This document shows positions 1 through 64,000 of a stretch of 64,000 bases of DNA, one piece after another (the first letter of the stretch is position 1; each line of letters opens with the position of its first letter). Both the position numbers and the translations under genes were made by a program. Origin of the DNA: Allobosea sp. Root483D1 (GTDB taxonomy: Bacteria > Pseudomonadota > Alphaproteobacteria > Rhizobiales > Beijerinckiaceae); assembly GCF_001429505.1 (NCBI RefSeq), contig NZ_LMJW01000022.1, positions 542,420-606,419 on the forward strand, written 5' to 3'. The notes under the pieces are model-generated. The model made no database searches. It was not told where the DNA came from and worked only from the letters and a program-made list of their open reading frames with translations.

Positions 1-266
1 CGATGTGCGTCAGCATCGAAGGCGCGACTCGCGTGCCTTCGTTCCTGCTTCATGACAGCCCCCGTGAGGCTGACCTTGGCTTATCAATCTATGGAAGGCT
101 CTTCGATATCGGTCAGGAGCTGGAGCGTGTTGGCGGAAAGCCTCTGTTTCAGTACATTGTAACGACCACGACGGCGCCTCCGACCGAGTTCAGGGAACGT
201 CCGTACCTGCAGCTCAAGCTGCATGGCGATCCGCCTGCGCAACGCTTGCTCGGGGTGGACTTGTGA
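1..266 (+). CDS. C-terminal end of an SMC/AAA-like ATPase (5' partial)
   Basis: Only the last ~88 residues are inside the window; the reading frame is open from the first base, so the Met at base 3 is probably internal. The visible part contains a Walker B-like segment, FLLHDSPREAD, the HDSPREAD signature I associate with SMC/RecN-like ATPases of defence and DNA-repair modules, followed by a short beta-rich tail (QYIVTTTTAPP). The stop codon overlaps the GTG start of the HNH nuclease gene by 4 bp (GTGA), so the two are translationally coupled and probably form one ATPase-nuclease module. The family of the full protein cannot be decided from this fragment. Confidence 0.6.
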   Translation, partial: MCVSIEGATRVPSFLLHDSPREADLGLSIYGRLFDIGQELERVGGKPLFQYIVTTTTAPPTEFRERPYLQLKLHGDPPAQRLLGVDL

Positions 267-1039
267 TTAGCACGGAAGGCCGTCTCGCTGCCTATCCATT
301 CGTCCTGCTCTCTGAGCTGCGAGATGCTGCGAACGAGCACGGCTATCGCATTGGTCCCGAAGAGGCGGATGGATGGATCTTTTTCCGATCGGCCAGCGCA
401 CCAGGGGAAATTGGGCTGGCCGCCGCGAGTACCTCTGGGCCATTCTTTCTGTCTGTGATGCTGCAGGGTGTGGCGCGAGCTCTGGATGCCCAACCTGCAA
501 CTCCATGGGCCAAAGGCCATGCAAGGGCCTTCATGTTTGGCACTCGTGATGATCTGCATGCCCGGGTCCAGGCGGTGTACCGCTTATCGGTCAGCTTGCC
601 CAATTTCCCCCTTGAGAAATACGAAAAGGCCGTGGCGGGAATTGGTGAGACTGAAGGGGAGCGCGCCCAGAAGTTCAGGATTGGGCAGAATATCTTTCGT
701 GACGCCCTGATGGAATACTGGAATGGGAGCTGCCCGTTGAGCGGGATTTCGAGTCCCGATCTCCTGCGAGCCTCGCACATGATGCCCTGGTCAGACTGTG
801 CGACGGACGCTCAGAGACTCGACGTGCACAACGGACTTCTGCTGTCTGCCCTATGGGACGCTGCATTCGATGCCGGGCTGGTGACATTCGATGACGATGG
901 AATGGTTTTGACTTCTGGTCGTTTGGAGGATGCTGCGCTTGAAGCCTTGGCCTTAGACAGAGCGCCGAGGCTGGCGTTGCGTGATGAGCATCGGCCTTAC
1001 CTGGCCCATCACCGCAACCACGTTTGGGTTCGGAATTAG
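263..1039 (+). CDS. HNH endonuclease (HNH_2-type domain)
   Basis: 258-aa protein starting at a GTG that overlaps the upstream ATPase stop. The N-terminal ~130 residues are not recognised. The C-terminal part, from about residue 138, is a typical HNH_2 domain: a short helix (IGQNIFRDALMEYWNG), a single Cys in SCPLSGI, the catalytic-region ASHMMPW, then LDVHNGLLLSALWDAAFD with the conserved His-Asn, and a final HHRNHVW. This family is found in stand-alone and modification-dependent restriction nucleases. Next to an SMC-like ATPase it resembles the logic of ATPase-HNH defence pairs such as Septu, but the HNH type and order do not let me call it Septu. Cleavage of foreign DNA is inferred. Confidence 0.75.
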   Translation: MISTEGRLAAYPFVLLSELRDAANEHGYRIGPEEADGWIFFRSASAPGEIGLAAASTSGPFFLSVMLQGVARALDAQPATPWAKGHARAFMFGTRDDLHARVQAVYRLSVSLPNFPLEKYEKAVAGIGETEGERAQKFRIGQNIFRDALMEYWNGSCPLSGISSPDLLRASHMMPWSDCATDAQRLDVHNGLLLSALWDAAFDAGLVTFDDDGMVLTSGRLEDAALEALALDRAPRLALRDEHRPYLAHHRNHVWVRN

Positions 1040-1416
1040 GCGGCGAAGGAGATCGTACTTCAATAGGAAACGGATAGACGAGGAAGACTCGCCGGTTCAA
1101 TGGCGTTGGCTCCCGATGCATGATATGTCTTGGGTGACGGTACTTTTCGACGCGAGCCGAGAACGTCATCAACCGCCATAAACGCAAACCGTATTCGCTG
1201 CAGCGTTGGCCGATATCCCGGCGAATGAGTTGCAGCCGAGAGCTGCCGTGCATGGGCTTTCTGCCAGAAGCCAGCGAAAACGACGGCCGCGGTCCGAGGA
1301 AGATATCGCCAGAACGGTCGTTAAGCAGTCCCGCGGCGCAATAGGTGCGGAAGCGGCCATATTGCTGAAACGGGTGAAAAGCTCGATGACTGAATAATAG
1401 CCAAAATGGCGCTGGG
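1040..1416 (+). other. Intergenic region upstream of the Gabija-like pair
   Basis: 377 bp between the HNH gene and gajA. Short reading frames exist on both strands, but none has a convincing start, ribosome-binding site or family resemblance. It presumably holds the promoter of the gajA-gajB pair; I see no clear -35/-10 or repeat. Confidence 0.4.
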
Positions 1417-3255
1417 ATGGTGGGACGCGTGCGCATCTCGAAGATCAAAATCGATAATTTTGCCAATTTCTCGGAGTTCGAAATTGAGACCGGCGACAAC
1501 CTCGTGGTTGTTGGAGAAAACAAGGTTGGCAAGAGCAATCTGATTTTCGCTCTCCAGCTCATTCTGGATCCCGGATTGTCAGAGCGCGACCGACAGCTCG
1601 GGCTTGAGCATTTCTGGGATGGCCTGGGCGACCATAAGCTTGGCGCAGTCATCGAAATCGTCATCGAGCTCACGGATTTCGAGGACGATCCGCGGCTGCT
1701 CGCCCATCTGGGCGACTGCATCGTCGATCCGGGACCGCCGATGGTGTCGCGGCTTACTTACCGTTTCCAGCCGAAAGCCGACCTCGACGGCCATCCGCAG
1801 AGCATGGCCGATTACGAGTATATCCTTTTCGGCGGTCTCGATCCCGACAACGCGATGCGTCCGCGTCTGCGGCGCATGCTGCCGATCGATGTTCTCGCCG
1901 CCTTGCGTGATGCGGAGAAAGACCTGGCGACGTGGCGACATTCTCCGCTGCGGCCGTTGATCGAGGGGTTGACGGCCGGACTGGACGAGGACGACCGCGC
2001 TGCGATCCAGGAGGCCGTGGACACCGCCCAGAATACGCTCGCCGAACGCGACGAGGTGCAAAGCGTTGCGCAGATCATCAGCGATCGTCTTCAAGAGATG
2101 GTGGGGCCGGCACATGCGACTCCGATCTCCCTCGGCATCACGCCGACACGCATCGACGCCTTGCTGCGCGCACTGCGCCTGCTGATCGACGGCGGAGCCC
2201 GCGGCATAGCGGACGCCAGCCTGGGTACCGCAAATCTCATCTTCCTCGCGCTGAAAAGCCTCGAACTCGATCGGCTCGTCGGGGAGGGAGAGCGTGACCA
2301 CACGTTCCTCGCCGTCGAGGAGCCGGAGGCGCACCTGCACCCTCACGTGCAAAGGCTCGTCTATCGTCACTTCCTGGCCGAGCCCGATGACGAAGCAGAC
2401 GAGGACGAGGACGCGGAAGGGGAAGGCAACGAAGATCCGGCGTCGGCGACCCGACTGACGACGATCTTGACCACGCATTCGCCGCACATCGCTAGCATCG
2501 CGCCGCTCCGGTCGCTCGTGCTGTTGCGCCGCGACGGCGAAGGGGATCGCACGGTCGGATTTTCAACGGCGAACACGCCGTTGACCGAGGCGGACGAAGC
2601 CGATCTTCAGCGCTACATCGATGTCACGCGCGGCGAGCTGTTCTTCGCCCGCGGCGTCATTTTGGTTGAAGGCGATGCCGAGCGCTTCCTCGTCCCGGCT
2701 TTCGCGGAAGCGCTGGACATTCCCCTCGATCATCGCGGCATCTCTGTCTGCTCGGTTGGAGGAACTAATTTCGGGCCATATGTGAGACTGCTCGGACCGG
2801 ACGGCCTCTCAATCCCCTACGTTGTCCTGACCGATCGTGACCCTGTTGAGGCTGGTCCGCCACTGGCGCGCGGGCGTGTGCAAAAGCTCCTCGAGATTGT
2901 TGAACCGGGACCCGTCTATGATGATCTCGCCGACGCCGCGATCTTTCGGCGTGGTGAGCGGCACAACATTTTCGTCAATACTCGCACACTCGAGCCCGAA
3001 CTATTCGGCGCCGGACTTGCGCGCCGCATGGGCGAAATCCTCAAATCGGAACTGCCTCTGCGCCGGGCCGGACGGGAAGCGATCGACGGCTGGGTGGCCG
3101 CTCCCGCGACCGTGAATGTCGATCGGTTGCTCAGCCTGATCGAGCGGGTCGGCAAAGGGCGCTTCGCCCAACGGTTGGCGGCAGGAGCGACTGAGCGTCG
3201 GTGCCCGGCCTATATTCGGGCCGCGTTGGAGCGCATCCGTGATGCCGTTGCGTAG
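1417..3255 (+). CDS. gajA: GajA-like OLD-family ATP-dependent nuclease
   Basis: 612-aa protein with the two-domain layout of OLD nucleases. The N-terminal ABC-type ATPase starts with KIDNFANFSEFEI and a Walker A GENKVGKS at residues 33-40; the signature/Walker B region (FLAVEEPEAHLHP) lies near residue 300, followed by TTHSPHIASI. A TOPRIM domain starts near residue 410: VILVEGDAERFLVPAF supplies the catalytic Glu and VLTDRDP near 471 the acidic pair. In Gabija, GajA is a nucleotide-sensing DNA-nicking enzyme that complexes with the helicase GajB. Here the next gene is a UvrD-like helicase overlapping by 17 bp, the class 2 OLD arrangement. A very acidic insert (about residues 324-345) sits between Walker B and the TTHS motif. 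Function is inferred from family and pairing. Confidence 0.85.
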   Translation: MVGRVRISKIKIDNFANFSEFEIETGDNLVVVGENKVGKSNLIFALQLILDPGLSERDRQLGLEHFWDGLGDHKLGAVIEIVIELTDFEDDPRLLAHLGDCIVDPGPPMVSRLTYRFQPKADLDGHPQSMADYEYILFGGLDPDNAMRPRLRRMLPIDVLAALRDAEKDLATWRHSPLRPLIEGLTAGLDEDDRAAIQEAVDTAQNTLAERDEVQSVAQIISDRLQEMVGPAHATPISLGITPTRIDALLRALRLLIDGGARGIADASLGTANLIFLALKSLELDRLVGEGERDHTFLAVEEPEAHLHPHVQRLVYRHFLAEPDDEADEDEDAEGEGNEDPASATRLTTILTTHSPHIASIAPLRSLVLLRRDGEGDRTVGFSTANTPLTEADEADLQRYIDVTRGELFFARGVILVEGDAERFLVPAFAEALDIPLDHRGISVCSVGGTNFGPYVRLLGPDGLSIPYVVLTDRDPVEAGPPLARGRVQKLLEIVEPGPVYDDLADAAIFRRGERHNIFVNTRTLEPELFGAGLARRMGEILKSELPLRRAGREAIDGWVAAPATVNVDRLLSLIERVGKGRFAQRLAAGATERRCPAYIRAALERIRDAVA

Positions 3256-5062
3256 CACTAGCGCAGCCTATCTGCGGCATGCCGGCGATTTGGCCGGCAA
3301 TCCGGGACAGCAGGCTGCCTATGATTCCCGTGGGCACTGCGTTGTCCTTGCGGGACCGGGGAGCGGAAAGACCAAAACGCTGGTGCTGAAGCTGGCGCGG
3401 ATTCTCGCGGAAGATGTCAGAGCCCCCCGCGGGGTGGCCTGCATCACATATAGTCAGGAATGCGCCCGCGAGCTGACGCGGCGGCTGGAGGCGCTTGGAT
3501 TGCGCGATGCGCCCAATCTTTTCGTGGGGACGGTGCACGGCTTCTGCCTTCGGCACATCCTGACGCCCTATGCACGCCTGGCCGGATTAGCCGTACCGTA
3601 TCCATTGACGCTCGCGACGACGCGTCAGACCGATAGTGCGTTCAAACAGGTGGCCGAGCGTCTGCTCGGAGTCGGACAGCCATATAAGACACACGATATG
3701 GGCAAGTATCGGCGCATCCATCTCGATCGAGATGCCCCCGATTGGGAAAGCGATCCCGACCTCGCTCGCATCACCGAGGGTTATGAGGCGGCGCTGCGTC
3801 GTGCAGGCCTGATTGATTTCGACGATCTGGTGATCTTCGGCAATCGTCTGGTGTCGGACCACGACTGGGTGCTGCCGGCCATCCAGGCGCGCTGGCCTGT
3901 CTTGGCGGTTGATGAGTATCAGGACTTGGGCGTGCCACTTCACCGGATTGTGGAGCGCCTCGCATTCGATGGCGGTGTGCGGCTGTTCGCAGTGGGCGAT
4001 GCCGACCAGTCGGTCTACGGCTTCGCCGGCGCAGACGGCGCTCTGTTGCTTGAGCTCGCGCAGCGCGACGATGTCGAGGCGGTCCAGCTTCAGCTCAACT
4101 ACCGTTCGGCGGGAAGGATTATCCGCGCGTCCGAGTTGGCTCTGGGCGAAGCGCGTGGCTACCAGCCCCATGATCCGGGGCGCCAAGCAGTGATTGAATT
4201 CACCGAGCGGCCCGGCGGTCTGGAGGACCAAGCCGCCCACGTCGTCGAAAACCTCATCCCAGCGGCGCTGGCCGCAAAGCCGGGCCGTACCTTGGGGGAT
4301 ATCGCGATCCTGTATCGCGCTGCCAGTGTGGGGGATGTCTTCGCGGACTCTCTGACGGCGGCCGGCTACGACTATATCCGCGTCGACAACGCTGCGCCGT
4401 ACAAAAAGGTCGGCCTTACGAGTTGGATCGAGGATTGTGCCGCATGGTGCGCTGGAGGCTGGCGGACCGGACGCCCCCAACTCGCTGGGCTCATTTCGCG
4501 ATGGACCGGATTCCGATCTGGCCGGCCAGATGAGCGCGAAGCGCGCCGCATGGCGCTCGCACTAACTTCATTTCTCTCTGACCATCGCGCCGATGAAGGC
4601 GCAGCAGCGCCTTTCGTCACCGCGATCCGAAGGGCATTGGTCGACCCGCTGACAGCCAGCGAGCGAAGTCTTGCTGACCAGCGCGAGCAGGTCCGACGGA
4701 TGAGCGAGGCTCTCGCTGAAGGCGGGAAGCTCGAAGGGCTGGACCTAAAGAGCCTGGGAGGGCGGGATGGCTCGCCTACCCATGTCAATCTTCTGACGCT
4801 GCATTCCGCCAAGGGCTGTGAGTACGATGTCGTGATCATGGTCGGGATGGACATGGGCGCGATGCCGTGGCGTCGCGAAACCGAAAACGAGCTTCGGGAA
4901 AGCCGTCGCCTGTTTTATGTCGGGCTGACCCGAGCGCGCGACGCAGTGCATATGCTCTATTCCGGCTGGATTCCCGGCCGCTACGGTGCTCAGCGCCTCG
5001 GCCGCTCGCCGTTCGTTGAAGAGCTTGAGGAGCGCCTGGTGGCGGCTGAAGAAGATGAGTGA
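3239..5062 (+). CDS. gajB: GajB-like UvrD/Rep superfamily 1 helicase
   Basis: 607-aa SF1 helicase starting at a GTG inside the end of gajA (17-bp overlap; an ATG follows immediately). All SF1A motifs are visible: Walker A AGPGSGKT at residues 38-45, motif Ia ITYSQECARELTRR, motif II AVDEYQD near 225, motif III AVGDADQSVYGFAGAD, motif IV QLNYRS, motif V TLHSAKGCEYDVV and motif VI YVGLTRARD near the C-terminus. It therefore looks active and full length. Pairing with an OLD nuclease makes Gabija the best call; GajB is thought to bind DNA ends and activate GajA. It is somewhat longer than the founding GajB as I recall it (~500 aa). No partner beyond gajA is evident. Confidence 0.85.
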   Translation: MMPLRSTSAAYLRHAGDLAGNPGQQAAYDSRGHCVVLAGPGSGKTKTLVLKLARILAEDVRAPRGVACITYSQECARELTRRLEALGLRDAPNLFVGTVHGFCLRHILTPYARLAGLAVPYPLTLATTRQTDSAFKQVAERLLGVGQPYKTHDMGKYRRIHLDRDAPDWESDPDLARITEGYEAALRRAGLIDFDDLVIFGNRLVSDHDWVLPAIQARWPVLAVDEYQDLGVPLHRIVERLAFDGGVRLFAVGDADQSVYGFAGADGALLLELAQRDDVEAVQLQLNYRSAGRIIRASELALGEARGYQPHDPGRQAVIEFTERPGGLEDQAAHVVENLIPAALAAKPGRTLGDIAILYRAASVGDVFADSLTAAGYDYIRVDNAAPYKKVGLTSWIEDCAAWCAGGWRTGRPQLAGLISRWTGFRSGRPDEREARRMALALTSFLSDHRADEGAAAPFVTAIRRALVDPLTASERSLADQREQVRRMSEALAEGGKLEGLDLKSLGGRDGSPTHVNLLTLHSAKGCEYDVVIMVGMDMGAMPWRRETENELRESRRLFYVGLTRARDAVHMLYSGWIPGRYGAQRLGRSPFVEELEERLVAAEEDE

Positions 5063-5371
5063 TCTGCGTGTTACGTCAGATCGGCGGTTAATCTACGCTG
5101 CCGGCAGCTTCGCGTTGTCGTTGCTTGCCTCAGATATGAATGATACACGTTTTGCGTGTAATTATGTGTTTGGGCACGTGCGACAACAGCATTTCCGCCC
5201 TAGACGATGGACGGATTGAAGGTTGCAGGACGATGTCTGACCGTCGTGAGATATGGGACGGGGTTTCGTTGATTCTGAGCCGCGTAACCATCCCAGGCGT
5301 TGGGTGAGGGACGCTGTCGCGGCTGATAGTTACTGCTGGTCGATAAGGCAAACTTCCGAAGGGGAAAACGA
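5063..5371 (+). other. Intergenic region with a perfect hairpin
   Basis: About 309 bp with no convincing gene. At 5144-5160 there is a perfect inverted repeat TACACG-TTTTG-CGTGTA in locally AT-richer DNA. It could be an operator for the next operon or a weak terminator of the gajAB operon, although no U-tract follows it. The region before the next start carries a good ribosome-binding site (AAGGGG about 8 nt before the ATG at 5372). Confidence 0.4.
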
Positions 5372-5710
5372 ATGGTCGTGGAAGGGGCGTTGACCGTGTT
5401 CGGTGTCGGCTGTGCCGGTGGCATTGTGGCAGAAATCCTTCACTGGTGGAACCTGCGGCAAGCTGAGCAGCTTCCCGCCTATCGAGTCAGCCTATTCTAC
5501 TGGGGAGTCACGGCCGCCATGATCATAGCCGGCGGCTTCGTCGCGTGGCTCTATTTTGGCGGACGTGCGGAAGGCATCATCGCCTTTCACGTCGGCATCT
5601 CGACTCCCCTTATCTTGCAAAAACTGGTGACAAGTGTTCCTCAGCCTGCCGGCGCCAAGAACGTGATAGCTCGGCCCGCCCCGAGTTTGCGGAATTTCTT
5701 CACCTGGTGA
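5372..5710 (+). CDS. Small membrane protein paired with the caspase-like protein
   Basis: 112-aa protein with a strong ribosome-binding site. Hydrophobic segments are visible near residues 2-21 (GALTVFGVGCAGGIVAEIL), 42-62 (LFYWGVTAAMIIAGGFVAWLYF) and perhaps 67-85. It is therefore a small integral membrane protein with two or three helices. No family is recognised. It ends one base before the ATG of the caspase-like gene, so the two are almost certainly co-transcribed and probably work together at the membrane. A role as partner, inhibitor or membrane-damaging effector of the protease is speculation. Confidence 0.65.
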   Translation: MVVEGALTVFGVGCAGGIVAEILHWWNLRQAEQLPAYRVSLFYWGVTAAMIIAGGFVAWLYFGGRAEGIIAFHVGISTPLILQKLVTSVPQPAGAKNVIARPAPSLRNFFTW

Positions 5711-5711
5711 C

Positions 5712-8351
5712 ATGGCAACGGTCGGGGCATTTGTCGTAGGCATCGCCTCGTACCGCGCGATCAGCGGTACGGGCCTCACTCCGCTTGAATTCGCCGTCAA
5801 CGATGCGGATGGCATCGAGCAGTATCTCCGAACCTGCTGGCCGGATGACGGTGATCTAAGGATTGTCAGGATAGGCGAGGGCGATGCGACTGCGGTAGCA
5901 ATGGAGGCCGGGCTTGAAGCGCTCGCGGAGGGCGGCCCTTACGAGCTCTGCTGGTTGTTCCTCTCCGGTCACGGTTGGGTCGACGGTGCTACTGCCGGAT
6001 TCCTGGTTCAACCTGCTGAGGAAATTGGCGGCCTTCCCATGCTGGCCGCTGAGACCTTGGATCGGCTGATCGGGAGAATTGACGCAAAGAGGACGATCCT
6101 CATTCTCGATTGTTGCTTCGCCGAGGGCCTCGTGCGGAGGATGTCCTACTTTGCAGCGCTCGGTGAGAGTGAAGCTCGTCTTTACGTGGCATCGTCGCGA
6201 GAGAGCCAGCGCACCTGGGAAGACAGAGGCGTAAAGCACGGCGTGTTTACCGCGCATTTGCTCGATCTTCTGAATACAGGGAGCGCCGCTCAATTCAGCG
6301 AGCGCAAGACGCAGCTGGACGTCGATGCAGAGCTGTTCCCGGCTGTCTGTGCTCAAGTGCCGCTTTACGTGTTTCAACAGAAGGGCGGAGCGCGACAGGA
6401 GCCGGTGAAGGGAGGCGTGTCGAGCTCTTCGGTTGCGCTGCCTGTAGCGAGCCTGGCCCGGCGAGTTCGGAACCGGTCCGTCCTTGAAACCGTAGCTATA
6501 CGACTGCGTCAGGCAGTCACCGGCCTTGCGGTCGGCGGTCTTGCATTGCTGGCCCTCAGCTATGCTCTTCTCTACTACGTTGAGCCAGGCGCCGGTGGGA
6601 CCTTGATGGTCCGTCACGGAACGAGATGGCTTGAGCCGCTGCTGCGTGTCCTGCCGCTTGAGAGAGTCGACACCGGGATCTCCGTTGCGGATCTATCGAG
6701 CAACGGTGCGGCAGCAGCTCCACTTCAGTCTGGCTATACGACCGGTTTCTGGACACACGAGGGAGCAGATCGTGCTCGCGGTTGGTTCGACGCTGTGCTC
6801 GCCGGCCTCGATCCAGCGGCAGCGGCACGTTACGGGGCGCTCGCCGGAAGGCAGCCGCCAACGCTTGGTCCGTCGCCCTTTCCATTGGACGTGGAGCGCG
6901 CTGCCTTGATGGCGCTGAGCGATGCTCAGCCCGAGAGCCTTGATCCGATTTTGAACCACGTGCCCGGTGGCGATCGTCGTTCCCAGCAGGTCGAGCCTAT
7001 CTCGGCCAACCAGTTGGATTTTGAGATTCTCGACCTGACTGAAGCCAACATGGTCAGCTATGCTGAGGCGTTGGCATATGCGGCGGCGCTTGATCCCGTT
7101 AGAACCTTTCCGGCATTTCTCGGCTTTGCCAAGGCCACCCAGGAATGGCTGCTTCACAATACCGATGCACAACGTGGCCGCGGCGCACGCGATCGCGTGC
7201 GCAATGCTGTTGTCGATGTCCTCGGAGTGATCTCCAAGGCGCGGATCGACCGAGGCCTTCCGGCGCTTGACACGCCAGATCGGGATCTCCTTCGGGTTCT
7301 GTCGGATGCAGGATATGCCGAAGTGATTGGTCAAGCTCTGAGCCGTGTCGTTGGCGATGCCCAATCGCGCTTGACGGCAGCAACTAGCGCGCTTCAACGA
7401 TTTCGCGGTAGCCCCGATGATCCAACGCAGGGACCGGCGTTCGAGACGATCGTCGCTGGACTCGACGATAGCGCGCAATCCAGGGAGTTGGTCGAGCGCG
7501 TCATTGCGGCATTCGCTGACGCTGGCGCGGTGCCGAATAGTTATTACACGCGGTTCCTGATTGCGGCCGGTGACGCTCGCGCCTTGCCAGCCAATGTGGT
7601 TGACGAACTCGTGCTGACGGCTCGTGAGAGGCTGGCGAAGGCCGAAAGCAATTTCGAGGATAGCGAGTACGGCCGAATTCTCGCGCATGCCATGAGCCAA
7701 ATTCCTTTAACGCAGCGGGAAATAGCTCTGGCCCTCATTGAGCGTGTCGCGAATTCGGTGACGCCGATGTCGACGTCGACGGCTGAGATGTATGCGGCTC
7801 TGGGGCGCCAACGCCTCGATCCGGAGGGCTTGCTGGCGAAGGTCCGGGAACGTGCCGCCAAGGCGAAACCCTACACGCCTGCCGATCGAAACGTAGCCGT
7901 TGGTCCGACGCCGGGGATGACGATAGTTGTCGGGCCGGGACCTTGGATAGCCGCACTCGCGGTCTTTGGCAGCAATCGACAGCTCGGAGCTGGTGAAGTG
8001 GCCATTCTTCGCGCGCATGCTTCAAATCCAGCGCTGCGAGATATGATTATGCGGGCGCTTGTTCGCCAGGAGAAGGAGGAGCCGGCGGATACGATCGTTG
8101 GATCATGGCAACGTCGCCTCTCAGCACTGGCAACTGACGCTCGATCACGTGACACTGAGCAGGCGATAATGGTTGGCTATCTTGCTGCCCGGCCTTGGCC
8201 TGAATTCACACGTCTCGTGGAGCAATTGCGGAAGGAGAGGGGCGATTCTCAAGAACCCGAACTTCGCATTGCCTTGGGCGCGATTGTCGTGAACGCGTTG
8301 GTCGCCAGAAGCAGAGTCTCGCCGCGTGGCGCTCAACTATTTGCCGGGTGA
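5712..8351 (+). CDS. Membrane-anchored caspase-family (peptidase C14) protein
   Basis: 879-aa protein. Residues 1-190 form a caspase/metacaspase-like domain: VGAFVVGIASYRA, the P-A-N-DA turn EFAVNDADGI, catalytic His87 in LFLSGHGW, and the Cys motif LILDCCFAEG, with Cys135 the expected nucleophile. The domain closes with VASSRESQRTWED and GVFTAHLLDLL. A single transmembrane helix lies near residues 268-290 (LAVGGLALLALSYALLYYV). The remaining ~590 residues are mostly helical, Ala/Arg-rich and not recognised; they could be a sensor or scaffold. Both catalytic residues are present, so it is probably an active protease. Bacterial caspase-like proteins are often effectors of abortive-infection systems; position beside Gabija and coupling to a small membrane protein fit that. 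Substrate and trigger are unknown. Confidence 0.8.
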   Translation: MATVGAFVVGIASYRAISGTGLTPLEFAVNDADGIEQYLRTCWPDDGDLRIVRIGEGDATAVAMEAGLEALAEGGPYELCWLFLSGHGWVDGATAGFLVQPAEEIGGLPMLAAETLDRLIGRIDAKRTILILDCCFAEGLVRRMSYFAALGESEARLYVASSRESQRTWEDRGVKHGVFTAHLLDLLNTGSAAQFSERKTQLDVDAELFPAVCAQVPLYVFQQKGGARQEPVKGGVSSSSVALPVASLARRVRNRSVLETVAIRLRQAVTGLAVGGLALLALSYALLYYVEPGAGGTLMVRHGTRWLEPLLRVLPLERVDTGISVADLSSNGAAAAPLQSGYTTGFWTHEGADRARGWFDAVLAGLDPAAAARYGALAGRQPPTLGPSPFPLDVERAALMALSDAQPESLDPILNHVPGGDRRSQQVEPISANQLDFEILDLTEANMVSYAEALAYAAALDPVRTFPAFLGFAKATQEWLLHNTDAQRGRGARDRVRNAVVDVLGVISKARIDRGLPALDTPDRDLLRVLSDAGYAEVIGQALSRVVGDAQSRLTAATSALQRFRGSPDDPTQGPAFETIVAGLDDSAQSRELVERVIAAFADAGAVPNSYYTRFLIAAGDARALPANVVDELVLTARERLAKAESNFEDSEYGRILAHAMSQIPLTQREIALALIERVANSVTPMSTSTAEMYAALGRQRLDPEGLLAKVRERAAKAKPYTPADRNVAVGPTPGMTIVVGPGPWIAALAVFGSNRQLGAGEVAILRAHASNPALRDMIMRALVRQEKEEPADTIVGSWQRRLSALATDARSRDTEQAIMVGYLAARPWPEFTRLVEQLRKERGDSQEPELRIALGAIVVNALVARSRVSPRGAQLFAG

Positions 8352-8472
8352 TCGTAGCAATTAGCCGTTGCCATAGCGTCGCTGACCTGTAGCGAAGCGG
8401 ACCGGAGAAGACGTCCTTGGACCCGGATTAGCTACAAATCGGGCTGGAGCATCGTGGCGGCACGTTTGCAGG

Positions 8473-11400
8473 TCAGTCAAGCAAGGGCCAATGGGTCGCT
8501 CCCGAGCCGCTAAGTTTCTGAATGCGATAGCGCGATGTCTTCGGATCGGACCAGCGCGGTGAATCCGGCCAGCGAAACACGGCGCGTCGCCGCACCGCTG
8601 CGCCCAGCAGGTCATCGGGGTTGATGAGCTCGACGCGCGATGGCTGCGGGCTCCAGGCGAAACGCGGAGCGTGAACTGCCGTCGCGGCCCCGGTCTTCGT
8701 TTCCCGCAGCAGTGCGTAGCCCTCGGCGGGCGGTGGCAGGACCGGCTTCGATACGATCTTCACCGGCAACTCGATGACCGTCTCCTCGTTCGTCCCGGTG
8801 CGTTTGCGATGGACGACAATGTAGAGCAGATCGTCGGGCTGAAGAACGATCTTCGGTTTCGCCTTGTCCGCTTTGTCCCGGTCGAGGCGCAGATCGGAGA
8901 GCTTCAGGGTCGTTACGACGCGCTCCGCCACTGTGTCGATCAGCGTATCAAGGTCGAAGGCCACCAGCTCTGTCTTGTTGCCGTCGCGATCCTGCCGGCG
9001 CAGGGACAGGCGCGCCTCGAAGGTGCCCGCGACAACATCTTTGCGAGCGAGCACCAGGAGCAGCTCGCTGTCCGGATTGTACTCGCGCCGATCGCTCGCC
9101 AGCGTCGCATTGACGATCGTCGTGCCGGCATCGTCGCCGAACAGGCGACCCGAGCGCTGTGCGGGCGTCGACGTGAGCTGACGATTGTACGCCGGGTCCT
9201 CGAAGTGAACGACCCGCGGCTGCAGCGGCGCGCAGGGAATGCCCGGTCTGCGCACGCGCAGCGGAAAGCGCAGGGTTTGAAAATAGCCGTCGACGAAACC
9301 CTCGATCGCGCTCGCGGGCGTGTCGAGTCCGGTTTTCGGGGGAACCTTGATCTCGATCGATGCGGCGGCACCATGCGGTTGCCGCGCGACCCAAGCGTTC
9401 AGCACATCATCCTCGCCGAGACGCAGCTCGCTCCAGGACGTGGAAACCTTGAGATCCAGCTTGCGGCGGATGCCGTCGCCAACGAAGAAGGCGCTGAGTC
9501 CGAGCGTTTCCGGCGTGTGCTTTGGATCGTCCTTGGTGAGCGCCGTCCACGTTCCATTGCCGTCCTGCTCCAGCAGGTATTCCGCATCGAAATGCAAAGT
9601 CGGCAGTTGCGATCCTGCAAGCAATGACAGCTGGCCCGGCGCGGCATCGCTTAAGCGCAGTAGCAAGCCGAAGCGCCGGGGGCTTGGCGTCGCGCTGCCA
9701 TCGTCGGCACGGATCCGCACCGAGGCCAGATCGTAGATCGCGACATCCGTCAGGCATTCCGGCTTGTCGAGGCAATTCTTCTCCGCATGCCAGAGCGCAG
9801 CCCAGGGGCGGTGCGCACGCTCGACCTCGTTCTGTCGGTTCGGCGGAAGTGAAACCGGCCGCGGCATGCGCTGCTCCACGACGATCGATGCCGATGGCGT
9901 GAGCTGACCGCTCCCCGGCATCTCGGTCGTGGTCAGGACGCGCAAGGCCATGGGCGCTCCTGCGCGCGAACCGGACATCACCACGTCGACGCCGTGCGGC
10001 ATCACCGGCTGCCATTGCAGAATGGACGGCGGTGCCTTGCTGTCGGGTGCAGGAGGCTCGGGCGCGAAAGGAAGCGTCCTGAAGGACGGCCCACTCGCAC
10101 GCGCCTGTGCAGCAAGCCAGGCGGCGCGGGCCGGAGACCGGAAACCCGTCGGCAACAGCTTTCGCGGCTGCAGGGAGGTATCGTAGGCCACACGCGATGA
10201 CACAGCCTGCCACCACAACCGCGCCGTCGCATTGTCCTCGGGATCGATCCGGCGACCAACGATCGCCCTGGACGTTTCGGAGAGATTGCGAACGGCGAGC
10301 CGCAGCGCGCTCAGGCGCTGCCGGTCCGTCGGCCGGATCTCGCTCGGCAGGTCCTCGCTGTAGATCGGCTGAATGCCGGCGACCTGAGGCGGCGCGATTT
10401 CGAACGGCTGCAGCTTCGGCACAACACTGCCGCCGTATTGGCCTTCCGCAAAATGGACGTCCGCGACCGGGCTGCGCAGCGGTAGGGGCGGTGGATCGAC
10501 GGGCGCGAGCACCGTCGGCGTTGCCAGAAGATAGCCGTAGTCCACGGCCACCTGCGTCGGTGCCGCCGTCGATTGGGCGGTCCGCCGCAGGCGAATGACC
10601 GCAATCGGGCTCTCGGGCGCGAGCTGAGACAACAGCTCGATGGCCCATAGCCGAATCTTGTCCTCGCCCGGATCGCCCGGCCACATTCCCTGCGCCACGG
10701 GCTTGAGGACCGCGTCGCCGCCATCGTCGGCCGCCGCCGTTGCCAACACCTCGGCCAGCGTCAGCACGACGGATCTATCCTCCGGCGCGGTGTCGATGCG
10801 GGTCGACCCGAGACATCGGTAGGGGCTAATGGCGAGGCCGACCGGCTGGTTGTACGACTCCTGCGCTTGCGGCGGAGTGACCGGCACCAGAGTCGCCGAC
10901 GTCAGCACATGCTCGGCGACCTCAGGCCGCGAGGCGTCCCAGATGTCGCGCAGGAGATAGCCCGCCAGGAAGAAGGCTTGCGGCGAGCTCTTTGGCAGAT
11001 CGCCGATCATCTGAACGCCGAACCAACTCGCCTCGCGCCAGACCATCTCGCCCACATGCAGCAGGGGATTCCGCGGCCCGGTGCTCTCCTTTGGCGGCAC
11101 TCCGGACCGCTGCGCGCGGAAGGCACCGGTCAGCGCGCTGCGCCGGCTGAGGCGACCGGGACTGTCCTGCGGTGCGGAAGCTAGTAGCGGAGCAAAAGCG
11201 CTCACCGCTGCAGCCTCGAACGGGGGACGCTGGATCCGAAACCAGGCCTCCTCGAGCGCGCCCTCGCTCAGCCGATCCCAGCGGCTCGCGCCCGGCGCAT
11301 CGAATTCGCTGACGCGGACAACGATAGCCGCATTCTCGCTGCGGCAGGCGAGCGCGCACAGCGCCGGGTGGGATTGCGGCGGGTTGCGGGACAGCCTGAG

Positions 11401-14400
11401 CACCGGGTCGACAACCATGATCGATTTCGGCGTCGCCACTGTGTCGTTTGCGGGTGGCTGCATCCGGCCGACGAAGGGAAGGCCGAGCATGAGCCATGGC
11501 GGCTCCCTCGGATCGACGAGGCCGATGTCCTCCGGTGTTGCAAGCTCGGCGCGCTGCATCGCATTGGGAAGAAATTGCAAGGTCGTCATCGTGGGCTTGC
11601 GCTCGGACCGCGCGTCCGGACCCTTCAGCCAGAGCGGCACGCTGGCCTCGACCACCAGCGCATCGTCGCCGAGCAGCGCGACCTGATCACTCGGTTCACC
11701 GAGCTTGAGATGCTTCAGCCAGGCGGTGCGATGAAATGCCTGGAACGCCGCGCCAATGTTCACGCCCTCGCTCCAGCCCTTCTTGTCGGGCTGCAGTCCG
11801 TGGTGATCCGCGGCCGTCGAGGCCAGGAAGGTCGAGAAGTCGGCCGGTCGAACCAGCCGAACCTCCTGGACCGCGCTCCAACGCCAGCGCCTGTGCAATG
11901 TCACCTTCGACTCACCACCTTCGCTGCTGAGCGAGACGTCGGCAATCTGGTGCTCGGTAGCCGCTAAGAATTGGCCGGACTTGTCCTTCAAGCCGTAAAG
12001 AACCTTCCCGGAGCCCGCGCCGGAGCCGGTGGAATCGAGCTCGTGCTGATTGAAGAGAACGCGGACCGTATGGCGGAAATGTCGCCAGCCGTCGGCGCTG
12101 CCGTCACGTTGCGGAATGGTCACGCTAGGCGGCGTCAGCACTATTTCGACGCGGCGGTTCTGCCAGTTCGCGTCTTCGTCGTTCGAAACGACCTTCAGTC
12201 GCTGCTCGCCGTAGGGCACGACCGAGACACGTGGCTTCGGCGTGATGTTCTTGATGAACGGCCGAAGCTGGTTGCTGATTTCTACTGCACGCCGGTTCGA
12301 CAGCTCGTAATTGTCGCTCACCGGACCAGTGTCGTCCGCGTGGCCTTCGATGCGCACGTGGCCGCCGTGCTCCGCCAGGATCTTTGCGACCTCCTCGTAG
12401 GCCTTGGTCGCCGCCGCGGGATCCTCAGGGGTCTGCTCCGCCGTCTTGAACAGGAGTGCCCACCGCCTGAGAAGGGGCGAGTCGGTGCCGCTCGCACCCG
12501 GCCCACCGAGCGTGCTCGGCCAGGAAATGAGGTTTTTCACCTCGAGCCAACCGTTAAGTAGCGTGCGGCGCTCCCAGGACGCCGCTCCACCGCCCTTTGG
12601 CATCGCGCTGAGCAGCGTGCAGTTTGCGTAGAGATCGCCGGACGACGAGCCGAACGCCGCCGCCGGCTCAATCGGCTGGCCGGACGGCGAATCCTGCAAG
12701 GATGTCCCCCATCGACATGGGAGCAGCACTTCCGCAGCAGCGGCGGTCATGCGCAAGTCCGGGATCAGATCGGCGTTGTCTTGCACCGGCTGTGCCTGGG
12801 TTGCGGCGAACGACATGGCGAGAAAGCCGCGCGTCTGCTCCTTCGCCGTCCCGTCCAGTTGCGCTCCGGGCAGCAGCGACCAGGCGCTCGCATCGACATC
12901 CTCATCGAGGCTGAAGATGGCCTGTAAGCCGAGGGCGGGTGCCGGCTGCTGAGCCGACCCGCCGGGGCTGGAGAATGCAAGCCCCTCCGCTCCGGCCCTT
13001 GGCAGGACCTTGATCGCATCGAGGGCAACGCCGCCACGCGCCGGCCACACCTCGTAGGTTGCGACGGTTTCAATCGAAAGACCATCGGTATCGCCCCAAT
13101 GGAAGCCGAGGTCCATTTCGATCCGATGTTGCCGCGATGGTGCCGGAGCAGCGCGCAGGTCGAGCTCGAGTCCGATCCTCGTAACCTTGATCTCCGCCGT
13201 TCCCCGATCAAGTGTGGTCGCAGCGGAAACGGCTTCGCTCCCGTCGAAGGTGAGATCACCGAGTTTCACGCTCCACGATTGGCCGAAATGGGCAAACGAC
13301 AGGCGAACGTCCCCGAAGCGCAGGAACTTGGCCTCGACGAGCTGCACGGTTCGCCAAGTGACCAGAGGGCCATCCTCATCGGCCGTGAGAGTCCAGACCC
13401 CGTTCGCAACCGCGGATTTCACCCCGGACAGCACGAGCGGCGCGCCCGTCGTCCCGGTGAACGTGAGGCGGACCGCATTGGCCCGCTGCGTCTGCTCCAC
13501 GGTTCGTGGTTTCCCCGGCGTGACCGCGGGGGGGAGCGGCAAGGGTACCGTGAGCCGCGCCAAGACGGTGACGGTGAGCTCGTCTCCGTCGAACGTCACA
13601 TCCTCGAGTCCCAGGGGTTGCATGTCGAGGCCGCACAGCCGCATCGGCTTTTCAGTCGCGTCGATCGGCCCGAGCCACCACTTGTATCCCGACAGCGGGT
13701 TCAGTGTCCGGCCTTGCGCAGCAGGGTCGTTGACGTCCTCATGCTGATCGCTCAACACGTCCTCGCGTTTGAACTGCGTGCCGTTCTTCAAGGCGATGCC
13801 GGCGAGGAGAAGCTGCCAGGGCGTCGTGTCCCCGACCTTCAGCGGCACGGCCCGCAACCAATCGCGGATCGTCCACGTTTGTCCGTCCATTGCGATCGGT
13901 GTGTCGAGAAAGAGCGTCCCCTGGGTCGTGGATCCGCGCGACAATCCGCGTTGATCGCGGATCATCCCGTTAGCCGCCGGCTGCCACGCACGCATCGATC
14001 CCGCGATAATCTGGAAATCGCCGTCTTGCCGCGCAAGCCGACGGACCAGTGCACCGGCGGTGACGCCGAAATGCCCATCGAACCCGCGCAGTGCGCTCGT
14101 GCCCTCCAGAACCAGCGGCGCGCTTTTGTCCGCGTTGCTCAGCTGCAGGCGGCCCGGGTAACTCGCGAAATCCGCCTGGGGCGGTGCAATCGGCCAGTCG
14201 AGCGGCTCGATCAGGCCTCGCACGGCGAATGCCGGTGAGTTGGCATCCGCGTTGCGGTTGATGATCGCATCCGCGGCCTCGGTGCGCGCCAGGAAGCGCT
14301 TGGTCGACAACTCCCCCCACCACGCCTTGAAGTCGCGTCGCCCCAGCGGCCGCCGCTGCTTGTCCTCGGGTGCCGTGTGCTGCCTCCCTGAGAACAGGCC

Positions 14401-16545
14401 TCCGCGATAGTCATCGTCATCGTCTTTCGGCAGCTGGGCAAAGGCGTTCAGCTGGTCCAGATAGGGAAGGCCGAATTCATACTGCACACGCAGGCCGAGC
14501 CCGTTCTCCTCGGGCAGCTCAGTTGCGGCTCCAGGTTGGAGCACGAGGCCGGGAACCGACAGGCTGGCAAGCGGCAGGACCGGCTGCTTCGTCTCCAGCC
14601 ACTCGGCGGCGGCACCACGCGCCGGCACGCTCAGCCAATTCGCGGCGGCGCTCGCACCGCTCTCGAACGACCAAACGCTGGGGTCTATTTCGGGCAACGA
14701 CCGCGGGGTCGGAAGCCGCCATGGCAGGTCAAAGGGTGCAAGCTCGCGGCTCGCACAGGGATGCGCGGGCGGATCCTGCGTTTGCGTCAGCGGCAAGGAC
14801 TGGATGAACGGTAGACTTGGATGACGGCGCCAGATGAGGGGGGCCGGAAACGCATCGGCGCTCGCTCCCTCGAACCACGACTGTTTCAGCCTGGCCCTCG
14901 GGTCGTGCCTGACGTTGATCTTCAGGTTGTCGAGCCGTGCGGTCGAGTCCGCGCCGGCCGCAGAGCGTGCCGTGATGGTGAATTCGCAATCGAGCCTGAG
15001 GGGACTGGCAAATCGGAACGGGCTTTGATCGGTCGAGAGCGAAACCGAAGCAAGCGTGCCGACGAAATCCTCGAGGTCGGGAAGGGCGTCACGCGATGTC
15101 GGCGGTGACTTGGCAAGCCAAAGCAGGCCGTCGAGCGTCAGCTCGGGCTCGCGCAGCGAGATATCAACGCTGACCGTCACCCACTTGCCGTCGTGAGGGC
15201 CGAGCGACCAGGCGCCATTGACGCCCGTGGCGTCGAGCACGATCAGCGACCATGGATGCTCGTCCGCGGGAGCTGCACCCTCGGCCGGCTGATTGGAGAA
15301 CACGGCCGCACCGGCAATGAGCGACTCGTCAGTGCTCGGGGCGATCTGGTCCTGGTAGTGCTCCTCGACGAGGTTATAGACGGGCCACTGCATCCAGCCG
15401 TCGCTGAGCGGCATCGCAGCCCACAGCACCCGCTGATCGGGCGTTTGGCCCGGCCTGGCGATGCCGTGCGCGGCGCGAAGGTCGCGCGCGAGCGTCAGTG
15501 CATTGTATCCGGCCGTCAGCTTGCTCGACATGATCGTCTCGTGACCAGGCGACCAGGCGTAGCGAAGACTCGGTTCTGCACTCGACGCCTGTTTGCCAGC
15601 AGCGACGCGCAGCACGAGCAGCCCGCCGCCCTCCTCGAAACGCACGATGGGATGGGCCGTCATGATCCGGCGTTGGCGCGCCGTTGTTGCATCAGGTGGA
15701 GCATCCGCAACGGTCAGCTTCACGCTGCCCTGGTTAAACGCAAAAGTCGATTTGGCTTTGCCTGCGGCCCAGGTGATGTCCCAGCAGAAGCCGGGAATGG
15801 CGTCGTCGTTGATGGTGAGCTCGGCCCATTGGGGCGCTGCGCCATCGAATGTGGTGAGTGCCGTGCGTAGCAGGTCGAAGCCCCGCGCGAAGGAAGCGAG
15901 GGTCTCGGCCGCGTCGCCGGGCTTTCCGTCCGCCGTGCGGGGAGCCGGATTGCGCCGGTCCAGGATCACCTGCAGGGCAGGCTGCGGTGCCGTTGCGGGG
16001 CTGAAGGGAGCGCGCAACTGAAACCGGGCGCGCAACAGCGCCTTGCTCCAGGGCAGCGCGACCATCGCGACAAAGCCCACACCGTCGGCGTTCAACGCGA
16101 TTTCGGAAAAAGCGCTGAACCCCGGCAACATGCTCCCGAGGTATTCCTCGAGCGCAAGCGGATGCCTGATTGCATCTAGCGAAATCTCGCCGTTCTGGAT
16201 CAGCAGTCGGTCGTTCCGCGACGCGTCTCGCGACGTCAGCACGAGGCGGCTGACCGCGTAGACATACTGATTGTCCTTGACCGGCTCGCTGACGACGGTT
16301 GCCGCCGGGGCTCCTTGAAAGAACTGGAGCTTGACGTCGCGCGTGCCGAAATTAGCCCTGATCGTCCGCGCCCGGTGTGGGCTGGGATGATCGCGCTCGT
16401 CCTCCATGAACACAACTCTGGCCTGTATGACGGCCAAACTCGCAGAGGCTGGCGGCGGCTCGATTTCATAGGAGCCGTTTGCGATCCAGATCGGCTTTTG
16501 ATCGCTGGCGCGCTGCGGGCCGTGGAGCTCGATAATGTCGGCCAT
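8473..16545 (-). CDS. Giant 2690-aa protein with internal OmpA-like domain
   Basis: Last gene of a three-gene operon; its ATG lies 5 bp after the upstream stop. No signal peptide or obvious transmembrane helix is seen. Most of the protein is beta-rich, Trp/Pro-rich sequence of no family I recognise. Around residues 1355-1475 is a clear OmpA-like (peptidoglycan-associating) domain: VRIEGHADDTGP, YELSNRRAVEISNQL, VVPYGEQRL and WQNRRVEIVL, with the Asp and Arg typical of diaminopimelate binding. An OmpA domain normally sits at a C-terminus after an export signal; an internal one in a cytosol-like giant is unusual. It may be a structural element of an envelope or extracellular assembly. Base composition looks slightly lower in GC than the metabolic genes downstream. 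The reading frame is intact over 8 kb, so it is under selection. Confidence 0.7.
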   Translation of the reverse strand: MADIIELHGPQRASDQKPIWIANGSYEIEPPPASASLAVIQARVVFMEDERDHPSPHRARTIRANFGTRDVKLQFFQGAPAATVVSEPVKDNQYVYAVSRLVLTSRDASRNDRLLIQNGEISLDAIRHPLALEEYLGSMLPGFSAFSEIALNADGVGFVAMVALPWSKALLRARFQLRAPFSPATAPQPALQVILDRRNPAPRTADGKPGDAAETLASFARGFDLLRTALTTFDGAAPQWAELTINDDAIPGFCWDITWAAGKAKSTFAFNQGSVKLTVADAPPDATTARQRRIMTAHPIVRFEEGGGLLVLRVAAGKQASSAEPSLRYAWSPGHETIMSSKLTAGYNALTLARDLRAAHGIARPGQTPDQRVLWAAMPLSDGWMQWPVYNLVEEHYQDQIAPSTDESLIAGAAVFSNQPAEGAAPADEHPWSLIVLDATGVNGAWSLGPHDGKWVTVSVDISLREPELTLDGLLWLAKSPPTSRDALPDLEDFVGTLASVSLSTDQSPFRFASPLRLDCEFTITARSAAGADSTARLDNLKINVRHDPRARLKQSWFEGASADAFPAPLIWRRHPSLPFIQSLPLTQTQDPPAHPCASRELAPFDLPWRLPTPRSLPEIDPSVWSFESGASAAANWLSVPARGAAAEWLETKQPVLPLASLSVPGLVLQPGAATELPEENGLGLRVQYEFGLPYLDQLNAFAQLPKDDDDDYRGGLFSGRQHTAPEDKQRRPLGRRDFKAWWGELSTKRFLARTEAADAIINRNADANSPAFAVRGLIEPLDWPIAPPQADFASYPGRLQLSNADKSAPLVLEGTSALRGFDGHFGVTAGALVRRLARQDGDFQIIAGSMRAWQPAANGMIRDQRGLSRGSTTQGTLFLDTPIAMDGQTWTIRDWLRAVPLKVGDTTPWQLLLAGIALKNGTQFKREDVLSDQHEDVNDPAAQGRTLNPLSGYKWWLGPIDATEKPMRLCGLDMQPLGLEDVTFDGDELTVTVLARLTVPLPLPPAVTPGKPRTVEQTQRANAVRLTFTGTTGAPLVLSGVKSAVANGVWTLTADEDGPLVTWRTVQLVEAKFLRFGDVRLSFAHFGQSWSVKLGDLTFDGSEAVSAATTLDRGTAEIKVTRIGLELDLRAAPAPSRQHRIEMDLGFHWGDTDGLSIETVATYEVWPARGGVALDAIKVLPRAGAEGLAFSSPGGSAQQPAPALGLQAIFSLDEDVDASAWSLLPGAQLDGTAKEQTRGFLAMSFAATQAQPVQDNADLIPDLRMTAAAAEVLLPCRWGTSLQDSPSGQPIEPAAAFGSSSGDLYANCTLLSAMPKGGGAASWERRTLLNGWLEVKNLISWPSTLGGPGASGTDSPLLRRWALLFKTAEQTPEDPAAATKAYEEVAKILAEHGGHVRIEGHADDTGPVSDNYELSNRRAVEISNQLRPFIKNITPKPRVSVVPYGEQRLKVVSNDEDANWQNRRVEIVLTPPSVTIPQRDGSADGWRHFRHTVRVLFNQHELDSTGSGAGSGKVLYGLKDKSGQFLAATEHQIADVSLSSEGGESKVTLHRRWRWSAVQEVRLVRPADFSTFLASTAADHHGLQPDKKGWSEGVNIGAAFQAFHRTAWLKHLKLGEPSDQVALLGDDALVVEASVPLWLKGPDARSERKPTMTTLQFLPNAMQRAELATPEDIGLVDPREPPWLMLGLPFVGRMQPPANDTVATPKSIMVVDPVLRLSRNPPQSHPALCALACRSENAAIVVRVSEFDAPGASRWDRLSEGALEEAWFRIQRPPFEAAAVSAFAPLLASAPQDSPGRLSRRSALTGAFRAQRSGVPPKESTGPRNPLLHVGEMVWREASWFGVQMIGDLPKSSPQAFFLAGYLLRDIWDASRPEVAEHVLTSATLVPVTPPQAQESYNQPVGLAISPYRCLGSTRIDTAPEDRSVVLTLAEVLATAAADDGGDAVLKPVAQGMWPGDPGEDKIRLWAIELLSQLAPESPIAVIRLRRTAQSTAAPTQVAVDYGYLLATPTVLAPVDPPPLPLRSPVADVHFAEGQYGGSVVPKLQPFEIAPPQVAGIQPIYSEDLPSEIRPTDRQRLSALRLAVRNLSETSRAIVGRRIDPEDNATARLWWQAVSSRVAYDTSLQPRKLLPTGFRSPARAAWLAAQARASGPSFRTLPFAPEPPAPDSKAPPSILQWQPVMPHGVDVVMSGSRAGAPMALRVLTTTEMPGSGQLTPSASIVVEQRMPRPVSLPPNRQNEVERAHRPWAALWHAEKNCLDKPECLTDVAIYDLASVRIRADDGSATPSPRRFGLLLRLSDAAPGQLSLLAGSQLPTLHFDAEYLLEQDGNGTWTALTKDDPKHTPETLGLSAFFVGDGIRRKLDLKVSTSWSELRLGEDDVLNAWVARQPHGAAASIEIKVPPKTGLDTPASAIEGFVDGYFQTLRFPLRVRRPGIPCAPLQPRVVHFEDPAYNRQLTSTPAQRSGRLFGDDAGTTIVNATLASDRREYNPDSELLLVLARKDVVAGTFEARLSLRRQDRDGNKTELVAFDLDTLIDTVAERVVTTLKLSDLRLDRDKADKAKPKIVLQPDDLLYIVVHRKRTGTNEETVIELPVKIVSKPVLPPPAEGYALLRETKTGAATAVHAPRFAWSPQPSRVELINPDDLLGAAVRRRAVFRWPDSPRWSDPKTSRYRIQKLSGSGATHWPLLD

Positions 16546-16550
16546 GGGCT

Positions 16551-19500
16551 CTAGAGGGGTTCGGGTTGAATGTCTTCAGCCGCTGCGACGAGCGGACAGG
16601 AGCCGCGCCGGGTACGCAGCGTTAGCGTTCCGCCGGCAAAGCCGGCATTCAGCGAGCATTGATAGAGACGCTGGATTGCCGCGCGCGCCGGTACCGACTG
16701 CGTCGCGAGCTGGGCGAACAGGGCGTCGGCGCGCTTGCGCGACAACAGCCCGGCCGACGCGAGCACGCTGCGACCGAGCAGAAGCTTGGTGGCGAGCTCG
16801 CCGACGTGAAGCTGGCTCTCGTCAGGGCGGGGGCGCCATTCGGGCTCGACGATCGCGACGGAGAGCGTATCGCATACGGCATGCAGCGCGATCAGCGCAT
16901 CGCACAGCTTTGGCGGCCAGTCTTCCAGAGGCTGCTTCACGACCTTCCACGCATCCGCGTCGAGCAATCCGGCGTCCTTGTCGAGCGTATAGTGGAACTC
17001 GTCTGGGTTTCCGGTGGGCGCGCCCTTCGTGACGTGGAGCACCGCGGGGAGGGCGCCCGGTACAGTGAACGTGGTCGACACGAATGCGATGCTTCGTGCT
17101 AGCGTTGCGGAGTCGAGCAGCGCTTCGAGCGTGCGATAGAATGGCGTCGACACCTTCCACGCACGCAATGCTTCATGCTCCTTCGCCGTCAGGTAGCCGC
17201 GCCAGGTGAGCGTGCGAGCCTCCGCGTCGAACAGCAGCCTGTTCTTGTCGTCTGTGAACCGGCAGACCTGCAGGATCTGCTCCAAACCCGCCGAGGCCCT
17301 GACTTCCGTGATCGCAGCTTGGGTGGGGCTGTCGGGTGCACTTGCGACCAGCGCGCGCAGCGCAGCGCCGAAATAAGTATCGCACGCGTCCGCCAGGTGC
17401 AGCAGGTGGTCGGCTTCAAACTCGGTGAGATGCCCGTTCAGCGCCAATGTCAGGCCGGACGGCGGCTTGACAGTGAGCGAGGTGCCGAACGCCGGGCCAT
17501 CGGCCTCGTCGAAGTCATAGCGGTCGCGCACGGCGGCTTCGATTGCCGGATGACCGAGCAACGCGTGCATTTGAACGCGCAGCCGGTAGCGATGCTCGTA
17601 GGGCTGGGGACCCGCAGGCGGAGCCGCAATGGTCGCCCGGAGTGTGGACTCGAAGCGCTGGCTCAGGTTCCGGAGTGTCCAGGCATAGCCTGCCTCGCTG
17701 CGTGTGAATGCGATCGCCGCCACAGCCTCCACCACGCCGGCCATCGGTCCGCCGCTGTGCACGATTTCGTAGCTGACGCCGACGTCGGGAAGCGCGGACA
17801 GCTTCGGTCGATACGGAGCGCCCGGGCCTGCAGCTTTCGGGTTCTCGATCTCCCATTTGGTCTTGGCCGGGAGGCTTTCCCAGAACGAATTCAGCCGCAG
17901 ATCGAAGACCAGCTGGGCGACGTCGCCCACCTCGCCGATGAAGGCGTCCTTGATCGGAATGGGCGCCGGGGAATGGAATTCGAACTCGCTGTGGCTCACC
18001 GCGATCGCCGGCGATGACACTGCGGCTGCCTCGGCCTTGAACACAGCTCGATGCTCGTAAAAGAACGGCAGGTCCTTCCATTGCAGCGCCACCGCATCGC
18101 GCTCGAACGGGTCATGACGGTCGCTCAGAAGCAACGTGCGCTGCTCGTTCGTCACCGATTTCGGATCGGTCGGAATCTCGATCCAGTCCGGCGCGCTGAC
18201 CGCGCCGGGCAAGCGCACATCCGGGTGCGGCTTGGACGGATCATCGGTCGACAGATAGGTATTTTCCACCAGCTCGACGTGCTGCCAACCGGTCAGCGGT
18301 TTGTCGCCGTGCTCGAATTTGCTGCCGAAGAACGCATCGATTTCGCGGATGTAGGCGAACCGGCGCACCAGCGCGTAGGCGACATGCTGAAACTCCATGC
18401 GCTGCGCCAAGGTGCGATTGCGTTCGCTCAGGGTCTGCTCGGGATGCTTGGCGAGGACGACCTCCCACACGGGAGAAGGTCTGGTTGCGCCATCGGCCGT
18501 CGGGGCATCGAGCCGGCGCGAGGAGAGCACGAGCGGTGGCGCGACGCGACGGATACGTGGTATCGCCACGTCGAGGCCACCCTTGCCGAGCGCGACCTTT
18601 TCCTTCAGTCCAAGCAGCGTCGTTACGTTCTGTTCGCGCTCCTTCGCAAGCGGGAACAGCACGGTGCTCTGCGCGAGCGCTAGCCAAAGCTGGTCGTAGC
18701 GTGACAGCGACTGCGCGAAGTACCGGAAGCCGTGCGCCCAGCCGTCGTCGATGATGTGATAGAGCTCGGTGCGCCCCTTGCGCGATGCCGCAAATCCAAC
18801 GGCGTTCGCTTGTGGGTATGAGGTGGCGAGCCACGGACCTTTGCCATAGCTCCACGGGCCTGCGGCTCCCTTGCTGAAATCGAAGTCGCCGCTGAAGTTG
18901 AAGAAGCGACGCGTCCAGTTGAGCGTCTTATCGGCGTTGAGCGTGTCGACCCAGTTGCGTCCGGTCGGGGTCTTCGCGCCGGCGAGCCGGAGATAGCGAT
19001 CGAGGCGCCACCAATGGCGCTGCGGTCCGTCCTGCTCCGGCTCGGGGCCAAGCTCGCTCCCCTCGACCAGATCGCCATCCGTCGGCGGCATGATCCACCG
19101 GTCCTTGATGTCGGGAAACAAGCGCAGCCGCTCGTCGTTCAGGCCGAGCGGGTTGAAGCGTGGCGTCGCGTAGGGCACGCCGGCCGTCACCGACACGTTG
19201 GGCTCGGTATCCGCCGTCGTTCGCATGACAAGGGTCACGCGGCCGCGAGCGCCTGTGGCAACCGTGGCGCTCGCTTCCGGATTGTCTTTGCTCAATGACG
19301 GTCCGGCGCCCGCCTGTCCGGGAAGGATGACGTCGACCTGCCATGCGTCCGGCGGAGAATCCGGCTGCTTGATCGAGATCGTGACGAATTCCGGGGTGTT
19401 CTGCGGATTTTCCGCCTCGAGCACGCAGACCTTGTACTGCATCACTGGGCGGATGGCCGGCCGCAGGCTGAACTGCACGAGCGCGAGCAGATCGTCCTCG

Positions 19501-22500
19501 GTCGGTCGCGCGTCCGGATCACTGTCGAGCCGAACGCTGCGGCCGGACTGGAACAGCAGCTCGACATGCAGGTGCTTGAACCATGTCTCGCTGTCGGTGC
19601 CCTTGTAGCCTCGCAACACCTCCCGCAGTAGGGTCCAGGCACGGTCGGCGAGTACGGCCTTGCCGTCGCGAATGGAGCGGAACGTCACGGCCGCGGAAAG
19701 GCCGAGCCGCTTCAACGCATTCCAGCCGTATGGATCGGCTCCGGGGGGCGTCTCGTCCTGCAGCGCCTCAAGGTCGGTCGCCTTTCCCGGCGGCAGCAAG
19801 GTCGGGTCCGATGCGACGCCGTAAAGGCGGGCGGTTTCAGCCGAAACGTCATCGGACGCCCGGTTCTCGATGTCGCAGATCAGCTGCTCGAGCAGCCAGT
19901 GCAGCTTGGCGCGCGGTTGCGACAGGACGACATCGATCACGCCGTTGTCCGGCGCGGGGATGGGGAAGGCCTCGAGCTGGAATGTGAAGCGCGGCGTATC
20001 CGAATTCGTGTCGGCTGCCTTCACCCATTTGATGCCATTGTGGCGCGGCGCCGCAAAACCGGAAATCTCGAGCGCAGCGCAACCAGCGAGCTGGTTCAGC
20101 CGCGCCTTGCGTTGCTCGCGCTGGGCTAGCGACCAGTTAGCCGGAGGCGCCGCAAATGTCAGCGTCAACACGCCCGGTGCTATGGTCACCGTGGCGCGCT
20201 CGGCCAATGCGGCCGGTTCCTCGCCTGCGTCGCGCATCTCTTCCCACCCCCGCGGCAGCGCCGGCCACTCGAGGTAGGAGTCGCGCCAGGAGAACCAGTT
20301 CGACAGCCAAGTGTCCGTGCCGCGCCCGGTCGATATCGCCTCCTGATCCTGCTCGCGCAGGCTCAGGCGTCGCGCGCTGCTTGGATACCAGGCTTCCCAT
20401 TGATCGGGTGCAAGGTTCTCGCGCGGCGAAAGCGGCAACTGATCGGTCGGAAGCAGGCGAAGCTCACGAATTTGCCGGGTCAGGGCGAAGAAGCGCTCGA
20501 GGTCAAGAGTCGGATCCTCCAGCGCCTCCGCGGTATCGGCATCGACGTCGAATTCGAACAGGCGGAAGGCCGAGAGCAGCTCACGCTGCCACAGCGGCGC
20601 AGCCGACGGCGTGACATTCCAGCCCAGACGCGCAGCGCGCCATTGCTTGGGATGCGGCAGGAAGCCCAGCGGCTGATCTGCGAGCTTAGGTTGGTCGAGA
20701 TCGAACACGACAGGGCTGCCGCCGGCCGCGAAAGGCCGGGGCACGTTCGCAGGAGAAGCATCGGCCCGTCCGTCGAGAGGATCGCTAATGACCGGGGCCG
20801 AGGGACGGAAGATCCATTCAAGCAGCTCCGGCCGCCGTTCCTCGGTGCGCTCGTCCAGCGTGAACGCGATCCGAAGCTTGGCGGGAGACAGTGCGGAGGG
20901 AACATTGTCGGCGGAAACCGTCTGCATGAAGGCACGCCAAGCCGACGGCCGCCAGTCGCCGGCGGATTCGCTGGAGGAGGGCGGCACGGCGCCCTTGCGC
21001 GCGAATGCGTCCAGCAGGAGCTCGCCGGCGCCGCTGGTGAGCCACTGCTGCCGCTCCCGACCGGCGTGATCGCCGTTCGCCGTCTTGTCGGCCGTTTCGG
21101 CGTCCCCGGCCTGGCCGAGTTCGATGACGATGTCTCCGGGCAGGACGCGGGCGTTGCTGGCGGGCGCGGACTGGCGCGGATTTTCGCTAGCTGCGTCGGC
21201 CGGATAATTGCCGATCGGCAGCGTGCGCTCGCGGCGCAATACAAGGCGCCACCTTTCGGGAGCCGGTTCGTAGACCGCATCGGAGAGCGCCGGCTTCAGC
21301 GCGCTGATGACGATCGACTGCGGCTTGAGCAGCCGATCGGCCAGCGGCGTGGCGCTCGCGACGGGCTTAAAGTCGATTCTCGCGAGCTGATAGCGGATCT
21401 CAACGTCCGCATCCTCCGGGGCAGGAGGCGGCTGTTGCGGGCGGCGTTCAGCGACGATGCTCAGCGAGCGCCGGCTGGGCTGCCCGGCGAGATCGATGGG
21501 CGTGATGGTGTAGAGATAGCGCCGGCTGCTGCCGAGCAGAGCGAGATCCTCGGCAGTCTCTTCGCGGAAGTTGTCCACGAACTGGAAGCGCGCCGGCAGT
21601 GTGATGAGCTTGCCGACCGCGCGATACTGGATCGCCGTGCGCTTGACATAAAAGTGCTGGTCGGACCCCGTCGTCCCGATCGGGCGGCGCACGACGTGAT
21701 AGTGACGCAAGTGATGCTCGGGCTCATCCGTGGTGGCCGTCGACCGCGGCCACCTGATCTCCCAATTGATGGCAACGGTTGACGCCGACGCGACCTGCCG
21801 GATGCGATCGAACGAGGGCGGGTGGGCGACGAAGCTGGTTTCGCTGCTGTTGTAAGCCCGCACCTTGCGACTACGCGACGTGCTCGGCGTGGTGGCGGCC
21901 TGACCGTCGCGCTGCCAGATCTCTCCTCCGTCGGTGTTTGCTTGCTTTTCGAGCCAGGGCGGCGTGGGCTCCTTGTAGCGGAACACGAGGCCGCACAGAA
22001 ACGCGACCGATTTCTCTTGGAATTTCTGCAAATCTTCGTCGGTTGCGTTCCGCGCGATCAGCTCGGCATAGGTCTTGGCGTCCTCGATCAAACCGTTGAT
22101 GATCGTGCTGCGCAGTTCATGCGCCTGCTTCTGCGCCAGCATTGCATCTGTCTGCTCCTCGTCGCCCTCGGGTACTCGACCGGAGTCGGCATAGAGTGTC
22201 GTCTTGTCGTTGAAACCATTCAGGAGCTGCTGCTCATAATCCACATACGGGTCGTGCCTGAGATACGGCGAGCCTTCGAACTGCTCCACGGTGCCGCGCA
22301 CGCTGGCCTCGTAGGCGGCGTCGGACGGATCGCCCACTCGAGGGTCGGTAAGCGGAGCGTCCTGATCCAGGATGTCGAGGTGCTCGGGATCCCGGAACAA
22401 CTCGGATTCTCCCGGCTTGCGTGGAATGAACGCTGCCTCCATCAAATCTCGGAACGTCGGAATCTGCGGGGCCTGGCTGGCCGGCGGCTGGTCGTTCGTG

Positions 22501-25500
22501 CCGACCGGCGCGTTCCATTCGATCGCCCAGTTGAAGCGGCCGGTTTGATGGGGGACCCACCTGTTCGTCTTTGCGTCAAATCGCTCGATCTTGCTGGCAA
22601 GCCCGGCTGGCGGCTCCCAGATGAAGTCGACGAAATCACCCGTCGGCAGGTCTTTAGGAGGCACGGGGAGGAAGCCAAGGGTTTCCTTGGCACCCTCGCA
22701 CGGCGCCTCCAGTTGCCGCGCGCTCGGAACGAGCACGAGCAGGTAGGGTGTCTCACTATTTTTCGACGGCACCGGCACGGTGAGAATGTCGTAGTCCGGC
22801 AAGGCGAAACACGGGGCCTCGACTTTGATCGGGTCCGGGGCGAGCGCAGTCTCGGGCCCCCCGAGTGTGACGAGGGGAGCGAATGCTTTCATCGTCCGTG
22901 CCGGCGTTTCGCCCGGCAACGGTTCGACCTCGGTGGCTTCGAGGCCGACGTTCAGGAACGGCTTGGCGATTGCGGCGGCGCGATCCACCGTGCCTTCGAA
23001 AATGCCGACATGGACATTGAAGCGCAGCGAGCGTCCCATCAGCCCGATGCTGAGGGTTGCGGTGCCGCGGCAGCCGGGGATGGCATCAAGGGTGGCCCCG
23101 ACCTCGAGAAGAGCGGTAAACCCGATCTCGAAGCTGAATCCGAAGTTGAGCGTGATCTTGCAGAAACCAATCTTGATGCGGATCCACAAAGCGATGCCGA
23201 CGCGCACGTAGATTTCAAGCCCTACCGCACCATAGAACGCCGAACGATCGAGGCGATCGAAGCCCACAACCGCGATGTAGCGTGCACCGAACGCGACGCG
23301 TGCTGTCGCCGTGAGGCTGGCGCCGATCGCGCCCGCGTCGAAGCCGGCCGATATCTGCAGCGAGCCTCGTCCCTCGAAGCTGAAGCCCTGCACCATCTCA
23401 TGAGGGGTGATGCGGGTGATCGAGCCACCGCGGCACTCGATCATCAACGGGCCGATGCTCATGCCCCAGCGCAGAACGTTCGGCCAGCCGAGCTCGAGGT
23501 GGAACAGGTTGGGCTCGATCAGCAGCGTCGTCGAGTAGTGAGAGGCCCGGAGCGCCTCCTTCGCGAAATCCCACATCGGCGGATGGTCGCCGAAAGCCGG
23601 ATCGGGCTGGGATGCGGCATGCGCCAGCAGCCGATGCTTGCGCGGCTGGAATAGCGCGTAACCAGCGACCAGCGGCCGTTCGCGAACGCCATTGGTGTCC
23701 TTGTCGAAATCATAGTAGTTCGTGTACAGCCATCCGCGCACGGTCATGAAGAACGTGAAGTCGGTTCGCAGTGCCAACACTGCGTCCATTAGGAAGACGT
23801 TGGCGAGCTTGCGTTCCGCCGACTCCTTCCAGTCGGTCACACTGCCGGCTGCGCTCGCGGTGGACAGCATCGCGCGCATCGCGATGGTCCAGCGCGGCTT
23901 CTCGTCCGGCTCCTCGATATCGAGCCGCCATGCGGAGACGTTCGAGAGATTGCCCTGGCTGCCGGCAAGCTTGTCGAGCTCGCGGATGAGCTGCTTGATG
24001 TCGTTGGTCTCATCCGCGGCCTTGATCATCGCCAGCGTGTAGCGGTAGCCGAAGCCCAGTCCGACCTCCCGGATGTAGATCGGGATCGGCGCGGGAATCT
24101 GGATGCTGAGATGGCGCACTTCCGCATAGAGGAACCACGCGCGCTCCCAGCGATATGGCTCCGGTCGCAGGACGCGCAGGAACGCGAATGTTGCGCTGAT
24201 CTTCGGTAGCCCCATCATTGTAACGGCGCCCATTCCGCGAAACCCGCGGGCACGCCATCCGGGCTCGATTTCATCGCCCTCGAGGAAGTCGATCATTCCC
24301 TCGAGCTCGAAGGCCTCGCCCGCACGTAGCTTGAGCCCGAGATTGCGGCACCTCAATCGCGGGAAGAATCCGCCGGGCTCGGGCAGGGCGACCAGCATGT
24401 TGTGGAAGTCGAAGCGCGCGTCAACGACGTCGCCGCCGTCCACCGCGAACTTGATTTGGCCACATAGCTGCATCGCGGCGGGACGGTCCTCCCAGTGCTC
24501 CGATCCGGGGTCGAAGCCGAGCCCGCGCAGCTCGAACTCAAAGCAGCCGAGGAAGGAGAACTTCGCTTTCTTCGGCATCTCGACGTGGAATTTGATGTGG
24601 TTGCGCAGTACGCGGGCATCTCCCGCGAGCGGGCAGTCGACGAACTGCATCTCGATTCTCGGCAGCCACGCCAGCGGTCCTTCTGCGTCGTCGCCATCGA
24701 GCAGCACGAACCGTGCAGTGCCCGTGAGTGTGAAGTAGAGATGATAGTCGCCATGGTCGTTGACGAAGCGCAGTCCGATGCCGTCGATCGAGAATTCGAA
24801 CCGCGTTCCTTGGCAGCGCAGCAGATTCTTGCCGGTGAGTTGGGCCGCGGCCGAGATCAGCTCGAGGTTTCCGCTCGCCCCCTGGCCGAACTGTAGTGCA
24901 ATGTTTGCGGTCGCTTCGCCGACCAGATCGGGAGGCAGCTGGCCCGCGCCGGTAACCGTGAAGCCGGTGATGCGATTGTCGCGGACCTGGAAGGACGCGC
25001 CGCTGAATTCGAATCGCGTGGCGACACCGTTCAAGAGTGCGCTGCACTTCTTCATCGAGGCGTCGAGGCTGATGCCGCCCGGGCCGATGGCGAAACCGCT
25101 GACCGCAAACACCAGCGGCTCCGACGGAGAGGTGAGCCGCGTGAAACGTGCCTCGATCAGCGATCCTTCGGCCTGCTTCAGCAGGAAATTGTCGCCGGCG
25201 AGAATGAGGTCGAACAGCTTGCCGGCGGTGTTGCCGGTGAAGCGCCAGTTGAGGCCGAGGAAGTCCAGCTCGCGTGGCTCCGGCAGCTTCAGGCTGATCG
25301 TGCTCAGCCCATCGGCCGAGAACGCGAAACGTTCCCAGTTGAAGTTGAGATCGCCGTCGGCCTCGAGATCGAACTTGCCGGCGCCGGTCATGGCGCCCAG
25401 ATGCAACATCAGCTTGAGCGGAACCTTGAAGCCAGGCAGGGTCCAGTCGATTGTGGCCGGCTTCGCATCAATCTCCAGATACTGCTTCCACGCCTGAAAG

Positions 25501-27074
25501 CCGTCGCGCTTGAAGAAAGGTAACTTCGACGGATTGATCTTGATGGTGGCGGCGATGTCCTTTTCGGTAATCCGCTCGAGCTGCGAGATCGGCGCGGACA
25601 GGGTCGCGTTGTCGCTGAAGTCAAGGGGTGGGAGAGGGTATTGCGTTTTCCGGAAGAACTGAGGCTTGCCTTCTCCCAATTCCAACGTCGTAAGGGCGAG
25701 CGTTGTCCAACCCTGTTCGTCCCGCGCATCGGTCGGGCCATCCTCGTCATCGACCGCGGTGAGAACCGGAGCTAAAGGGGCGGGCGCCGGGTCGTCCGGT
25801 GGCAGGATCGTGGCGGAGAGCTCAAGCAACCGCGACGCGTCGGCGTCGTCGTCACCATGCAGGTGTCGCGGGTCGTCGGCTGTTGACAGTGCGAACGTGG
25901 TGTACGCCGTTGCGACCTCATTGCCGGCAAATGTGGAGAAGAGTCCCGTCCTCCACTGTTCTTCCGCTCTCCAGACCACCATCGACCAGTGGCGCGGCTG
26001 CGGCACATCCACGGCGAAGCCGGGCAGCGTTACGGTCCACGCATCGGCGACGCCCGAGGGCCGGTAATCCAGACGCACCTCGGTCAACTCGCCGTCGTCC
26101 CGCAGCAGCCGGATGGCAATCTCCGCATCGTCCTTCAGATCCGGCACGAGCGCTTCAGGCAAGATCAGGGTGAGCCACTGCTCCAGCTGTCTTCCCGTCC
26201 ACGCGACGGCGACGCACTCGTCCGACCGGTACCAGTGCTTGATGTGCAGTTTCGTCGACGGCTGTCCCTGCAGCTCGATGTAGCTCCCGATAGTAATTTC
26301 GCCGTTGTCCAATTCCAGATGCAGCGTTGCCTCGATCGCGCGGCCGGTCGGCCCCTCGACGCGCAATCCGACGATTTCGAGCACCAAGGTATGATCGTTG
26401 TTGGCCGGATCCTTCTCGAACAGCGCAACGCGCTGCCAACTGAGCTTCAGGAACAGGGACGGAAACTCGAGTGCCGGCCAGCCCATGCTCCACGGGAAGG
26501 ATGGCAAGGACGGTAGGCCCGAACTGCCGGGTGGCCAGGGCCAATCGAAATCAGGCCATTCGAACGCGACATTTGGCATCCGCAGCCTCAGCCTAGGCAG
26601 CGTCACCGAGGGCAGCACTGGCAGCTGGTCGAAAGTCAGCTCAAAGCATGCCGCCGCGCTCGCAGCGACCGAAATGCCGCCACTGACGCCCAATTCAATT
26701 TGGCCGCAGACGTGCAATGTGAGCTCGGTATCGAAATGAGCAGCGTCGTATCCGACGATCGTCAGCTCAAGCTCGGCGCTGTAGCCGGCCGTATTGCTGA
26801 ATTTGCGTCCGAGGAAATCCAGGGGGCCGGACGACGCGTCTCGGAATGATGCTGAGACGAAGAACGCCATGCCGGGCTGAGGGCTGAGCCGCCAATCGCC
26901 GCCTGACGGAGCGAGGGCTGTCGTTGGAATCTTCGGTTGGGGCGTCAGTGGATAGCTTGTTGTCGCTCCGCCGCGCTCAATTAGCAGTGCGCTGGCTACC
27001 CATTCAGGACCGGCCGTCGCGCCGTCGAGCGACACCGTTGCATCTGCGTTTTGATAGAGAATGAGTTTCGCCAC
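16551..27074 (-). CDS. Giant 3507-aa beta-rich protein with FN3-like segment
   Basis: Middle gene of the operon, GTG start with GAGG upstream, 6 bp after the preceding stop. No signal peptide. Residues ~100-1200 contain many long amphipathic beta stretches (for example GKFDLEADGDLNFNWERFAFS). Around 1240-1360 is a Gly-rich, strongly alternating region (SAGFDAGAIGASLTATARV, IGFCKITLNFGFSFEIGF) that resembles a beta-barrel, beta-groove or DUF6603-like array. Residues ~1760-1880 look fibronectin type III-like (LRHYHVVRRPIG, YLYTITPIDLAGQPS). The C-terminal half mixes beta segments with helical stretches. I cannot assign a family. The uninterrupted frame of over 10 kb and the tight spacing argue for a real, maintained product that works with the other two operon members. 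Confidence 0.7.
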   Translation of the reverse strand: MAKLILYQNADATVSLDGATAGPEWVASALLIERGGATTSYPLTPQPKIPTTALAPSGGDWRLSPQPGMAFFVSASFRDASSGPLDFLGRKFSNTAGYSAELELTIVGYDAAHFDTELTLHVCGQIELGVSGGISVAASAAACFELTFDQLPVLPSVTLPRLRLRMPNVAFEWPDFDWPWPPGSSGLPSLPSFPWSMGWPALEFPSLFLKLSWQRVALFEKDPANNDHTLVLEIVGLRVEGPTGRAIEATLHLELDNGEITIGSYIELQGQPSTKLHIKHWYRSDECVAVAWTGRQLEQWLTLILPEALVPDLKDDAEIAIRLLRDDGELTEVRLDYRPSGVADAWTVTLPGFAVDVPQPRHWSMVVWRAEEQWRTGLFSTFAGNEVATAYTTFALSTADDPRHLHGDDDADASRLLELSATILPPDDPAPAPLAPVLTAVDDEDGPTDARDEQGWTTLALTTLELGEGKPQFFRKTQYPLPPLDFSDNATLSAPISQLERITEKDIAATIKINPSKLPFFKRDGFQAWKQYLEIDAKPATIDWTLPGFKVPLKLMLHLGAMTGAGKFDLEADGDLNFNWERFAFSADGLSTISLKLPEPRELDFLGLNWRFTGNTAGKLFDLILAGDNFLLKQAEGSLIEARFTRLTSPSEPLVFAVSGFAIGPGGISLDASMKKCSALLNGVATRFEFSGASFQVRDNRITGFTVTGAGQLPPDLVGEATANIALQFGQGASGNLELISAAAQLTGKNLLRCQGTRFEFSIDGIGLRFVNDHGDYHLYFTLTGTARFVLLDGDDAEGPLAWLPRIEMQFVDCPLAGDARVLRNHIKFHVEMPKKAKFSFLGCFEFELRGLGFDPGSEHWEDRPAAMQLCGQIKFAVDGGDVVDARFDFHNMLVALPEPGGFFPRLRCRNLGLKLRAGEAFELEGMIDFLEGDEIEPGWRARGFRGMGAVTMMGLPKISATFAFLRVLRPEPYRWERAWFLYAEVRHLSIQIPAPIPIYIREVGLGFGYRYTLAMIKAADETNDIKQLIRELDKLAGSQGNLSNVSAWRLDIEEPDEKPRWTIAMRAMLSTASAAGSVTDWKESAERKLANVFLMDAVLALRTDFTFFMTVRGWLYTNYYDFDKDTNGVRERPLVAGYALFQPRKHRLLAHAASQPDPAFGDHPPMWDFAKEALRASHYSTTLLIEPNLFHLELGWPNVLRWGMSIGPLMIECRGGSITRITPHEMVQGFSFEGRGSLQISAGFDAGAIGASLTATARVAFGARYIAVVGFDRLDRSAFYGAVGLEIYVRVGIALWIRIKIGFCKITLNFGFSFEIGFTALLEVGATLDAIPGCRGTATLSIGLMGRSLRFNVHVGIFEGTVDRAAAIAKPFLNVGLEATEVEPLPGETPARTMKAFAPLVTLGGPETALAPDPIKVEAPCFALPDYDILTVPVPSKNSETPYLLVLVPSARQLEAPCEGAKETLGFLPVPPKDLPTGDFVDFIWEPPAGLASKIERFDAKTNRWVPHQTGRFNWAIEWNAPVGTNDQPPASQAPQIPTFRDLMEAAFIPRKPGESELFRDPEHLDILDQDAPLTDPRVGDPSDAAYEASVRGTVEQFEGSPYLRHDPYVDYEQQLLNGFNDKTTLYADSGRVPEGDEEQTDAMLAQKQAHELRSTIINGLIEDAKTYAELIARNATDEDLQKFQEKSVAFLCGLVFRYKEPTPPWLEKQANTDGGEIWQRDGQAATTPSTSRSRKVRAYNSSETSFVAHPPSFDRIRQVASASTVAINWEIRWPRSTATTDEPEHHLRHYHVVRRPIGTTGSDQHFYVKRTAIQYRAVGKLITLPARFQFVDNFREETAEDLALLGSSRRYLYTITPIDLAGQPSRRSLSIVAERRPQQPPPAPEDADVEIRYQLARIDFKPVASATPLADRLLKPQSIVISALKPALSDAVYEPAPERWRLVLRRERTLPIGNYPADAASENPRQSAPASNARVLPGDIVIELGQAGDAETADKTANGDHAGRERQQWLTSGAGELLLDAFARKGAVPPSSSESAGDWRPSAWRAFMQTVSADNVPSALSPAKLRIAFTLDERTEERRPELLEWIFRPSAPVISDPLDGRADASPANVPRPFAAGGSPVVFDLDQPKLADQPLGFLPHPKQWRAARLGWNVTPSAAPLWQRELLSAFRLFEFDVDADTAEALEDPTLDLERFFALTRQIRELRLLPTDQLPLSPRENLAPDQWEAWYPSSARRLSLREQDQEAISTGRGTDTWLSNWFSWRDSYLEWPALPRGWEEMRDAGEEPAALAERATVTIAPGVLTLTFAAPPANWSLAQREQRKARLNQLAGCAALEISGFAAPRHNGIKWVKAADTNSDTPRFTFQLEAFPIPAPDNGVIDVVLSQPRAKLHWLLEQLICDIENRASDDVSAETARLYGVASDPTLLPPGKATDLEALQDETPPGADPYGWNALKRLGLSAAVTFRSIRDGKAVLADRAWTLLREVLRGYKGTDSETWFKHLHVELLFQSGRSVRLDSDPDARPTEDDLLALVQFSLRPAIRPVMQYKVCVLEAENPQNTPEFVTISIKQPDSPPDAWQVDVILPGQAGAGPSLSKDNPEASATVATGARGRVTLVMRTTADTEPNVSVTAGVPYATPRFNPLGLNDERLRLFPDIKDRWIMPPTDGDLVEGSELGPEPEQDGPQRHWWRLDRYLRLAGAKTPTGRNWVDTLNADKTLNWTRRFFNFSGDFDFSKGAAGPWSYGKGPWLATSYPQANAVGFAASRKGRTELYHIIDDGWAHGFRYFAQSLSRYDQLWLALAQSTVLFPLAKEREQNVTTLLGLKEKVALGKGGLDVAIPRIRRVAPPLVLSSRRLDAPTADGATRPSPVWEVVLAKHPEQTLSERNRTLAQRMEFQHVAYALVRRFAYIREIDAFFGSKFEHGDKPLTGWQHVELVENTYLSTDDPSKPHPDVRLPGAVSAPDWIEIPTDPKSVTNEQRTLLLSDRHDPFERDAVALQWKDLPFFYEHRAVFKAEAAAVSSPAIAVSHSEFEFHSPAPIPIKDAFIGEVGDVAQLVFDLRLNSFWESLPAKTKWEIENPKAAGPGAPYRPKLSALPDVGVSYEIVHSGGPMAGVVEAVAAIAFTRSEAGYAWTLRNLSQRFESTLRATIAAPPAGPQPYEHRYRLRVQMHALLGHPAIEAAVRDRYDFDEADGPAFGTSLTVKPPSGLTLALNGHLTEFEADHLLHLADACDTYFGAALRALVASAPDSPTQAAITEVRASAGLEQILQVCRFTDDKNRLLFDAEARTLTWRGYLTAKEHEALRAWKVSTPFYRTLEALLDSATLARSIAFVSTTFTVPGALPAVLHVTKGAPTGNPDEFHYTLDKDAGLLDADAWKVVKQPLEDWPPKLCDALIALHAVCDTLSVAIVEPEWRPRPDESQLHVGELATKLLLGRSVLASAGLLSRKRADALFAQLATQSVPARAAIQRLYQCSLNAGFAGGTLTLRTRRGSCPLVAAAEDIQPEPL

Positions 27075-27080
27075 GAGACC

Positions 27081-28340
27081 TCACGGCAATTGCGGGTCGA
27101 ACGGTATGTCCCAACTCGTGTACCAAGTATTCAGATGGAAGTTACGCCTACGCTCGTCGGCTTCGCTATTCTGCTTCTCGACCTGCTTTTGCTTTTCGCT
27201 TTTCTTGTCCTCGGCGGGCTTCTTCTTGATCCAGAACTTCCTCGCCCGCTCTTTAAATTCCTCGAGTAATTCCTGCTCGGAAATGGTGGGCTTGTCCTTG
27301 GTGATTTCGGCGTACCAGGCTTTGGGTTTACCCCCATGCTGATTGACGAGGTCGAGCGTGAAGATCACGCCCTTTTCCGATTTGATTTTCTCTCCGCCCC
27401 ACTGCAGCAAACCCTCGCCCTGGATCTTTGGAAAGCCAGCCGGATACTCGGGAGAGTTTTCGTCGTACATCCGCCGGATCGTTGCGAGTGCGAAGTCGAA
27501 CATCAGTTGCTGAAACAATCGGCTATTCAGCATGTTCTGGAAGCACTGATACCAGTTCTTCTTGCCGGGATCGGGCCGCGCGAACTCCAGGTCCCGATCG
27601 ATGCTGTCGCCCTGCTTTCGTCCTTCCGGAGGAGGGTTGTCGTCAGAGTAGAGCGCAGCCTTGGCCTTTTCGAGATGAGCGATGACCTTCTTGATGTTCT
27701 CGTGCTTGGCGCCGGGTTGATCACCGAACAGTTTCGCGAGCTCATCAGCCTCTTGCTGATAGAAGTATTTGATCGGCTCCGCGAGCCTTCCGGGTTTTTG
27801 CGCCCAGTGTATGATGCCAAGCGAGAGCCCAGCGAAATCCTGATTTCTATTCGTCGTTTCGAATTTGCAGGCGCATTCCTGGGAAGCAATCAGAACCAGC
27901 GCTTTAAGGAGGTGCGTGAGCCTCTTGTCTTTGGCGAAAAGGAAATAGCCCGGCGTGACGAAGGGGCTCAACCGAGCTGGAGACAGAAGCATCGACTGCA
28001 GGGTTAATTTATCGACGGCTCCGTCGGTGTTTAGCGCCCATGGTGGATTTTCGCGCGTATTCCACTTTCGCTGAAATCCGCGGACGAGTCCCACTGTGCG
28101 ATCGGTATATTCGCCGTAGACGCCTTGCCCCTTCTGCGAACCTCTAAGAAATAACGGGGCAGCTTCCCGCAATCCTCGACCTTTTGGCAGATATTCCTTG
28201 ATCGGCTCTATGCTGGGGTACCAGCAATGCAGTAGGTCCTGGATAGCGCCGATCGCGAATTGATCAGTTTCATCCGGCCCGATCGGCCCGGAAGTTCCCG
28301 CCAAAAGCCCGTCAATTCGCTCGATTCCCGTCGGGCGCAT
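27081..28340 (-). CDS. Peptidoglycan-binding-like / lysozyme-chitosanase-like protein
   Basis: 419 aa, first large gene of the giant operon, with AGGGG upstream of the ATG. Residues ~28-118 resemble a PG_binding_1-type repeat (AIQDLLHCWYP, DRTVGLVRGFQRKW, NTDGAVDKLTLQSML). Residues ~145-320 resemble the lysozyme/GH46 chitosanase superfamily: an ASQE motif with Glu155, a second Glu161, then DFAGLSLGIIHW, a pattern like the DGxGxSxGxxQW block after the catalytic Glu in such domains. The C-terminal ~60 residues are highly charged (KKKPAEDKKSEKQKQ), possibly coiled. No signal peptide is seen, so any cell-wall role needs a non-Sec exit route, lysis or delivery by partners. It could be the wall-active component of the operon. 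Assignment is by eye and moderate. Confidence 0.6.
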   Translation of the reverse strand: MRPTGIERIDGLLAGTSGPIGPDETDQFAIGAIQDLLHCWYPSIEPIKEYLPKGRGLREAAPLFLRGSQKGQGVYGEYTDRTVGLVRGFQRKWNTRENPPWALNTDGAVDKLTLQSMLLSPARLSPFVTPGYFLFAKDKRLTHLLKALVLIASQECACKFETTNRNQDFAGLSLGIIHWAQKPGRLAEPIKYFYQQEADELAKLFGDQPGAKHENIKKVIAHLEKAKAALYSDDNPPPEGRKQGDSIDRDLEFARPDPGKKNWYQCFQNMLNSRLFQQLMFDFALATIRRMYDENSPEYPAGFPKIQGEGLLQWGGEKIKSEKGVIFTLDLVNQHGGKPKAWYAEITKDKPTISEQELLEEFKERARKFWIKKKPAEDKKSEKQKQVEKQNSEADERRRNFHLNTWYTSWDIPFDPQLP

Positions 28341-28533
28341 TTGGACATCCCCTTGCTAACAATATCGTCGGAGAGAGTGTCGCGATATCTGCCTGCAAAG
28401 GTTGTGTGCCTTCATCCACAGTTTTGAACGCTCCGGCACCGCAAGCCATTCCACTGACAAGTGTTGTCACGGAAACGGCAATGGAAGTCCCCGCCGCCGA
28501 AAGAAGGATGACGGAGCAAGAGAATCGGGTCAC
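28312..28533 (-). CDS. Possible small membrane or secreted protein at the head of the giant operon
   Basis: A 73-aa frame starting at a GTG with GGGAG about 6 nt upstream and ending 29 bp inside the next gene. The N-terminus is hydrophobic (RFSCSVILLSAAGTSIAVSV), like a signal anchor or signal peptide, with a Cys further on (GMACGAG). No homologue is recalled. It could be a translational-coupling leader, a small envelope protein or an accidental frame; the good ribosome site and the hydrophobic start are the only support. Confidence 0.3.
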   Translation of the reverse strand: MTRFSCSVILLSAAGTSIAVSVTTLVSGMACGAGAFKTVDEGTQPLQADIATLSPTILLARGCPNAPDGNRAN

Positions 28534-28571
28534 TGCGCTCTCCCGCAACCCGTGACGACCGCCTACCGCCC

Positions 28572-30944
28572 ATGCCTATTGAATGGAATGCTCAGCTTCT
28601 CTCCACCAAGATCGCAGGCTTCTGCCGCAAGCGCCTGACACCGTTCCTGAATACCAACGCCACGCGAGTGGAAGCCTATCTGCTCGGCCTCATCGCCCAT
28701 CGCGAATACCCGCCGACCAGGGGCCGCGGCATCGACTGGAAAGCCATCGCCGAGAGTTGCAGCATCGCGCATCTGCTTCTGGTCGAAGTCAAGGAGGAGG
28801 TCCGGCCCGCGCTGGACGCAATCGTCCGAGCGCTCGACGCTGCCGCGCGAAGGGAGTTCGAACCGCGGAAGCGCTCCACGACGGGGGGTGATGATAGCCG
28901 CCCAACGCCCCAACGGGCGAGAGGCGAGACGCTGACCGCCATCGCCCGGATTCAGCCGGACCTGTTCGGGGCACCGGCGTTTGCCGATACCCGGCAGTCC
29001 CCGCCTCGCCAGGAGCGGAAGCGCGGCGTGAAGCCCAAGCCGGTGGAGGAATTCCCGCAGCCGGCGAACGGCGATTGGGAGGACCCGCCGACGTTCCGCG
29101 ACGCGCTGGCGCTGCACATGCAGCGTCACGGCGAGAGCTATTGGCACTTGCATCGGGCGGTCGTCCGGGCCGACGAGACCTTCGACCTCCAAACCATCCG
29201 CAGCTGGGTGCAGGGAACGAAGGCGCCGGTCAGCGTCGCGAGCATGGAGATCCTGCGCCGGATCGAGCGCCGCTATCGGCTGCCGGAAGGATATTTCCAC
29301 GCAAAGCTGCCTCACCAGGGTCGAGCGGCCAGGGGCCACGAATTCGAAGGCATCGACGCCTCGGAGCGGCGCCGGCTGGCTTGGCACCTGCCGGACAACT
29401 TCAATTTCCTGCCGCCGGCGGAGCGGGAAAGGATCGTTGAGTGGGTCCGGCGCGTCATCGTCAGCGGCGCGACAGATTATCGCCGTTTCCAGGCCGCCGC
29501 GGTCAAGCAACGCTACGCCATTCGCTTCCCGGGCGTGGCTTACGGGCGATCGGAACCGGCGACGCCACTCGACCGAAACGACGCGCCGAACGAGGGCATG
29601 CCGGAGACGGATCCCGACCTGCTCTCGGGGGTCGTCGACGCGCCGCCGCAGCTCACCATGGAGATGGCGGGCCTGATCCGCTTCAAGACCTCGACGCTGA
29701 CCGCCGCCGGCCTTCAGCGCAACGGCGTCTGGGGCGAAGAGACCACCTCCCAGAAGATCGAGCACCTCGGCCTGATGCTGGGCGCGCTGGCGGCCTCGCC
29801 GAGCGGAGCCGTGCGCGGATATGGCGTCCCGCTCCAGCACCTGACGCTCGGGTTGCTCGTCTTCCCTGGCGTCTGGGACTGGTATGTCCAGTGGCGCGAG
29901 CGCCGTCGCGGCTTCTACACCGCCTGGGAGATCGACATGCTCCGCATCGCCCTCGCCATCACGCGGCAGGAGACCGGCTGGCTTCGGCAGCACGGGCAGC
30001 TCGTCCATCGTGTCCGTCCGATTCCGGGACTGGTTTCGCCGGAGGAGATCGAGCGGGCGAAGGCCGACTGGGACGGCGCCTGCGACGCCTTCTTCAAGCA
30101 CGCCACCGGGCGCGTGAAGGAGATCCAGCGCGTCGCCCGCGTCCACCGCGACCCCTTCGAGCCGATCATGCCCGTGCTGGAGGCCCCGAGCCCTGTCGGC
30201 GAATACCGCAAGATCACCGAGGAGATCCTGAAGCGGATGCCCGATCCAGCGCGCTATCCGCGAGGCGCCGCTGAGGCGGTCCGATCGTTCCTCCTGCTGC
30301 GGCTCGGCCTGCATCTCGGGCTGCGGCAGAAGAACCTGCGGCAACTGATGGTCTGCCCTCGGGGAGGCTTCCCGCGCTCGGAACGCCAACTGGAGGACAC
30401 GAAGCGCGGCGAGCTGCGCTGGAGCGAGCGGGACTGCGGCTGGGAGGTCCTGATCCCGTCCGTCGCCTTCAAGAACGCCAACTCGTCGTATTTCGGCAGC
30501 AAGCCCTTCCGGCTGGTCCTTCCGGACCTCGGCGGGCTCTACGACCATATCGAGACGTATATCGCCCGGCATCGCCAGGTGCTGCTTTCCGGCGCCGAGG
30601 ATCCCGGCACCTTCTTCGTCAAGACGGTGAAGCAGACGAGCACCGATCCCGCCTACGACCAGACGACCTTCTACGAAGCCTGGAGGCTGACGATCCAGCG
30701 TTACGGGATCTATAACCCCTTCACCGGACGAGGCGCGATCCAGGGCCTGCTACCGCACGGGCCGCACAACGTCCGCGACGTGCTGGCGACGCATATCCTG
30801 AAGCAGACCGGTTCCTACGAGCAGGCCAGCTACGCGATCCAGGACACTCCCGAGATGGTGCAGAACCACTACGGTCGCTTCCTTCCGCAGGACAAGGCCG
30901 CGTTGGCGGCGAAGATCCTGAACCAGGTCTGGCAGGCGGCATAG
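28572..30944 (+). CDS. Large tyrosine-type site-specific recombinase/integrase
   Basis: 790-aa protein divergent from the giant operon. The C-terminal ~230 residues carry the tyrosine-recombinase signature: first Arg in LGLHLGLRQKNLRQL near 583, a candidate Lys in AFKNANSSYF, HNVRD with the H-x-x-R box near 745, then a His (ATHIL) and the nucleophile Tyr in QNHYGRF near 772. The N-terminal half has an XRE-like helix-turn-helix segment at about 176-240 (TFRDALALHMQRHGES, TIRSWVQGTKAPVS), unusual for a simple phage integrase and suggesting self-regulation or a transposase-like role. Full length and apparently intact. It lies inside the accessory region and is the best candidate for having moved it. 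No attachment site could be identified. Confidence 0.75.
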   Translation: MPIEWNAQLLSTKIAGFCRKRLTPFLNTNATRVEAYLLGLIAHREYPPTRGRGIDWKAIAESCSIAHLLLVEVKEEVRPALDAIVRALDAAARREFEPRKRSTTGGDDSRPTPQRARGETLTAIARIQPDLFGAPAFADTRQSPPRQERKRGVKPKPVEEFPQPANGDWEDPPTFRDALALHMQRHGESYWHLHRAVVRADETFDLQTIRSWVQGTKAPVSVASMEILRRIERRYRLPEGYFHAKLPHQGRAARGHEFEGIDASERRRLAWHLPDNFNFLPPAERERIVEWVRRVIVSGATDYRRFQAAAVKQRYAIRFPGVAYGRSEPATPLDRNDAPNEGMPETDPDLLSGVVDAPPQLTMEMAGLIRFKTSTLTAAGLQRNGVWGEETTSQKIEHLGLMLGALAASPSGAVRGYGVPLQHLTLGLLVFPGVWDWYVQWRERRRGFYTAWEIDMLRIALAITRQETGWLRQHGQLVHRVRPIPGLVSPEEIERAKADWDGACDAFFKHATGRVKEIQRVARVHRDPFEPIMPVLEAPSPVGEYRKITEEILKRMPDPARYPRGAAEAVRSFLLLRLGLHLGLRQKNLRQLMVCPRGGFPRSERQLEDTKRGELRWSERDCGWEVLIPSVAFKNANSSYFGSKPFRLVLPDLGGLYDHIETYIARHRQVLLSGAEDPGTFFVKTVKQTSTDPAYDQTTFYEAWRLTIQRYGIYNPFTGRGAIQGLLPHGPHNVRDVLATHILKQTGSYEQASYAIQDTPEMVQNHYGRFLPQDKAALAAKILNQVWQAA

Positions 30945-31042
30945 GGCGCAGCCCTGAGGCGAAAGGCGCAGCTACGCCGACTTGAGGTTGCGAGCGCTTG
31001 ACCTAGCGTCGTCGGCGGTAGGGAGGGCGTTGCGCTGGACGG

Positions 31043-31448
31043 ATGGGGCGAAGGAACTCCGGTGGCTGGCTGATACTGGGGCTGATCGGGCTGGGTCCAG
31101 ATCCGGCATCCGATCTCGGCGATCGAGGGGTGGGTCAGCGCCCGTCGCCTGGGTGAGACGACGCCGCGATCGGAGGAGACGCAGACCGAGGAGCCACCGA
31201 AGCCGAAAAGGAAGGAGCCGCCGGGTGCCGAGATCCTTTCCGATGCGGCGATCATAGCGAAGCTCATCGCCCTCGATGCGGCCGCCTATTCCGGAAACTG
31301 CCGCTGCCCGGAGAACCGGGATCGCGGCGGGCGACGATGCGGGGCCAGGAGCGCGTATTCCAAGCCCGGCGGCTGGTCGCCGCTTTGCTATGCGGGCGAC
31401 GTCAGCCGAGAGGCCATCGCCGCCTTCAGGTCGAACGGAGGGCGCTAG
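31043..31448 (+). pseudogene. Frameshifted small conserved Cys-rich protein gene
   Basis: From 31086 to the TAG at 31446-31448 an open frame encodes a Cys-rich tail (AAYSGNCRCPENRDRGGR, then CGARSAYSKPGGWSPLCY) that I recall as a conserved small-protein motif in proteobacteria. That frame has no ATG, GTG or TTG start before the motif. In another frame an ATG at 31043 opens a hydrophobic start (NSGGWLILGLIGLGPDP) running to a TGA at 31154. Joining the two by a single-base shift around 31150 would give a normal small exported protein. So it is either a genuine frameshift mutation or a sequencing error. It lies between the integrase and the TIR gene. Confidence 0.5.
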
Positions 31449-31569
31449 TTGAGCGCGTCAGTCCGCGTGCAAAGCTCTGGCAAGGATCGCCGAGGCTTGG
31501 CATAGGGTTGTCGTTCGGGTCCCCGTCCCCTCCCAGGCCCATAGCATGAATTGGAGCCTCGGGATCGGA

Positions 31570-32514
31570 ATGACGGACTTCTTCATCAGCTACACCGGCG
31601 TCGACAGGGCATGGGCCGAGTGGATCGCCTTCACTCTGGAGGAGGAAGGCTTCACGACGGTCGTGCAGGCTTGGGACTTCCGTCCCGGCGGCAATTTCGT
31701 ATTGGAGATGCAGCGTGCGGCTTCGACCGCCGACAGGACGGTCATGGTGCTGTCGGACGACTACCTACGGTCGGAGATGGCGGCCCCGGAATGGGCCAGC
31801 GCCTTCGTTCAAGACCCGCAGGGGTTGGAGCAAAAGCTGCTTCCCATCATGGTCCGTGCTTGCCAACCGCCGGGACTTCTCAAGCCCATCGTTCAGGTCC
31901 GCATCATGGGCATGGACGAGGCTACCGCCCGCGATGCCATTCTCGCCGGCGCCCGGAGAACCCGCGCGAAGCCCTCCGCGCGTCCGCTGTTACCCGGCTC
32001 GATCGCCGCGCCCCGCCACAAGGAATTCCCCGGTCCGGACACCGTGCCGTGCCAGCCGGTTCGATCCGTGCTGCCGAAACTCAAGGTGCCGCTGACGGAC
32101 GTCGATCGCCGGCGTTTCGCGAAATCGGCCTTCGCGACGATCCGGGCAGCCTTCGGCGCGAACTTGGAGCAGGCGGTGAAGGAGGACGGCCGCCTGGACT
32201 TCGACATCACGGATTCGACGGCGACCGACTTCAGGGCCGAACTCTTTCTCGACGGCGCCAGCAAGGGCGCATGCCGCGTCTGGCTCGGCGGGATGATGGG
32301 CGACAACAACATCTGCTTCGCCGAGGGCCGTATATCCGGCGACGGCTGCAACGAGATCCTGACGCCGGCCACCAGCGACGACGAGCTGTCGCTTTCGGCG
32401 ACGATGGCGATGGGCTTCTCGGACTTCGAGAGGCAAACGGATATGAAGAGGCTGACCCCGGAGCAGGCCGCGGACTATCTTTGGGAACGGTTCACGAGGG
32501 GGTTTCGACGGTAG
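31570..32514 (+). CDS. TIR-domain protein with unrecognised C-terminal domain
   Basis: 314 aa from the ATG at 31570; an ATG 24 bp upstream has no ribosome-binding site, and the TIR fold begins right at MTDFFISYTGVDRAWA, so I prefer the inner start. Residues 1-130 form a TIR_2-type domain: FISYTG, AWDFRPGGNFVLEMQ, VMVLSDDYLRSEMAAPEW. Glu74 in PEW lines up with the conserved Glu of TIR NADases, so NAD-cleaving activity is plausible. A linker (130-175) leads to a ~140-residue alpha/beta C-terminal domain (FDITDSTATDFRAELFLDG) of unknown function, probably the sensor. Single-gene TIR proteins act as abortive-infection effectors, and the defence-island setting agrees. No partner gene is adjacent. 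Confidence 0.75.
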   Translation: MTDFFISYTGVDRAWAEWIAFTLEEEGFTTVVQAWDFRPGGNFVLEMQRAASTADRTVMVLSDDYLRSEMAAPEWASAFVQDPQGLEQKLLPIMVRACQPPGLLKPIVQVRIMGMDEATARDAILAGARRTRAKPSARPLLPGSIAAPRHKEFPGPDTVPCQPVRSVLPKLKVPLTDVDRRRFAKSAFATIRAAFGANLEQAVKEDGRLDFDITDSTATDFRAELFLDGASKGACRVWLGGMMGDNNICFAEGRISGDGCNEILTPATSDDELSLSATMAMGFSDFERQTDMKRLTPEQAADYLWERFTRGFRR

Positions 32515-32983
32515 CAGCGCGCGACATCGGGAAAGATCTACGCCAGCGCGACGGATCGGCCGCGGGGACCTCGACAATGAGATATTGATTTAGTCGTTAT
32601 GACGGTACTTTGTCGGAGGGCCGGCTTCGATTCTTCGACGCTAACGGCGAGTGCGAAATGGCCGATAGATGTCGATAGTCCACAGAATTTTTTCTGGCCG
32701 ACCGTTGCTAAAAGCTTAGTAAAATCAATAGGCTAGCTTTTTGGCGGCTTCGCTCGCGGTACCTGACGCTAAAATAAAAAATTTCTATAATAAAATCAAA
32801 TATTTATGCCAATAAAAATAGTAGAGTGGGAATGAACCACGCGACCGCGACGATGGTCGGGCGTCTTGCCGTGCACGGCAAGACCAAAGGGGGAGGCAGC
32901 GTGAATCCCGTTTCCGACGCCATTCCTTGCCCGGACCACAAGAACCAGCGACGTGTCGATCGAGCGCTGGGGGTCGGTAGACG
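32515..32983 (+). other. AT-rich intergenic stretch, possible island boundary
   Basis: About 470 bp without a supported gene. From roughly 32690 to 32830 the DNA becomes strikingly AT-rich (runs such as AAAATAAAAAATTTC), unlike anything else in the window. Before it is the TIR gene of the accessory island; after it the sequence is uniformly high-GC metal-homeostasis DNA. It may be an island edge, a silenced promoter region or an attachment region; no repeat proves it. A short frame at 32826-33017 lacks support. Confidence 0.45.
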
Positions 32984-33430
32984 TTATCTCTCCCCGATGC
33001 CGCCTGCGCGGGTGTGATCGTGCTGGCACAGATCGTGGTCGGCCAGGACCTCGATCACGCGGCAATCGCAGATGCGACCGTGCTGGCCCTCGTGGACCAT
33101 GCGCTGCAATTCGCCGCGCAACGCCTGGAGCTGGCCGATGCGCTGCTCGATCTGGCCGAGATGGCGCTTGGCGATCCCGTGGACGCTCTCGCATGAGGAC
33201 TGCGGCTCGTCGTACAGGGCGAGCAGGGCTCGGATGTCGTCGATCTCGAATCCGAGCTCGCGGGAGTGGCGAATGAAGCGCAGCCGCTTGACGTCGTCGC
33301 CGCTGTAGTAGCGGCGGTTGCTGCTCGTGCGTCTCGGCTCCTTCAGCAGGCCGATCTGCTCGTAGAAGCGGATCGTCGGGACCTTGACGCCGGCTCCCTG
33401 GGACAGTTCGCCGATAGGCAGTTCATCCAT
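32984..33430 (-). CDS. MerR-family metal-responsive regulator (ZntR/CadR-like)
   Basis: 148 aa from the ATG at 33430 (MDELPIGELSQ); an upstream extension is possible but the family starts here. The N-terminal winged helix is typical: IGELSQGAGVKVPTIRFYEQIGLL, then RRYYSGDDVKRLRFI, followed by the dimerisation helix. Metal-binding Cys residues match the Zn/Cd/Pb branch: Cys in SSCESV near 79 and a C-terminal ICDCRVI...LCQHDH. Such regulators activate an efflux ATPase by twisting a promoter with a 19-20-bp spacer; exactly such a promoter precedes the P-type ATPase gene at 45.3 kb. That ATPase is the likely target, although the two genes are 12 kb apart. Confidence 0.8.
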   Translation of the reverse strand: MDELPIGELSQGAGVKVPTIRFYEQIGLLKEPRRTSSNRRYYSGDDVKRLRFIRHSRELGFEIDDIRALLALYDEPQSSCESVHGIAKRHLGQIEQRIGQLQALRGELQRMVHEGQHGRICDCRVIEVLADHDLCQHDHTRAGGIGER

Positions 33431-33547
33431 GGCCACCTCCCACAAAATCGCGGCAAGGCCGGAGCCAGGCCGCATCTCAGTTGCTTCGCCGGCTTGGCGC
33501 AACACCGGAAGAAGGGCGCCGCGGGGCCGGTACGCATGTGCGAGGAC

Positions 33548-34192
33548 TCAGGCCGGGACGATCGGAATGCTGCGAACCTGCTCGCCCGTCGCGCCCTTCA
33601 GCGTGAGCCGCGCAACGGTCGCATCCTTGATCTTGCCCCCGACGATCAGTGTTTCGCCGGTCAGGCCGGTCTCGGTCACCAGATTTCGGATCTGGTAGTC
33701 CTCGGCTCGCGGTCCCACGGCCTGTGCGATGACGGTTGCTGGTCCGGGCGCAGTCGTCGGCTTGCCGTCACGCAGGAAGGCGAGCTGCCAGCGTGTCGGA
33801 TCGATCCAGTTCAATTCGATGTCGAGACCGTCGTCGAAGCGCGCGAGCGCGCCGCCGTTCGGTCCCGGCATCGGGGCGATGGCTCCGGCTCCGGGCAGCA
33901 GCGATTCACGCGTGTGGAAATGGTCGCCATGGAGGACGCGCACCCGCGCCCGGTAGGCGCCGGCGACGTGGCCGCTCGCCTGGACGCGCGAGCCGTCGCT
34001 GCCGGCCGAGATGGCGAGCGGATGGATGCGGCCCGAGGTGTCGATCGCATCGACTTCGACCTCGGCGAGCGGCGGCGCCTTGTAGTCGGCCACTCCGCCT
34101 TCGCTGAAGACGAGCTCCCAGGCATTGGTGCCGACGGTGACGATGTCGACCATCTGGCCGTGGCCCATATGGATCGAGGCAGGCTGCGACAT
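33548..34192 (-). CDS. Unknown protein with HGDHxH motif, probable metal-linked role
   Basis: 214 aa, GGAG ribosome site before the ATG at 34192. No signal peptide. It begins SQPASIHMGHGQMVDIV and appears to contain two related beta-rich halves: one with WELVFSEGG and YRARVRVLHGDHFHTRESLL, the other with WQLAFLRDG and VARLTLKG. The HGDHxH segment resembles HGDHEHG in the soluble insert of the RcnA-like exporter encoded nearby, suggesting a shared metal-binding beta domain. It follows the CsoR/RcnR-like repressor gene on the same strand with a 58-bp gap, so it is probably in that regulon. A metal chaperone or sensor role is inferred; I do not recognise a family. Confidence 0.6.
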   Translation of the reverse strand: MSQPASIHMGHGQMVDIVTVGTNAWELVFSEGGVADYKAPPLAEVEVDAIDTSGRIHPLAISAGSDGSRVQASGHVAGAYRARVRVLHGDHFHTRESLLPGAGAIAPMPGPNGGALARFDDGLDIELNWIDPTRWQLAFLRDGKPTTAPGPATVIAQAVGPRAEDYQIRNLVTETGLTGETLIVGGKIKDATVARLTLKGATGEQVRSIPIVPA

Positions 34193-34250
34193 GGGTGCTC
34201 TCCGCTGCGGTCTTGAGGCCGGGGGCAGCCCGCCGGCCCGGGGGGCGCCG

Positions 34251-34535
34251 TCAGAGGAACTTGGCGACGGCCTTGAATTCCTTGAGCAGTTCGCGGGCAT
34301 CGGCCGGAATGTGACCGGCGGCCTCCTCGAGGCAATGGTCGATATGTTCCTGGATCAGGATCTTGCGGGCATTGGCGATGGCGCTCTCGACCGCCTGGAG
34401 CTGCTGGGCGATTTCCAGGCAGGAGCGGACATTGACGACCATCTCGATGGTCGAGCGCAGATGACCCTCGGCCCGCTTCAGCCGCGTGATGATCTCGGGA
34501 TGGCGCTGGTGATGGATATGCTCGTGCGGTTCCAT
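34251..34535 (-). CDS. CsoR/RcnR/FrmR-family metal-sensing repressor
   Basis: 94-aa all-helical protein of the DUF156 family. It starts MEPHEHIHHQRHPEIITRLKRAEGHL, with the N-terminal His cluster typical of RcnR-type Ni/Co sensors, then VRSCLEIAQQLQAVESAI with the single conserved Cys near residue 38, and HIDHCLEEA near the C-terminus. Cys together with several His suggests Ni/Co rather than Cu(I) sensing. A G-tract inverted repeat (34552-34570) lies immediately upstream and fits the operator type bound by this family. The divergent GNAT and rcnA-like genes and the gene downstream are the likely regulon: apo-repressor blocks the export genes and metal releases them. Confidence 0.85.
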   Translation of the reverse strand: MEPHEHIHHQRHPEIITRLKRAEGHLRSTIEMVVNVRSCLEIAQQLQAVESAIANARKILIQEHIDHCLEEAAGHIPADARELLKEFKAVAKFL

Positions 34536-34551
34536 ATTTTTGACTTGATCC

Positions 34552-34570
34552 TATCCTGGGGGAGGGGATA
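34552..34570. promoter_or_regulatory. Putative RcnR/CsoR-type operator
   Basis: Inverted repeat TATCC and GGATA flank a G-rich centre (TGGGGGAGG), the layout of RcnR/DmeR-type operators. It lies 17 bp before the repressor start and 70 bp before the divergent GNAT gene, so one site could control both directions. Confidence 0.5.
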
Positions 34571-34639
34571 TACCATCCGTGATCAGCCGGCAAGATGGAT
34601 CTGGCCGGTGACGTCGAGCAGTCTTTGCCGGCTGCGGAA

Positions 34640-35203
34640 ATGAGACAGATGTCCGAGCCCCGCCCCATGCTCGCACTCGAGCGGCTGCCCGACCAGCCGG
34701 ATGCCCGGCACGCCGAGGCGCGGGCGTTCTGCCTGGCCGTGATCAAGGAATTCTACAGCGCCGACTATCGGCCGGACTGGCATGCCGATCTCGACTCGCT
34801 GACCGAGGAGCCGGCGCGCTCCTGGTATAGTTCGGTCAATCGCGGTGCGTTCTTGGTCGTCAGGGATGCAGGCGGCACCATTGCCGCGACCGCCGGCCTC
34901 TACCACCTCGGCTGGAAGCCCAATCTCGCCGCGTACCTTGCGGCGCACTATCCGCAGCCCGATCAGGTGCCGCAACTGGTGCGGGTCTATGTCCGCGCCG
35001 ACCAGCGCGGCCGGCAGATCGGCCGCTGGCTCAACGAGGCCGCCGAGAGCGAGGCACACCGCCTCGGCTACGACACGCTCTATCTGCACGCCAGCGCCGA
35101 CGCGCCGGCGACGCTCGGCTTCTGGCGCGGCCGCGGCTATGCCGAGATCGCCGAGCGCGAGGCCTATATCCATTTCGACAAATCCTTGTCGAATTCCCCC
35201 TGA
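34640..35203 (+). CDS. GNAT-family N-acetyltransferase
   Basis: About 187 aa from the ATG at 34640 (another in-frame ATG follows 9 bp later, and a longer start at 34595 is possible). It shows the GNAT core: LVVRDAGGTIAATAGLY (beta strands 2-3), LVRVYVRADQRGRQIGRWL (strand 4 and the acetyl-CoA pyrophosphate loop, Q-R-G-R-Q-I-G), LYLHASADAPATLGFWRGRGY (strand 5 and following helix). The substrate cannot be read. It is divergent from the CsoR/RcnR-like gene and upstream of the rcnA-like gene (138-bp gap), so it may belong to the metal-responsive unit, but no metal role is known for it. Confidence 0.75.
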   Translation: MRQMSEPRPMLALERLPDQPDARHAEARAFCLAVIKEFYSADYRPDWHADLDSLTEEPARSWYSSVNRGAFLVVRDAGGTIAATAGLYHLGWKPNLAAYLAAHYPQPDQVPQLVRVYVRADQRGRQIGRWLNEAAESEAHRLGYDTLYLHASADAPATLGFWRGRGYAEIAEREAYIHFDKSLSNSP

Positions 35204-35341
35204 CCGGGCCTGCGCCGGCAGGAGTCCGCGCGCCGCCTTCGGTCAGGACAAGCGAGGATCGGGCACCGCCATCCTCGGCCGACGGCCCCATTGCGGGCGG
35301 GCGCGGCGATGTGGGTGCCCGGCCGAACTGTCGGGACCAAC

Positions 35342-36529
35342 ATGACCTCGTTCACGGAGCTGCTCCAGCAAGGCGTCGCCAACGCCTGGTTTTTCATCCC
35401 CACCGCCATCCTGCTCGGCGCGCTGCACGGGCTCGAGCCCGGCCACTCCAAGACGATGATGGCGGCCTTCATCGTCGCGGTGCGCGGCACCGTCTTTCAG
35501 GCCGTGCTGCTCGGCCTCGCCGCGACGTTCTCGCACACGGCGATCGTCTGGGCGATCGCGCTCGGCGGCATGTACCTGTTCAAGGGGCTCGACCCCGAAA
35601 CGACCGAACCCTATTTCCAGCTTGTCTCCGCCGTCATCATCATCGCCATCGCCGCCTGGATGTTCCACCGGACCTGGCGTGACCAGCAGGAGGCCAAGCG
35701 CTATGCCCGCGAGGTCGAGGCGTACGAGAAGAACCGAGAGAAGGCGGGGCTGAGCCATCGCGTCGATACCGGTCACGGCTTCATGGCGCTCGAGGTCACG
35801 CCGGAAAAGCCCGCTAACTTCCGCCTGACCGTGATCAGCGGCGACCAGTGGCAGGGCGAGTATGTGACGCTGACCACCGAGCGCCCCGACGGCAGCACCC
35901 AGCGCTTCACCTTCCTAGACCGCGACGGCTACATGGAATCGGCCGAGAAGGTGGCCGAGCCCTATGATTTCATGGTGCGGCTCAGCCTCGACCATGGCGA
36001 CCACGAGCACGGCTATGATGTCTCCTTCGTGCAAGGCAGCGCGGGCGGAGACCCGTCGCACCGGCCGCAGAAGGGCCTCGAGCTCGCCAATGACGGCTAT
36101 ATGGACGCCCATGCGCTGTCGCATGCCAACGACATCCGTAAGCGCTTCGTCGGCCGCAACGTCACCACCTGGCAGATCGTGCTGTTCGGCCTCACCGGTG
36201 GGCTGATTCCCTGTCCGGCGGCGATCACCGTGCTGCTGCTCTGCATCCAGCTGCGCGAATTCTCGCTGGGGGCTGTGCTGGTGCTCTGTTTCTCGATCGG
36301 GCTGGCGATCACCCTGGTTACGGTCGGCGCGATAGCGGCGATCGGCGTGCGCCAGGCGACGAAGCGTGTCGGCTGGCTCTCGACCGCGGCTGCGAAGGCG
36401 CCCTATTTCTCCAGCGCGCTGATCATCCTGGTCGGGCTCTATACCGGCTGGCACGGCTGGAGCGGCCTGCAGGCGCAGCAGGGCAAGCCTGCGGCTGCCG
36501 TTATAACGACTGTACCGAGCGCGGGCTGA
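35342..36529 (+). CDS. rcnA: RcnA-like nickel/cobalt exporter with inserted soluble domain
   Basis: 395-aa NiCoT-superfamily protein. The diagnostic HGLEPGHSKTMMAAFIV lies in helix 2 (residues ~28-44), with four helices up to ~110; the remaining helices begin near 278 (WQIVLFGLTGGLIPCPAAITVLLLC) and finish at ~380. RcnA of E. coli is about 274 aa; here roughly 150 residues are inserted between the two membrane halves. The insert is beta-rich and ends in VRLSLDHGDHEHGYDVSF, a His-rich segment where classic RcnA has its His loop. It would pump Ni2+/Co2+ out of the cell. The CsoR/RcnR-like repressor and operator 0.8 kb upstream support that. An alternative start at 35309 is possible. Confidence 0.85.
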   Translation: MTSFTELLQQGVANAWFFIPTAILLGALHGLEPGHSKTMMAAFIVAVRGTVFQAVLLGLAATFSHTAIVWAIALGGMYLFKGLDPETTEPYFQLVSAVIIIAIAAWMFHRTWRDQQEAKRYAREVEAYEKNREKAGLSHRVDTGHGFMALEVTPEKPANFRLTVISGDQWQGEYVTLTTERPDGSTQRFTFLDRDGYMESAEKVAEPYDFMVRLSLDHGDHEHGYDVSFVQGSAGGDPSHRPQKGLELANDGYMDAHALSHANDIRKRFVGRNVTTWQIVLFGLTGGLIPCPAAITVLLLCIQLREFSLGAVLVLCFSIGLAITLVTVGAIAAIGVRQATKRVGWLSTAAAKAPYFSSALIILVGLYTGWHGWSGLQAQQGKPAAAVITTVPSAG

Positions 36530-36572
36530 GTGTCGCGGCCCGGAGCGCTTCGGCGTTCCGGGTGCCGACTTT

Positions 36573-37541
36573 TCAGGCGAAATGGCAGCGGGCTGCGTGC
36601 GCCGCTGTCGGATCGAAGGCGGGACGGCTCCGCGCGCAGAGCGCCTCGGCCTGCGGGCAGCGGCCATGGAAGCGGCAGCCCGAAGGCGGATTGAGCGGGC
36701 TCGGCGGCTCGCCCCGGAGCCCGGCGCCGGCCGCCGAGAGATCCGGGTTGTCGAGCATCGAGGCGGCGATCAGGGCGCGCGTATAGGGGTGGCGCGGATT
36801 GGCGAAGAGCTCGGCCGCCGGGGCGAGCTCGACGATCTCGCCGAGATACATCACGGCGATGCGGTCGCAGAGCTCGCGCACGACGCGCAGGTCGTGCGAG
36901 ATCATCAGCAGCGTCAGCCCGAAGCGGTGCTTGAGATCGATCAGCAGGTTGAGGACCTGCGAGCGCAAGGAGGCGTCGAGCGCCGAGGTCGGCTCGTCGC
37001 AGACGAGCAGCTCGGGCTTCAGGATCAGGGCGCGCGCGATCACGACGCGCTGGAGCTGGCCGCCCGAGCATTCGCGCGGCAAGCGGTCGTAGAAACTCTG
37101 GTCCAGCCCGACCTCGCGCAGCATGTCGAGGACGATGGCCTGGCGCTGGCCGCGGTCGCCGATGCCGTGGGCACGGAGCGGCGCTTCCAGGCTCTCGCCC
37201 AGCCGCATGCGCGGATCGAGCGCGCCGAAGGGGTCCTGGAAGACGAGCTGGACCTTGCGGCGCAGCGCCTGCAGATCGGCGCCGGCGAGCCCGCCGATCT
37301 CAGTCCCGCCGATCCGGATCAGGCCGCTATCGGCGCGGTCCATCCGCACCAGCAGCCGCGCCACCGTGCTCTTGCCGCAACCGGATTCACCGACGAGGCC
37401 GAGCACCTCGCCCTTCGCGATCGAGAGCGAGACGTGATCGACCGAGTGCACCCTGCGGCCGCGGGTCAGCCACCCCGGGGCCGGGTAGGTCTTCACCATG
37501 TCACGGGCGTCGAGGAAGGCGGCAGCGGGTTGCGGGCTCAT
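36573..37541 (-). CDS. ABC importer ATP-binding protein, Dpp/OppF type
   Basis: 322 aa, excellent ribosome site (GAGGAGGTG) before the ATG at 37541, overlapping the upstream ATPase gene by 4 bp. Complete nucleotide-binding domain: Walker A GESGCGKST near 52, Q-loop FQDPFGALDPRM, signature CSGGQLQRV, Walker B LLVCDEPTSALD and the switch His in ISHDL. The C-terminal oligo/dipeptide extension with Cys residues (GCRFHGRCPQAEALC) is the [Fe-S]-like motif common in this subfamily. It would form a heterodimer with the preceding ATPase to power family-5 substrate import. Last gene of the five-gene operon. Confidence 0.9.
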   Translation of the reverse strand: MSPQPAAAFLDARDMVKTYPAPGWLTRGRRVHSVDHVSLSIAKGEVLGLVGESGCGKSTVARLLVRMDRADSGLIRIGGTEIGGLAGADLQALRRKVQLVFQDPFGALDPRMRLGESLEAPLRAHGIGDRGQRQAIVLDMLREVGLDQSFYDRLPRECSGGQLQRVVIARALILKPELLVCDEPTSALDASLRSQVLNLLIDLKHRFGLTLLMISHDLRVVRELCDRIAVMYLGEIVELAPAAELFANPRHPYTRALIAASMLDNPDLSAAGAGLRGEPPSPLNPPSGCRFHGRCPQAEALCARSRPAFDPTAAHAARCHFA

Positions 37542-38587
37542 TGCTGCACCTCCTCGGATTCCGGCTTCACTGCCCAGCAGCGTGCCTTGTGCGAGCCGTG
37601 ACAGCAGGCGAGCGCCGGCTCGTTGCTGCAGCAGTCGTGGTTGTGCGGGCTCTGGGCCGCGATGGCGCAACGCGGCTGGAAGCGGCAGCCATGCGAGAGC
37701 TCGCGCGCCGAGATCGCGCTGCCCGGCAACGCCACCAGCCGGCCGCCGGCATCGCGCTTCAGCAGCGAGCACTCGATGAGGGCGCGGGTGTAGGGGTGGC
37801 GCGGAGCCGAAAGGATTGCGCGCGCCGGCCCCTCCTCGATGACGCGGCCGGCATACATCACCGCCACCCTGTCGGCCAAGGCGGCGACGATGCCGAGATC
37901 GTGCGAGATCAGTAGCAGCGACATGCGCCGGCGCCGGCACTGCTCGTGCAGCAGGCGCAGGATCTGGGCCTGGACGGTTACGTCGAGCGCCGTGGTCGGT
38001 TCGTCGGCGATGAGCAGGTCCGGATCGGCGCTGAGCGCCGCGGCGATCATCACGCGCTGCGCCATGCCGCCCGAGAAGGCATAGGGGAAATCGCGGACCC
38101 TCGCCTCGGGCGCCGGGATGCCGACCTCGCGGAAGAGCTCGACGACCCTCGCCCCAGCCGCCTCGCGCGACAGGCCGCGATGCTGGCGCAGGCTTTCGGC
38201 GACCTGGTCGCCGACGCGGCAGGTCGGATCGAGCATGGCCTGCGGTTGCTGGAAGATCATGCCGATGCGGTTGCCGCGCAAGCCGTCGAGGGCGCGCGGC
38301 CCCATCGCCAGCACGTCCGCGCCGTCGAAACGGATGCGCCCCCTGGTGATCTCGGCCGCACGCGGCAGCAACCGCGTCGCCGACAGCGCGGTCAGGCTCT
38401 TGCCGGAGCCGGATTCACCGACCAGCGCGACGATCTCGCTGCGGCGGATCTCGAGGTTCATGCCCTCGATCACCGGCGCGGCACGGCCGGGCGAGCCGAT
38501 CGCGACATGCAGGTCTTCGATCGCCAGCAAGGGCTCGGCCGGCGCTGCGGCAGAGCGGCGCTCGGCGAGCGAGACGACGACGCTCAT
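37538..38587 (-). CDS. ABC importer ATP-binding protein, Dpp/OppD type
   Basis: 349 aa, ATG overlapping the stop of the DppC-like gene (ATGA). Walker A GESGSGKS near residue 58, Q-loop [10 protein letters not shown], signature FSGGMAQRV, Walker [13 protein letters not shown], switch His in ISHDLG. The C-terminus carries the subfamily extension ([12 protein letters not shown]) followed by an extra tail rich in Cys and His ([22 protein letters not shown]). That tail is longer than I expect for DppD and could bind metal, fitting the idea that this importer handles a metal complex. Partner of the next ATPase. Confidence 0.9.
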
Positions 38588-39459
38588 CGTTTGCTCCCCG
38601 TCTGCGAGAGCCCTTGGCCGATCCAGGTCACTGAGAGCGCGGTCAGGAAGATCGCCAGCCCCGGGCAGACGACCAGCAGCGGCGCCCGCTCGATATAGGG
38701 CTGCGCCTCCGCCATCATCGCCGCCCAGTCGGCATGGGGCGGCTGGATGCCGAGGCCGATATAGGAGAGGCCGCCTACGGTGATCATCTTGTGGCCGAAG
38801 CGCAGGAAGGCCATCGCCGAGATCGGGCCGATGGCGTTGGGGATGATGTGGCGCAGGATGATGAAGCGGCGCGAGCAGCCGAGAATCTCGGCGGCGCGGA
38901 TATACGGCTTGGCGTTGATCTCGATGGCGAGCCCGCGGGCCAGGCGGGCGAAGGGGGTCCAGCCGACGATGGTCAGCGCCAGGATCAGCGTGCCGTAGCC
39001 GGGGCCAAGGAGCGCGACCAGGAAGATCGCCACCACCACCTCGGGGAAGGAAATCAGCAGGTCGACCGAGCGCATCGCGATCTCGTCGACGAGGCCGCCC
39101 TTGCGGGCGCTGATCACGCCGATCAGCGTGCCGAGGACGACCGACAGGGTCAGCGTCACCGCGGCGATGACGACGGCGAAGCGGCCGCCGACGAGGAGGC
39201 GGCTGAGCACGTCGCGGCCAAGATGGTCGGTGCCGAGCCAGTGTGCCTCGCTCGGCGGCTTCAGGCGGCGGATCAGCGCCTGCACCGTCGGGTCGTAAGG
39301 CGCGAGAGTGGGGCCGAGGCAGAGCACCACGGCTACCAGGACGAGCAGCAGCGCGCCGGCGACGAGCGTCCAGTGCGGACGGGCGAAGCGCGGGCGGCGC
39401 GCTGTCCCCCGCGAGCGGGAAGGCAAGGCTGCGTCCGGTAGGGCTGCTTCAAGCGCCAT
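38584..39459 (-). CDS. ABC importer permease, DppC type
   Basis: 291-aa inner-membrane permease. A cytoplasmic N-terminus with Arg-rich stretch precedes TM1 (LVAGALLLVLVAVVLCLGPTLA); the LGTDHLGRDVLSRLLVGGR motif typical of DppC/NikC follows, then further helices and the EAA loop (RAAEILGCSRRFIILRHIIPNAIGPI). It would pair with the DppB-type permease to form the channel. The gene overlaps its upstream neighbour by 11 bp and its downstream neighbour by 4 bp, so the operon is tightly coupled. Confidence 0.9.
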   Translation of the reverse strand: MALEAALPDAALPSRSRGTARRPRFARPHWTLVAGALLLVLVAVVLCLGPTLAPYDPTVQALIRRLKPPSEAHWLGTDHLGRDVLSRLLVGGRFAVVIAAVTLTLSVVLGTLIGVISARKGGLVDEIAMRSVDLLISFPEVVVAIFLVALLGPGYGTLILALTIVGWTPFARLARGLAIEINAKPYIRAAEILGCSRRFIILRHIIPNAIGPISAMAFLRFGHKMITVGGLSYIGLGIQPPHADWAAMMAEAQPYIERAPLLVVCPGLAIFLTALSVTWIGQGLSQTGSKR

Positions 39460-40393
39460 GGCTGTGCCTCAGGGCCGGATTGATGGTGAGATAGGCGAGA
39501 TCGACCAGCGTGTTGATCACGACGGCGAGTGCGACGATGGCGACGAAGCCGGCCTGGAGGACGGGGATATCCTTGTTGATCACCGCCTCGTAGATCAGCC
39601 GGCCCATGCCCGGGATCGCGAAGATGACCTCGACCACGACGGAGCCGCCGAGCAGGCCCGCGAGCCAGAGGGCGAACAGGGTGATCACCGGCATGGCGCC
39701 GTTGCGCAGGCCGTGGCGCATCACCGTCTGGGCCATGCCGAGGCCGCGACTGCGGGCAGCGGTGATATAGGGCGCGTCGAGCACGTCGATCATCGCGGCC
39801 CGGATGATGCGGGTGAAATAGGCCATCGGCCGCAGCGCCAGCACCAGCGCCGGCAGGACGAGCGAGGCCGGACTGTCCCACCCCGCCGAGGGCAGCCATC
39901 CCAGCCAGAGGGCGAAGACCAGGATGGCCATCGGCGCCATCCAGTATTCGGGGATCGCGATGAGCGTCTGGGTCAGCAGCGTCGAAGCTGTGTCGGCGCG
40001 TCCGCCGGGACGCATCGCCGCCATCGTCCCGAGGGGGGCCGAGACCAGGAGAGCGACCAGCAGGGCCGTCAGCGCCAGCGTGATCGAGACGAGGAGCGCA
40101 CCGCCGAGCATGTCCGCGACCGGCGCGCGGCGGACGAAGGACAGGCCGAAATCGCCGCGCAGCGCATCGCCGAGCCAGGCGAGGTACTGGATCGCGACCG
40201 GCCGGTCGAGACCGAGCTGGCGGCGCATCGCCTCGAGGGTGGCGAGGTCGACATTCGGGTCGGCGATGCGGGCGCGCAGCACCAGGAGGGCGGGGTCGCC
40301 CTCGCCGATATAGGGGATCAGGAAGGCGACGATGGAAACCATCAGCAGCGTCAGCAGCAGGACGGTGCCGCGGCGGAGAGCGAAGTGCCACAT
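39449..40393 (-). CDS. ABC importer permease, DppB type
   Basis: 314-aa inner-membrane permease beginning MWHFALRRGTVLLLTLLMVSIVAFLIPYI. The family motif LGLDRPVAIQYLAWLGDALRGDFGLSF is present, as is the EAA loop (AARSRGLGMAQTVMRHGLRNGAMPVITLFA). Six helices are visible. It starts 74 bp after the binding-protein gene and overlaps the DppC-type gene. Family-5 permeases carry dipeptides, oligopeptides, nickel or metallophore complexes; sequence alone does not choose among these. Confidence 0.9.
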   Translation of the reverse strand: MWHFALRRGTVLLLTLLMVSIVAFLIPYIGEGDPALLVLRARIADPNVDLATLEAMRRQLGLDRPVAIQYLAWLGDALRGDFGLSFVRRAPVADMLGGALLVSITLALTALLVALLVSAPLGTMAAMRPGGRADTASTLLTQTLIAIPEYWMAPMAILVFALWLGWLPSAGWDSPASLVLPALVLALRPMAYFTRIIRAAMIDVLDAPYITAARSRGLGMAQTVMRHGLRNGAMPVITLFALWLAGLLGGSVVVEVIFAIPGMGRLIYEAVINKDIPVLQAGFVAIVALAVVINTLVDLAYLTINPALRHSHGA

Positions 40394-40467
40394 CGACTGG
40401 GCTCCCTTGCGTTGCGTCCGCCGGGCACCGCCGCGAGGACGGCGCTCGGCGTCGGTATTTTCCGGCG

Positions 40468-41964
40468 TCAGTCGAGGGCGAGGTCCTTGGTCAGGGTGTA
40501 CTGATAGAGCGGGTGGATGTGGTAGTTCCTGACCTTGGTCTTGTAGCCGTCATTGCCGGCCTCGTGGATGACGAAGACATTGACCGCCTTCGACTGCAAA
40601 TGCTGCGCCAGTTCGGCGTAGACGGCATAGCGCTTCCCTGCGTCCGCCTCGGAGGTGGCGGCCGCAAGCCTGGCGTCGAAATCCTTGTCGCAATGCTGCG
40701 ACAGGTTGAAGCCGCCGCCGCAGCCATAGTCGGACTGGAGGTAACCTGCGGGATCGGCGACGTCGACCAGATGGCTGCGAGAGATCAGCGCCACGTCGTA
40801 GCGCCCGGCAATCATGTCCGGTTCCAGAGCCTTGTATTCGGCCAGGCGGATGCGGGCATTGATGCCGACGGCCTTGAACTGATCCTGCAGGATCGCGGCG
40901 AGATCCTTGAACTCGACCTTCTCACTATAGGCCATGATCTCGAGTTCGAGGCTGCCCGGCTTGATGCCGGCCTCGGCGAGCAGCGCCTGCGCCTTTTTGA
41001 CGTCGTGGGCAGCGGGCTTTGCCGCCTTCTTGACCCAGGGCTCGTGCGGTGCGAACGGGCCGATCCCGGGCTGTACCGAGCCTTCGTAGACACTGGCGGC
41101 GATACCTTCGAGGTCGAGCGCCGCCTGCAGGGCCTGGCGGACCTTCTCGTTGTCGAATGGGGCCTTCTTGGTGTTGATCAGCAGCGTCGTGGTGCGCGGG
41201 GTCGCGAGCGTCGCCACCTTGATGCCGGAGGTCCGCTTCAGCGTGGCCAGCGTCGAGGCCGGCACCGCGCCGGCGATATCCGTCTCGCCGGTGCGCAGCT
41301 GCGTGGCGCGGACATTGGCGTCCGGGATGAACTTGATCTCGGCCTCGGCGAGCGCGACCTTGCCGCCCCAATAGCCGTCGTTCCGCTTCAGGCTCAGGCT
41401 CTGCTGGCCGTTGACGCGGGTGATGACGAAGGGGCCGGTGCAGGTGCCGACCGGATCGATCTTGCCGTCCTTGTAGGCGGCCGGCGACAGGATGCCGGCA
41501 TTGGCGGCGGCGAGCCGGAGCGGGGTCAGAACCGAGGGGGAGGGCGTCGTGACCCGAATTGTGTCCTCGCCGACCACCTCGACCGACTTGATCACACGCG
41601 GCGAGAAGGCGCGGGCCGGCGTTGGAACCTTGAGCACGGCGTTGAGCGAGGCGGCTGCAGCGGCGGCGGTGAGCGGCTTGCCATCCTGGAAGGTCACGCC
41701 CTTGCGCAGCTTGAAGTCCCAGGCGTCAGGCCCGGCCTGCGTCCAGCTCTCGGCGAGTGAGGGCTGCAATTTGCCGTCGAAGTCGATCCGGGTCAGCGGC
41801 TCGAGACAGCCGGCCTTGGACAGGACGTTGGCGTCGTCGGTCTCGAGCGCGAAGCCGGCACGCGGTGGAAAGTTCTCGGCGATGGTGATCTTGCCACCTT
41901 GGGCGAGGGCGGCCGCAGGCCAGGCCGCGGCGCAGGCGAAAGCCAGGATGAGCGTCTTATGCAT
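40468..41964 (-). CDS. Family-5 periplasmic substrate-binding protein (peptide/metal type)
   Basis: 498 aa with a clear Sec signal peptide (MHKTLILAFACAAAWPAAALA, cleavage after ALA). The mature part has the SBP_bac_5 layout: LEPLTRIDFDGKLQPSLAESW, WDFKLRKGVTFQDGKPLTA, VGTCTGPFVI, LRTGETDIAGAV, LINTKKAPFDNEKVRQALQAAL. First gene of the operon. A dyad matching the Zur pattern lies 90 bp upstream, and the operon is flanked by metal regulators, an Ni/Co exporter and a Zn-type ATPase, so I infer uptake of zinc, nickel or a metallophore complex rather than plain peptides. No metallophore synthesis gene is visible in the window. Confidence 0.85.
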   Translation of the reverse strand: MHKTLILAFACAAAWPAAALAQGGKITIAENFPPRAGFALETDDANVLSKAGCLEPLTRIDFDGKLQPSLAESWTQAGPDAWDFKLRKGVTFQDGKPLTAAAAAASLNAVLKVPTPARAFSPRVIKSVEVVGEDTIRVTTPSPSVLTPLRLAAANAGILSPAAYKDGKIDPVGTCTGPFVITRVNGQQSLSLKRNDGYWGGKVALAEAEIKFIPDANVRATQLRTGETDIAGAVPASTLATLKRTSGIKVATLATPRTTTLLINTKKAPFDNEKVRQALQAALDLEGIAASVYEGSVQPGIGPFAPHEPWVKKAAKPAAHDVKKAQALLAEAGIKPGSLELEIMAYSEKVEFKDLAAILQDQFKAVGINARIRLAEYKALEPDMIAGRYDVALISRSHLVDVADPAGYLQSDYGCGGGFNLSQHCDKDFDARLAAATSEADAGKRYAVYAELAQHLQSKAVNVFVIHEAGNDGYKTKVRNYHIHPLYQYTLTKDLALD

Positions 41965-42053
41965 GGTTCAAACCCCTCCTCTGAAGGCCTTCCGGCTCGT
42001 CGCCTCGTCTCTGACGGACGTTTCGACTGCGAGACCGGACAGGCTCCATTTGA

Positions 42054-42070
42054 TTGTTACGTTATAACAA
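42054..42070. promoter_or_regulatory. Putative Zur box upstream of the family-5 importer
   Basis: Perfect dyad TTGTTA-N5-TAACAA containing a GTTATAAC core, 90 bp before the start of the binding-protein gene. It matches the general Zur operator pattern TGTTA-N5-TAACA. Zur would repress the operon when zinc is plentiful. Confidence 0.5.
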
Positions 42071-42161
42071 AAGCTCCTGAGGCTCTACATGGTGGCGTAT
42101 CGGCGCGCCACCTTCAGATCGTCGTTTCCGTCCCGGGCTCACATGATCGGGCCCGGCCGGC

Positions 42162-42395
42162 TCAGGCCGGCGTATAGCCCGCTTGGCTGATCAGTTGCGC
42201 GGCAGCGGAGCGGTCTCTCGTTCCGGAGATCGCGACGAGGCGGGCTGCCGGGTCCGCTGTCACGACTGCGCCAGGCAGGCCACGCTCGAGCGCGGACTTC
42301 ACGGTGCCGGCGCAATGGCCGCAGGTCATGTCCTCGACCTTGAAGGTGAGGGTCGCATCGATCGGCTCGGCGGTATGCGTCTGGCAGGTGCACAT
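42162..42395 (-). CDS. CopZ-like heavy-metal-associated (HMA) domain protein
   Basis: 77 aa from the ATG at 42395, which has GGAG 7 nt upstream; a TTG start 30 bp earlier is possible. Single HMA domain: LTFKVEDMTCGHCAGTVKSAL with the metal-binding MTCGHC near residues 23-28, then strands ending QLISQAGYTPA. The N-terminus MCTCQTHT adds a second CxC site. It would act as a cytosolic metallochaperone or buffer for the P-type ATPase encoded 91 bp upstream on the same strand; the two are probably one transcription unit. Confidence 0.8.
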   Translation of the reverse strand: MCTCQTHTAEPIDATLTFKVEDMTCGHCAGTVKSALERGLPGAVVTADPAARLVAISGTRDRSAAAQLISQAGYTPA

Positions 42396-42486
42396 GGCAG
42401 GGCTCCGTTTAGGCAGGGCTTGCAAGGTTCTGCGGCTTCCTATCGTGGCAAGGTCAAGAGGCCTTCTTGCCGTGGCCGGCGATGCC

Positions 42487-45276
42487 TCAGGCGGAGGCGA
42501 TCGCCTCTCTCCCGCGCTCGGCGGTGCCGCCGGTTGCGCGGTCGCCGTCGCGGAAAAAGCCGAGCAGGCGCAGTGCGTTGAGCGTGACGAGGACAGTCGC
42601 GCCGGTGTCGGCGAGGATGGCGAGCCAGAGCCCGGTCGTGCCGGTCACCGTCGTCACCAGGAAGACCAGTTTCAGCCCGAGCGCGATCGCGATGTTCTGC
42701 CGGATATTGGCCATGGTTCCACGCGAAAGCCGGACGAGCTTGCCGACATCGGCGACCCGGCTCTTCAGCAGCGCCGCGTCGGCGGCTTCGAGCGCGACGT
42801 CGGTGCCCGAACCCATGGCGATGCCGACATGGGCGGCGGCGAGTGCCGGCGCATCGTTGATGCCGTCGCCGACCATCGCGACCGGGCCTTGCGCTGCGAG
42901 CTTGCGCACCGCCTCGACCTTGGCCTCCGGCATCATCTCGGCCTGGACGTCGATGCCGAGGTCGCGGGCGATGGCCGCACCGGTCCGGCGATTGTCGCCG
43001 GTCAGCATGATCGGGGTGATACCCAGGCTCCGCAATTCGGCGACGGCGGCGCGGGCATCGGCACGCGGTTCGTCGCGCAGGGCGATCAGGCCGACGGCCT
43101 GCGCCTCCTTCTGCACGACGACGACGGTCTTGCCCTGCTCTTCGAGGGTAGAGATCTGCCGGGAGACGGCCTCCTCCAATGCCCCGCGCTCGGCGGCGAA
43201 GCGCGGCGCGCCGATGAAGATGCGGGCACCGGCCACGGCGCCTTCCATGCCCTTGCCGGCGACGGCGCGCACCGCGCTGGCGGCGAGCTTGGGCGCATGG
43301 TCGTCATCGGCGCGCTCGGCGATGGCGCGGGCGAGGGGATGGCTGGATTCACGCTCGATTGCGGCGGCGAGAGCGAGCAGGGCGTGGGCATCTCCCTCCA
43401 GCGGCACGATGTCGGTGACGACCGGCCGGCCCCAGGTCAGGGTGCCGGTCTTGTCGAAGGCGACGGCGCGGATGCGGCCGAGTTCCTCGATGATAGCCCC
43501 GCCCTTGACCAGGATGCCGTGCCGCGCGGCGGTCGACAGGCTGGAGGCGATTGCGGCCGGCACGGAGATGACGAGGGCGCAAGGGCAGCCGATCAGCAGC
43601 AGGGTCAATCCACGATAGATCCAGATCGACCAGTCGCCGCCGGCGACGAGCGGCGGCAGCACCGCCACCAGCACCGAGAGCCCGACGATGGCCGGCATGT
43701 AGACCCGTGAGAAACGGTCGATGAAGCGCTCGGTCGGCGCTTTTGCGTCCTGCGCCTCTTCCACCAGGGTGACGATGCGGGCGATGGTGTTGTCCTCGGC
43801 CGCCTTCTCGACGCGGACGCGCAGCGCCGCCTCCTGGTTGATCGAGCCGGCGAAGATCGGCGCGCCCGGCTCCTTGGCCTTGGGAACGGATTCACCGGTG
43901 ATCGGCGATTCATCGACGCCGGAATGGCCGTCGATGACGGTGCCGTCCGCCGGCACGCGGTCGCCCGGCCGCACCAGCACGGTCTGTCCGATGCGCAGCG
44001 CCTCGGCCTGCACCTCGCGGACGGTGCCGCCCTCGTCGAGCCAGGCGGTCTTGGGCACGAGCGCGGCGAGCGCCCTGATGCCGGAGCGGGCCTTGTTGGC
44101 GGCGATGCCTTCGAGCACTTCGCCGACTGCGAACAGGAAGACGACGACGGCCGCTTCCTCGATCGCTCCGATGAAGAGCGCGCCGGTAGCGGCGATCGTC
44201 ATCAGCATCTCGATGGTGAACGGCGCCCCGGCTCGGGCGGCGGCGATGGCGCGCCGCGTGATCGGCGCGATCGCGAGCAGCGTCGCGGCGACGAAGAACC
44301 AGAAGGAGGCCGCCGGCACCAGTTCGCCGGCGATGAAGGCCACGCCCAGCAGCGCGCCCGCGGTGATCGCGACGCGCGCCTTGTTGGTCTGCCACCAGCG
44401 CTTCGGCACTTCGGCGGCGCGGGCAATCGCGGTGACAGTGCCTTGCTGCAGCTCCGGCTTGTAGCCGAGCTTGGCGATCTGTGCGGTGATGGCGTCGGAG
44501 CTGGTGCCGCCGGGAGCGAGCTTGAGCGACAGCGTCTCGTTGGTGACGGAGACGGCGATGTCCTGCACGCCAGGCAGGCGTTCAAGCGCGGTGCGGATGG
44601 TGCCGGCGCAACTGCCGCAATCCATGCCGCCGACCTTCCAGCTCAGGCGATCGGGATCGGTTGCGTGAGCAGCGACAGTCGCCGCATGGCCGTGGCCATG
44701 AGGCCCGTGGTCATGACCGTCGTGACTGCAGGCGGCATGGTCGTGATCATGGCCGCAGCCGGCGTGATCATGCGCATGGGCGGCCTGGTCGTTCGTCTTG
44801 CCGTGACCTTGGCCATGACCGTGATCGTGATGATCATGGTTGCAGCCGGAGTGGTCGTCAGCATGACTGGCATGGTCAGCATGACTGGCATGGTCCTGGC
44901 CGTGCGCGCCATGGTCGTGCCCGTGCCCTTTACCGTGGTCGTGGCCGTGATCATGGCCGCATCCGCAGGCATCGGCGGGCTCGGCTTGCACCGGCTTCGC
45001 TTGTACGGGCTGTGTTCCCTCGCCCTTCTGGCTGAGCAGGGTCGGGCCGAAGCCGAGCTTGCGGACGCGTTCCTCGACCTGCTCGCGGCTGGTGGCCTGG
45101 CCGGCGAGGGCGAGTGTCAGGCGCTCGCGCGGCACCGAGACCGCGACGTCACTGACGCCGGGCAGGTTCTCGAGCGCTTTGCTCAGCGTCGCGGCGCAAC
45201 TGCCGCAATCCATGCCCTCGACCTTCCAGGTCAGGGTTTGGCGGGTGTCGGAAGCGGCGGTCGTGGCCGAAGGCAT
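42487..45276 (-). CDS. zntA: ZntA/CadA-like heavy-metal P1B-type ATPase with two HMA domains and His-rich linker
   Basis: 929 aa, GAGGAG ribosome site 6 nt upstream. Two HMA domains (each with MDCGSC, near residues 21 and 219) flank a ~100-residue linker packed with His-Asp-His-Gly repeats (about 102-202), explaining the unusual length over the ~730 aa norm. Then come the membrane and catalytic parts: TGES, the CPC metal site near 565, phosphorylation motif DKTGT near 607, the HP motif (SSHPLARA) and GDGINDAPAL. The CPC motif with downstream ALGLKLVFLV and DTGATVLVTLNALRL fits the Zn/Cd/Pb subgroup (P1B-2). It exports Zn2+ or Cd2+. The promoter at 45303-45333 is of the MerR-activated type. 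A duplicated 18-bp unit in the linker (44869-44904) suggests recent repeat expansion. Confidence 0.9.
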   Translation of the reverse strand: MPSATTAASDTRQTLTWKVEGMDCGSCAATLSKALENLPGVSDVAVSVPRERLTLALAGQATSREQVEERVRKLGFGPTLLSQKGEGTQPVQAKPVQAEPADACGCGHDHGHDHGKGHGHDHGAHGQDHASHADHASHADDHSGCNHDHHDHGHGQGHGKTNDQAAHAHDHAGCGHDHDHAACSHDGHDHGPHGHGHAATVAAHATDPDRLSWKVGGMDCGSCAGTIRTALERLPGVQDIAVSVTNETLSLKLAPGGTSSDAITAQIAKLGYKPELQQGTVTAIARAAEVPKRWWQTNKARVAITAGALLGVAFIAGELVPAASFWFFVAATLLAIAPITRRAIAAARAGAPFTIEMLMTIAATGALFIGAIEEAAVVVFLFAVGEVLEGIAANKARSGIRALAALVPKTAWLDEGGTVREVQAEALRIGQTVLVRPGDRVPADGTVIDGHSGVDESPITGESVPKAKEPGAPIFAGSINQEAALRVRVEKAAEDNTIARIVTLVEEAQDAKAPTERFIDRFSRVYMPAIVGLSVLVAVLPPLVAGGDWSIWIYRGLTLLLIGCPCALVISVPAAIASSLSTAARHGILVKGGAIIEELGRIRAVAFDKTGTLTWGRPVVTDIVPLEGDAHALLALAAAIERESSHPLARAIAERADDDHAPKLAASAVRAVAGKGMEGAVAGARIFIGAPRFAAERGALEEAVSRQISTLEEQGKTVVVVQKEAQAVGLIALRDEPRADARAAVAELRSLGITPIMLTGDNRRTGAAIARDLGIDVQAEMMPEAKVEAVRKLAAQGPVAMVGDGINDAPALAAAHVGIAMGSGTDVALEAADAALLKSRVADVGKLVRLSRGTMANIRQNIAIALGLKLVFLVTTVTGTTGLWLAILADTGATVLVTLNALRLLGFFRDGDRATGGTAERGREAIASA

Positions 45277-45302
45277 GGTGGTCTCCTCATGCTGTCCGAG
45301 GG

Positions 45303-45333
45303 ACGCTAATTGCTCTAGCCACTAGAGGAGCAA
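45303..45333 (-). promoter_or_regulatory. MerR-type promoter/operator of the zntA-like gene
   Basis: On the minus strand TTGCTC (-35) and TAGCGT (-10) are separated by 19 bp containing the dyad CTCTAG-TGG-CTAGAG. The over-long spacer and the TAGTGGCTA centre are hallmarks of CadR/PbrR/ZntR-type sites. The start codon follows about 27 bp after the -10. The rest of the gap to the cupin gene (45334-45579) shows nothing else. Confidence 0.75.
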
Positions 45334-45579
45334 GAGGCTTTTTAAACTTTTTTGAGATGGCGGGCGGGCTCGCGACCGCGAGGCGGTCTGGCCATAGGAC
45401 GGTGCAAGCAGAGCCGATGATCATGAAGCGTCTGCCCCGGGCAGCATTCACACCCTGTTCGAGCACATGCGGCTGGAGGCGCTCTTTCCGATGCCGGCAT
45501 GTCGCCCCGAGAATTTCCTCCAATCCCCCGGACGTAGACTGTCCTAGCTCAGCTCACTGCCATGCGAGGTGAGCCATCC

Positions 45580-46299
45580 ATGTCGACCTTTCCGATCGTA
45601 ATTGCCGACCCGGCCGACAACTTCGGCACGGGGCGCGCCGCAACGCTGCCGGCCGGGGACGATCCGTTCGCGGCTGGCCGGGAGGTCATCTGGAGCGGGG
45701 CGCAGAATCTGGCTGTGGGGAGCGTTGTGTTTTCCGACGTGTTGGAAAGCGCGGCCTTTCCTTACACGGAGATTGTCGTCGTCAGGGCAGGGCGCCTGGA
45801 GCTGACTGTCGAGGGCGGCAGCAGGCGCGTGATCCAGGCTGGTCAGAGCATCGTGATCGCGCGTGGCACGGCCGTACGGTTCGACGCAGCGCCCGGGACC
45901 TGGTGGGCGTTCTGTGCCAGCACTGGCACGACGTCCGCAGCGCCGGGCGTGACAGAGCTGCCGGCGGATGCGCCACTCTCGCCCTCGTCTCCACCTCCAG
46001 CCAATCTTCTCGAAGGGCCGGTGCCGCAATGCCGGAGCTTCAACGCCTTCACCGACGAAGCGTCGCGCGTGCGGGCCGGCATCTGGGATTCGACGCCGTA
46101 TCGACGCATCCTGCGTCCGCAGCCGGTCAACGAGCTGATGCACATCCTCGCCGGCAGCGTCACGCTGACCGGGGAGGACGGGCGGCCGGTCCGGGTCGGG
46201 ACGGGCGAGACCATCTTCGTCCCCTATGGCACGCTTTGCGCCTGGGACAGCGACGAGCACGTCGCCAAGATCTACGTCGTCCAGGAGGTCGGCGAATGA
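45580..46299 (+). CDS. Two-cupin protein (DUF861/cupin_3-like)
   Basis: 239 aa from the ATG at 45580, with GAGGTGAG just upstream (a longer start at 45562 is possible). It holds two cupin halves: first IVVVRAGRLELTVEGGSRRVIQAGQSIVIARGTAVRF, second LMHILAGSVTLTGEDGRPVRVGTGETIFVPYGTLCAWDSDE. The second has the G-E-T-x-F-V-P-x-G pattern of cupin_3 proteins. Such proteins include ureidoglycine aminohydrolase-like enzymes and small-molecule-binding accessory proteins. It leads a same-strand row of GNAT, dehydrogenase and GabD genes, so it probably belongs to the amine/amino-acid catabolic unit. The substrate is unknown. Confidence 0.75.
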   Translation: MSTFPIVIADPADNFGTGRAATLPAGDDPFAAGREVIWSGAQNLAVGSVVFSDVLESAAFPYTEIVVVRAGRLELTVEGGSRRVIQAGQSIVIARGTAVRFDAAPGTWWAFCASTGTTSAAPGVTELPADAPLSPSSPPPANLLEGPVPQCRSFNAFTDEASRVRAGIWDSTPYRRILRPQPVNELMHILAGSVTLTGEDGRPVRVGTGETIFVPYGTLCAWDSDEHVAKIYVVQEVGE

Positions 46300-46335
46300 G
46301 CGCCGCAGGTCCTGTCGCTCTTGCCGGATCGATCA

Positions 46336-47196
46336 ATGGCTGAGATCGATGCTCCGGAAGCGCTGACGCTGCGCGCGATCGGCATCGACGATGCCCTGTC
46401 CTGCGCGGAGCTGTCGCGGCGCGTCGGCTGGCCCCATCGCCGCGAAGACTGGGAATTCGTGATCGGGCTCGGTCACGGCGTCGTCGGCGTGCGGGACGGC
46501 AAGCTCGTCGCCACGGCCCTGTGGTGGCCCTATGGCAAAAGTCACGCCACGCTGGGGATGATCATCGTCGCGCCCGAGGCGCAGGGGGCGGGGATCGGCA
46601 AGGGCCTGATGCAGGCCCTGCTTGCGCAGGCCGGTGAGCGCTCGCTGATGCTCAACGCCACCGTCGCGGGCGAGCCGCTCTATGCCCGCCTCGGCTTCAG
46701 GCCTTGCGGCGGCGTGCGCCAGCACCATGGGCACGTGCTCGCCGTCGCTGCGCCGAAACTCGGTGCGAGCGAGCGGCTGCGCCCGGCCAGCACGGCCGAT
46801 CTTTCCGTGCTCGAACGGCTCGATCAGGCGGCGACCGGGCTGGAGCGTAAGCGGACCCTGGCCGCGTTGCTGGGATGTGGCGAATGTCTGGTGCTGGAGC
46901 GAGCCGGCCAGCCCGTCGGCTTCAGCATCCTGCGCGCCTTCGGTCGTGGCCATGTGATCGGTCCGGTCGTGGCGGATAGCGAGGCGGATGCGCCTACGCT
47001 GATCGCTTGCTGGCTGCATGGCCGGGCAGGGCAGTTCATGCGGGTCGATCTGCAGCTCGGCTCCGGACTGGGCGATTGGCTTGTGCAGCATGGCCTTGCG
47101 CCAGCCGGGGACGTTACCGCAATGGTGCGCGGCGATCTGCCGGCCGCCCCTGGCCCGGCGCGCCTCCACGCCCTGATCAACCAGGCGCTCGGCTGA
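46336..47196 (+). CDS. GNAT-family acetyltransferase, paralogue of the one at 52.2-53.1 kb
   Basis: 286 aa with an N-terminal GNAT domain: TLRAIGIDDALSCAELSRRVGWPHR, ALWWPYGKSHATLGMIIVAPEAQGAGIGKGLM (acetyl-CoA loop Q-G-A-G-I-G), LNATVAGEPLYARLGF. The C-terminal half (GFSILRAFGRGHVIGPVVA) resembles the second acetyltransferase-like domain of the Acetyltransf_18 type. It shares the WWPYG, LNAT-x-AG-x-x-LY and FGRGHV-x-GPVVA blocks with the product at 52233-53108, so they are duplicates within one locus. It lies 36 bp after the cupin gene and 19 bp before the dehydrogenase gene. The substrate may be the amine handled here; inference only. Confidence 0.8.
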   Translation: MAEIDAPEALTLRAIGIDDALSCAELSRRVGWPHRREDWEFVIGLGHGVVGVRDGKLVATALWWPYGKSHATLGMIIVAPEAQGAGIGKGLMQALLAQAGERSLMLNATVAGEPLYARLGFRPCGGVRQHHGHVLAVAAPKLGASERLRPASTADLSVLERLDQAATGLERKRTLAALLGCGECLVLERAGQPVGFSILRAFGRGHVIGPVVADSEADAPTLIACWLHGRAGQFMRVDLQLGSGLGDWLVQHGLAPAGDVTAMVRGDLPAAPGPARLHALINQALG

Positions 47197-47215
47197 TGCC
47201 CACGAGGTCGACACG

Positions 47216-48142
47216 ATGACGCTGCTGTTGAAGTCTGACGCTGAACGCGGGGAAGAATGGACACGGCTTCTGGCGAAGAAGGCGCCGAAGCTGCCGTTCC
47301 GGATCTGGCCGGATATCGGTGATCCGGCCGAGGTCCGCTATCTCGCCGCCTGGATCCCGCCGGATGGCCTCTTCGAGCAATTGCCCAATCTCGAGCTGCT
47401 GATCTCGGTGGGGGCAGGCGTCGACCAGCTGAAACTGGCGGACATACCGAAGCATTTGCCGATCGTGCGGATGATCGAGCCCGGCCTCGTCGACAGCATG
47501 GTCGAATACGTCACCATGTCGGTGCTGGCGCTGCATCGCGACCTCGTGCCTTACATCGCAGCGCAGCGCGAACAGGCCTGGAAGCCGCTCCGGATCAGGC
47601 CGGCCAGCGAGCGCCGCGTCGGCGTGCTGGGCTTGGGCATGCTCGGCAAAGCTTGCGCGCTGAAGCTCGCCGAATTCGGTTTCGGGGTAGCTGGCTGGAG
47701 CCGTTCGCGGCACGAGGTCGCCGGCATCGCGACCTTCGCCGGGGATGACGAATTGCCGGCTTTCCTCGCTCGCAGCGACATCTTGATTTGCTTGTTGCCA
47801 TTGACGGACGAGACGCGCGGCCTGCTCGGCGCCGAGCTCTTCGCCCGCCTGCCGCAGGGCGCGATGATCGTCAATGCCGGCCGGGGCGGTCATCTCGACC
47901 AGGGCGCCCTGCTGACGGCGCTGGACAGCGGCCAAGTCGCGGCGGCGGTGCTGGATGTGTGCGAGCCGGAGCCACTGCCATCCGGCCATCCGCTCTGGAA
48001 CCACCCGGCTGTGCTGATCACCCCGCATATTGCTAGCCGCTCGCGCTCCGAGGCTTCGCTCGATGCGGTCATCGAGAACCTGCGGCGCCATCGGGCCGGC
48101 GAACCCCTGATCGGCCTGATCAATCGCGATCGCGGCTACTGA
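47216..48142 (+). CDS. D-2-hydroxyacid dehydrogenase, glyoxylate/hydroxypyruvate reductase A type
   Basis: 308 aa. The NAD(P)-binding Rossmann motif GVLGLGMLGKACALKLAEFGFGVAGWSRS is at about 140-168. Catalytic residues of the family are present: Arg in NAGRGGHLD near 224, Glu in DVCEPEPLPSGHPLW near 253, His in ITPHIASRSR near 271. The signature LLPLTDETRGLL is also typical of GhrA. The reaction is reversible reduction of a 2-keto acid to a D-hydroxyacid. It starts 19 bp after the GNAT gene and ends 12 bp before gabD, so it is probably in the same operon; it may clear a keto acid formed by transamination. Confidence 0.85.
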   Translation: MTLLLKSDAERGEEWTRLLAKKAPKLPFRIWPDIGDPAEVRYLAAWIPPDGLFEQLPNLELLISVGAGVDQLKLADIPKHLPIVRMIEPGLVDSMVEYVTMSVLALHRDLVPYIAAQREQAWKPLRIRPASERRVGVLGLGMLGKACALKLAEFGFGVAGWSRSRHEVAGIATFAGDDELPAFLARSDILICLLPLTDETRGLLGAELFARLPQGAMIVNAGRGGHLDQGALLTALDSGQVAAAVLDVCEPEPLPSGHPLWNHPAVLITPHIASRSRSEASLDAVIENLRRHRAGEPLIGLINRDRGY

Positions 48143-48154
48143 ACGAGGTCTCCC

Positions 48155-49624
48155 ATGTCGATTGTCGCTCTCGAAGACCGCGCGCTGTTCGTCGGCCGCG
48201 CCCTGATCGGCGGCGAGTGGGTAAGTGCCGCTTCAGGTGAGGAACTGCCGGTACACGATCCCGCGACCGGCATTGAGATCGGGACGATTCCGGCCTGCGG
48301 TGAGGCGGAGACCAATGCTGCCATCGCGGCCGCCCAAGCCGCGTTGCCGGCCTGGAAGGCGCGGCCGGCGGCCGAGCGGGCCGCCTTGCTGGAGCGCTGG
48401 CACGACCTAGTGCTGGAGCACCGCAATGATCTCGCCCGGATCATGACGGCCGAGCAGGGCAAACCGCTGGCCGAGGCGGAGGGCGAAGTTCTCTACGGAG
48501 CGGGCTTCATCAAATGGTTCGCCGAGGAGGCGCGTCGCGTCTATGGCAGCACCGTGCCGGCGCCGACCGCCGACCGCCGCATCCTCGTGCTGAAGGAGCC
48601 CGTCGGCGTTTCCGCCGCGATCACGCCGTGGAACTTCCCCACTGCGATGATCACCCGCAAATGCGCGCCGGCGCTGGCCGCCGGTTGCCCGATCGTGGTG
48701 AAACCCTCGGAGCTGACGCCCTATTCGGCGCTGGCGCTCGGTGTGCTGGCGCAGCGTGCCGGTTTCCCGCCCGGCGTCGTCAACATCGTCACGGGCCTGC
48801 CCCAAGGGGTCGGCGCGGCCCTGACGCAGAACCCCCTGGTGCGCAAGCTCTCCTTCACCGGCTCGACCCGGATCGGTGCGCTGCTGATGCGGCAATGTTC
48901 CGACACGTTGAAGCGATTGAGCCTGGAACTCGGCGGCAATGCGCCCTTCATCGTGTTCGACGATGCCGACCTCGACGCCGCCGTCGCCGGCGCCATCGCC
49001 AGCAAGTTCCGCAATGCCGGCCAGACCTGCGTCTGCGCCAACCGCATCCTGGTGCAGGACGGCATCCACGACGCCTTCGCCGATCGCCTTGCCAAGGCGG
49101 TGGCGGCGATGCGGGTCGGCGACGGGCGGCAGGAAGGAGTCACCATCGGGCCGCTGATCAATGCGGCGGCGGTCGAGAAGGTCCATGCGCATCTCGACGA
49201 TGCGCTCTCGCTCGGCGCGACACGGCTGGCCGGGGCGCAGGGTGAGGTCGACGGCACCCGCTTCGTGGTGCCGACGGTGCTGACCGGCGCGACCACGCGC
49301 ATGCGCCTCGCCAATGAGGAGACCTTCGGCCCGGTGGCGCCGCTGTTCCGTTTCAAGCACGAGGACGAGGCGATCGAGATCGCCAACGGCACGCCCTATG
49401 GACTCGCCGCCTATTTCTATACCGAGAATCTCAAGCGCTCCTGGCGCGTCGGCGAGCGGCTCGAATTCGGCATGGTCGGTCTCAACACCGGCTCGGTCTC
49501 GATGGAAGTGGCGCCATTCGGCGGCATCAAGCAGTCCGGTATCGGCCGCGAAGGCGGCGCGACTGGCATCGAGGAATATCTCGAGCTGAAGAGCTTCCAT
49601 ATCGGCGGGCTGAAGTCCGCTTGA
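48155..49624 (+). CDS. gabD: NAD(P)-dependent succinate-semialdehyde dehydrogenase
   Basis: 489 aa aldehyde dehydrogenase of the GabD branch. Motifs in order: [92 protein letters not shown] with the general-base Glu, [11 protein letters not shown] with the nucleophile Cys, and [11 protein letters not shown]. The SxTRIG and NAGQTCVC wording is typical of succinate-semialdehyde dehydrogenase. It oxidises succinate semialdehyde to succinate, the last step of GABA and putrescine breakdown. The aminotransferase gene downstream would supply the semialdehyde. Confidence 0.85.
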
Positions 49625-49770
49625 CGAAGGTCGAAGCACGATCTGCCGATCGCGTGTCCGAATAGGGCAGGGGATATCAAAGCGATGCGCCAAAGCCGCC
49701 GCACAGTCCCGCCGACCGCTCCTAGCCTTCCTCATAGCGATATCGCTGTCAGCGGAGGACGAGGCGGTCC

Positions 49771-50205
49771 ATGCTCCAGTCTGTTTCCAGCCCTGCCGCC
49801 CGAACGGTTGAGCCGGCGAGCCCCGGTATCCGGCGGGCGCTGGTCCATATCGAGCGGCATTTCACCGAGGCGCTCTATCTCGATGACCTCGCGGCCCTGG
49901 CCGGCCTCAGCGTCTGCCGCTTCGTCACTGTCTTCCGCCGCCAGGTCGGGCTGACGCCGCACCGTTTCGTCTGCCGAGAGCGCGTGCGCTATGCCCGGGC
50001 CCTGCTAGCCGACGGCTTGCCCGCCGCGCAGGCCGCGCTGGAGGCCGGCTTCTTCGACCAGAGCCACCTCTCGCGCCATTTCAAGAGCGTCTACGGCACG
50101 ACCCCCGGCCGGTATCTGCGCGAGCAGGTGCCGTCGCGGACCGGCCGGGTCGCCTATCCGGCGCCCGCTGCCTTCTTCCCTGTTTCGAATCCCCGTCCCG
50201 TTTGA
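49771..50205 (+). CDS. AraC-type helix-turn-helix regulator (DNA-binding domain only)
   Basis: 144-aa protein that is almost entirely an AraC/XylS DNA-binding domain: IRRALVHIERHFTEALYLDDLAALAGLSVCRFVTVFRRQVGLTPHRFVCRERVRYA for the first helix-turn-helix and AALEAGFFDQSHLSRHFKSVYGTTPGRYLREQ for the second. No effector-binding domain is present, so it may respond to level or to a partner. GAGG precedes the ATG. It sits between gabD and the aminotransferase gene (9 bp before the latter), making these its likely targets. Confidence 0.85.
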   Translation: MLQSVSSPAARTVEPASPGIRRALVHIERHFTEALYLDDLAALAGLSVCRFVTVFRRQVGLTPHRFVCRERVRYARALLADGLPAAQAALEAGFFDQSHLSRHFKSVYGTTPGRYLREQVPSRTGRVAYPAPAAFFPVSNPRPV

Positions 50206-50214
50206 GGTCCTGCC

Positions 50215-51609
50215 ATGAGCGTCAACTCCCTCGAAGCCCTCGACCGCCGCCATTGGGTCCATCCGGTCGCCAACTGGGCTGGCCACGAGAAGCGCGGCGT
50301 CACCGTGATGAGGTCGGCCAAGGGCGCCTTCATCACCGATGCCGACGGCCACGAGCTGATCGACGGCTTTGCCGGGCTATGGTGCGTCAATGTCGGCTAC
50401 GGCCATGACAGCATCGTCGAGGCGGCGGCCCGCCAGATGCGCGAGCTGCCTTACGCCACCGGTTATTTCAGCTTCGGCAGCGAGCCGACGATCCGGCTCG
50501 CCGCCAAGCTCGCCGAGCTCACTCCCGGTGACCTCGACCACATCTATTTTTCGCTGGGCGGCTCGGACGCGGTCGACAGCGCGCTTCGGCTGATCCGCTT
50601 CTACTACAACGTCACCGGCCGGCCGCAGAAGAAGCGGATCATCTCGCTGGAGCGCGGCTATCACGGCTCGAGCTCGACGGGCGCGGGCGTCACGGCGCTG
50701 CCGGCCTTCCATGCCGGTTTCGACCTACCGGCGGAAGGCCAGCACTACATCGCCTCGCCCTATCCCTACCGCAATCCGACCGGAAGCGGTGACGCGGCGG
50801 TGATCGCTGCGAGCGTCGCCGCGTTGCGGGCCAAGGTCGAGGAACTCGGCGCCGACAACGTCGCGGCCTTCTTCTGCGAGCCGGTCCAGGGCTCGGGCGG
50901 CGTCGTCGTCCCGCCCAGGGGGTGGCTCAAGGCGATGCGGGAGACGGCCGCCGAGCTCGATATCCTCTTCGTGGCCGACGAGGTTATCACCGGCTTCGGC
51001 CGCACCGGCCCGATGTTCGCCTGCGAGGCCGAAGGCGTCGTGCCTGACATGATGACCATGGCCAAGGGGCTGACCTCGGGCTACGCGCCGCTCGGCGCGC
51101 TCGCCATCGGCGAGAAGGTCTATCGCGCCATCGCGGACAACGCCCCGGCCGGCGGGCCGATCGGCCATGGCTACACCTACTCCGGCCATCCGGTCAGCGC
51201 CGCCGTGGCGCTCGAGGTGCTGCGGCTTTACGAGGAGGGCGGCATCCTCGCCAACGGCCAGCGCGTCGGGGCGTATTTCGAGGAGCGCCTGGCAACGCTC
51301 GCCGACCATCCGCTCGTCGGCGAGGTCAGGGCACGCGGCCTGCTCGCCGGCGTCGAGCTCGTGGCTGACAAGGCGACGAAGCAGAAGCTGCCGCGCGAGG
51401 CGAAGCTGCCGGACCACCTCTTCGCGCGCGGCTACGCCAACGGCGTCATCTTCCGCGCCTTCGCCGACGACATCATCGGCCTCGCGCCGCCGTTGTGCTG
51501 CAGCGAGGCGGAGATCGACCTGATCGTCACGCGGCTGCGCAAGACGCTCGACGAGGTCATGGCACTGCCGGAGGTGGCAGCGAGCCTGGCGACGGCGAAG
51601 GCGGCTTGA
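50215..51609 (+). CDS. Class III aminotransferase (omega-amino acid/putrescine-pyruvate type)
   Basis: 464 aa PLP enzyme of the ornithine/omega-aminotransferase class. Seen: HWVHPVANW, DGFAGLWCVNVGYGHDSIVEAA, ATGYFSFGSEPTIRLA, SLGGSDAVDSALRLIRFYY (PLP phosphate contacts), SLERGYHGSSSTG, DEVITGFGRTGPMFACE with the PLP-nitrogen Asp, and the Schiff-base Lys in MTMAKGLTSGYAPLGA near 283. Length and motifs match beta-alanine/putrescine-pyruvate transaminases such as SpuC-like enzymes. It would turn a terminal amine into an aldehyde. Neighbouring gabD, an Lrp regulator and polyamine-type importer support a role in polyamine or GABA breakdown; the exact amine is unproven. Confidence 0.88.
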   Translation: MSVNSLEALDRRHWVHPVANWAGHEKRGVTVMRSAKGAFITDADGHELIDGFAGLWCVNVGYGHDSIVEAAARQMRELPYATGYFSFGSEPTIRLAAKLAELTPGDLDHIYFSLGGSDAVDSALRLIRFYYNVTGRPQKKRIISLERGYHGSSSTGAGVTALPAFHAGFDLPAEGQHYIASPYPYRNPTGSGDAAVIAASVAALRAKVEELGADNVAAFFCEPVQGSGGVVVPPRGWLKAMRETAAELDILFVADEVITGFGRTGPMFACEAEGVVPDMMTMAKGLTSGYAPLGALAIGEKVYRAIADNAPAGGPIGHGYTYSGHPVSAAVALEVLRLYEEGGILANGQRVGAYFEERLATLADHPLVGEVRARGLLAGVELVADKATKQKLPREAKLPDHLFARGYANGVIFRAFADDIIGLAPPLCCSEAEIDLIVTRLRKTLDEVMALPEVAASLATAKAA

Positions 51610-51730
51610 GATTTGCTTGTTCTGCCAAGCCCCTTCCTTGTCGGAAGGGCGCGACAGCCTTTAGGGTGGCGCTGCCGTGCGGTGTCCGCCGCCCGGCTGC
51701 GTAGGGCGGCTCTGGCGTGAGGCTTTCGTC

Positions 51731-52219
51731 GTGACACCGGGCGTGCGGCTCGACCGCATCGACATGAAGATCCTGATCGCGCTGCAGAACAATGGCAGGG
51801 TGACGAACGTCACCTTGGCCGATGCGGTGGGCCTGTCGCCAAGCCCATGCCTGCTGCGGGTCAAGCGGCTCGAGCAGGCCGGCTTCATCTCGGGCTATGG
51901 TGCGACCATCAACCTGCAGAAGCTCGGCGAGACGATCACCGTCTTCACCGAGATCACTCTGGCAGACCACACCAAGGAATATTTCATCCGCTTCGAGACG
52001 GCGCTCAGGCGCGTCGACGAGGTTATGGAGTGCCATATGGTCAGTGGCGGCTATGACTATCTCGTCAAATTCGTCACGCGCGGGCTGACGCATTATCAGT
52101 CGCTGATCGAGACGCTGCTCGACCGCAATATCGGCATCTCCAAATATTTCAGCTACGTCGTGATCAAGTCGCCGATCCAGAAGCCGGGCTATCCGCTACC
52201 GGTGCTGTTCGACATTTGA
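51731..52219 (+). CDS. Lrp/AsnC-family transcriptional regulator
   Basis: 162 aa from the GTG at 51731, where the family's LDRIDMKILIALQNNGRVTN begins; an upstream extension has no family support. The helix-turn-helix (LADAVGLSPSPCLLRVKRLEQAG) is followed by an effector/oligomerisation RAM domain (VMECHMVSGGYDYLVKFVTRGLTHYQSLIETLL). It lies 121 bp after the aminotransferase gene on the same strand and probably senses an amino acid or amine to control this block. Convergent with the GNAT gene on the minus strand (13-bp gap). Confidence 0.87.
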   Translation: MTPGVRLDRIDMKILIALQNNGRVTNVTLADAVGLSPSPCLLRVKRLEQAGFISGYGATINLQKLGETITVFTEITLADHTKEYFIRFETALRRVDEVMECHMVSGGYDYLVKFVTRGLTHYQSLIETLLDRNIGISKYFSYVVIKSPIQKPGYPLPVLFDI

Positions 52220-52232
52220 ATGCCGTTTGAGC

Positions 52233-53108
52233 TCAGCCCAGCGCCTGGGTGACCAACCCGAAGGTCCGCGCCTGGCCGCGCGGGCCGTGATTGCGGCCCC
52301 TGACCATCGTGGTGACGGTATCGACGGCGGTCATGCCGCAGTCTTCGAGGAAGCCGCCGAACTTGCCCTGTTCCTCGGCCGTGTCGACACGCAGGAACTG
52401 GCCGTCATGGGCAAGCACATGCGGCCGCACGAGCGCGATCGCCGCCTCGTCGCTCTCGGCGACGACAGGGCCGACGACATGGCCGCGGCCGAAGCGGCGG
52501 CAGAGGGCGAAGCCGACCGGCGCGCCGTCCCGCTCGACCACCGTCCCGGTTGCAAGCTTCATCAGCGCGGCGATGACATGCGAGCGGTCGGCGCCGTAGG
52601 CATCGGCATCGAGCTGCGCGATCGCGTCGCCATCCGCAGCGGTCGCAGGGCGGACTGTGAATTCGTCAGGCGTAGTGCCGGCCGGCGCCTGGACGCGGCC
52701 CTGGTGCTGGAAGATCCGGCCGATCGGCTGGAACTCGAGCGAGCGGTAGAGCCGGTAGCCGGCTTTGGTCGCATTGAGCCTGAGGTCACGGTCTCCCGCC
52801 TGCTCGAAGATCGTGTCCATCAGCCGCCGCCCGGCGCCCTGCATCTGCAGGCGCGGCGAGGTGATGACCATGCCGATCGTGGCGAAATGCGGCCCGTAGG
52901 GCCACCACATCGCCGAGGCGAGAGCCCGGTCGATCGCGTCGCAGACGACGAGGCCATGCCCGACCTCCAGCACGAAGCGCCAGTCCTCCGGCCGATGCGG
53001 CCAGCTGACGCCGACGGAGAGCTGGTGCGCCTGGGAGATATCCGCTTCTGTCATCGGCCTGATGGTCAGCTCGTAATCGAGCCGACGCCGAGCCGTTCCA
53101 TGAGCCAC
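52233..53108 (-). CDS. GNAT-family acetyltransferase (paralogue)
   Basis: About 291 aa from a GTG at 53108 preceded by GAGG; a longer frame to 53201 is open. N-terminal GNAT domain: TIRPMTEADISQAHQLSVGVSWPHRPEDW, MWWPYGPHFATIGMVIT, QMQGAGRRLM (acetyl-CoA loop), LNATKAGYRLYRSLEF. The C-terminal half (FTVRPATAADGDAIAQLD, RRFGRGHVVGPVVA) is a second GNAT-like domain. Closely related throughout to the product at 46336-47196. It is divergent from the FAD oxidoreductase gene, with a 177-bp shared promoter region. Substrate unknown. Confidence 0.8.
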   Translation of the reverse strand: MAHGTARRRLDYELTIRPMTEADISQAHQLSVGVSWPHRPEDWRFVLEVGHGLVVCDAIDRALASAMWWPYGPHFATIGMVITSPRLQMQGAGRRLMDTIFEQAGDRDLRLNATKAGYRLYRSLEFQPIGRIFQHQGRVQAPAGTTPDEFTVRPATAADGDAIAQLDADAYGADRSHVIAALMKLATGTVVERDGAPVGFALCRRFGRGHVVGPVVAESDEAAIALVRPHVLAHDGQFLRVDTAEEQGKFGGFLEDCGMTAVDTVTTMVRGRNHGPRGQARTFGLVTQALG

Positions 53109-53285
53109 AGTTGCAGGCCTCGTTCCTCGAAATGCCCGGCGACTATAGGCAGGCGCCGGGCTGCGGAGAACTGCAAAATTGTCCAATAACCTGCCCGGCA
53201 AGGCGGTATTCTCGACGGTCGGAGCCGGCCTGCCCGGCGAAGGGCGCCCATGTCGCCCTGCCCGGAGCGCTGAGACGGTAATCCC

Positions 53286-54563
53286 ATGAAGCTCGAACCC
53301 TACTGGCTCGCGACGTCGCCGCGTTTCACCGCCGGCGCCAAAGGCCCACTCGCCGGCAAAGTCGATGTCGCCATCGTCGGCGGTGGCTTCACCGGCCTGT
53401 CGGCAGCGCTCGCTTTGGCGAAGTCAGGCGCGAGCGTCGCCGTGCTGGAGGCCGGGCGTGTGATCGGCGAGGCATCCGGCCGCAATGGCGGGCATTGCAA
53501 CAACGGTGTCGCGCATGATCTCGGGAGCCTTGCCGCCAGCCTCGGCGAGGAGAGGGCGGTCGCGCTCTACCGGGCCTTCGACAGCGCCGTCGACACCGTC
53601 GAGGCGCTGGTCGCGCGCGAGGCGATCGATTGCGATTTCATCCGCACAGGCAAGATCAAGCTCGCGGCCAAGCCGGAGCATTTCGCCAAGCTGGAGAAGA
53701 GCGCCGCCCTATTGCAGCGCACGGTCGAGCCGAACCTGGTCGTGGTGCCGCCGCGGGAGACGCGCCGCGAGATCGGCTCGGACGGCTTCTTCGGCGGCCT
53801 CGTCTACCCGCGCAGCGCCCATATGCATATGGGCCGCTTCGGCGTCGGCTTGGCCGAGGCGGCGGCGCGAAACGGCGCGGCGATCCATGAGAACGCGGCG
53901 GTGACCGGGCTCGAGCGACTGAACGGTTACGCTCATCGCGTCGTCACGAGCCGCGGCACGCTGGAGGCGGGGCAGGTGTTGCTCGCGACCGGCGCCTCGC
54001 GCCAGGGGCCTTTCGCCTGGCTGAGGCGGCGGATCGTGCCGGTCGGCAGCTTCATCATCGCCACCGAGCCGCTCTCGCCAGAGCAGGCGGCTGCGATCAT
54101 GCCGACGCGGCGGACGGCGACCACGACGAAGAACATCGGCAACTATTTCCGGCTCACCCCCGACAACCGGCTGATCTTCGGCGGGCGTGCGCGCTTTGCG
54201 CTGTCGAGCCCGGCCTCGGACGCCAAGAGCGGCGCGATCCTGCGGGCGCGCATGCTGGAGCTCTTCCCCGAGCTTTCCGGTACGCGCATCGACTATTGCT
54301 GGGGCGGGCTCGTCGACATGACGGCCGACCGGCTGCCCCGCGCCGGCGAGCGCGACGGCGTCTTCCATGCGCTCGGCTATAGCGGCCACGGCACCCAGAT
54401 GTCGGTGCATATGGGGCAGGCCATGGCGAGGGTGATGGGCGGCGAGACGAAGGCGAATCCCTTCGCCGGCTTGGACTGGCCGGCAGTGCCCGGCCATTTC
54501 GGCCCGCCCTGGTTCCTGCCCTTCGTCGGGATGTATTACCGCTACCAGGACTGGCGGCATTGA
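53286..54563 (+). CDS. FAD-dependent oxidoreductase, DAO/gamma-glutamylputrescine oxidase type
   Basis: 425 aa, DAO family. The N-terminus matches this subfamily (YWLATSPRF), followed by the FAD-binding DVAIVGGGFTGLSAALALAKSG near 28-50 and Glu in VLEAG, then GEASGRNGGHCNNGV. Later blocks: IATEPLSPEQ, RLTPDNRLIFGGRARF, YCWGGLVDMTADRLPRAGERDGVFHALGYSGHGTQMSVHMG. This order is typical of PuuB-like amine oxidases that turn an amine into an aldehyde with H2O2. The gene stands alone, divergent from GNAT. Either putrescine derivatives or another secondary amine could be the substrate. Confidence 0.82.
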   Translation: MKLEPYWLATSPRFTAGAKGPLAGKVDVAIVGGGFTGLSAALALAKSGASVAVLEAGRVIGEASGRNGGHCNNGVAHDLGSLAASLGEERAVALYRAFDSAVDTVEALVAREAIDCDFIRTGKIKLAAKPEHFAKLEKSAALLQRTVEPNLVVVPPRETRREIGSDGFFGGLVYPRSAHMHMGRFGVGLAEAAARNGAAIHENAAVTGLERLNGYAHRVVTSRGTLEAGQVLLATGASRQGPFAWLRRRIVPVGSFIIATEPLSPEQAAAIMPTRRTATTTKNIGNYFRLTPDNRLIFGGRARFALSSPASDAKSGAILRARMLELFPELSGTRIDYCWGGLVDMTADRLPRAGERDGVFHALGYSGHGTQMSVHMGQAMARVMGGETKANPFAGLDWPAVPGHFGPPWFLPFVGMYYRYQDWRH

Positions 54564-54615
54564 GAGCCGGTCTCGCTCATGCTCACTGCTTCGGCAGGAA
54601 TGACCGCCGAGACAC

Positions 54616-54765
54616 GCGCGGGGAACCCCTCTCCCGGATGGGAGAGGGGCAGGGGTGAGGGACCGCCGCTGATTGTTGAAGTGCGACGGCCCCGCTGCGC
54701 CTTCTACGGTTAGGGCAGGCCCTCATCCCTACCCTTCTCCCACTCGGGAGAAGGGTTCCCCGCGC
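54616..54765. repeat. Long inverted-repeat intergenic element (REP/MITE-like)
   Basis: The two ends are inverted copies: a left arm at 54616-54635 beginning GCGCGGGGAACCC and a right arm at 54746-54765 ending GGGTTCCCCGCGC. Inside, TCTCCC/GGGAGA hairpins and GGGTGAGGG with its complement CCCTCATCCC extend the pairing. It lies between the FAD oxidase gene and the convergent permease gene, so it may also stop transcription from both sides. Confidence 0.65.
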
Positions 54766-54810
54766 ACTTCGTTCACGCGATGCTTCAGGCAACAGAGAAC
54801 ATGCGCGTCT

Positions 54811-55596
54811 CTACGCCTCCTTCTTCTGTCCACTCATGGCGAGCAGGACGAGCAGGAAGGAGGCCGCCGTTAGCAAGGTCGAGATCGAGGCGATGGTCGG
54901 ATCGATCTCGTCGCGCAGCGCGGTGAACATGCGCTTGGTCAGGGTCTGGTACTGACCGCCGGAGACGAAGAGCGCGATGATCGTCTCGTCGATCGCCGAG
55001 ATGAAGGCGAAGACGGCGCCAGCGAAGACGCTGGCCTTGATCTGCGGCAGGGTCACCGTCAGGAACGCGCGCAGGCGGTTCATGCCGAGGCTGCGCGCCA
55101 CCATCTCCTGCGTCTTGTCGAAGCTCTGCAGCCCGGCGACGACCGAGGTGATGACATAGGGCAGGCCGAGCATGACATTGGCCAGCACCAGCCCGGTCAG
55201 CGTCTGGATCAGGCCGAGCTTGGCGTAGACGAAGAAGATGCCGATCGCGACGATGATGATCGGCACGATCAGCGGCAGCATCAGCACCATGTGCAAAGAG
55301 CGCATCAGCCGGTTCTGGGCGTTGCTGATCGCATAGGCGGCGGCGGTGCCGAGCGGCGTCGCGATCAGCACCGTCAGCACGCCGAGCATGAGGCTCATCC
55401 GCGTGCCCTGCATCCAGTTCGGATTGCCGAAATACTCTTGGTACCAGCGCAAAGAGAGCGCCGGCGGCGGGAAGGTCAGGAAGCGTGTGCTCGAGAACGA
55501 CATCGGCACGATGATCAGCACCGGCAGCATCAGGTAGATCAGGATCAGCCCGACGAGGAGGCCGAAGGCGAGGCGGGGCAGGAGGGTGGTTTTCAT
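54811..55596 (-). CDS. ABC importer permease, PotC type
   Basis: 261 aa from the ATG at 55596, overlapping the PotB-type gene by 4 bp. Six helices: TM1 LAFGLLVGLILIYLMLPVLIIVP, then the family sequence MSFSSTRFLTFPPPALSLRWYQEYF, LGVLTVLIATPLGTAAAYAI, a central helix pair, and the EAA loop (MVARSLGMNRLRAFLTVTLPQIKASVFAGAVFAFISAIDE). This is the standard PotC/YdcV layout. Last gene of the operon headed by the PotA-type ATPase. It imports a polyamine-like or similar cationic solute with the PotB-type partner. Confidence 0.88.
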   Translation of the reverse strand: MKTTLLPRLAFGLLVGLILIYLMLPVLIIVPMSFSSTRFLTFPPPALSLRWYQEYFGNPNWMQGTRMSLMLGVLTVLIATPLGTAAAYAISNAQNRLMRSLHMVLMLPLIVPIIIVAIGIFFVYAKLGLIQTLTGLVLANVMLGLPYVITSVVAGLQSFDKTQEMVARSLGMNRLRAFLTVTLPQIKASVFAGAVFAFISAIDETIIALFVSGGQYQTLTKRMFTALRDEIDPTIASISTLLTAASFLLVLLAMSGQKKEA

Positions 55597-56462
55597 TTCT
55601 GGCCCAGCATCTTGTCGAGCGGGATGATGCGGCCGACGGCCGCGAAGATCGCCAGCACGCAGATAAGCAGCACGACGCCGACGGCGCTGGCCGCGCCCCA
55701 CTGGTTGTAGAGCTCGACATTCCGGCTCACGACCATCGAGATCATGATCGTGCGGCCGCCGCCGAGCAGCTCGGGCGTGATGTAGAAGCCGAGGGTCAGC
55801 ACGAAGACCAAGGTGAGCCCGGCGACGACGCCCGGCAACGACAGCGGCAGGAAGATGCGCCGGAAGCTGTAGAGCGGGCCGCCGCCGAGGCTGGCGCCGG
55901 CGAGCATCAGCTCGCGCGGGATCTTCTGCATGGTCGAGTAGAGCGGCAGCACCATGAACGGCAGGAGGATGTGGACCGTGGCGATGACAGTGCCGAGCTC
56001 GTTGTGCACCATTGCCAAGGGCTCGGTGATCAGCCCGAAGCGTTCGAGCAGCTGGTTGGCGACGCCGGTGCGCTGCAGCAGCACGAGCCAGGCATAGGCG
56101 CGCACCAGAACGCTGGTCCAGAATGGCAGCATCACGCAGGCCAGGATCAGCACGTTCCACGGCCGCTTGGCATGGGCTGCCGCATAGGCCACCGGGTAGC
56201 CGAGGAGCAGGGTGAGGAGCGTCACCATCAAGGCGATGCGGAAGGTCAGCGCAAAGCTGCGCCAGTAGACCTCCTCGGTGAAGATGCGGCGGTAATGCTC
56301 CAGCGTGAAGCCGTTGTCGTAGATCGACTGTGCCGCCAGCCAGCCGACCGGGATCACCACCAGCGCGGCGATCACAAGCACGGCCGGCGCCGCGAGCAGC
56401 GTCATCAGCGCCTGCTCGCGGCGCTGATGACGGAGGGATGGGTCGATCGTGCTGGTGCTCAT
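55593..56462 (-). CDS. ABC importer permease, PotB type
   Basis: 289 aa. After a polar N-terminus, TM1 is MTLLAAPAVLVIAALVVIPVGWLAAQSI; then NGFTLEHYRRIFTEEVYWRSFALTFRIALMVTLLTLLLGYPVAYAAA and RAYAWLVLLQRTGVANQLL, the classic PotB/YdcU pattern. The EAA loop (PRELMLAGASLGGGPLYSFRRIFLPLSLPGVVAGL) contacts the ATPase. It forms the channel with the PotC-type permease. A 150-bp gap with a palindromic element separates it from the binding-protein gene upstream. Confidence 0.88.
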   Translation of the reverse strand: MSTSTIDPSLRHQRREQALMTLLAAPAVLVIAALVVIPVGWLAAQSIYDNGFTLEHYRRIFTEEVYWRSFALTFRIALMVTLLTLLLGYPVAYAAAHAKRPWNVLILACVMLPFWTSVLVRAYAWLVLLQRTGVANQLLERFGLITEPLAMVHNELGTVIATVHILLPFMVLPLYSTMQKIPRELMLAGASLGGGPLYSFRRIFLPLSLPGVVAGLTLVFVLTLGFYITPELLGGGRTIMISMVVSRNVELYNQWGAASAVGVVLLICVLAIFAAVGRIIPLDKMLGQK

Positions 56463-56498
56463 CTCGTCACCTTGGTCATGGCCGGAGCCTCACCCGTC

Positions 56499-56598
56499 AT
56501 GCTCGGGCTTGACCCGAGCATCTCGTGTCGGATGAGGCGCCTCTTGGTACCTTCGTGTCATGAGATTCTCGGGTCTGCGCTGCGCTTCGCCCGAGAAT
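56499..56598. repeat. Pair of palindromic repeat hairpins inside the pot-like operon
   Basis: Two perfect hairpins: ATGCTCGGG with CCCGAGCAT (56499-56521) and ATTCTCGGG with CCCGAGAAT (56565-56598). This CGGG-stem pair is of the dispersed palindromic type I associate with Hyphomicrobiales genomes. Placed between the binding-protein and permease genes, it could protect the upstream mRNA and raise binding-protein output. Confidence 0.65.
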
Positions 56599-56612
56599 GA
56601 CGTTCCTGCACT

Positions 56613-57668
56613 TCACTTCTGCATGAACTGCAGCCAGCGCTTCTCGGCGGCCTCGCCGGCCGGCGAGGTCCACCAGGCATAGGACATCAGCGCCTGCACC
56701 TTGGCGTTCTCGGGGGCACTCGGCAGTTCCTTGACCCGCGCCTCGGAGATGACCTTCGTGTCGTAGGCCTTCGGATTGGCCGGGCCGTAGTCGATGTGCA
56801 GCGGCAGATTGGCCTGGTGCACCGGATCGACCGCCTCGTTCAGGAACTTGATCGCGGTCGGCAGGTTGGGCGCCCCCTTCAGCACGCAGAGCGAGGTGCT
56901 CTGCAGGATGCCCTGGTTGTAGGTGTAGGTGACCTTGGCGCCTTCCTTGGCGAGGGCGCTGATGCGGCCGTTCCAGGCCATCACCATGTCGACCTCGCCG
57001 TCGTTGAGGAGCTGGGCCGACTGGGCGCCGGAGGTCCACCACACCGTGATGTTCGGCTTGACCTCCTCGAGCTTCTTGAAGGCGCGGTCGACGTCGAGCG
57101 GGTAAAGCTTGTCGGCGGCGACGCCGTCGGCCATCAGTGCTGCTTCCAGCGTCGCCAGCGGGTGGTTGCGCAGCGAGCGGCGGCCCGGAAACTTCTTCAC
57201 ATCCCAGAAATCGGCCCAGCTCTTGGGCGCGCTGGCCGCGTCCGGGAATTTCTTCAGATTGTAGCCGAGCACGCTCGAATAGAACTCGTAGGCCACCGAA
57301 TAGTCGCTGCGGTACTCGGCCGGCATCGCCGCGGCGTTCGGGATCTTGCTGAAGTCGAGCTTCTCGACGATGCCCTGTTCGCCGCCGCGCAGGCAGAAAT
57401 TGGTGGCGACGTCGACCACGTCCCAGGTCGGCTTACCCGATGCGACCTGCGAGCGCATGATCGGCCAGGCGTCCGGCACGCTGTCTTGGTTGATGGTGAT
57501 GCCGAGCTTCTTGGCGCTCGGATCGAGGATCGCGATGGTCTGCGCCTTCTGATAGGCGCCGCCCTGCGAGACGAACATGATCTGCTCGGCCGCGCTGGCG
57601 GAGCCGAGCGCTGCGAGGGAGAACCCTGCGACGGCGCAGGTCGTCCGGAAATTCAAGCTCTTGGCCAT
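56613..57668 (-). CDS. Periplasmic binding protein of a Pot-like ABC importer
   Basis: 351 aa with a signal peptide (MAKSLNFRTTCAVAGFSLAA, cleavage likely after SASA). The mature protein matches the PotD/SBP_bac_8 class: EQIMFVSQGGAYQKAQT, SGKPTWDVVDVATN, SVLGYNLKKFP, SWADFWDVKKFPGRRSLRNHP, TVWWTSGAQSAQLLNDGEVDMVMAWNGR. Solutes of this class are polyamines, GABA or similar cations. It follows the FAD oxidase gene by 37 bp in the operon, so the oxidase probably acts on the solute it delivers. Confidence 0.85.
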   Translation of the reverse strand: MAKSLNFRTTCAVAGFSLAALGSASAAEQIMFVSQGGAYQKAQTIAILDPSAKKLGITINQDSVPDAWPIMRSQVASGKPTWDVVDVATNFCLRGGEQGIVEKLDFSKIPNAAAMPAEYRSDYSVAYEFYSSVLGYNLKKFPDAASAPKSWADFWDVKKFPGRRSLRNHPLATLEAALMADGVAADKLYPLDVDRAFKKLEEVKPNITVWWTSGAQSAQLLNDGEVDMVMAWNGRISALAKEGAKVTYTYNQGILQSTSLCVLKGAPNLPTAIKFLNEAVDPVHQANLPLHIDYGPANPKAYDTKVISEARVKELPSAPENAKVQALMSYAWWTSPAGEAAEKRWLQFMQK

Positions 57669-57705
57669 GTCCTGTTCCCCTGTTGTTGGATCGGAGCTTC
57701 GAGGC

Positions 57706-59019
57706 CTACCGCCCGATCGCGTCTAGAAACTGGTACCAGCCGGCGACCAGACGGACCGCCGGTTCTCGAAGCGGATAGAAGGGCAAGGGCCGCATGCGGC
57801 CGATGTCGAGCAGCCCGACATCGGGGCGCTCGCCACGCGCGAAGGCGGCGAGATAGCGCCCCATCAGGCTCGACATGGCGACGCCGGCGCCGTTGTAGCC
57901 CATGGCAACCATGACCCGGTCGTCGACACGGCCGACATGCGGCATGGAATCGAGCGTCATCGCGACCAGCCCCGACCAGGAAAAGGCCAGCGGCACATCG
58001 GCGACCTGCGGGAAGATGCCGATCATCGCCTTGTGCAAAGCATTGAAGGCAGCGGCGGAATCCGCCTTGCCGAAGGCGCCGCGGCCGCCGAAGACGATCC
58101 GGTCGTCGACCATGCGGAACCAGCGCATCATCCGCTTGGTCTCGGTATAGGTCCGGCCCGTCGGCATCACGCTGGCGGCGAGGTTCGGCGAGAGTTTTTC
58201 GGTCGCGATGATCGCGCTGCGGAACGGGATCAGCGTGCGCTGGTACTCGCGGGTCGCGGGCGTCAGGTCTGAGTAGCTGTTGGTGGCGATGATCGCCTGC
58301 CTGGCCCGCACCGTGCCCCGCGGCGTCTCGACCAGCACGCCGTCGCGTTCGCGCTTGAGGCTGAGCGCCGGCGTCTGGCTATGGACGGGGATGCCCTGCG
58401 AGGCCACGCCGCGGGCAAGGCCGCGCAGATAGTTGAGCGGGTGGATGCCGCCCGAGCCGGCGTTGAGCACGCCGCCGACGAAGCCGGCCGAGCCTGTCTC
58501 CTCACGCACCTGTCCGGCATCGAGCACGGTCATCGTGGTGTCGCCGAGTTCGGCGCGAAGCCACTCGGCCTCCTTCACGGCATAGGCCAGCGTTTCGTGA
58601 TTGTGCGCGGCCTTGACCTGGCCGGCGCGGGACAATCCGGCATCCTGGATGCCATGGGCGTCGACCAGCTCGGCGACGATGTCGGTCGCCTCATGGGCGA
58701 TATCGTACATGCGTTTCGCCATGCCCCGGCCATGGGCGGCGGCGATCGCCGGGAAGGACAGGCGGAACTTCGCGGTGATGACCCCGCCATTGCGACCGCT
58801 CGCGCCCCAGCCGGGCTCATTCGCTTCGAGCACGACAGGCGCAAGGCCGCTGGCGGCCAGATGATGGGCGGCCGAGAGCCCGGTATAGCCGGCGCCGATG
58901 ATCACGATGTCCGCCTGCGCGTCGCCAAAAAGCGGCGGCAGCGCAGCCAGTGGCGACGCCGTCGCCCGCCAGAGCGAGGGTGCGGCGTCGAGGGCCTGCC
59001 AGGAGGTCGGCTCGGCCAT
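57706..59019 (-). CDS. FAD-dependent oxidoreductase (DAO family) in the Pot-like operon
   Basis: 437 aa from the ATG at 59019; the open frame extends upstream into the HAD gene but without family support. The N-terminus WQALDAAPSLWRATA fits amine-oxidase DAO members; the FAD motif ADIVIIGAGYTGLSAAHHLAASG is near 37-59, then GWGASGRNGGVITAKFR, IATNSYSDLTP, GRGAFGKADSAAAF, VPLAFSWSGLVAMTLDSMPHVG and VAMGYNGAGVAMS. It is paralogous in layout to the oxidase at 53286-54563. Being inside the importer operon, it likely oxidises the imported amine or N-methyl amino acid to an aldehyde or keto acid. Confidence 0.83.
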   Translation of the reverse strand: MAEPTSWQALDAAPSLWRATASPLAALPPLFGDAQADIVIIGAGYTGLSAAHHLAASGLAPVVLEANEPGWGASGRNGGVITAKFRLSFPAIAAAHGRGMAKRMYDIAHEATDIVAELVDAHGIQDAGLSRAGQVKAAHNHETLAYAVKEAEWLRAELGDTTMTVLDAGQVREETGSAGFVGGVLNAGSGGIHPLNYLRGLARGVASQGIPVHSQTPALSLKRERDGVLVETPRGTVRARQAIIATNSYSDLTPATREYQRTLIPFRSAIIATEKLSPNLAASVMPTGRTYTETKRMMRWFRMVDDRIVFGGRGAFGKADSAAAFNALHKAMIGIFPQVADVPLAFSWSGLVAMTLDSMPHVGRVDDRVMVAMGYNGAGVAMSSLMGRYLAAFARGERPDVGLLDIGRMRPLPFYPLREPAVRLVAGWYQFLDAIGR

Positions 59020-59027
59020 CACGGGGA

Positions 59028-59732
59028 TCAGGCCCGTTCCGCCTCGACCGCGTCGGCAAGCGCCTTCAGCGTCGGGAAATGAAAATCGGGCTTGGTGATC
59101 TCGGGCACCGCCGGCGTGCCGCCAAAACCCTTCTGGCCCTGGCGGCGCTCGATCCAACAGGTGGCGTAGCCGAGCGATTTGGCGACGCGGATGTCGTGAT
59201 ACTGGCTCTGCGCGACGTGGAGGATCTCCTCCTGCTTGTAGCCGAAGGCCGATTGGCGGCCGCGGTTGAAGGCAAAGTAGAGCGGATCGGGCTTGGGGTG
59301 GATCGCCTCGTCAGCGGTGATGCTGTCGTGGAACGGGTTGCCGAGCGTATGCGAGTAGCAGGTGAAGCTCGGCCGGTCGGCATTGGTCATCGCCACCAGC
59401 CGGTAGTGCTTGCGCAGCCGCGCCAGCGCTTCAGCCGAATCCGGGAAGGCGGGGTGGCGCAGGATGGCGAGCTGGAAGGCATCAGCCGTGGCGTCGTCTT
59501 GCGGCAGGCCGAGTTCCTTGGCGAGATGGATGTAGACGAGCTTCATCACCTCGCTGGAACGCTCGTGATGCAGCTCGCGGCCCTTGAGATAGGGCGCGAA
59601 GATCTCGTCGTCGCTGAGTTTGGCGGCAGCTGGACCGCCGAGACGCCGGACCGCGCCGAGGACGCCGGCCTCGAAGTCGATCAGCGTACCGACGACGTCG
59701 AATGTGAGAACCTTGAAATCGCTGAGGGCCAT
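59028..59732 (-). CDS. HAD-superfamily hydrolase (type II haloacid dehalogenase-like)
   Basis: 234 aa. Motif I FDVVGTLIDFEAG supplies the nucleophile Asp near residue 11; motif II is VAMTNADRPSF; motif III Lys in HPKPDPLYFAF; motif IV is replaced by ILHVAQSQYHDIRVAKSLGY, the form seen in type II dehalogenase-like members. It lies 27 bp after the PotA-type ATPase and 8 bp before the oxidase. A similar HAD gene sits at the window's right end beside an aldehyde dehydrogenase, so HAD proteins seem tied to this pathway. Substrate unknown; a phosphatase role is as possible as dehalogenation. Confidence 0.82.
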   Translation of the reverse strand: MALSDFKVLTFDVVGTLIDFEAGVLGAVRRLGGPAAAKLSDDEIFAPYLKGRELHHERSSEVMKLVYIHLAKELGLPQDDATADAFQLAILRHPAFPDSAEALARLRKHYRLVAMTNADRPSFTCYSHTLGNPFHDSITADEAIHPKPDPLYFAFNRGRQSAFGYKQEEILHVAQSQYHDIRVAKSLGYATCWIERRQGQKGFGGTPAVPEITKPDFHFPTLKALADAVEAERA

Positions 59733-59759
59733 GGTCTGGTATCTCTGCTGGGGAGGGGG

Positions 59760-60845
59760 TCAGGCGCCGGCTTTCGGCACGATGATCGTGTCCTGCGGGT
59801 GCAGGCTGAGGGCGAGGCGCTCGCCGACCGGCGGGATGCGGCCGGCGGCTTCGTAATGGCTGGGCTGGCGCAGGCTCAAGGGCGTGCCGTCGTCGAGCGC
59901 GAGGAAGACGCGCAGGCTCTCGCCCTGGAACACGACATCGGTGACGCGGGCTTCGAGCCGGTTGCGCTCCGGGCTGCCGGAGCCGTCCTCGATCAGCAGC
60001 TTCTCGGTCTGGATGGCGAGGACGAGCTCGCCGGTCGCAGCGATCGGGCGGGCGCTCTTCAGCACCGTCCCGGCGAGGGAAACGCTGTCCTGCCCGGCGC
60101 GCTCGACCGGCAGCAGCGTCGCCTCGCCGATGAAGCTGGCGACGAAGGCGTTGGCGGGGTGGTCGTGCAGGCGCTCGGGCTTGTCGATCTGGACCAGCTT
60201 GCCGTCCTTCAGGATGGCGACGCGGTCACTCATCGTCAGCGCCTCGCGCTGGTCGTGGGTGACGTAGATGATCGTGGCGCCCAGCCGCTTGTGGAGCTGG
60301 CGCAGCTCGATCTGCATGTTTTCGCGTAGTTGCTTGTCGAGCGCCGAGAGCGGCTCGTCCATCAGGATCAGGCGCGGCTCGAAGATCATGGCGCGGGCAA
60401 GCGCGACGCGCTGGCGCTGGCCGCCGGAGAGCTGGCCGATGCCGCGCTCCTCATAGCCGGCGAGGTCGACCATGGCGAGCGCGCCGCGGACCTTCTCGGC
60501 ATAGCTCGACTTCGGCAGGCGTCGCGCCCGCAAGGGGAAGGCGACGTTCTCGCCGACGCTCATATGCGGGAACAGGGCGTAGTTCTGGAAGACGATGCCG
60601 ATATCGCGCTTGTGCGGCGGGGTATAGGTGACGTCGCGGCCGCCGAGGTGGACCGAGCCGCCGGAGGGCTGGATGAAGCCGCCGAGGATGCCGAGCAAGG
60701 TGGTCTTGCCCGAGCCGGATGGGCCGAGCAGCGAGACGAATTCCTGCGGGGCGATGTCGAGCGAGACGTCGTCGAGAGCCCGCACCGAGCCGTAATGCTT
60801 GCTCGCGGACCTGATCTCGACGCGTTCACCGCCTATCGTGGCCAT
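59760..60845 (-). CDS. ABC importer ATP-binding protein, PotA type
   Basis: 361 aa from the ATG at 60845 with GGGAGA upstream. The ATPase domain shows Walker A GPSGSGKTT near 43, Q-loop VFQNYALFPHMSVGENVAFPL, signature LSGGQRQRV, Walker B LILMDEPLSALD, switch His YVTHDQREAL; a TOBE-type regulatory domain fills the C-terminal ~120 residues. This order is that of PotA. First gene of a six-gene operon: ATPase, HAD hydrolase, FAD oxidase, binding protein, PotB-type, PotC-type. The divergent LysR gene is the likely regulator. Confidence 0.88.
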   Translation of the reverse strand: MATIGGERVEIRSASKHYGSVRALDDVSLDIAPQEFVSLLGPSGSGKTTLLGILGGFIQPSGGSVHLGGRDVTYTPPHKRDIGIVFQNYALFPHMSVGENVAFPLRARRLPKSSYAEKVRGALAMVDLAGYEERGIGQLSGGQRQRVALARAMIFEPRLILMDEPLSALDKQLRENMQIELRQLHKRLGATIIYVTHDQREALTMSDRVAILKDGKLVQIDKPERLHDHPANAFVASFIGEATLLPVERAGQDSVSLAGTVLKSARPIAATGELVLAIQTEKLLIEDGSGSPERNRLEARVTDVVFQGESLRVFLALDDGTPLSLRQPSHYEAAGRIPPVGERLALSLHPQDTIIVPKAGA

Positions 60846-61050
60846 GGCATTCTCCCGTTCGGATACAGCGACATCGCGGCACTGCTCAGGCAAAGACCGT
60901 TTTCGGGACGGGCCATAAGGTGATCTTATGGCGAACCGCACCGGCGCTGGTGCCATCAGGCGGTGCGAGCCTCTGCCGGGGCGTCACCGCAAGCTGCATT
61001 CGATGAGCTTATGAAAGGGGATTTCGGCCTCTTGCCGCAATTGCCAAATA

Positions 61051-61072
61051 ATCAGGGAAAACATAACCTGAT
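61051..61072. promoter_or_regulatory. Inverted repeat, candidate LysR operator
   Basis: ATCAGG-N10-CCTGAT immediately before the LysR gene start (61076), in the 230-bp divergent region shared with the PotA-type gene. Position and a spaced dyad suit autorepression and control of the divergent operon, but there is no T-N11-A core. Confidence 0.45.
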
Positions 61073-61075
61073 GTA

Positions 61076-62029
61076 ATGTCAGAGCTGCGCCGCATGGTCT
61101 CGTCGAGCAATGCGCTCTTCGTCTTCGAGGCGGCGGCGCGCAGCGGCAGCTTCACCCGCGCGGCGGAGGAACTGAACGTCACGCAGCCGGCGGTCAGCCG
61201 CATGCTGTCGCGCTTCGAGAGCCATCTCGGCCTGCGCCTGTTCGAGCGCGGTCGGCAGGGCGCCGTGCTGACCCCGCAGGGCGAGGTGCTCTATCGCCGG
61301 GTGGCGGTCGGCTTCCGCAGCATCGAGACCGGGCTCGTCGAGATCGAGCAATTGCGCGCCGGCAAGGAGATCGTGACGATCTCGGTCTCCTCCGCCTTCA
61401 CCACGCATTGGCTGATGCCGCGCATGGACCGCTTCCAGAAGCGCTTCCCGGGTGTCGATCTGCGCTTCCAGATGATCGCCGGCTCGCTGCGCGGGCCGGT
61501 CGACAACGTCGATCTCGGCATGCGCTTCCTCGACGGCGGCGAGACGGTGCCGGCAGAGGCGATGGTGGTGCGTGAGGTCATGCTGCCGGTCTGCAGCCCC
61601 GGCTACCGGCAGGCCGAGCCCGAAGCCGAGGTGACGGGCGAGGGCAACACCATCATCAACCTGACCGATTCAGCCCTCGACTGGGCCGAGCGCTACCCGC
61701 CGTTCGCCACCGGCCGGGCGGGGCCGGTCAAGACGCTGAGTTTCTCCGACTACGCCGTGGTGGTGCAGGCGGCGCTGCTCGGCCAGGGCGTCGCCTTCGG
61801 CTGGATCACGGTGGTGTCGCATGGGCTGATGTCGGGCGCGCTGGTGCCGGCCAGCGACCGGCTGACGCGGGGTGAGCGTGCCTGCGTGCTGCTGACGCCG
61901 CGCAACCGCCCGCCGCGTCCCGTCGTAGGCGAGATCCGGCACTGGATCGGCACGGAGCTGAAAACCGAGATCGAGGCGATCGACACGCTCCATCCAGGAC
62001 TCGCCCTGATGCAGGCCTGCTATGGCTGA
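61076..62029 (+). CDS. LysR-family transcriptional regulator (GcvA-like)
   Basis: 317 aa. The N-terminal winged helix is clear: NALFVFEAAARSGSFTRAAEELNVTQPAVSRMLSRFESHLGLRLFERGRQGAVLTPQGEVLYRRV. The C-terminal substrate-binding domain (TISVSSAFTTHWLMPRMDRFQKRFPGVDLRFQ, then LLGQGVAFGWITVV) follows the GcvA/AmpR-like pattern. Divergent from the Pot-like operon, convergent with the aldehyde dehydrogenase gene. It probably senses the imported amine or its product and controls the divergent operon through the dyad at 61051-61072. Confidence 0.87.
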   Translation: MSELRRMVSSSNALFVFEAAARSGSFTRAAEELNVTQPAVSRMLSRFESHLGLRLFERGRQGAVLTPQGEVLYRRVAVGFRSIETGLVEIEQLRAGKEIVTISVSSAFTTHWLMPRMDRFQKRFPGVDLRFQMIAGSLRGPVDNVDLGMRFLDGGETVPAEAMVVREVMLPVCSPGYRQAEPEAEVTGEGNTIINLTDSALDWAERYPPFATGRAGPVKTLSFSDYAVVVQAALLGQGVAFGWITVVSHGLMSGALVPASDRLTRGERACVLLTPRNRPPRPVVGEIRHWIGTELKTEIEAIDTLHPGLALMQACYG

Positions 62030-62040
62030 GGGCGCGTCCC

Positions 62041-63510
62041 TCAGCTCGCGATGTCGATCAGTACCGTCTTGTGCCGCAGGTTCTGCTCGACCGCCTGGCG
62101 GCCGAGATCCTTGCCGATACCGGAGCTCTTGTAGCCGCCGGTCGGCAGGATGAAGTCGAGCGTGCGGTTGTAACGATTGACCCAGACGGTGCCGGCCTGC
62201 AGCCGGCGCACGGCGCGTAGGGCCCGGCTGAGATCGCGCGTGTAGACGCCGGCGGCGAGACCGTATTCGGGATGATCGGCGAGGGCGAAGCCTTCTTCCT
62301 CTTCCGCGAAGGTCTGGATGGTGAGGACCGGCCCGAAGACCTCCTCGCGCACCGCCGCCGTCTCGGCGCCGACATTGCCGATCAGGGTCGGCTGGTAGAA
62401 GGCGCCGCAATGGCCGGGGATACGCCCGCCGCCCAGCAGGATCTCGGCGCCCTGATCCCGGCTCTGCGCCAGGATGGCGTCGATGCGCCGCGCCTGGGGC
62501 TCGGAGATGATCGGGGCGAAGCCGCTCGCGGCCTTCCAGGTCGGACCGGGCGTGACGGAGGAGAGCCTGCTGCGCAGCGCCGCGACCAATTCCTCGGCGA
62601 CGGACTTTTGCACGATGAGGCGCGAGCCGGCGACGCAGGCCTGCCCGGCATTGGCAAGCAGGGAGCCGGCGATGCAGGCCGCCGCCTTGTCGAGATCGGC
62701 ATCGGCGAAGACGAGCTGCGGGCTTTTCCCGCCGAGCTCGAGCGTCACCGGCTTGATGCCGCTCTCGGCGGCGGCCTTCATCACCGCGATGCCCGTGCGG
62801 GTCGAGCCGGTGAAGGAGAGCTTGGCGATGCCGGGATGGCGGCTGAGCGCGTCGCCCGTCACCGCGCCGGTGCCCTGGACGACATTGAAGATACCGGCCG
62901 GGATGCCGGCCTCGACCGCGAGCTCGGCCAGCCGCACGGTCGAGAACGGCGTCAGCTCCGACGGCTTGAGCACGATCGCATTGCCGGCGGCGAGTGCCGG
63001 CCCGGCCTTCCAGCTCGCCATGCTGAGCGGGAAGTTCCAGGGCGTGATCGCGCCGACGACGCCATAGGGCTCGGAGACGATCATGCCGAGATGGTCGCTG
63101 CGCGTTGCCGCGACCTCGCCGCCGAGCTTGTCGGCCCATTCGGAGAAGAAGCGGATGCCGTCTGCGACGCTGGCGACGTCGCCGGTCACCGCCTGGGCGA
63201 TCGGCCGGGTCGAACCGAGCGCCTCCAGCCGGCCGAGTTCCTCAGCGCGCTCCTCGATCAGATCGGCCCAGCGGCGCATGGCGCGGGCGCGCTCCCGCGG
63301 CGGACGCGTCGCCCAGCCGCTCGCGCGGACGGCGCGTGCTGCATCGGTTACCGCCCGATCGACTACGCCTGCGTCCGCCACCGGCAGCTCGGCATAGTCG
63401 ACCCGGTCGGAGGGGCGAACGACCGGGATGCGTTCGCCGTCGCCGACATTGGCGCCGCCGATATAATGGCCCGAGGCGAAGGCGACCGATTCAGGCGCGA
63501 AATCGGCCAT
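62041..63510 (-). CDS. NAD(P)-dependent aldehyde dehydrogenase
   Basis: 489 aa, all ALDH motifs: ITPWNFPLSMASWKAGPALAAGNAIVLKPSELTPFS, FTGSTRTGIAVMKAAA, VTLELGGKSPQLVFADADLD with the general-base Glu, NAGQACVAGSRLIVQ with the nucleophile Cys, EVFGPVLTIQTF, and GYKSSGIGKDLG near the end. The closest feel is to betaine-aldehyde or 4-aminobutyraldehyde/gamma-glutamyl-aminobutyraldehyde dehydrogenases. It would oxidise the aldehyde made by the oxidases or the aminotransferase nearby. It starts 3 bp after the HAD gene on the same strand, so the two are co-transcribed. Confidence 0.87.
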   Translation of the reverse strand: MADFAPESVAFASGHYIGGANVGDGERIPVVRPSDRVDYAELPVADAGVVDRAVTDAARAVRASGWATRPPRERARAMRRWADLIEERAEELGRLEALGSTRPIAQAVTGDVASVADGIRFFSEWADKLGGEVAATRSDHLGMIVSEPYGVVGAITPWNFPLSMASWKAGPALAAGNAIVLKPSELTPFSTVRLAELAVEAGIPAGIFNVVQGTGAVTGDALSRHPGIAKLSFTGSTRTGIAVMKAAAESGIKPVTLELGGKSPQLVFADADLDKAAACIAGSLLANAGQACVAGSRLIVQKSVAEELVAALRSRLSSVTPGPTWKAASGFAPIISEPQARRIDAILAQSRDQGAEILLGGGRIPGHCGAFYQPTLIGNVGAETAAVREEVFGPVLTIQTFAEEEEGFALADHPEYGLAAGVYTRDLSRALRAVRRLQAGTVWVNRYNRTLDFILPTGGYKSSGIGKDLGRQAVEQNLRHKTVLIDIAS

Positions 63511-63513
63511 GGT

Positions 63514-64000
63514 CTAGAGTCCGACCAGGGCCGGCAGGCCGCCAATGTCCTTGATCTCGTGCGTGCTGTAATAGGGGTTCGACGGCTCGTGGCCGCGATT
63601 GACGAAGACGCGGCGGGCGATCTTCATGTCGTAGGCGGTCATCTGGTCGTAGCGGAAGCTCGACGAGCAGTGCATCACGTCCTGCGGGCCGCAGCCGAGC
63701 ATGTCGAACATGTACTCGAAGGCGCGCATGTGGGGCTTGTAGGCCTGGGCGTCCTGCGCGGTATAGGCCGCGTGGAAAGGCGCGCCGAGCTTGGCGACCG
63801 AATGCGGGATCAGGTCGGTCATCGAGTTCGAAAGGATGACGAGCGGGATTTCCCTGGCGACCTTGGCGAGACCGGCCGGCACGTCCGGATGCGGGCCCCA
63901 GCTCGGGATCTCGTCGACGATGGCCTGGGCGTCTGCCGGATCATAGGGAAGGCCGAGCAGCTTGCAGGTCCGCTCCACCGCGTTCCGGACGACATCCTGA
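63514..64000 (-). CDS. HAD-superfamily hydrolase (5' partial at window end)
   Basis: The visible ~162 residues form the C-terminal two-thirds of a type II haloacid dehalogenase-like protein: IPLVILSNSMTDLIPHSV (motif II), AQDAQAYKPHMRAFEYMF (motif III Lys), DVMHCSSSFRYDQMTAYDMKIARRVFVNRG (motif IV region). The frame stays open to the last base, so the start and motif I lie outside the window. It resembles the HAD gene at 59028-59732 in size and setting, and is followed at 3 bp by the aldehyde dehydrogenase gene. Substrate unknown. Confidence 0.8.
   Translation of the reverse strand, partial: QDVVRNAVERTCKLLGLPYDPADAQAIVDEIPSWGPHPDVPAGLAKVAREIPLVILSNSMTDLIPHSVAKLGAPFHAAYTAQDAQAYKPHMRAFEYMFDMLGCGPQDVMHCSSSFRYDQMTAYDMKIARRVFVNRGHEPSNPYYSTHEIKDIGGLPALVGL

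Follow-up and report, generated by a model that had tools for sequence, protein, structure and literature searches.

We asked what is encoded by an operon of one small and two giant genes in a 64,000-nucleotide stretch of DNA from Allobosea sp. Root483D1 (hereafter the window), and whether it belongs to any described system. A reading made from the sequence alone had reported three minus-strand frames with spacers of 5-6 bp, and all three were found open and complete: the small first gene P0001 (27081..28340; 419 aa, ATG start), giant 1, P0002 (16551..27074; 3507 aa, GTG start), and giant 2, P0003 (8473..16545; 2690 aa, ATG start). They are separated by 6 bp (27075-27080) and 5 bp (16546-16550) respectively, confirming an intact minus-strand operon. 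The accompanying claim of an accessory region also held: the giant-1 core is present in 1 of 61 searched genomes of the genus, namely the window's own, GC content is 0.58-0.67 across positions 1-36000 as against 0.65-0.70 rightward, and the setting is rich in defence genes.

The suggested search of the neighbourhood for caspase and defence genes returned several. Adjacent GajA (1417-3255, E 8.7e-228) and GajB (3239-5062, E 5.2e-231) are predicted to form a Gabija system, separate from and outside the giant module, and a ThsB-like TIR gene (E 2e-19) also lies in the window. The convergent neighbour of the operon (5712..8351, plus strand) encodes an 879-aa caspase-domain protein (Peptidase_C14, E 7.3e-6), a candidate module member at most, while the divergent neighbour (28572..30944, plus strand) encodes a 790-aa protein that resembles a tyrosine recombinase by eye and is 64% identical to the product of a gene adjoining an Agrobacterium copy of the giants. 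Caspase, CHAT, C25 or trypsin genes occur near some of the other giant pairs as well. Defence genes may be nearby simply because plasmids and islands gather them.

The view that no described system has this composition was borne out, with none named in Pfam, NCBIfam, PHROGs, PDB, PADLOC (run without P0002) or literature searches. P0002 had no family match in Pfam, NCBIfam or PHROGs at E<=1, the PHROGs matches of P0003 included none with a named function, and P0001 matched none of the PADLOC 2.0.0 models in a scan that covered P0001 and P0003. PDB sequence searches with P0001, A1, A2 and A3 as queries gave chance-level rows or nothing. No sensor or NTPase domain was found by Pfam in the giants scanned (P0002 and P0003 at E<=1; 18 giant-2 and 13 giant-1 proteins at E<=0.01). 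The internal OmpA-like domain proposed for the last protein was recovered: residues 1379-1470 of giant 2 (12136..12411, minus strand) form an OmpA/MotB-like peptidoglycan-binding domain, matched by Pfam over aa 1379-1464 (E 9.4e-8; 32.8 bits, where the cut-off is 27.2). Of 18 giant-2 proteins scanned, one has this domain and the other 17 have no match, and apart from it neither giant is named by the families tested.

The largest protein had been described as beta-rich with an FN3-like part. The first half of this description agrees with the modelled part of P0002 (aa 480-1400), which is almost all beta; the second is unconfirmed, since no FN3 profile in Pfam matched P0002 at E<=1. The conserved core of giant 1 (aa 524-1388; 22911..25505, minus strand), which is 32% identical to a Bradyrhizobium plasmid protein, models as a long antiparallel beta-sheet. 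The structural matches listed for the core model included porins, VDAC, LptD and viral models, and were kept only as a description of a long antiparallel sheet, with membership of any of these families set aside. Searches of phage records and IMG/VR found no relatives of the core. A model of the giant-2 N-terminus was of poor quality (pLDDT 53) and its PDB matches (best E 0.027) were left unused.

This core model bears on one alternative, that the giants build an envelope-spanning apparatus or surface structure for whose assembly the enzyme opens the wall. Specialised transglycosylases open the wall in this way for flagella and for type III and type IV secretion systems, and such enzymes are normally exported and conserved. 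The OmpA domain of the window's giant 2, the wall enzymes beside the pair in many loci (below), the membrane proteins near some pairs and the resemblance of the modelled core to the long beta-meander of outer-membrane barrels would fit such an apparatus. However, the barrel matches are loose (query TM-scores <0.2; rmsd values of 13-17 A for the top ten VIA rows), and by a crude hydropathy rule neither window giant carries an export signal, giant 1 having one TM-like stretch and giant 2 no TM segment. The neighbour enzymes are, moreover, mostly leaderless and exchanged, unlike the usual assembly enzymes. We regard an apparatus of this kind as distinctly unlikely, and the earlier suggestion of a surface structure found no evidence, neither giant beginning with an export signal.

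Relatives of giant 1 were found in 32 further loci, with lengths of 3190-4116 aa among the 28 measured, the window included. The pair was surveyed in 33 loci, again including the window, from Alpha-, Beta- and Gammaproteobacteria and one Binatia MAG; 11 of these are plasmid records, and in the annotated ones seen the giants are labelled merely 'hypothetical protein'. In all 30 loci that show the place of giant 2, its gene is the one directly downstream of giant 1, and the giant-1 and giant-2 identity matrices of 25 loci correlate closely (Mantel r 0.973, a value reached by 0 of 2000 permutations). These data show that the fixed, co-inherited unit is two adjacent giant genes, a pair rather than a trio. 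The idea that all three genes travel together fails because none of the other genomes searched yielded the 419-aa gene, and the enzymes of other loci differ from it. Strong selection, also proposed from the sequence, is supported for relatives of the pair by dN/dS values of 0.17-0.27 (four close giant-1 pairs) and 0.18-0.32 (three close giant-2 pairs). Some copies are damaged, with both giants in pieces in L005 and giant 2 split over two frames in L007 and L009.

We then considered the small gene. P0001 has no match in Pfam, NCBIfam or PHROGs at E<=1, so that the description of a wall-binding plus lysozyme-like protein stays a by-eye reading. By eye and by position, P0001 may begin with a repeat that binds peptidoglycan and continue with a lysozyme-like stretch, making it a putative muramidase-like orphan. 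It contains no TM-like stretch by the hydropathy rule, and its gene was found in 1 of 398 genomes, the window's own, with no relatives on plasmids or in IMG/VR.

The link to the cell wall that had been proposed was instead upheld by other genomes, in which wall-type enzymes adjoin the pair. Neighbour genes exceeded the Pfam cut-off in 9 of the 33 loci (the L,D-transpeptidase family YkuD, Amidase_6, M23 and papain-like C70 twice each, Tae4 once); C70 is counted here as wall-type, its action on walls being a candidate one. Weaker signs point to a wall-type enzyme in 11 further loci, seven by weak match or homology and four, including the window, through a reading by eye or homology to a case so read. 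Two loci carry a different enzyme (L024, L027), two end at contig ends, and in the remaining nine (L005, L008, L016, L019, L021, L022, L028, L029, L031) no wall-type enzyme was seen near the pair in the part of the ORFs scanned. Inspection by eye of parts of the L027, L028, L029, L049, L050 and L051 regions likewise found none there. We set aside an 872-aa frame in L043, which lacks any Pfam match and looks like antisense.

Comparison of related loci shows that the neighbour gene is interchangeable, with a predicted peptidoglycan-active enzyme fold in many of them. L003 and L004, whose giants are 81% and 79% identical, carry a YkuD gene and an M15-like remnant, respectively; L024 and L027, whose giants are 59% and 48% identical, carry a glutamine deamidase and a trypsin. 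Of 17 enzyme genes examined, 14 have no membrane or export segment by the hydropathy rule. Together these data suggest that the giant pair and its variable wall-type enzyme constitute an undescribed mobile conflict system aimed at the cell envelope.

The association might still be coincidental, the giants being an unrelated mobile pair with another role. The nine loci without a wall enzyme are consistent with this, as are the varying position of the enzyme, up- or downstream of the pair at distances of up to 1.5 kb, and the presence of an annotated enzyme in just three of nine plasmid regions. Against it, 3 of the 159 non-giant features in those nine annotated regions are named L,D-transpeptidase, papain-like protease or M23 peptidase, in a count that left out the names M48, M12, M20, C25, caspase and trypsin, and all three lie within two genes of the pair. 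When 16 neighbour enzymes were searched against the loci by tblastn, 12 of 12 cross-locus matches fell within 1.5 kb of a giant pair; these represent eight distinct locus pairs, two of them close relatives, and the flank within 1.6 kb of a pair makes up 92 of 514 kb, a distance cut picked after the distances were seen. We therefore consider coincidence very unlikely.

The identity of some neighbours raises two further alternatives. Tae4 and Tlde1 are T6SS effector families; the neighbour in L052 is a Tae4 (Pfam E 1.7e-10) and that in L041 resembles Tlde1 by a motif seen by eye. The giants could on this basis be adaptors or carriers of effectors in a T6SS cargo module, and TssC/VipB (PF05943) occurs in 12 of 22 pair-bearing genomes, among them the window's, where it lies 182 kb from the window's end. 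In the other 10 it was not seen; several of these are drafts or MAGs, but G162 is 100% complete. Pfam also detected neither VgrG nor PAAR nor Hcp in any giant scanned. A T6SS cargo role seems highly improbable.

The same neighbours are typical antibacterial warheads, which would suit a weapon against other bacteria: the giants would be a particle or shell carrying a leaderless wall enzyme, freed by lysis of some cells in the manner of type 10 secretion and delivering to competitors. The absence of an export signal from the window's giants accords with this, and release through holin/endolysin/spanin lysis, described for Tc toxins in sections of a published report (PMC10847048), offers a parallel. 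L010 and L021 encode small proteins that are related to each other, begin with what looks like an export signal and could confer immunity, but immunity-like genes recur in at most two loci by ORF clustering. Nor do the giants scanned contain a receptor-binding, RHS or Tc domain, and no holin or spanin family was matched in the genes scanned, short ORFs being left out. Use against competitors thus appears unlikely, if less so than the apparatus.

Membrane genes may point towards the producer's own wall. Multi-TM genes are denser near the pair (1.20 per 10 kb) than farther away (0.38), with one within 2.5 kb in 14 of 31 loci and none in 17, the window among the latter. This rule overlooked one gene with two TM segments, which lies in L028 immediately upstream of giant 1 and by eye resembles SLATT domains. 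Divergent genes of ~610-660 aa, first suspected to be caspase- or CHAT-like, turned out to be a multi-TM family without Pfam matches. In L010, L020 and L055, TM segments are fused to a weakly recognised hydrolase-like domain; the matches are weak in L010 (CHAP E 0.029, with Thiolase_N better at 0.0092) and L020 (CHAP E 0.049), and L055 has a motif by eye, its only Pfam rows, PpoB2 and ABA4-like, both falling below the cut-off. Because of these fusions and the density of multi-TM genes near the pair, we favour action on the producer's own wall.

These data allow us to propose a horizontally spread, undescribed conflict module in which the two giants carry or control an exchangeable effector that cuts peptidoglycan, a reading to which we give somewhat less than an even chance. 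The two giants would form one large, cytoplasm-made complex that holds or gates the enzyme, and the OmpA domain of the window's giant 2 would tie that protein to the wall. The trigger, guessed from the defence-island setting, may be phage infection or envelope damage, whereupon the enzyme would reach the periplasm and cut peptidoglycan, most likely the producer's own, leading to cell lysis. The pair would thus be the conserved machine and the enzyme a swappable warhead, P0001 in the case of the window. Counted against this module are the nine loci in which no wall enzyme was found, the two with a different enzyme, the absence of a family for P0001, the single OmpA domain, the 17 loci with no multi-TM gene nearby, the weak matches behind the TM-fused hydrolases, the failure to find a sensor or NTPase domain in the giants scanned, the tendency of plasmids and islands to gather defence genes and the broken copies.

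A bolder form of the proposal, which we hold tentatively and think doubtful, is a new class of protein machine: two leaderless giants would build a particle of several hundred kDa, a shell or sheet in form, to hold a peptidoglycan hydrolase of interchangeable type and deploy it on a trigger. As a plug-and-play device for attack on the envelope or for suicide, the machine would travel on plasmids and defence islands among the Proteobacteria and have no relation to T6SS, Tc toxins, contractile injection systems or phage tails. If the proposal is true, the giant genes, ~19 kb of coding sequence at each locus, become one coherent system with an exchangeable wall-cutting warhead, a giant two-protein machine would be a new architecture of bacterial conflict, and the slot beside the pair offers a route to new peptidoglycan hydrolases. 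The role of the wider uncharacterised DUF6603 giants would also become testable. Overall, the sequence-only reading was partly supported: it held for the absence of a described system from the libraries searched, the wall link and the defence-rich region, failed for the trio and found no support for the FN3-like part or the surface structure.

The giant-1 core is probably a distant relative of the uncharacterised DUF6603 (PF20248), judging from profile comparison. By hhalign the core aligned with DUF6603 at E 2.8e-5 (probability 74) and 5.8e-4 (probability 29), as against E 0.69 for giant 2 as a control; given these probabilities, the profile homology is only moderate. One of 10 core members matches the DUF6603 model (E 0.0012). 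No match was seen in the window's genome at E<=0.001, in P0002 itself at E<=1 or in 13 full giant-1 proteins at E<=0.01, and when DUF6603 proteins were searched with HMM profiles of the giants, scores stayed at noise level or close to it (best E 0.0018 and 0.0074, from five proteins). DUF6603 giants (3247-3390 aa) likewise sit in gene rows, but a giant-2-like gene was found in none of seven DUF6603 regions examined, and a literature search found no paper mentioning DUF6603.

We finally compared the pair with known systems. A match to a Tc-type apparatus was looked for and not obtained, there being no Tc, SpvB, RHS or neuraminidase-like domain in P0002 or P0003 (Pfam E<=1) or in 18 giant-2 and 13 giant-1 proteins (E<=0.01). 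The nine annotated plasmid regions contain no gene named as the sheath, tube or baseplate of a contractile injection system. With its OmpA domain, giant 2 hits ZorB/MotB models of Zorya (E 2.9e-8), but ZorB has a TM helix and a ZorA partner, whereas the 2690-aa giant 2 has no TM segment and 17 of 18 giant-2 proteins lack the domain. T6SS effectors resemble the neighbours in L052 and L041, but such genes here stand beside two giants, in a set of genomes of which 10 of 22 show no TssC. Leaderless peptidoglycan hydrolases, sometimes beside a membrane gene, recall type 10 secretion and phage lysis cassettes, with the leaderless giants as possible cargo; hydrolase-type genes without a TM-like stretch occur in many loci, in the window only as the by-eye case. 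As differences, no holin or spanin family was recognised in the genes scanned, and 17 of 31 loci, including the window, show no multi-TM gene within 2.5 kb. A published parallel to the proposed module is given by the NTP-dependent and EAD-coupled conflict systems of Kaur et al. 2020 (PMC7159879). The STAND, MoxR, GTPase and EAD domains were not found in the giants scanned, and giants like this pair do not appear in the sections of that paper drawn on here. Those sections describe variable effectors, lysozyme- and papain-like enzymes of peptidoglycan among them, as well as OmpA domains that bind the wall and trypsin fused to STAND, and the giant pairs share with these systems variable wall enzymes, an OmpA domain in the window's copy and, near some pairs, caspase, CHAT, C25 or trypsin genes.

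On the window sequence, the three minus-strand frames of the sequence-only reading are confirmed: P0001 (419 aa, 27081-28340), P0002 or giant 1 (3507 aa, GTG start, 16551-27074) and P0003 or giant 2 (2690 aa, 8473-16545), with spacers of 6 and 5 bp. The OmpA domain assigned to P0003 was recovered at aa 1379-1464 (Pfam E 9.4e-8). The FN3-like part suggested for the largest protein drew no support from any profile, and searches of Pfam, NCBIfam and PHROGs at E<=1 gave no match to P0001 or P0002.

Relatives were collected by several routes. A search with P0003 found a single full copy in its own genome, and tblastn led from it to three plasmids, two with a second giant frame adjoining (L003, L004) and one with broken frames (L005). 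P0002 is 32% identical to a Bradyrhizobium plasmid protein over 894 aligned columns (E 4e-123). Its conserved section, the giant-1 core (aa 500-1400), was matched in 11 of 72,556 plasmid records and in none of 50,697 phage records, and two IMG/VR scans, one with P0001 and one with the core, gave no relatives. Scanning contigs of 84,980 species with a core alignment (A1) yielded 21 loci, a lower bound because the scan relies on short peptide patterns; L025 among them is the same plasmid as L012. One further locus (L055, genome G162) came from the order search, and the total is 33 with the window counted. Within the genus one genome of 61 carries the core, within the order 3 of 297 do, and a draw from the phylum gave 3 of 398; these samples overlap, and each includes the window's own genome. 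The titles of the records mention Bradyrhizobium, Mesorhizobium, Rhizobium, Sinorhizobium, Neorhizobium, Azospirillum, Microvirga, Methylocella, Agrobacterium, Tardiphaga, Rhodovulum, Emcibacter, Cupriavidus, Undibacterium, Zoogloea, Methylomonas and Pseudomonas, as well as MAGs, including one of Candidatus Binatia.

The idea that the three genes travel together held for the giants but not for P0001. Giant 2 lies directly downstream of giant 1, in the same orientation, in all 30 loci where its place is visible; in L026, L033 and L034 the contig stops ahead of it. P0001 relatives were absent from plasmids, IMG/VR, the fetched loci (the window alone matched) and 397 other genomes. In 29 of 33 loci giant 1 is complete as a single frame (the others being L005, where it is broken, and three loci cut at a contig end), with lengths of 3190-4116 aa among the 28 that were measured, all but L013. 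Giant 2 is likewise complete and uninterrupted in 27 of 30 loci, namely 24 of the 25 loci of the identity comparison below plus L012, L013 and L055; L007 and L009 have it in two frames, and in L005 it is broken. The gap between them is -17 to +13 bp in the 8 loci with both giants in one fetched stretch. Across 25 loci, pairwise identities of the two giants are correlated (Mantel r 0.973, reached by 0 of 2000 permutations), to which shared host descent could contribute. Close pairs among the relatives gave dN/dS (NG86) of 0.17, 0.17, 0.27 and 0.27 for giant 1 and 0.19, 0.18 and 0.32 for giant 2. From this adjacency, correlation and dN/dS, the giant pair is a real unit under selection. In L007 (28946-36600), giant 2 takes the form of two frames (1281 and 1271 aa) with a few-base overlap near the protein's middle, possibly a natural division into two halves.

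What recurs is the position beside the pair, not P0001 itself. Neighbour enzymes exceed the Pfam cut-off in 9 of 33 loci (7 without counting C70): YkuD L,D-transpeptidase in L003 (E 2.3e-8) and L034 (E 5.1e-5), Amidase_6 in L038, of L014 (E 6.6e-7), and L054, of L032 (E 2.1e-6), Tae4 in L052, of L030 (E 1.7e-10), M23 in L012 (E 2.3e-19) and L018 (E 2.2e-10), and papain-like C70 in L011 (E 4.6e-8) and L013 (E 9.7e-11). The Amidase_6 gene of L038/L054 has a dN/dS of 0.086 (NG86). Seven more loci fall below the cut-off or are linked by homology: L009 (YkuD E 2.6e-4; 55% identity to L034), L039, of L015 (NlpC E 0.028), its 50% relative L006, L023 (M23 E 0.0055), L007 (26% identity to the C70 of L011), L020 (CHAP E 0.049) and L010 (CHAP E 0.029, with Thiolase_N better at E 0.0092). 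Four wall-type cases were called by eye. P0001 carries what we take to be a PG_binding_1-like repeat, then a stretch presumably akin to lysozyme-like proteins; L041, of L017, has a motif we regard as Tlde1-like; L055 has a presumed M15-like motif that gave no Pfam M15 match; and L004 retains a 43-aa remnant 70% identical to L055. Two loci hold different enzymes, Gln_deamidase_2 in L048, of L024 (E 1.2e-27), and trypsin in L049, of L027 (E 2.7e-12), the latter with an export-signal-like start by eye. No wall enzyme was found in the flanks, partly read and by eye, of L005, L008, L016, L019, L021, L022, L028, L029 and L031; L026 and L033, cut at contig ends, stand outside this tally. By a hydropathy rule, 14 of 17 enzyme genes have no TM-like stretch (exceptions L010, L020, L055). 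Close giants can carry unlike enzymes: those of L003 and L004 are 81% and 79% identical with YkuD versus the M15-like remnant, and those of L024 and L027 are 59% and 48% identical with deamidase versus trypsin.

Searching 16 enzymes by tblastn against the loci, L005, L026 and the regions of DUF6603 (an uncharacterised Pfam family, PF20248) being counted apart, gave 12 cross-locus matches in 8 distinct locus pairs, two of them close relatives. All 12 lie <=1.5 kb from the giant pair, with 92 kb of flank searched inside 1.6 kb, a cut set after the distances were known, and 422 kb outside. L005, L026 and the DUF6603 regions had no match to the tested enzymes at E 1e-4. The nine annotated plasmid regions contain 159 features besides the giants, of which 3 bear the name L,D-transpeptidase, papain-like protease or M23 peptidase; each of these 3 is <=2 genes from the pair.

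Membrane genes near the pair were counted as well. Excluding L005 and L026, multi-TM frames by a hydropathy rule that missed the L028 two-TM frame and an L020 frame number 1.20 per 10 kb (17) <=2.5 kb from the pair versus 0.38 (14) farther away, and occur near it in 14 of 31 loci; the window has none. Among these frames is a divergent multi-TM family of ~600-660 aa upstream of giant 1 in L008, L014, L019, L021, L031 and L032, split into two frames in L008 and in L021; four members were scanned against Pfam with no match, and it is a possible membrane partner. The frames also include related TM proteins of L009, L012 and L022, of which that of L009 is Ig-like. Directly upstream of a Pseudomonas giant 1, L028:7196-7702 encodes a 168-aa two-TM protein that by eye presumably resembles a SLATT domain; part of its end recurs at L029:7151-7669. 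Next to two pairs, L010:15997-16515 and L045:1392-1865 encode proteins of 172 and 157 aa that share 43% identity and begin with a stretch like an export signal; they are possible immunity proteins.

The survey for caspase or defence genes found them in the window and around other pairs. In the window, an HNH gene precedes an entire Gabija pair (263-5062; GajA 1417-3255, GajB 3239-5062; very strong PADLOC matches), and a gene with a caspase domain is convergent with giant 2. A TIR-like gene of the window (31546-32514) matches ThsB models (PADLOC E 2.3e-19), and divergent from P0001 stands a recombinase-like gene (by eye) with 64% identity to one beside the Agrobacterium pair. Regions of other pairs contain AbiE, Avs1c, CHAT, C25, caspase, STAND or UvrD genes. 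Directly 3' of a Pseudomonas giant 2, L050:3912-8069 encodes a STAND NTPase of 1385 aa that also has an S1 domain.

The giant-1 core model (22 sequences; pLDDT 78.9, pTM 0.54) is nearly all strands, the longest of 24 residues. Foldseek against the PDB placed LptD on top (E 4e-7, query TM 0.15), then ApoB100 and ushers; VIA-align placed VDAC, an usher and porins on top, with Z <=12.2; its ten best rows have an rmsd of 13-17 A. Strand hydropathy alternation is 2.50 versus 1.45 +- 0.19 shuffled, although soluble sheets may show likewise. We read the predicted core as a single long antiparallel meander, either closed or open. A giant-2 N-terminal model was discarded as too weak. The core's sole family link is DUF6603: one of 10 members matches it at E 0.0012, and profile-profile comparison gave E 2.8e-5 and 5.8e-4 against 0.69 for the control. 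The link is not clearly visible in plain HMM searches, and we found no paper on this family. DUF6603 giants of 3247-3390 aa stand in similar gene rows in L064-L068, in the order 143-296 aa gene, giant and, in at least 4 of 5, a ~700-aa frame; five accompanying genes scanned in L067 had no Pfam family at E<=0.1. These rows may be another undescribed system. Close to a DUF6603 protein of shorter length (1560 aa), a gene at L070:18700-19911 has a phage tail-collar look by eye, a hint of a tail-like or surface role for such rows.

What we observe is a fixed pair with a swappable, often wall-type neighbour, mostly without a membrane or export segment, in a mobile, defence-rich setting. We propose that the two giants would form one complex with the neighbour enzyme as its warhead. 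The target may be the producer's own wall, as suggested by a handful of enzyme versions that are linked to the membrane and by the absence of a recurring immunity gene, and the trigger could be phage or envelope stress. TssC is present in just 12 of 22 pair-bearing genomes, the window's own among them, and therefore a type VI secretion system (T6SS) is not needed. Among the matches listed for giant proteins, peptidoglycan hydrolases and conflict or defence systems, subscription papers being mostly outside, titles and abstracts do not describe the pair. We rate the giant pair with its swappable neighbour as a new composition of putative function. Zorya depends on ZorB binding the wall (PMC11890865), and the giant Tc toxins are freed by lysis (PMC10847048). 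The nearest published logic that we found is that of conflict systems with lysozyme- and papain-like peptidoglycan enzymes among their effectors, another group of which contains OmpA domains (PMC7159879).
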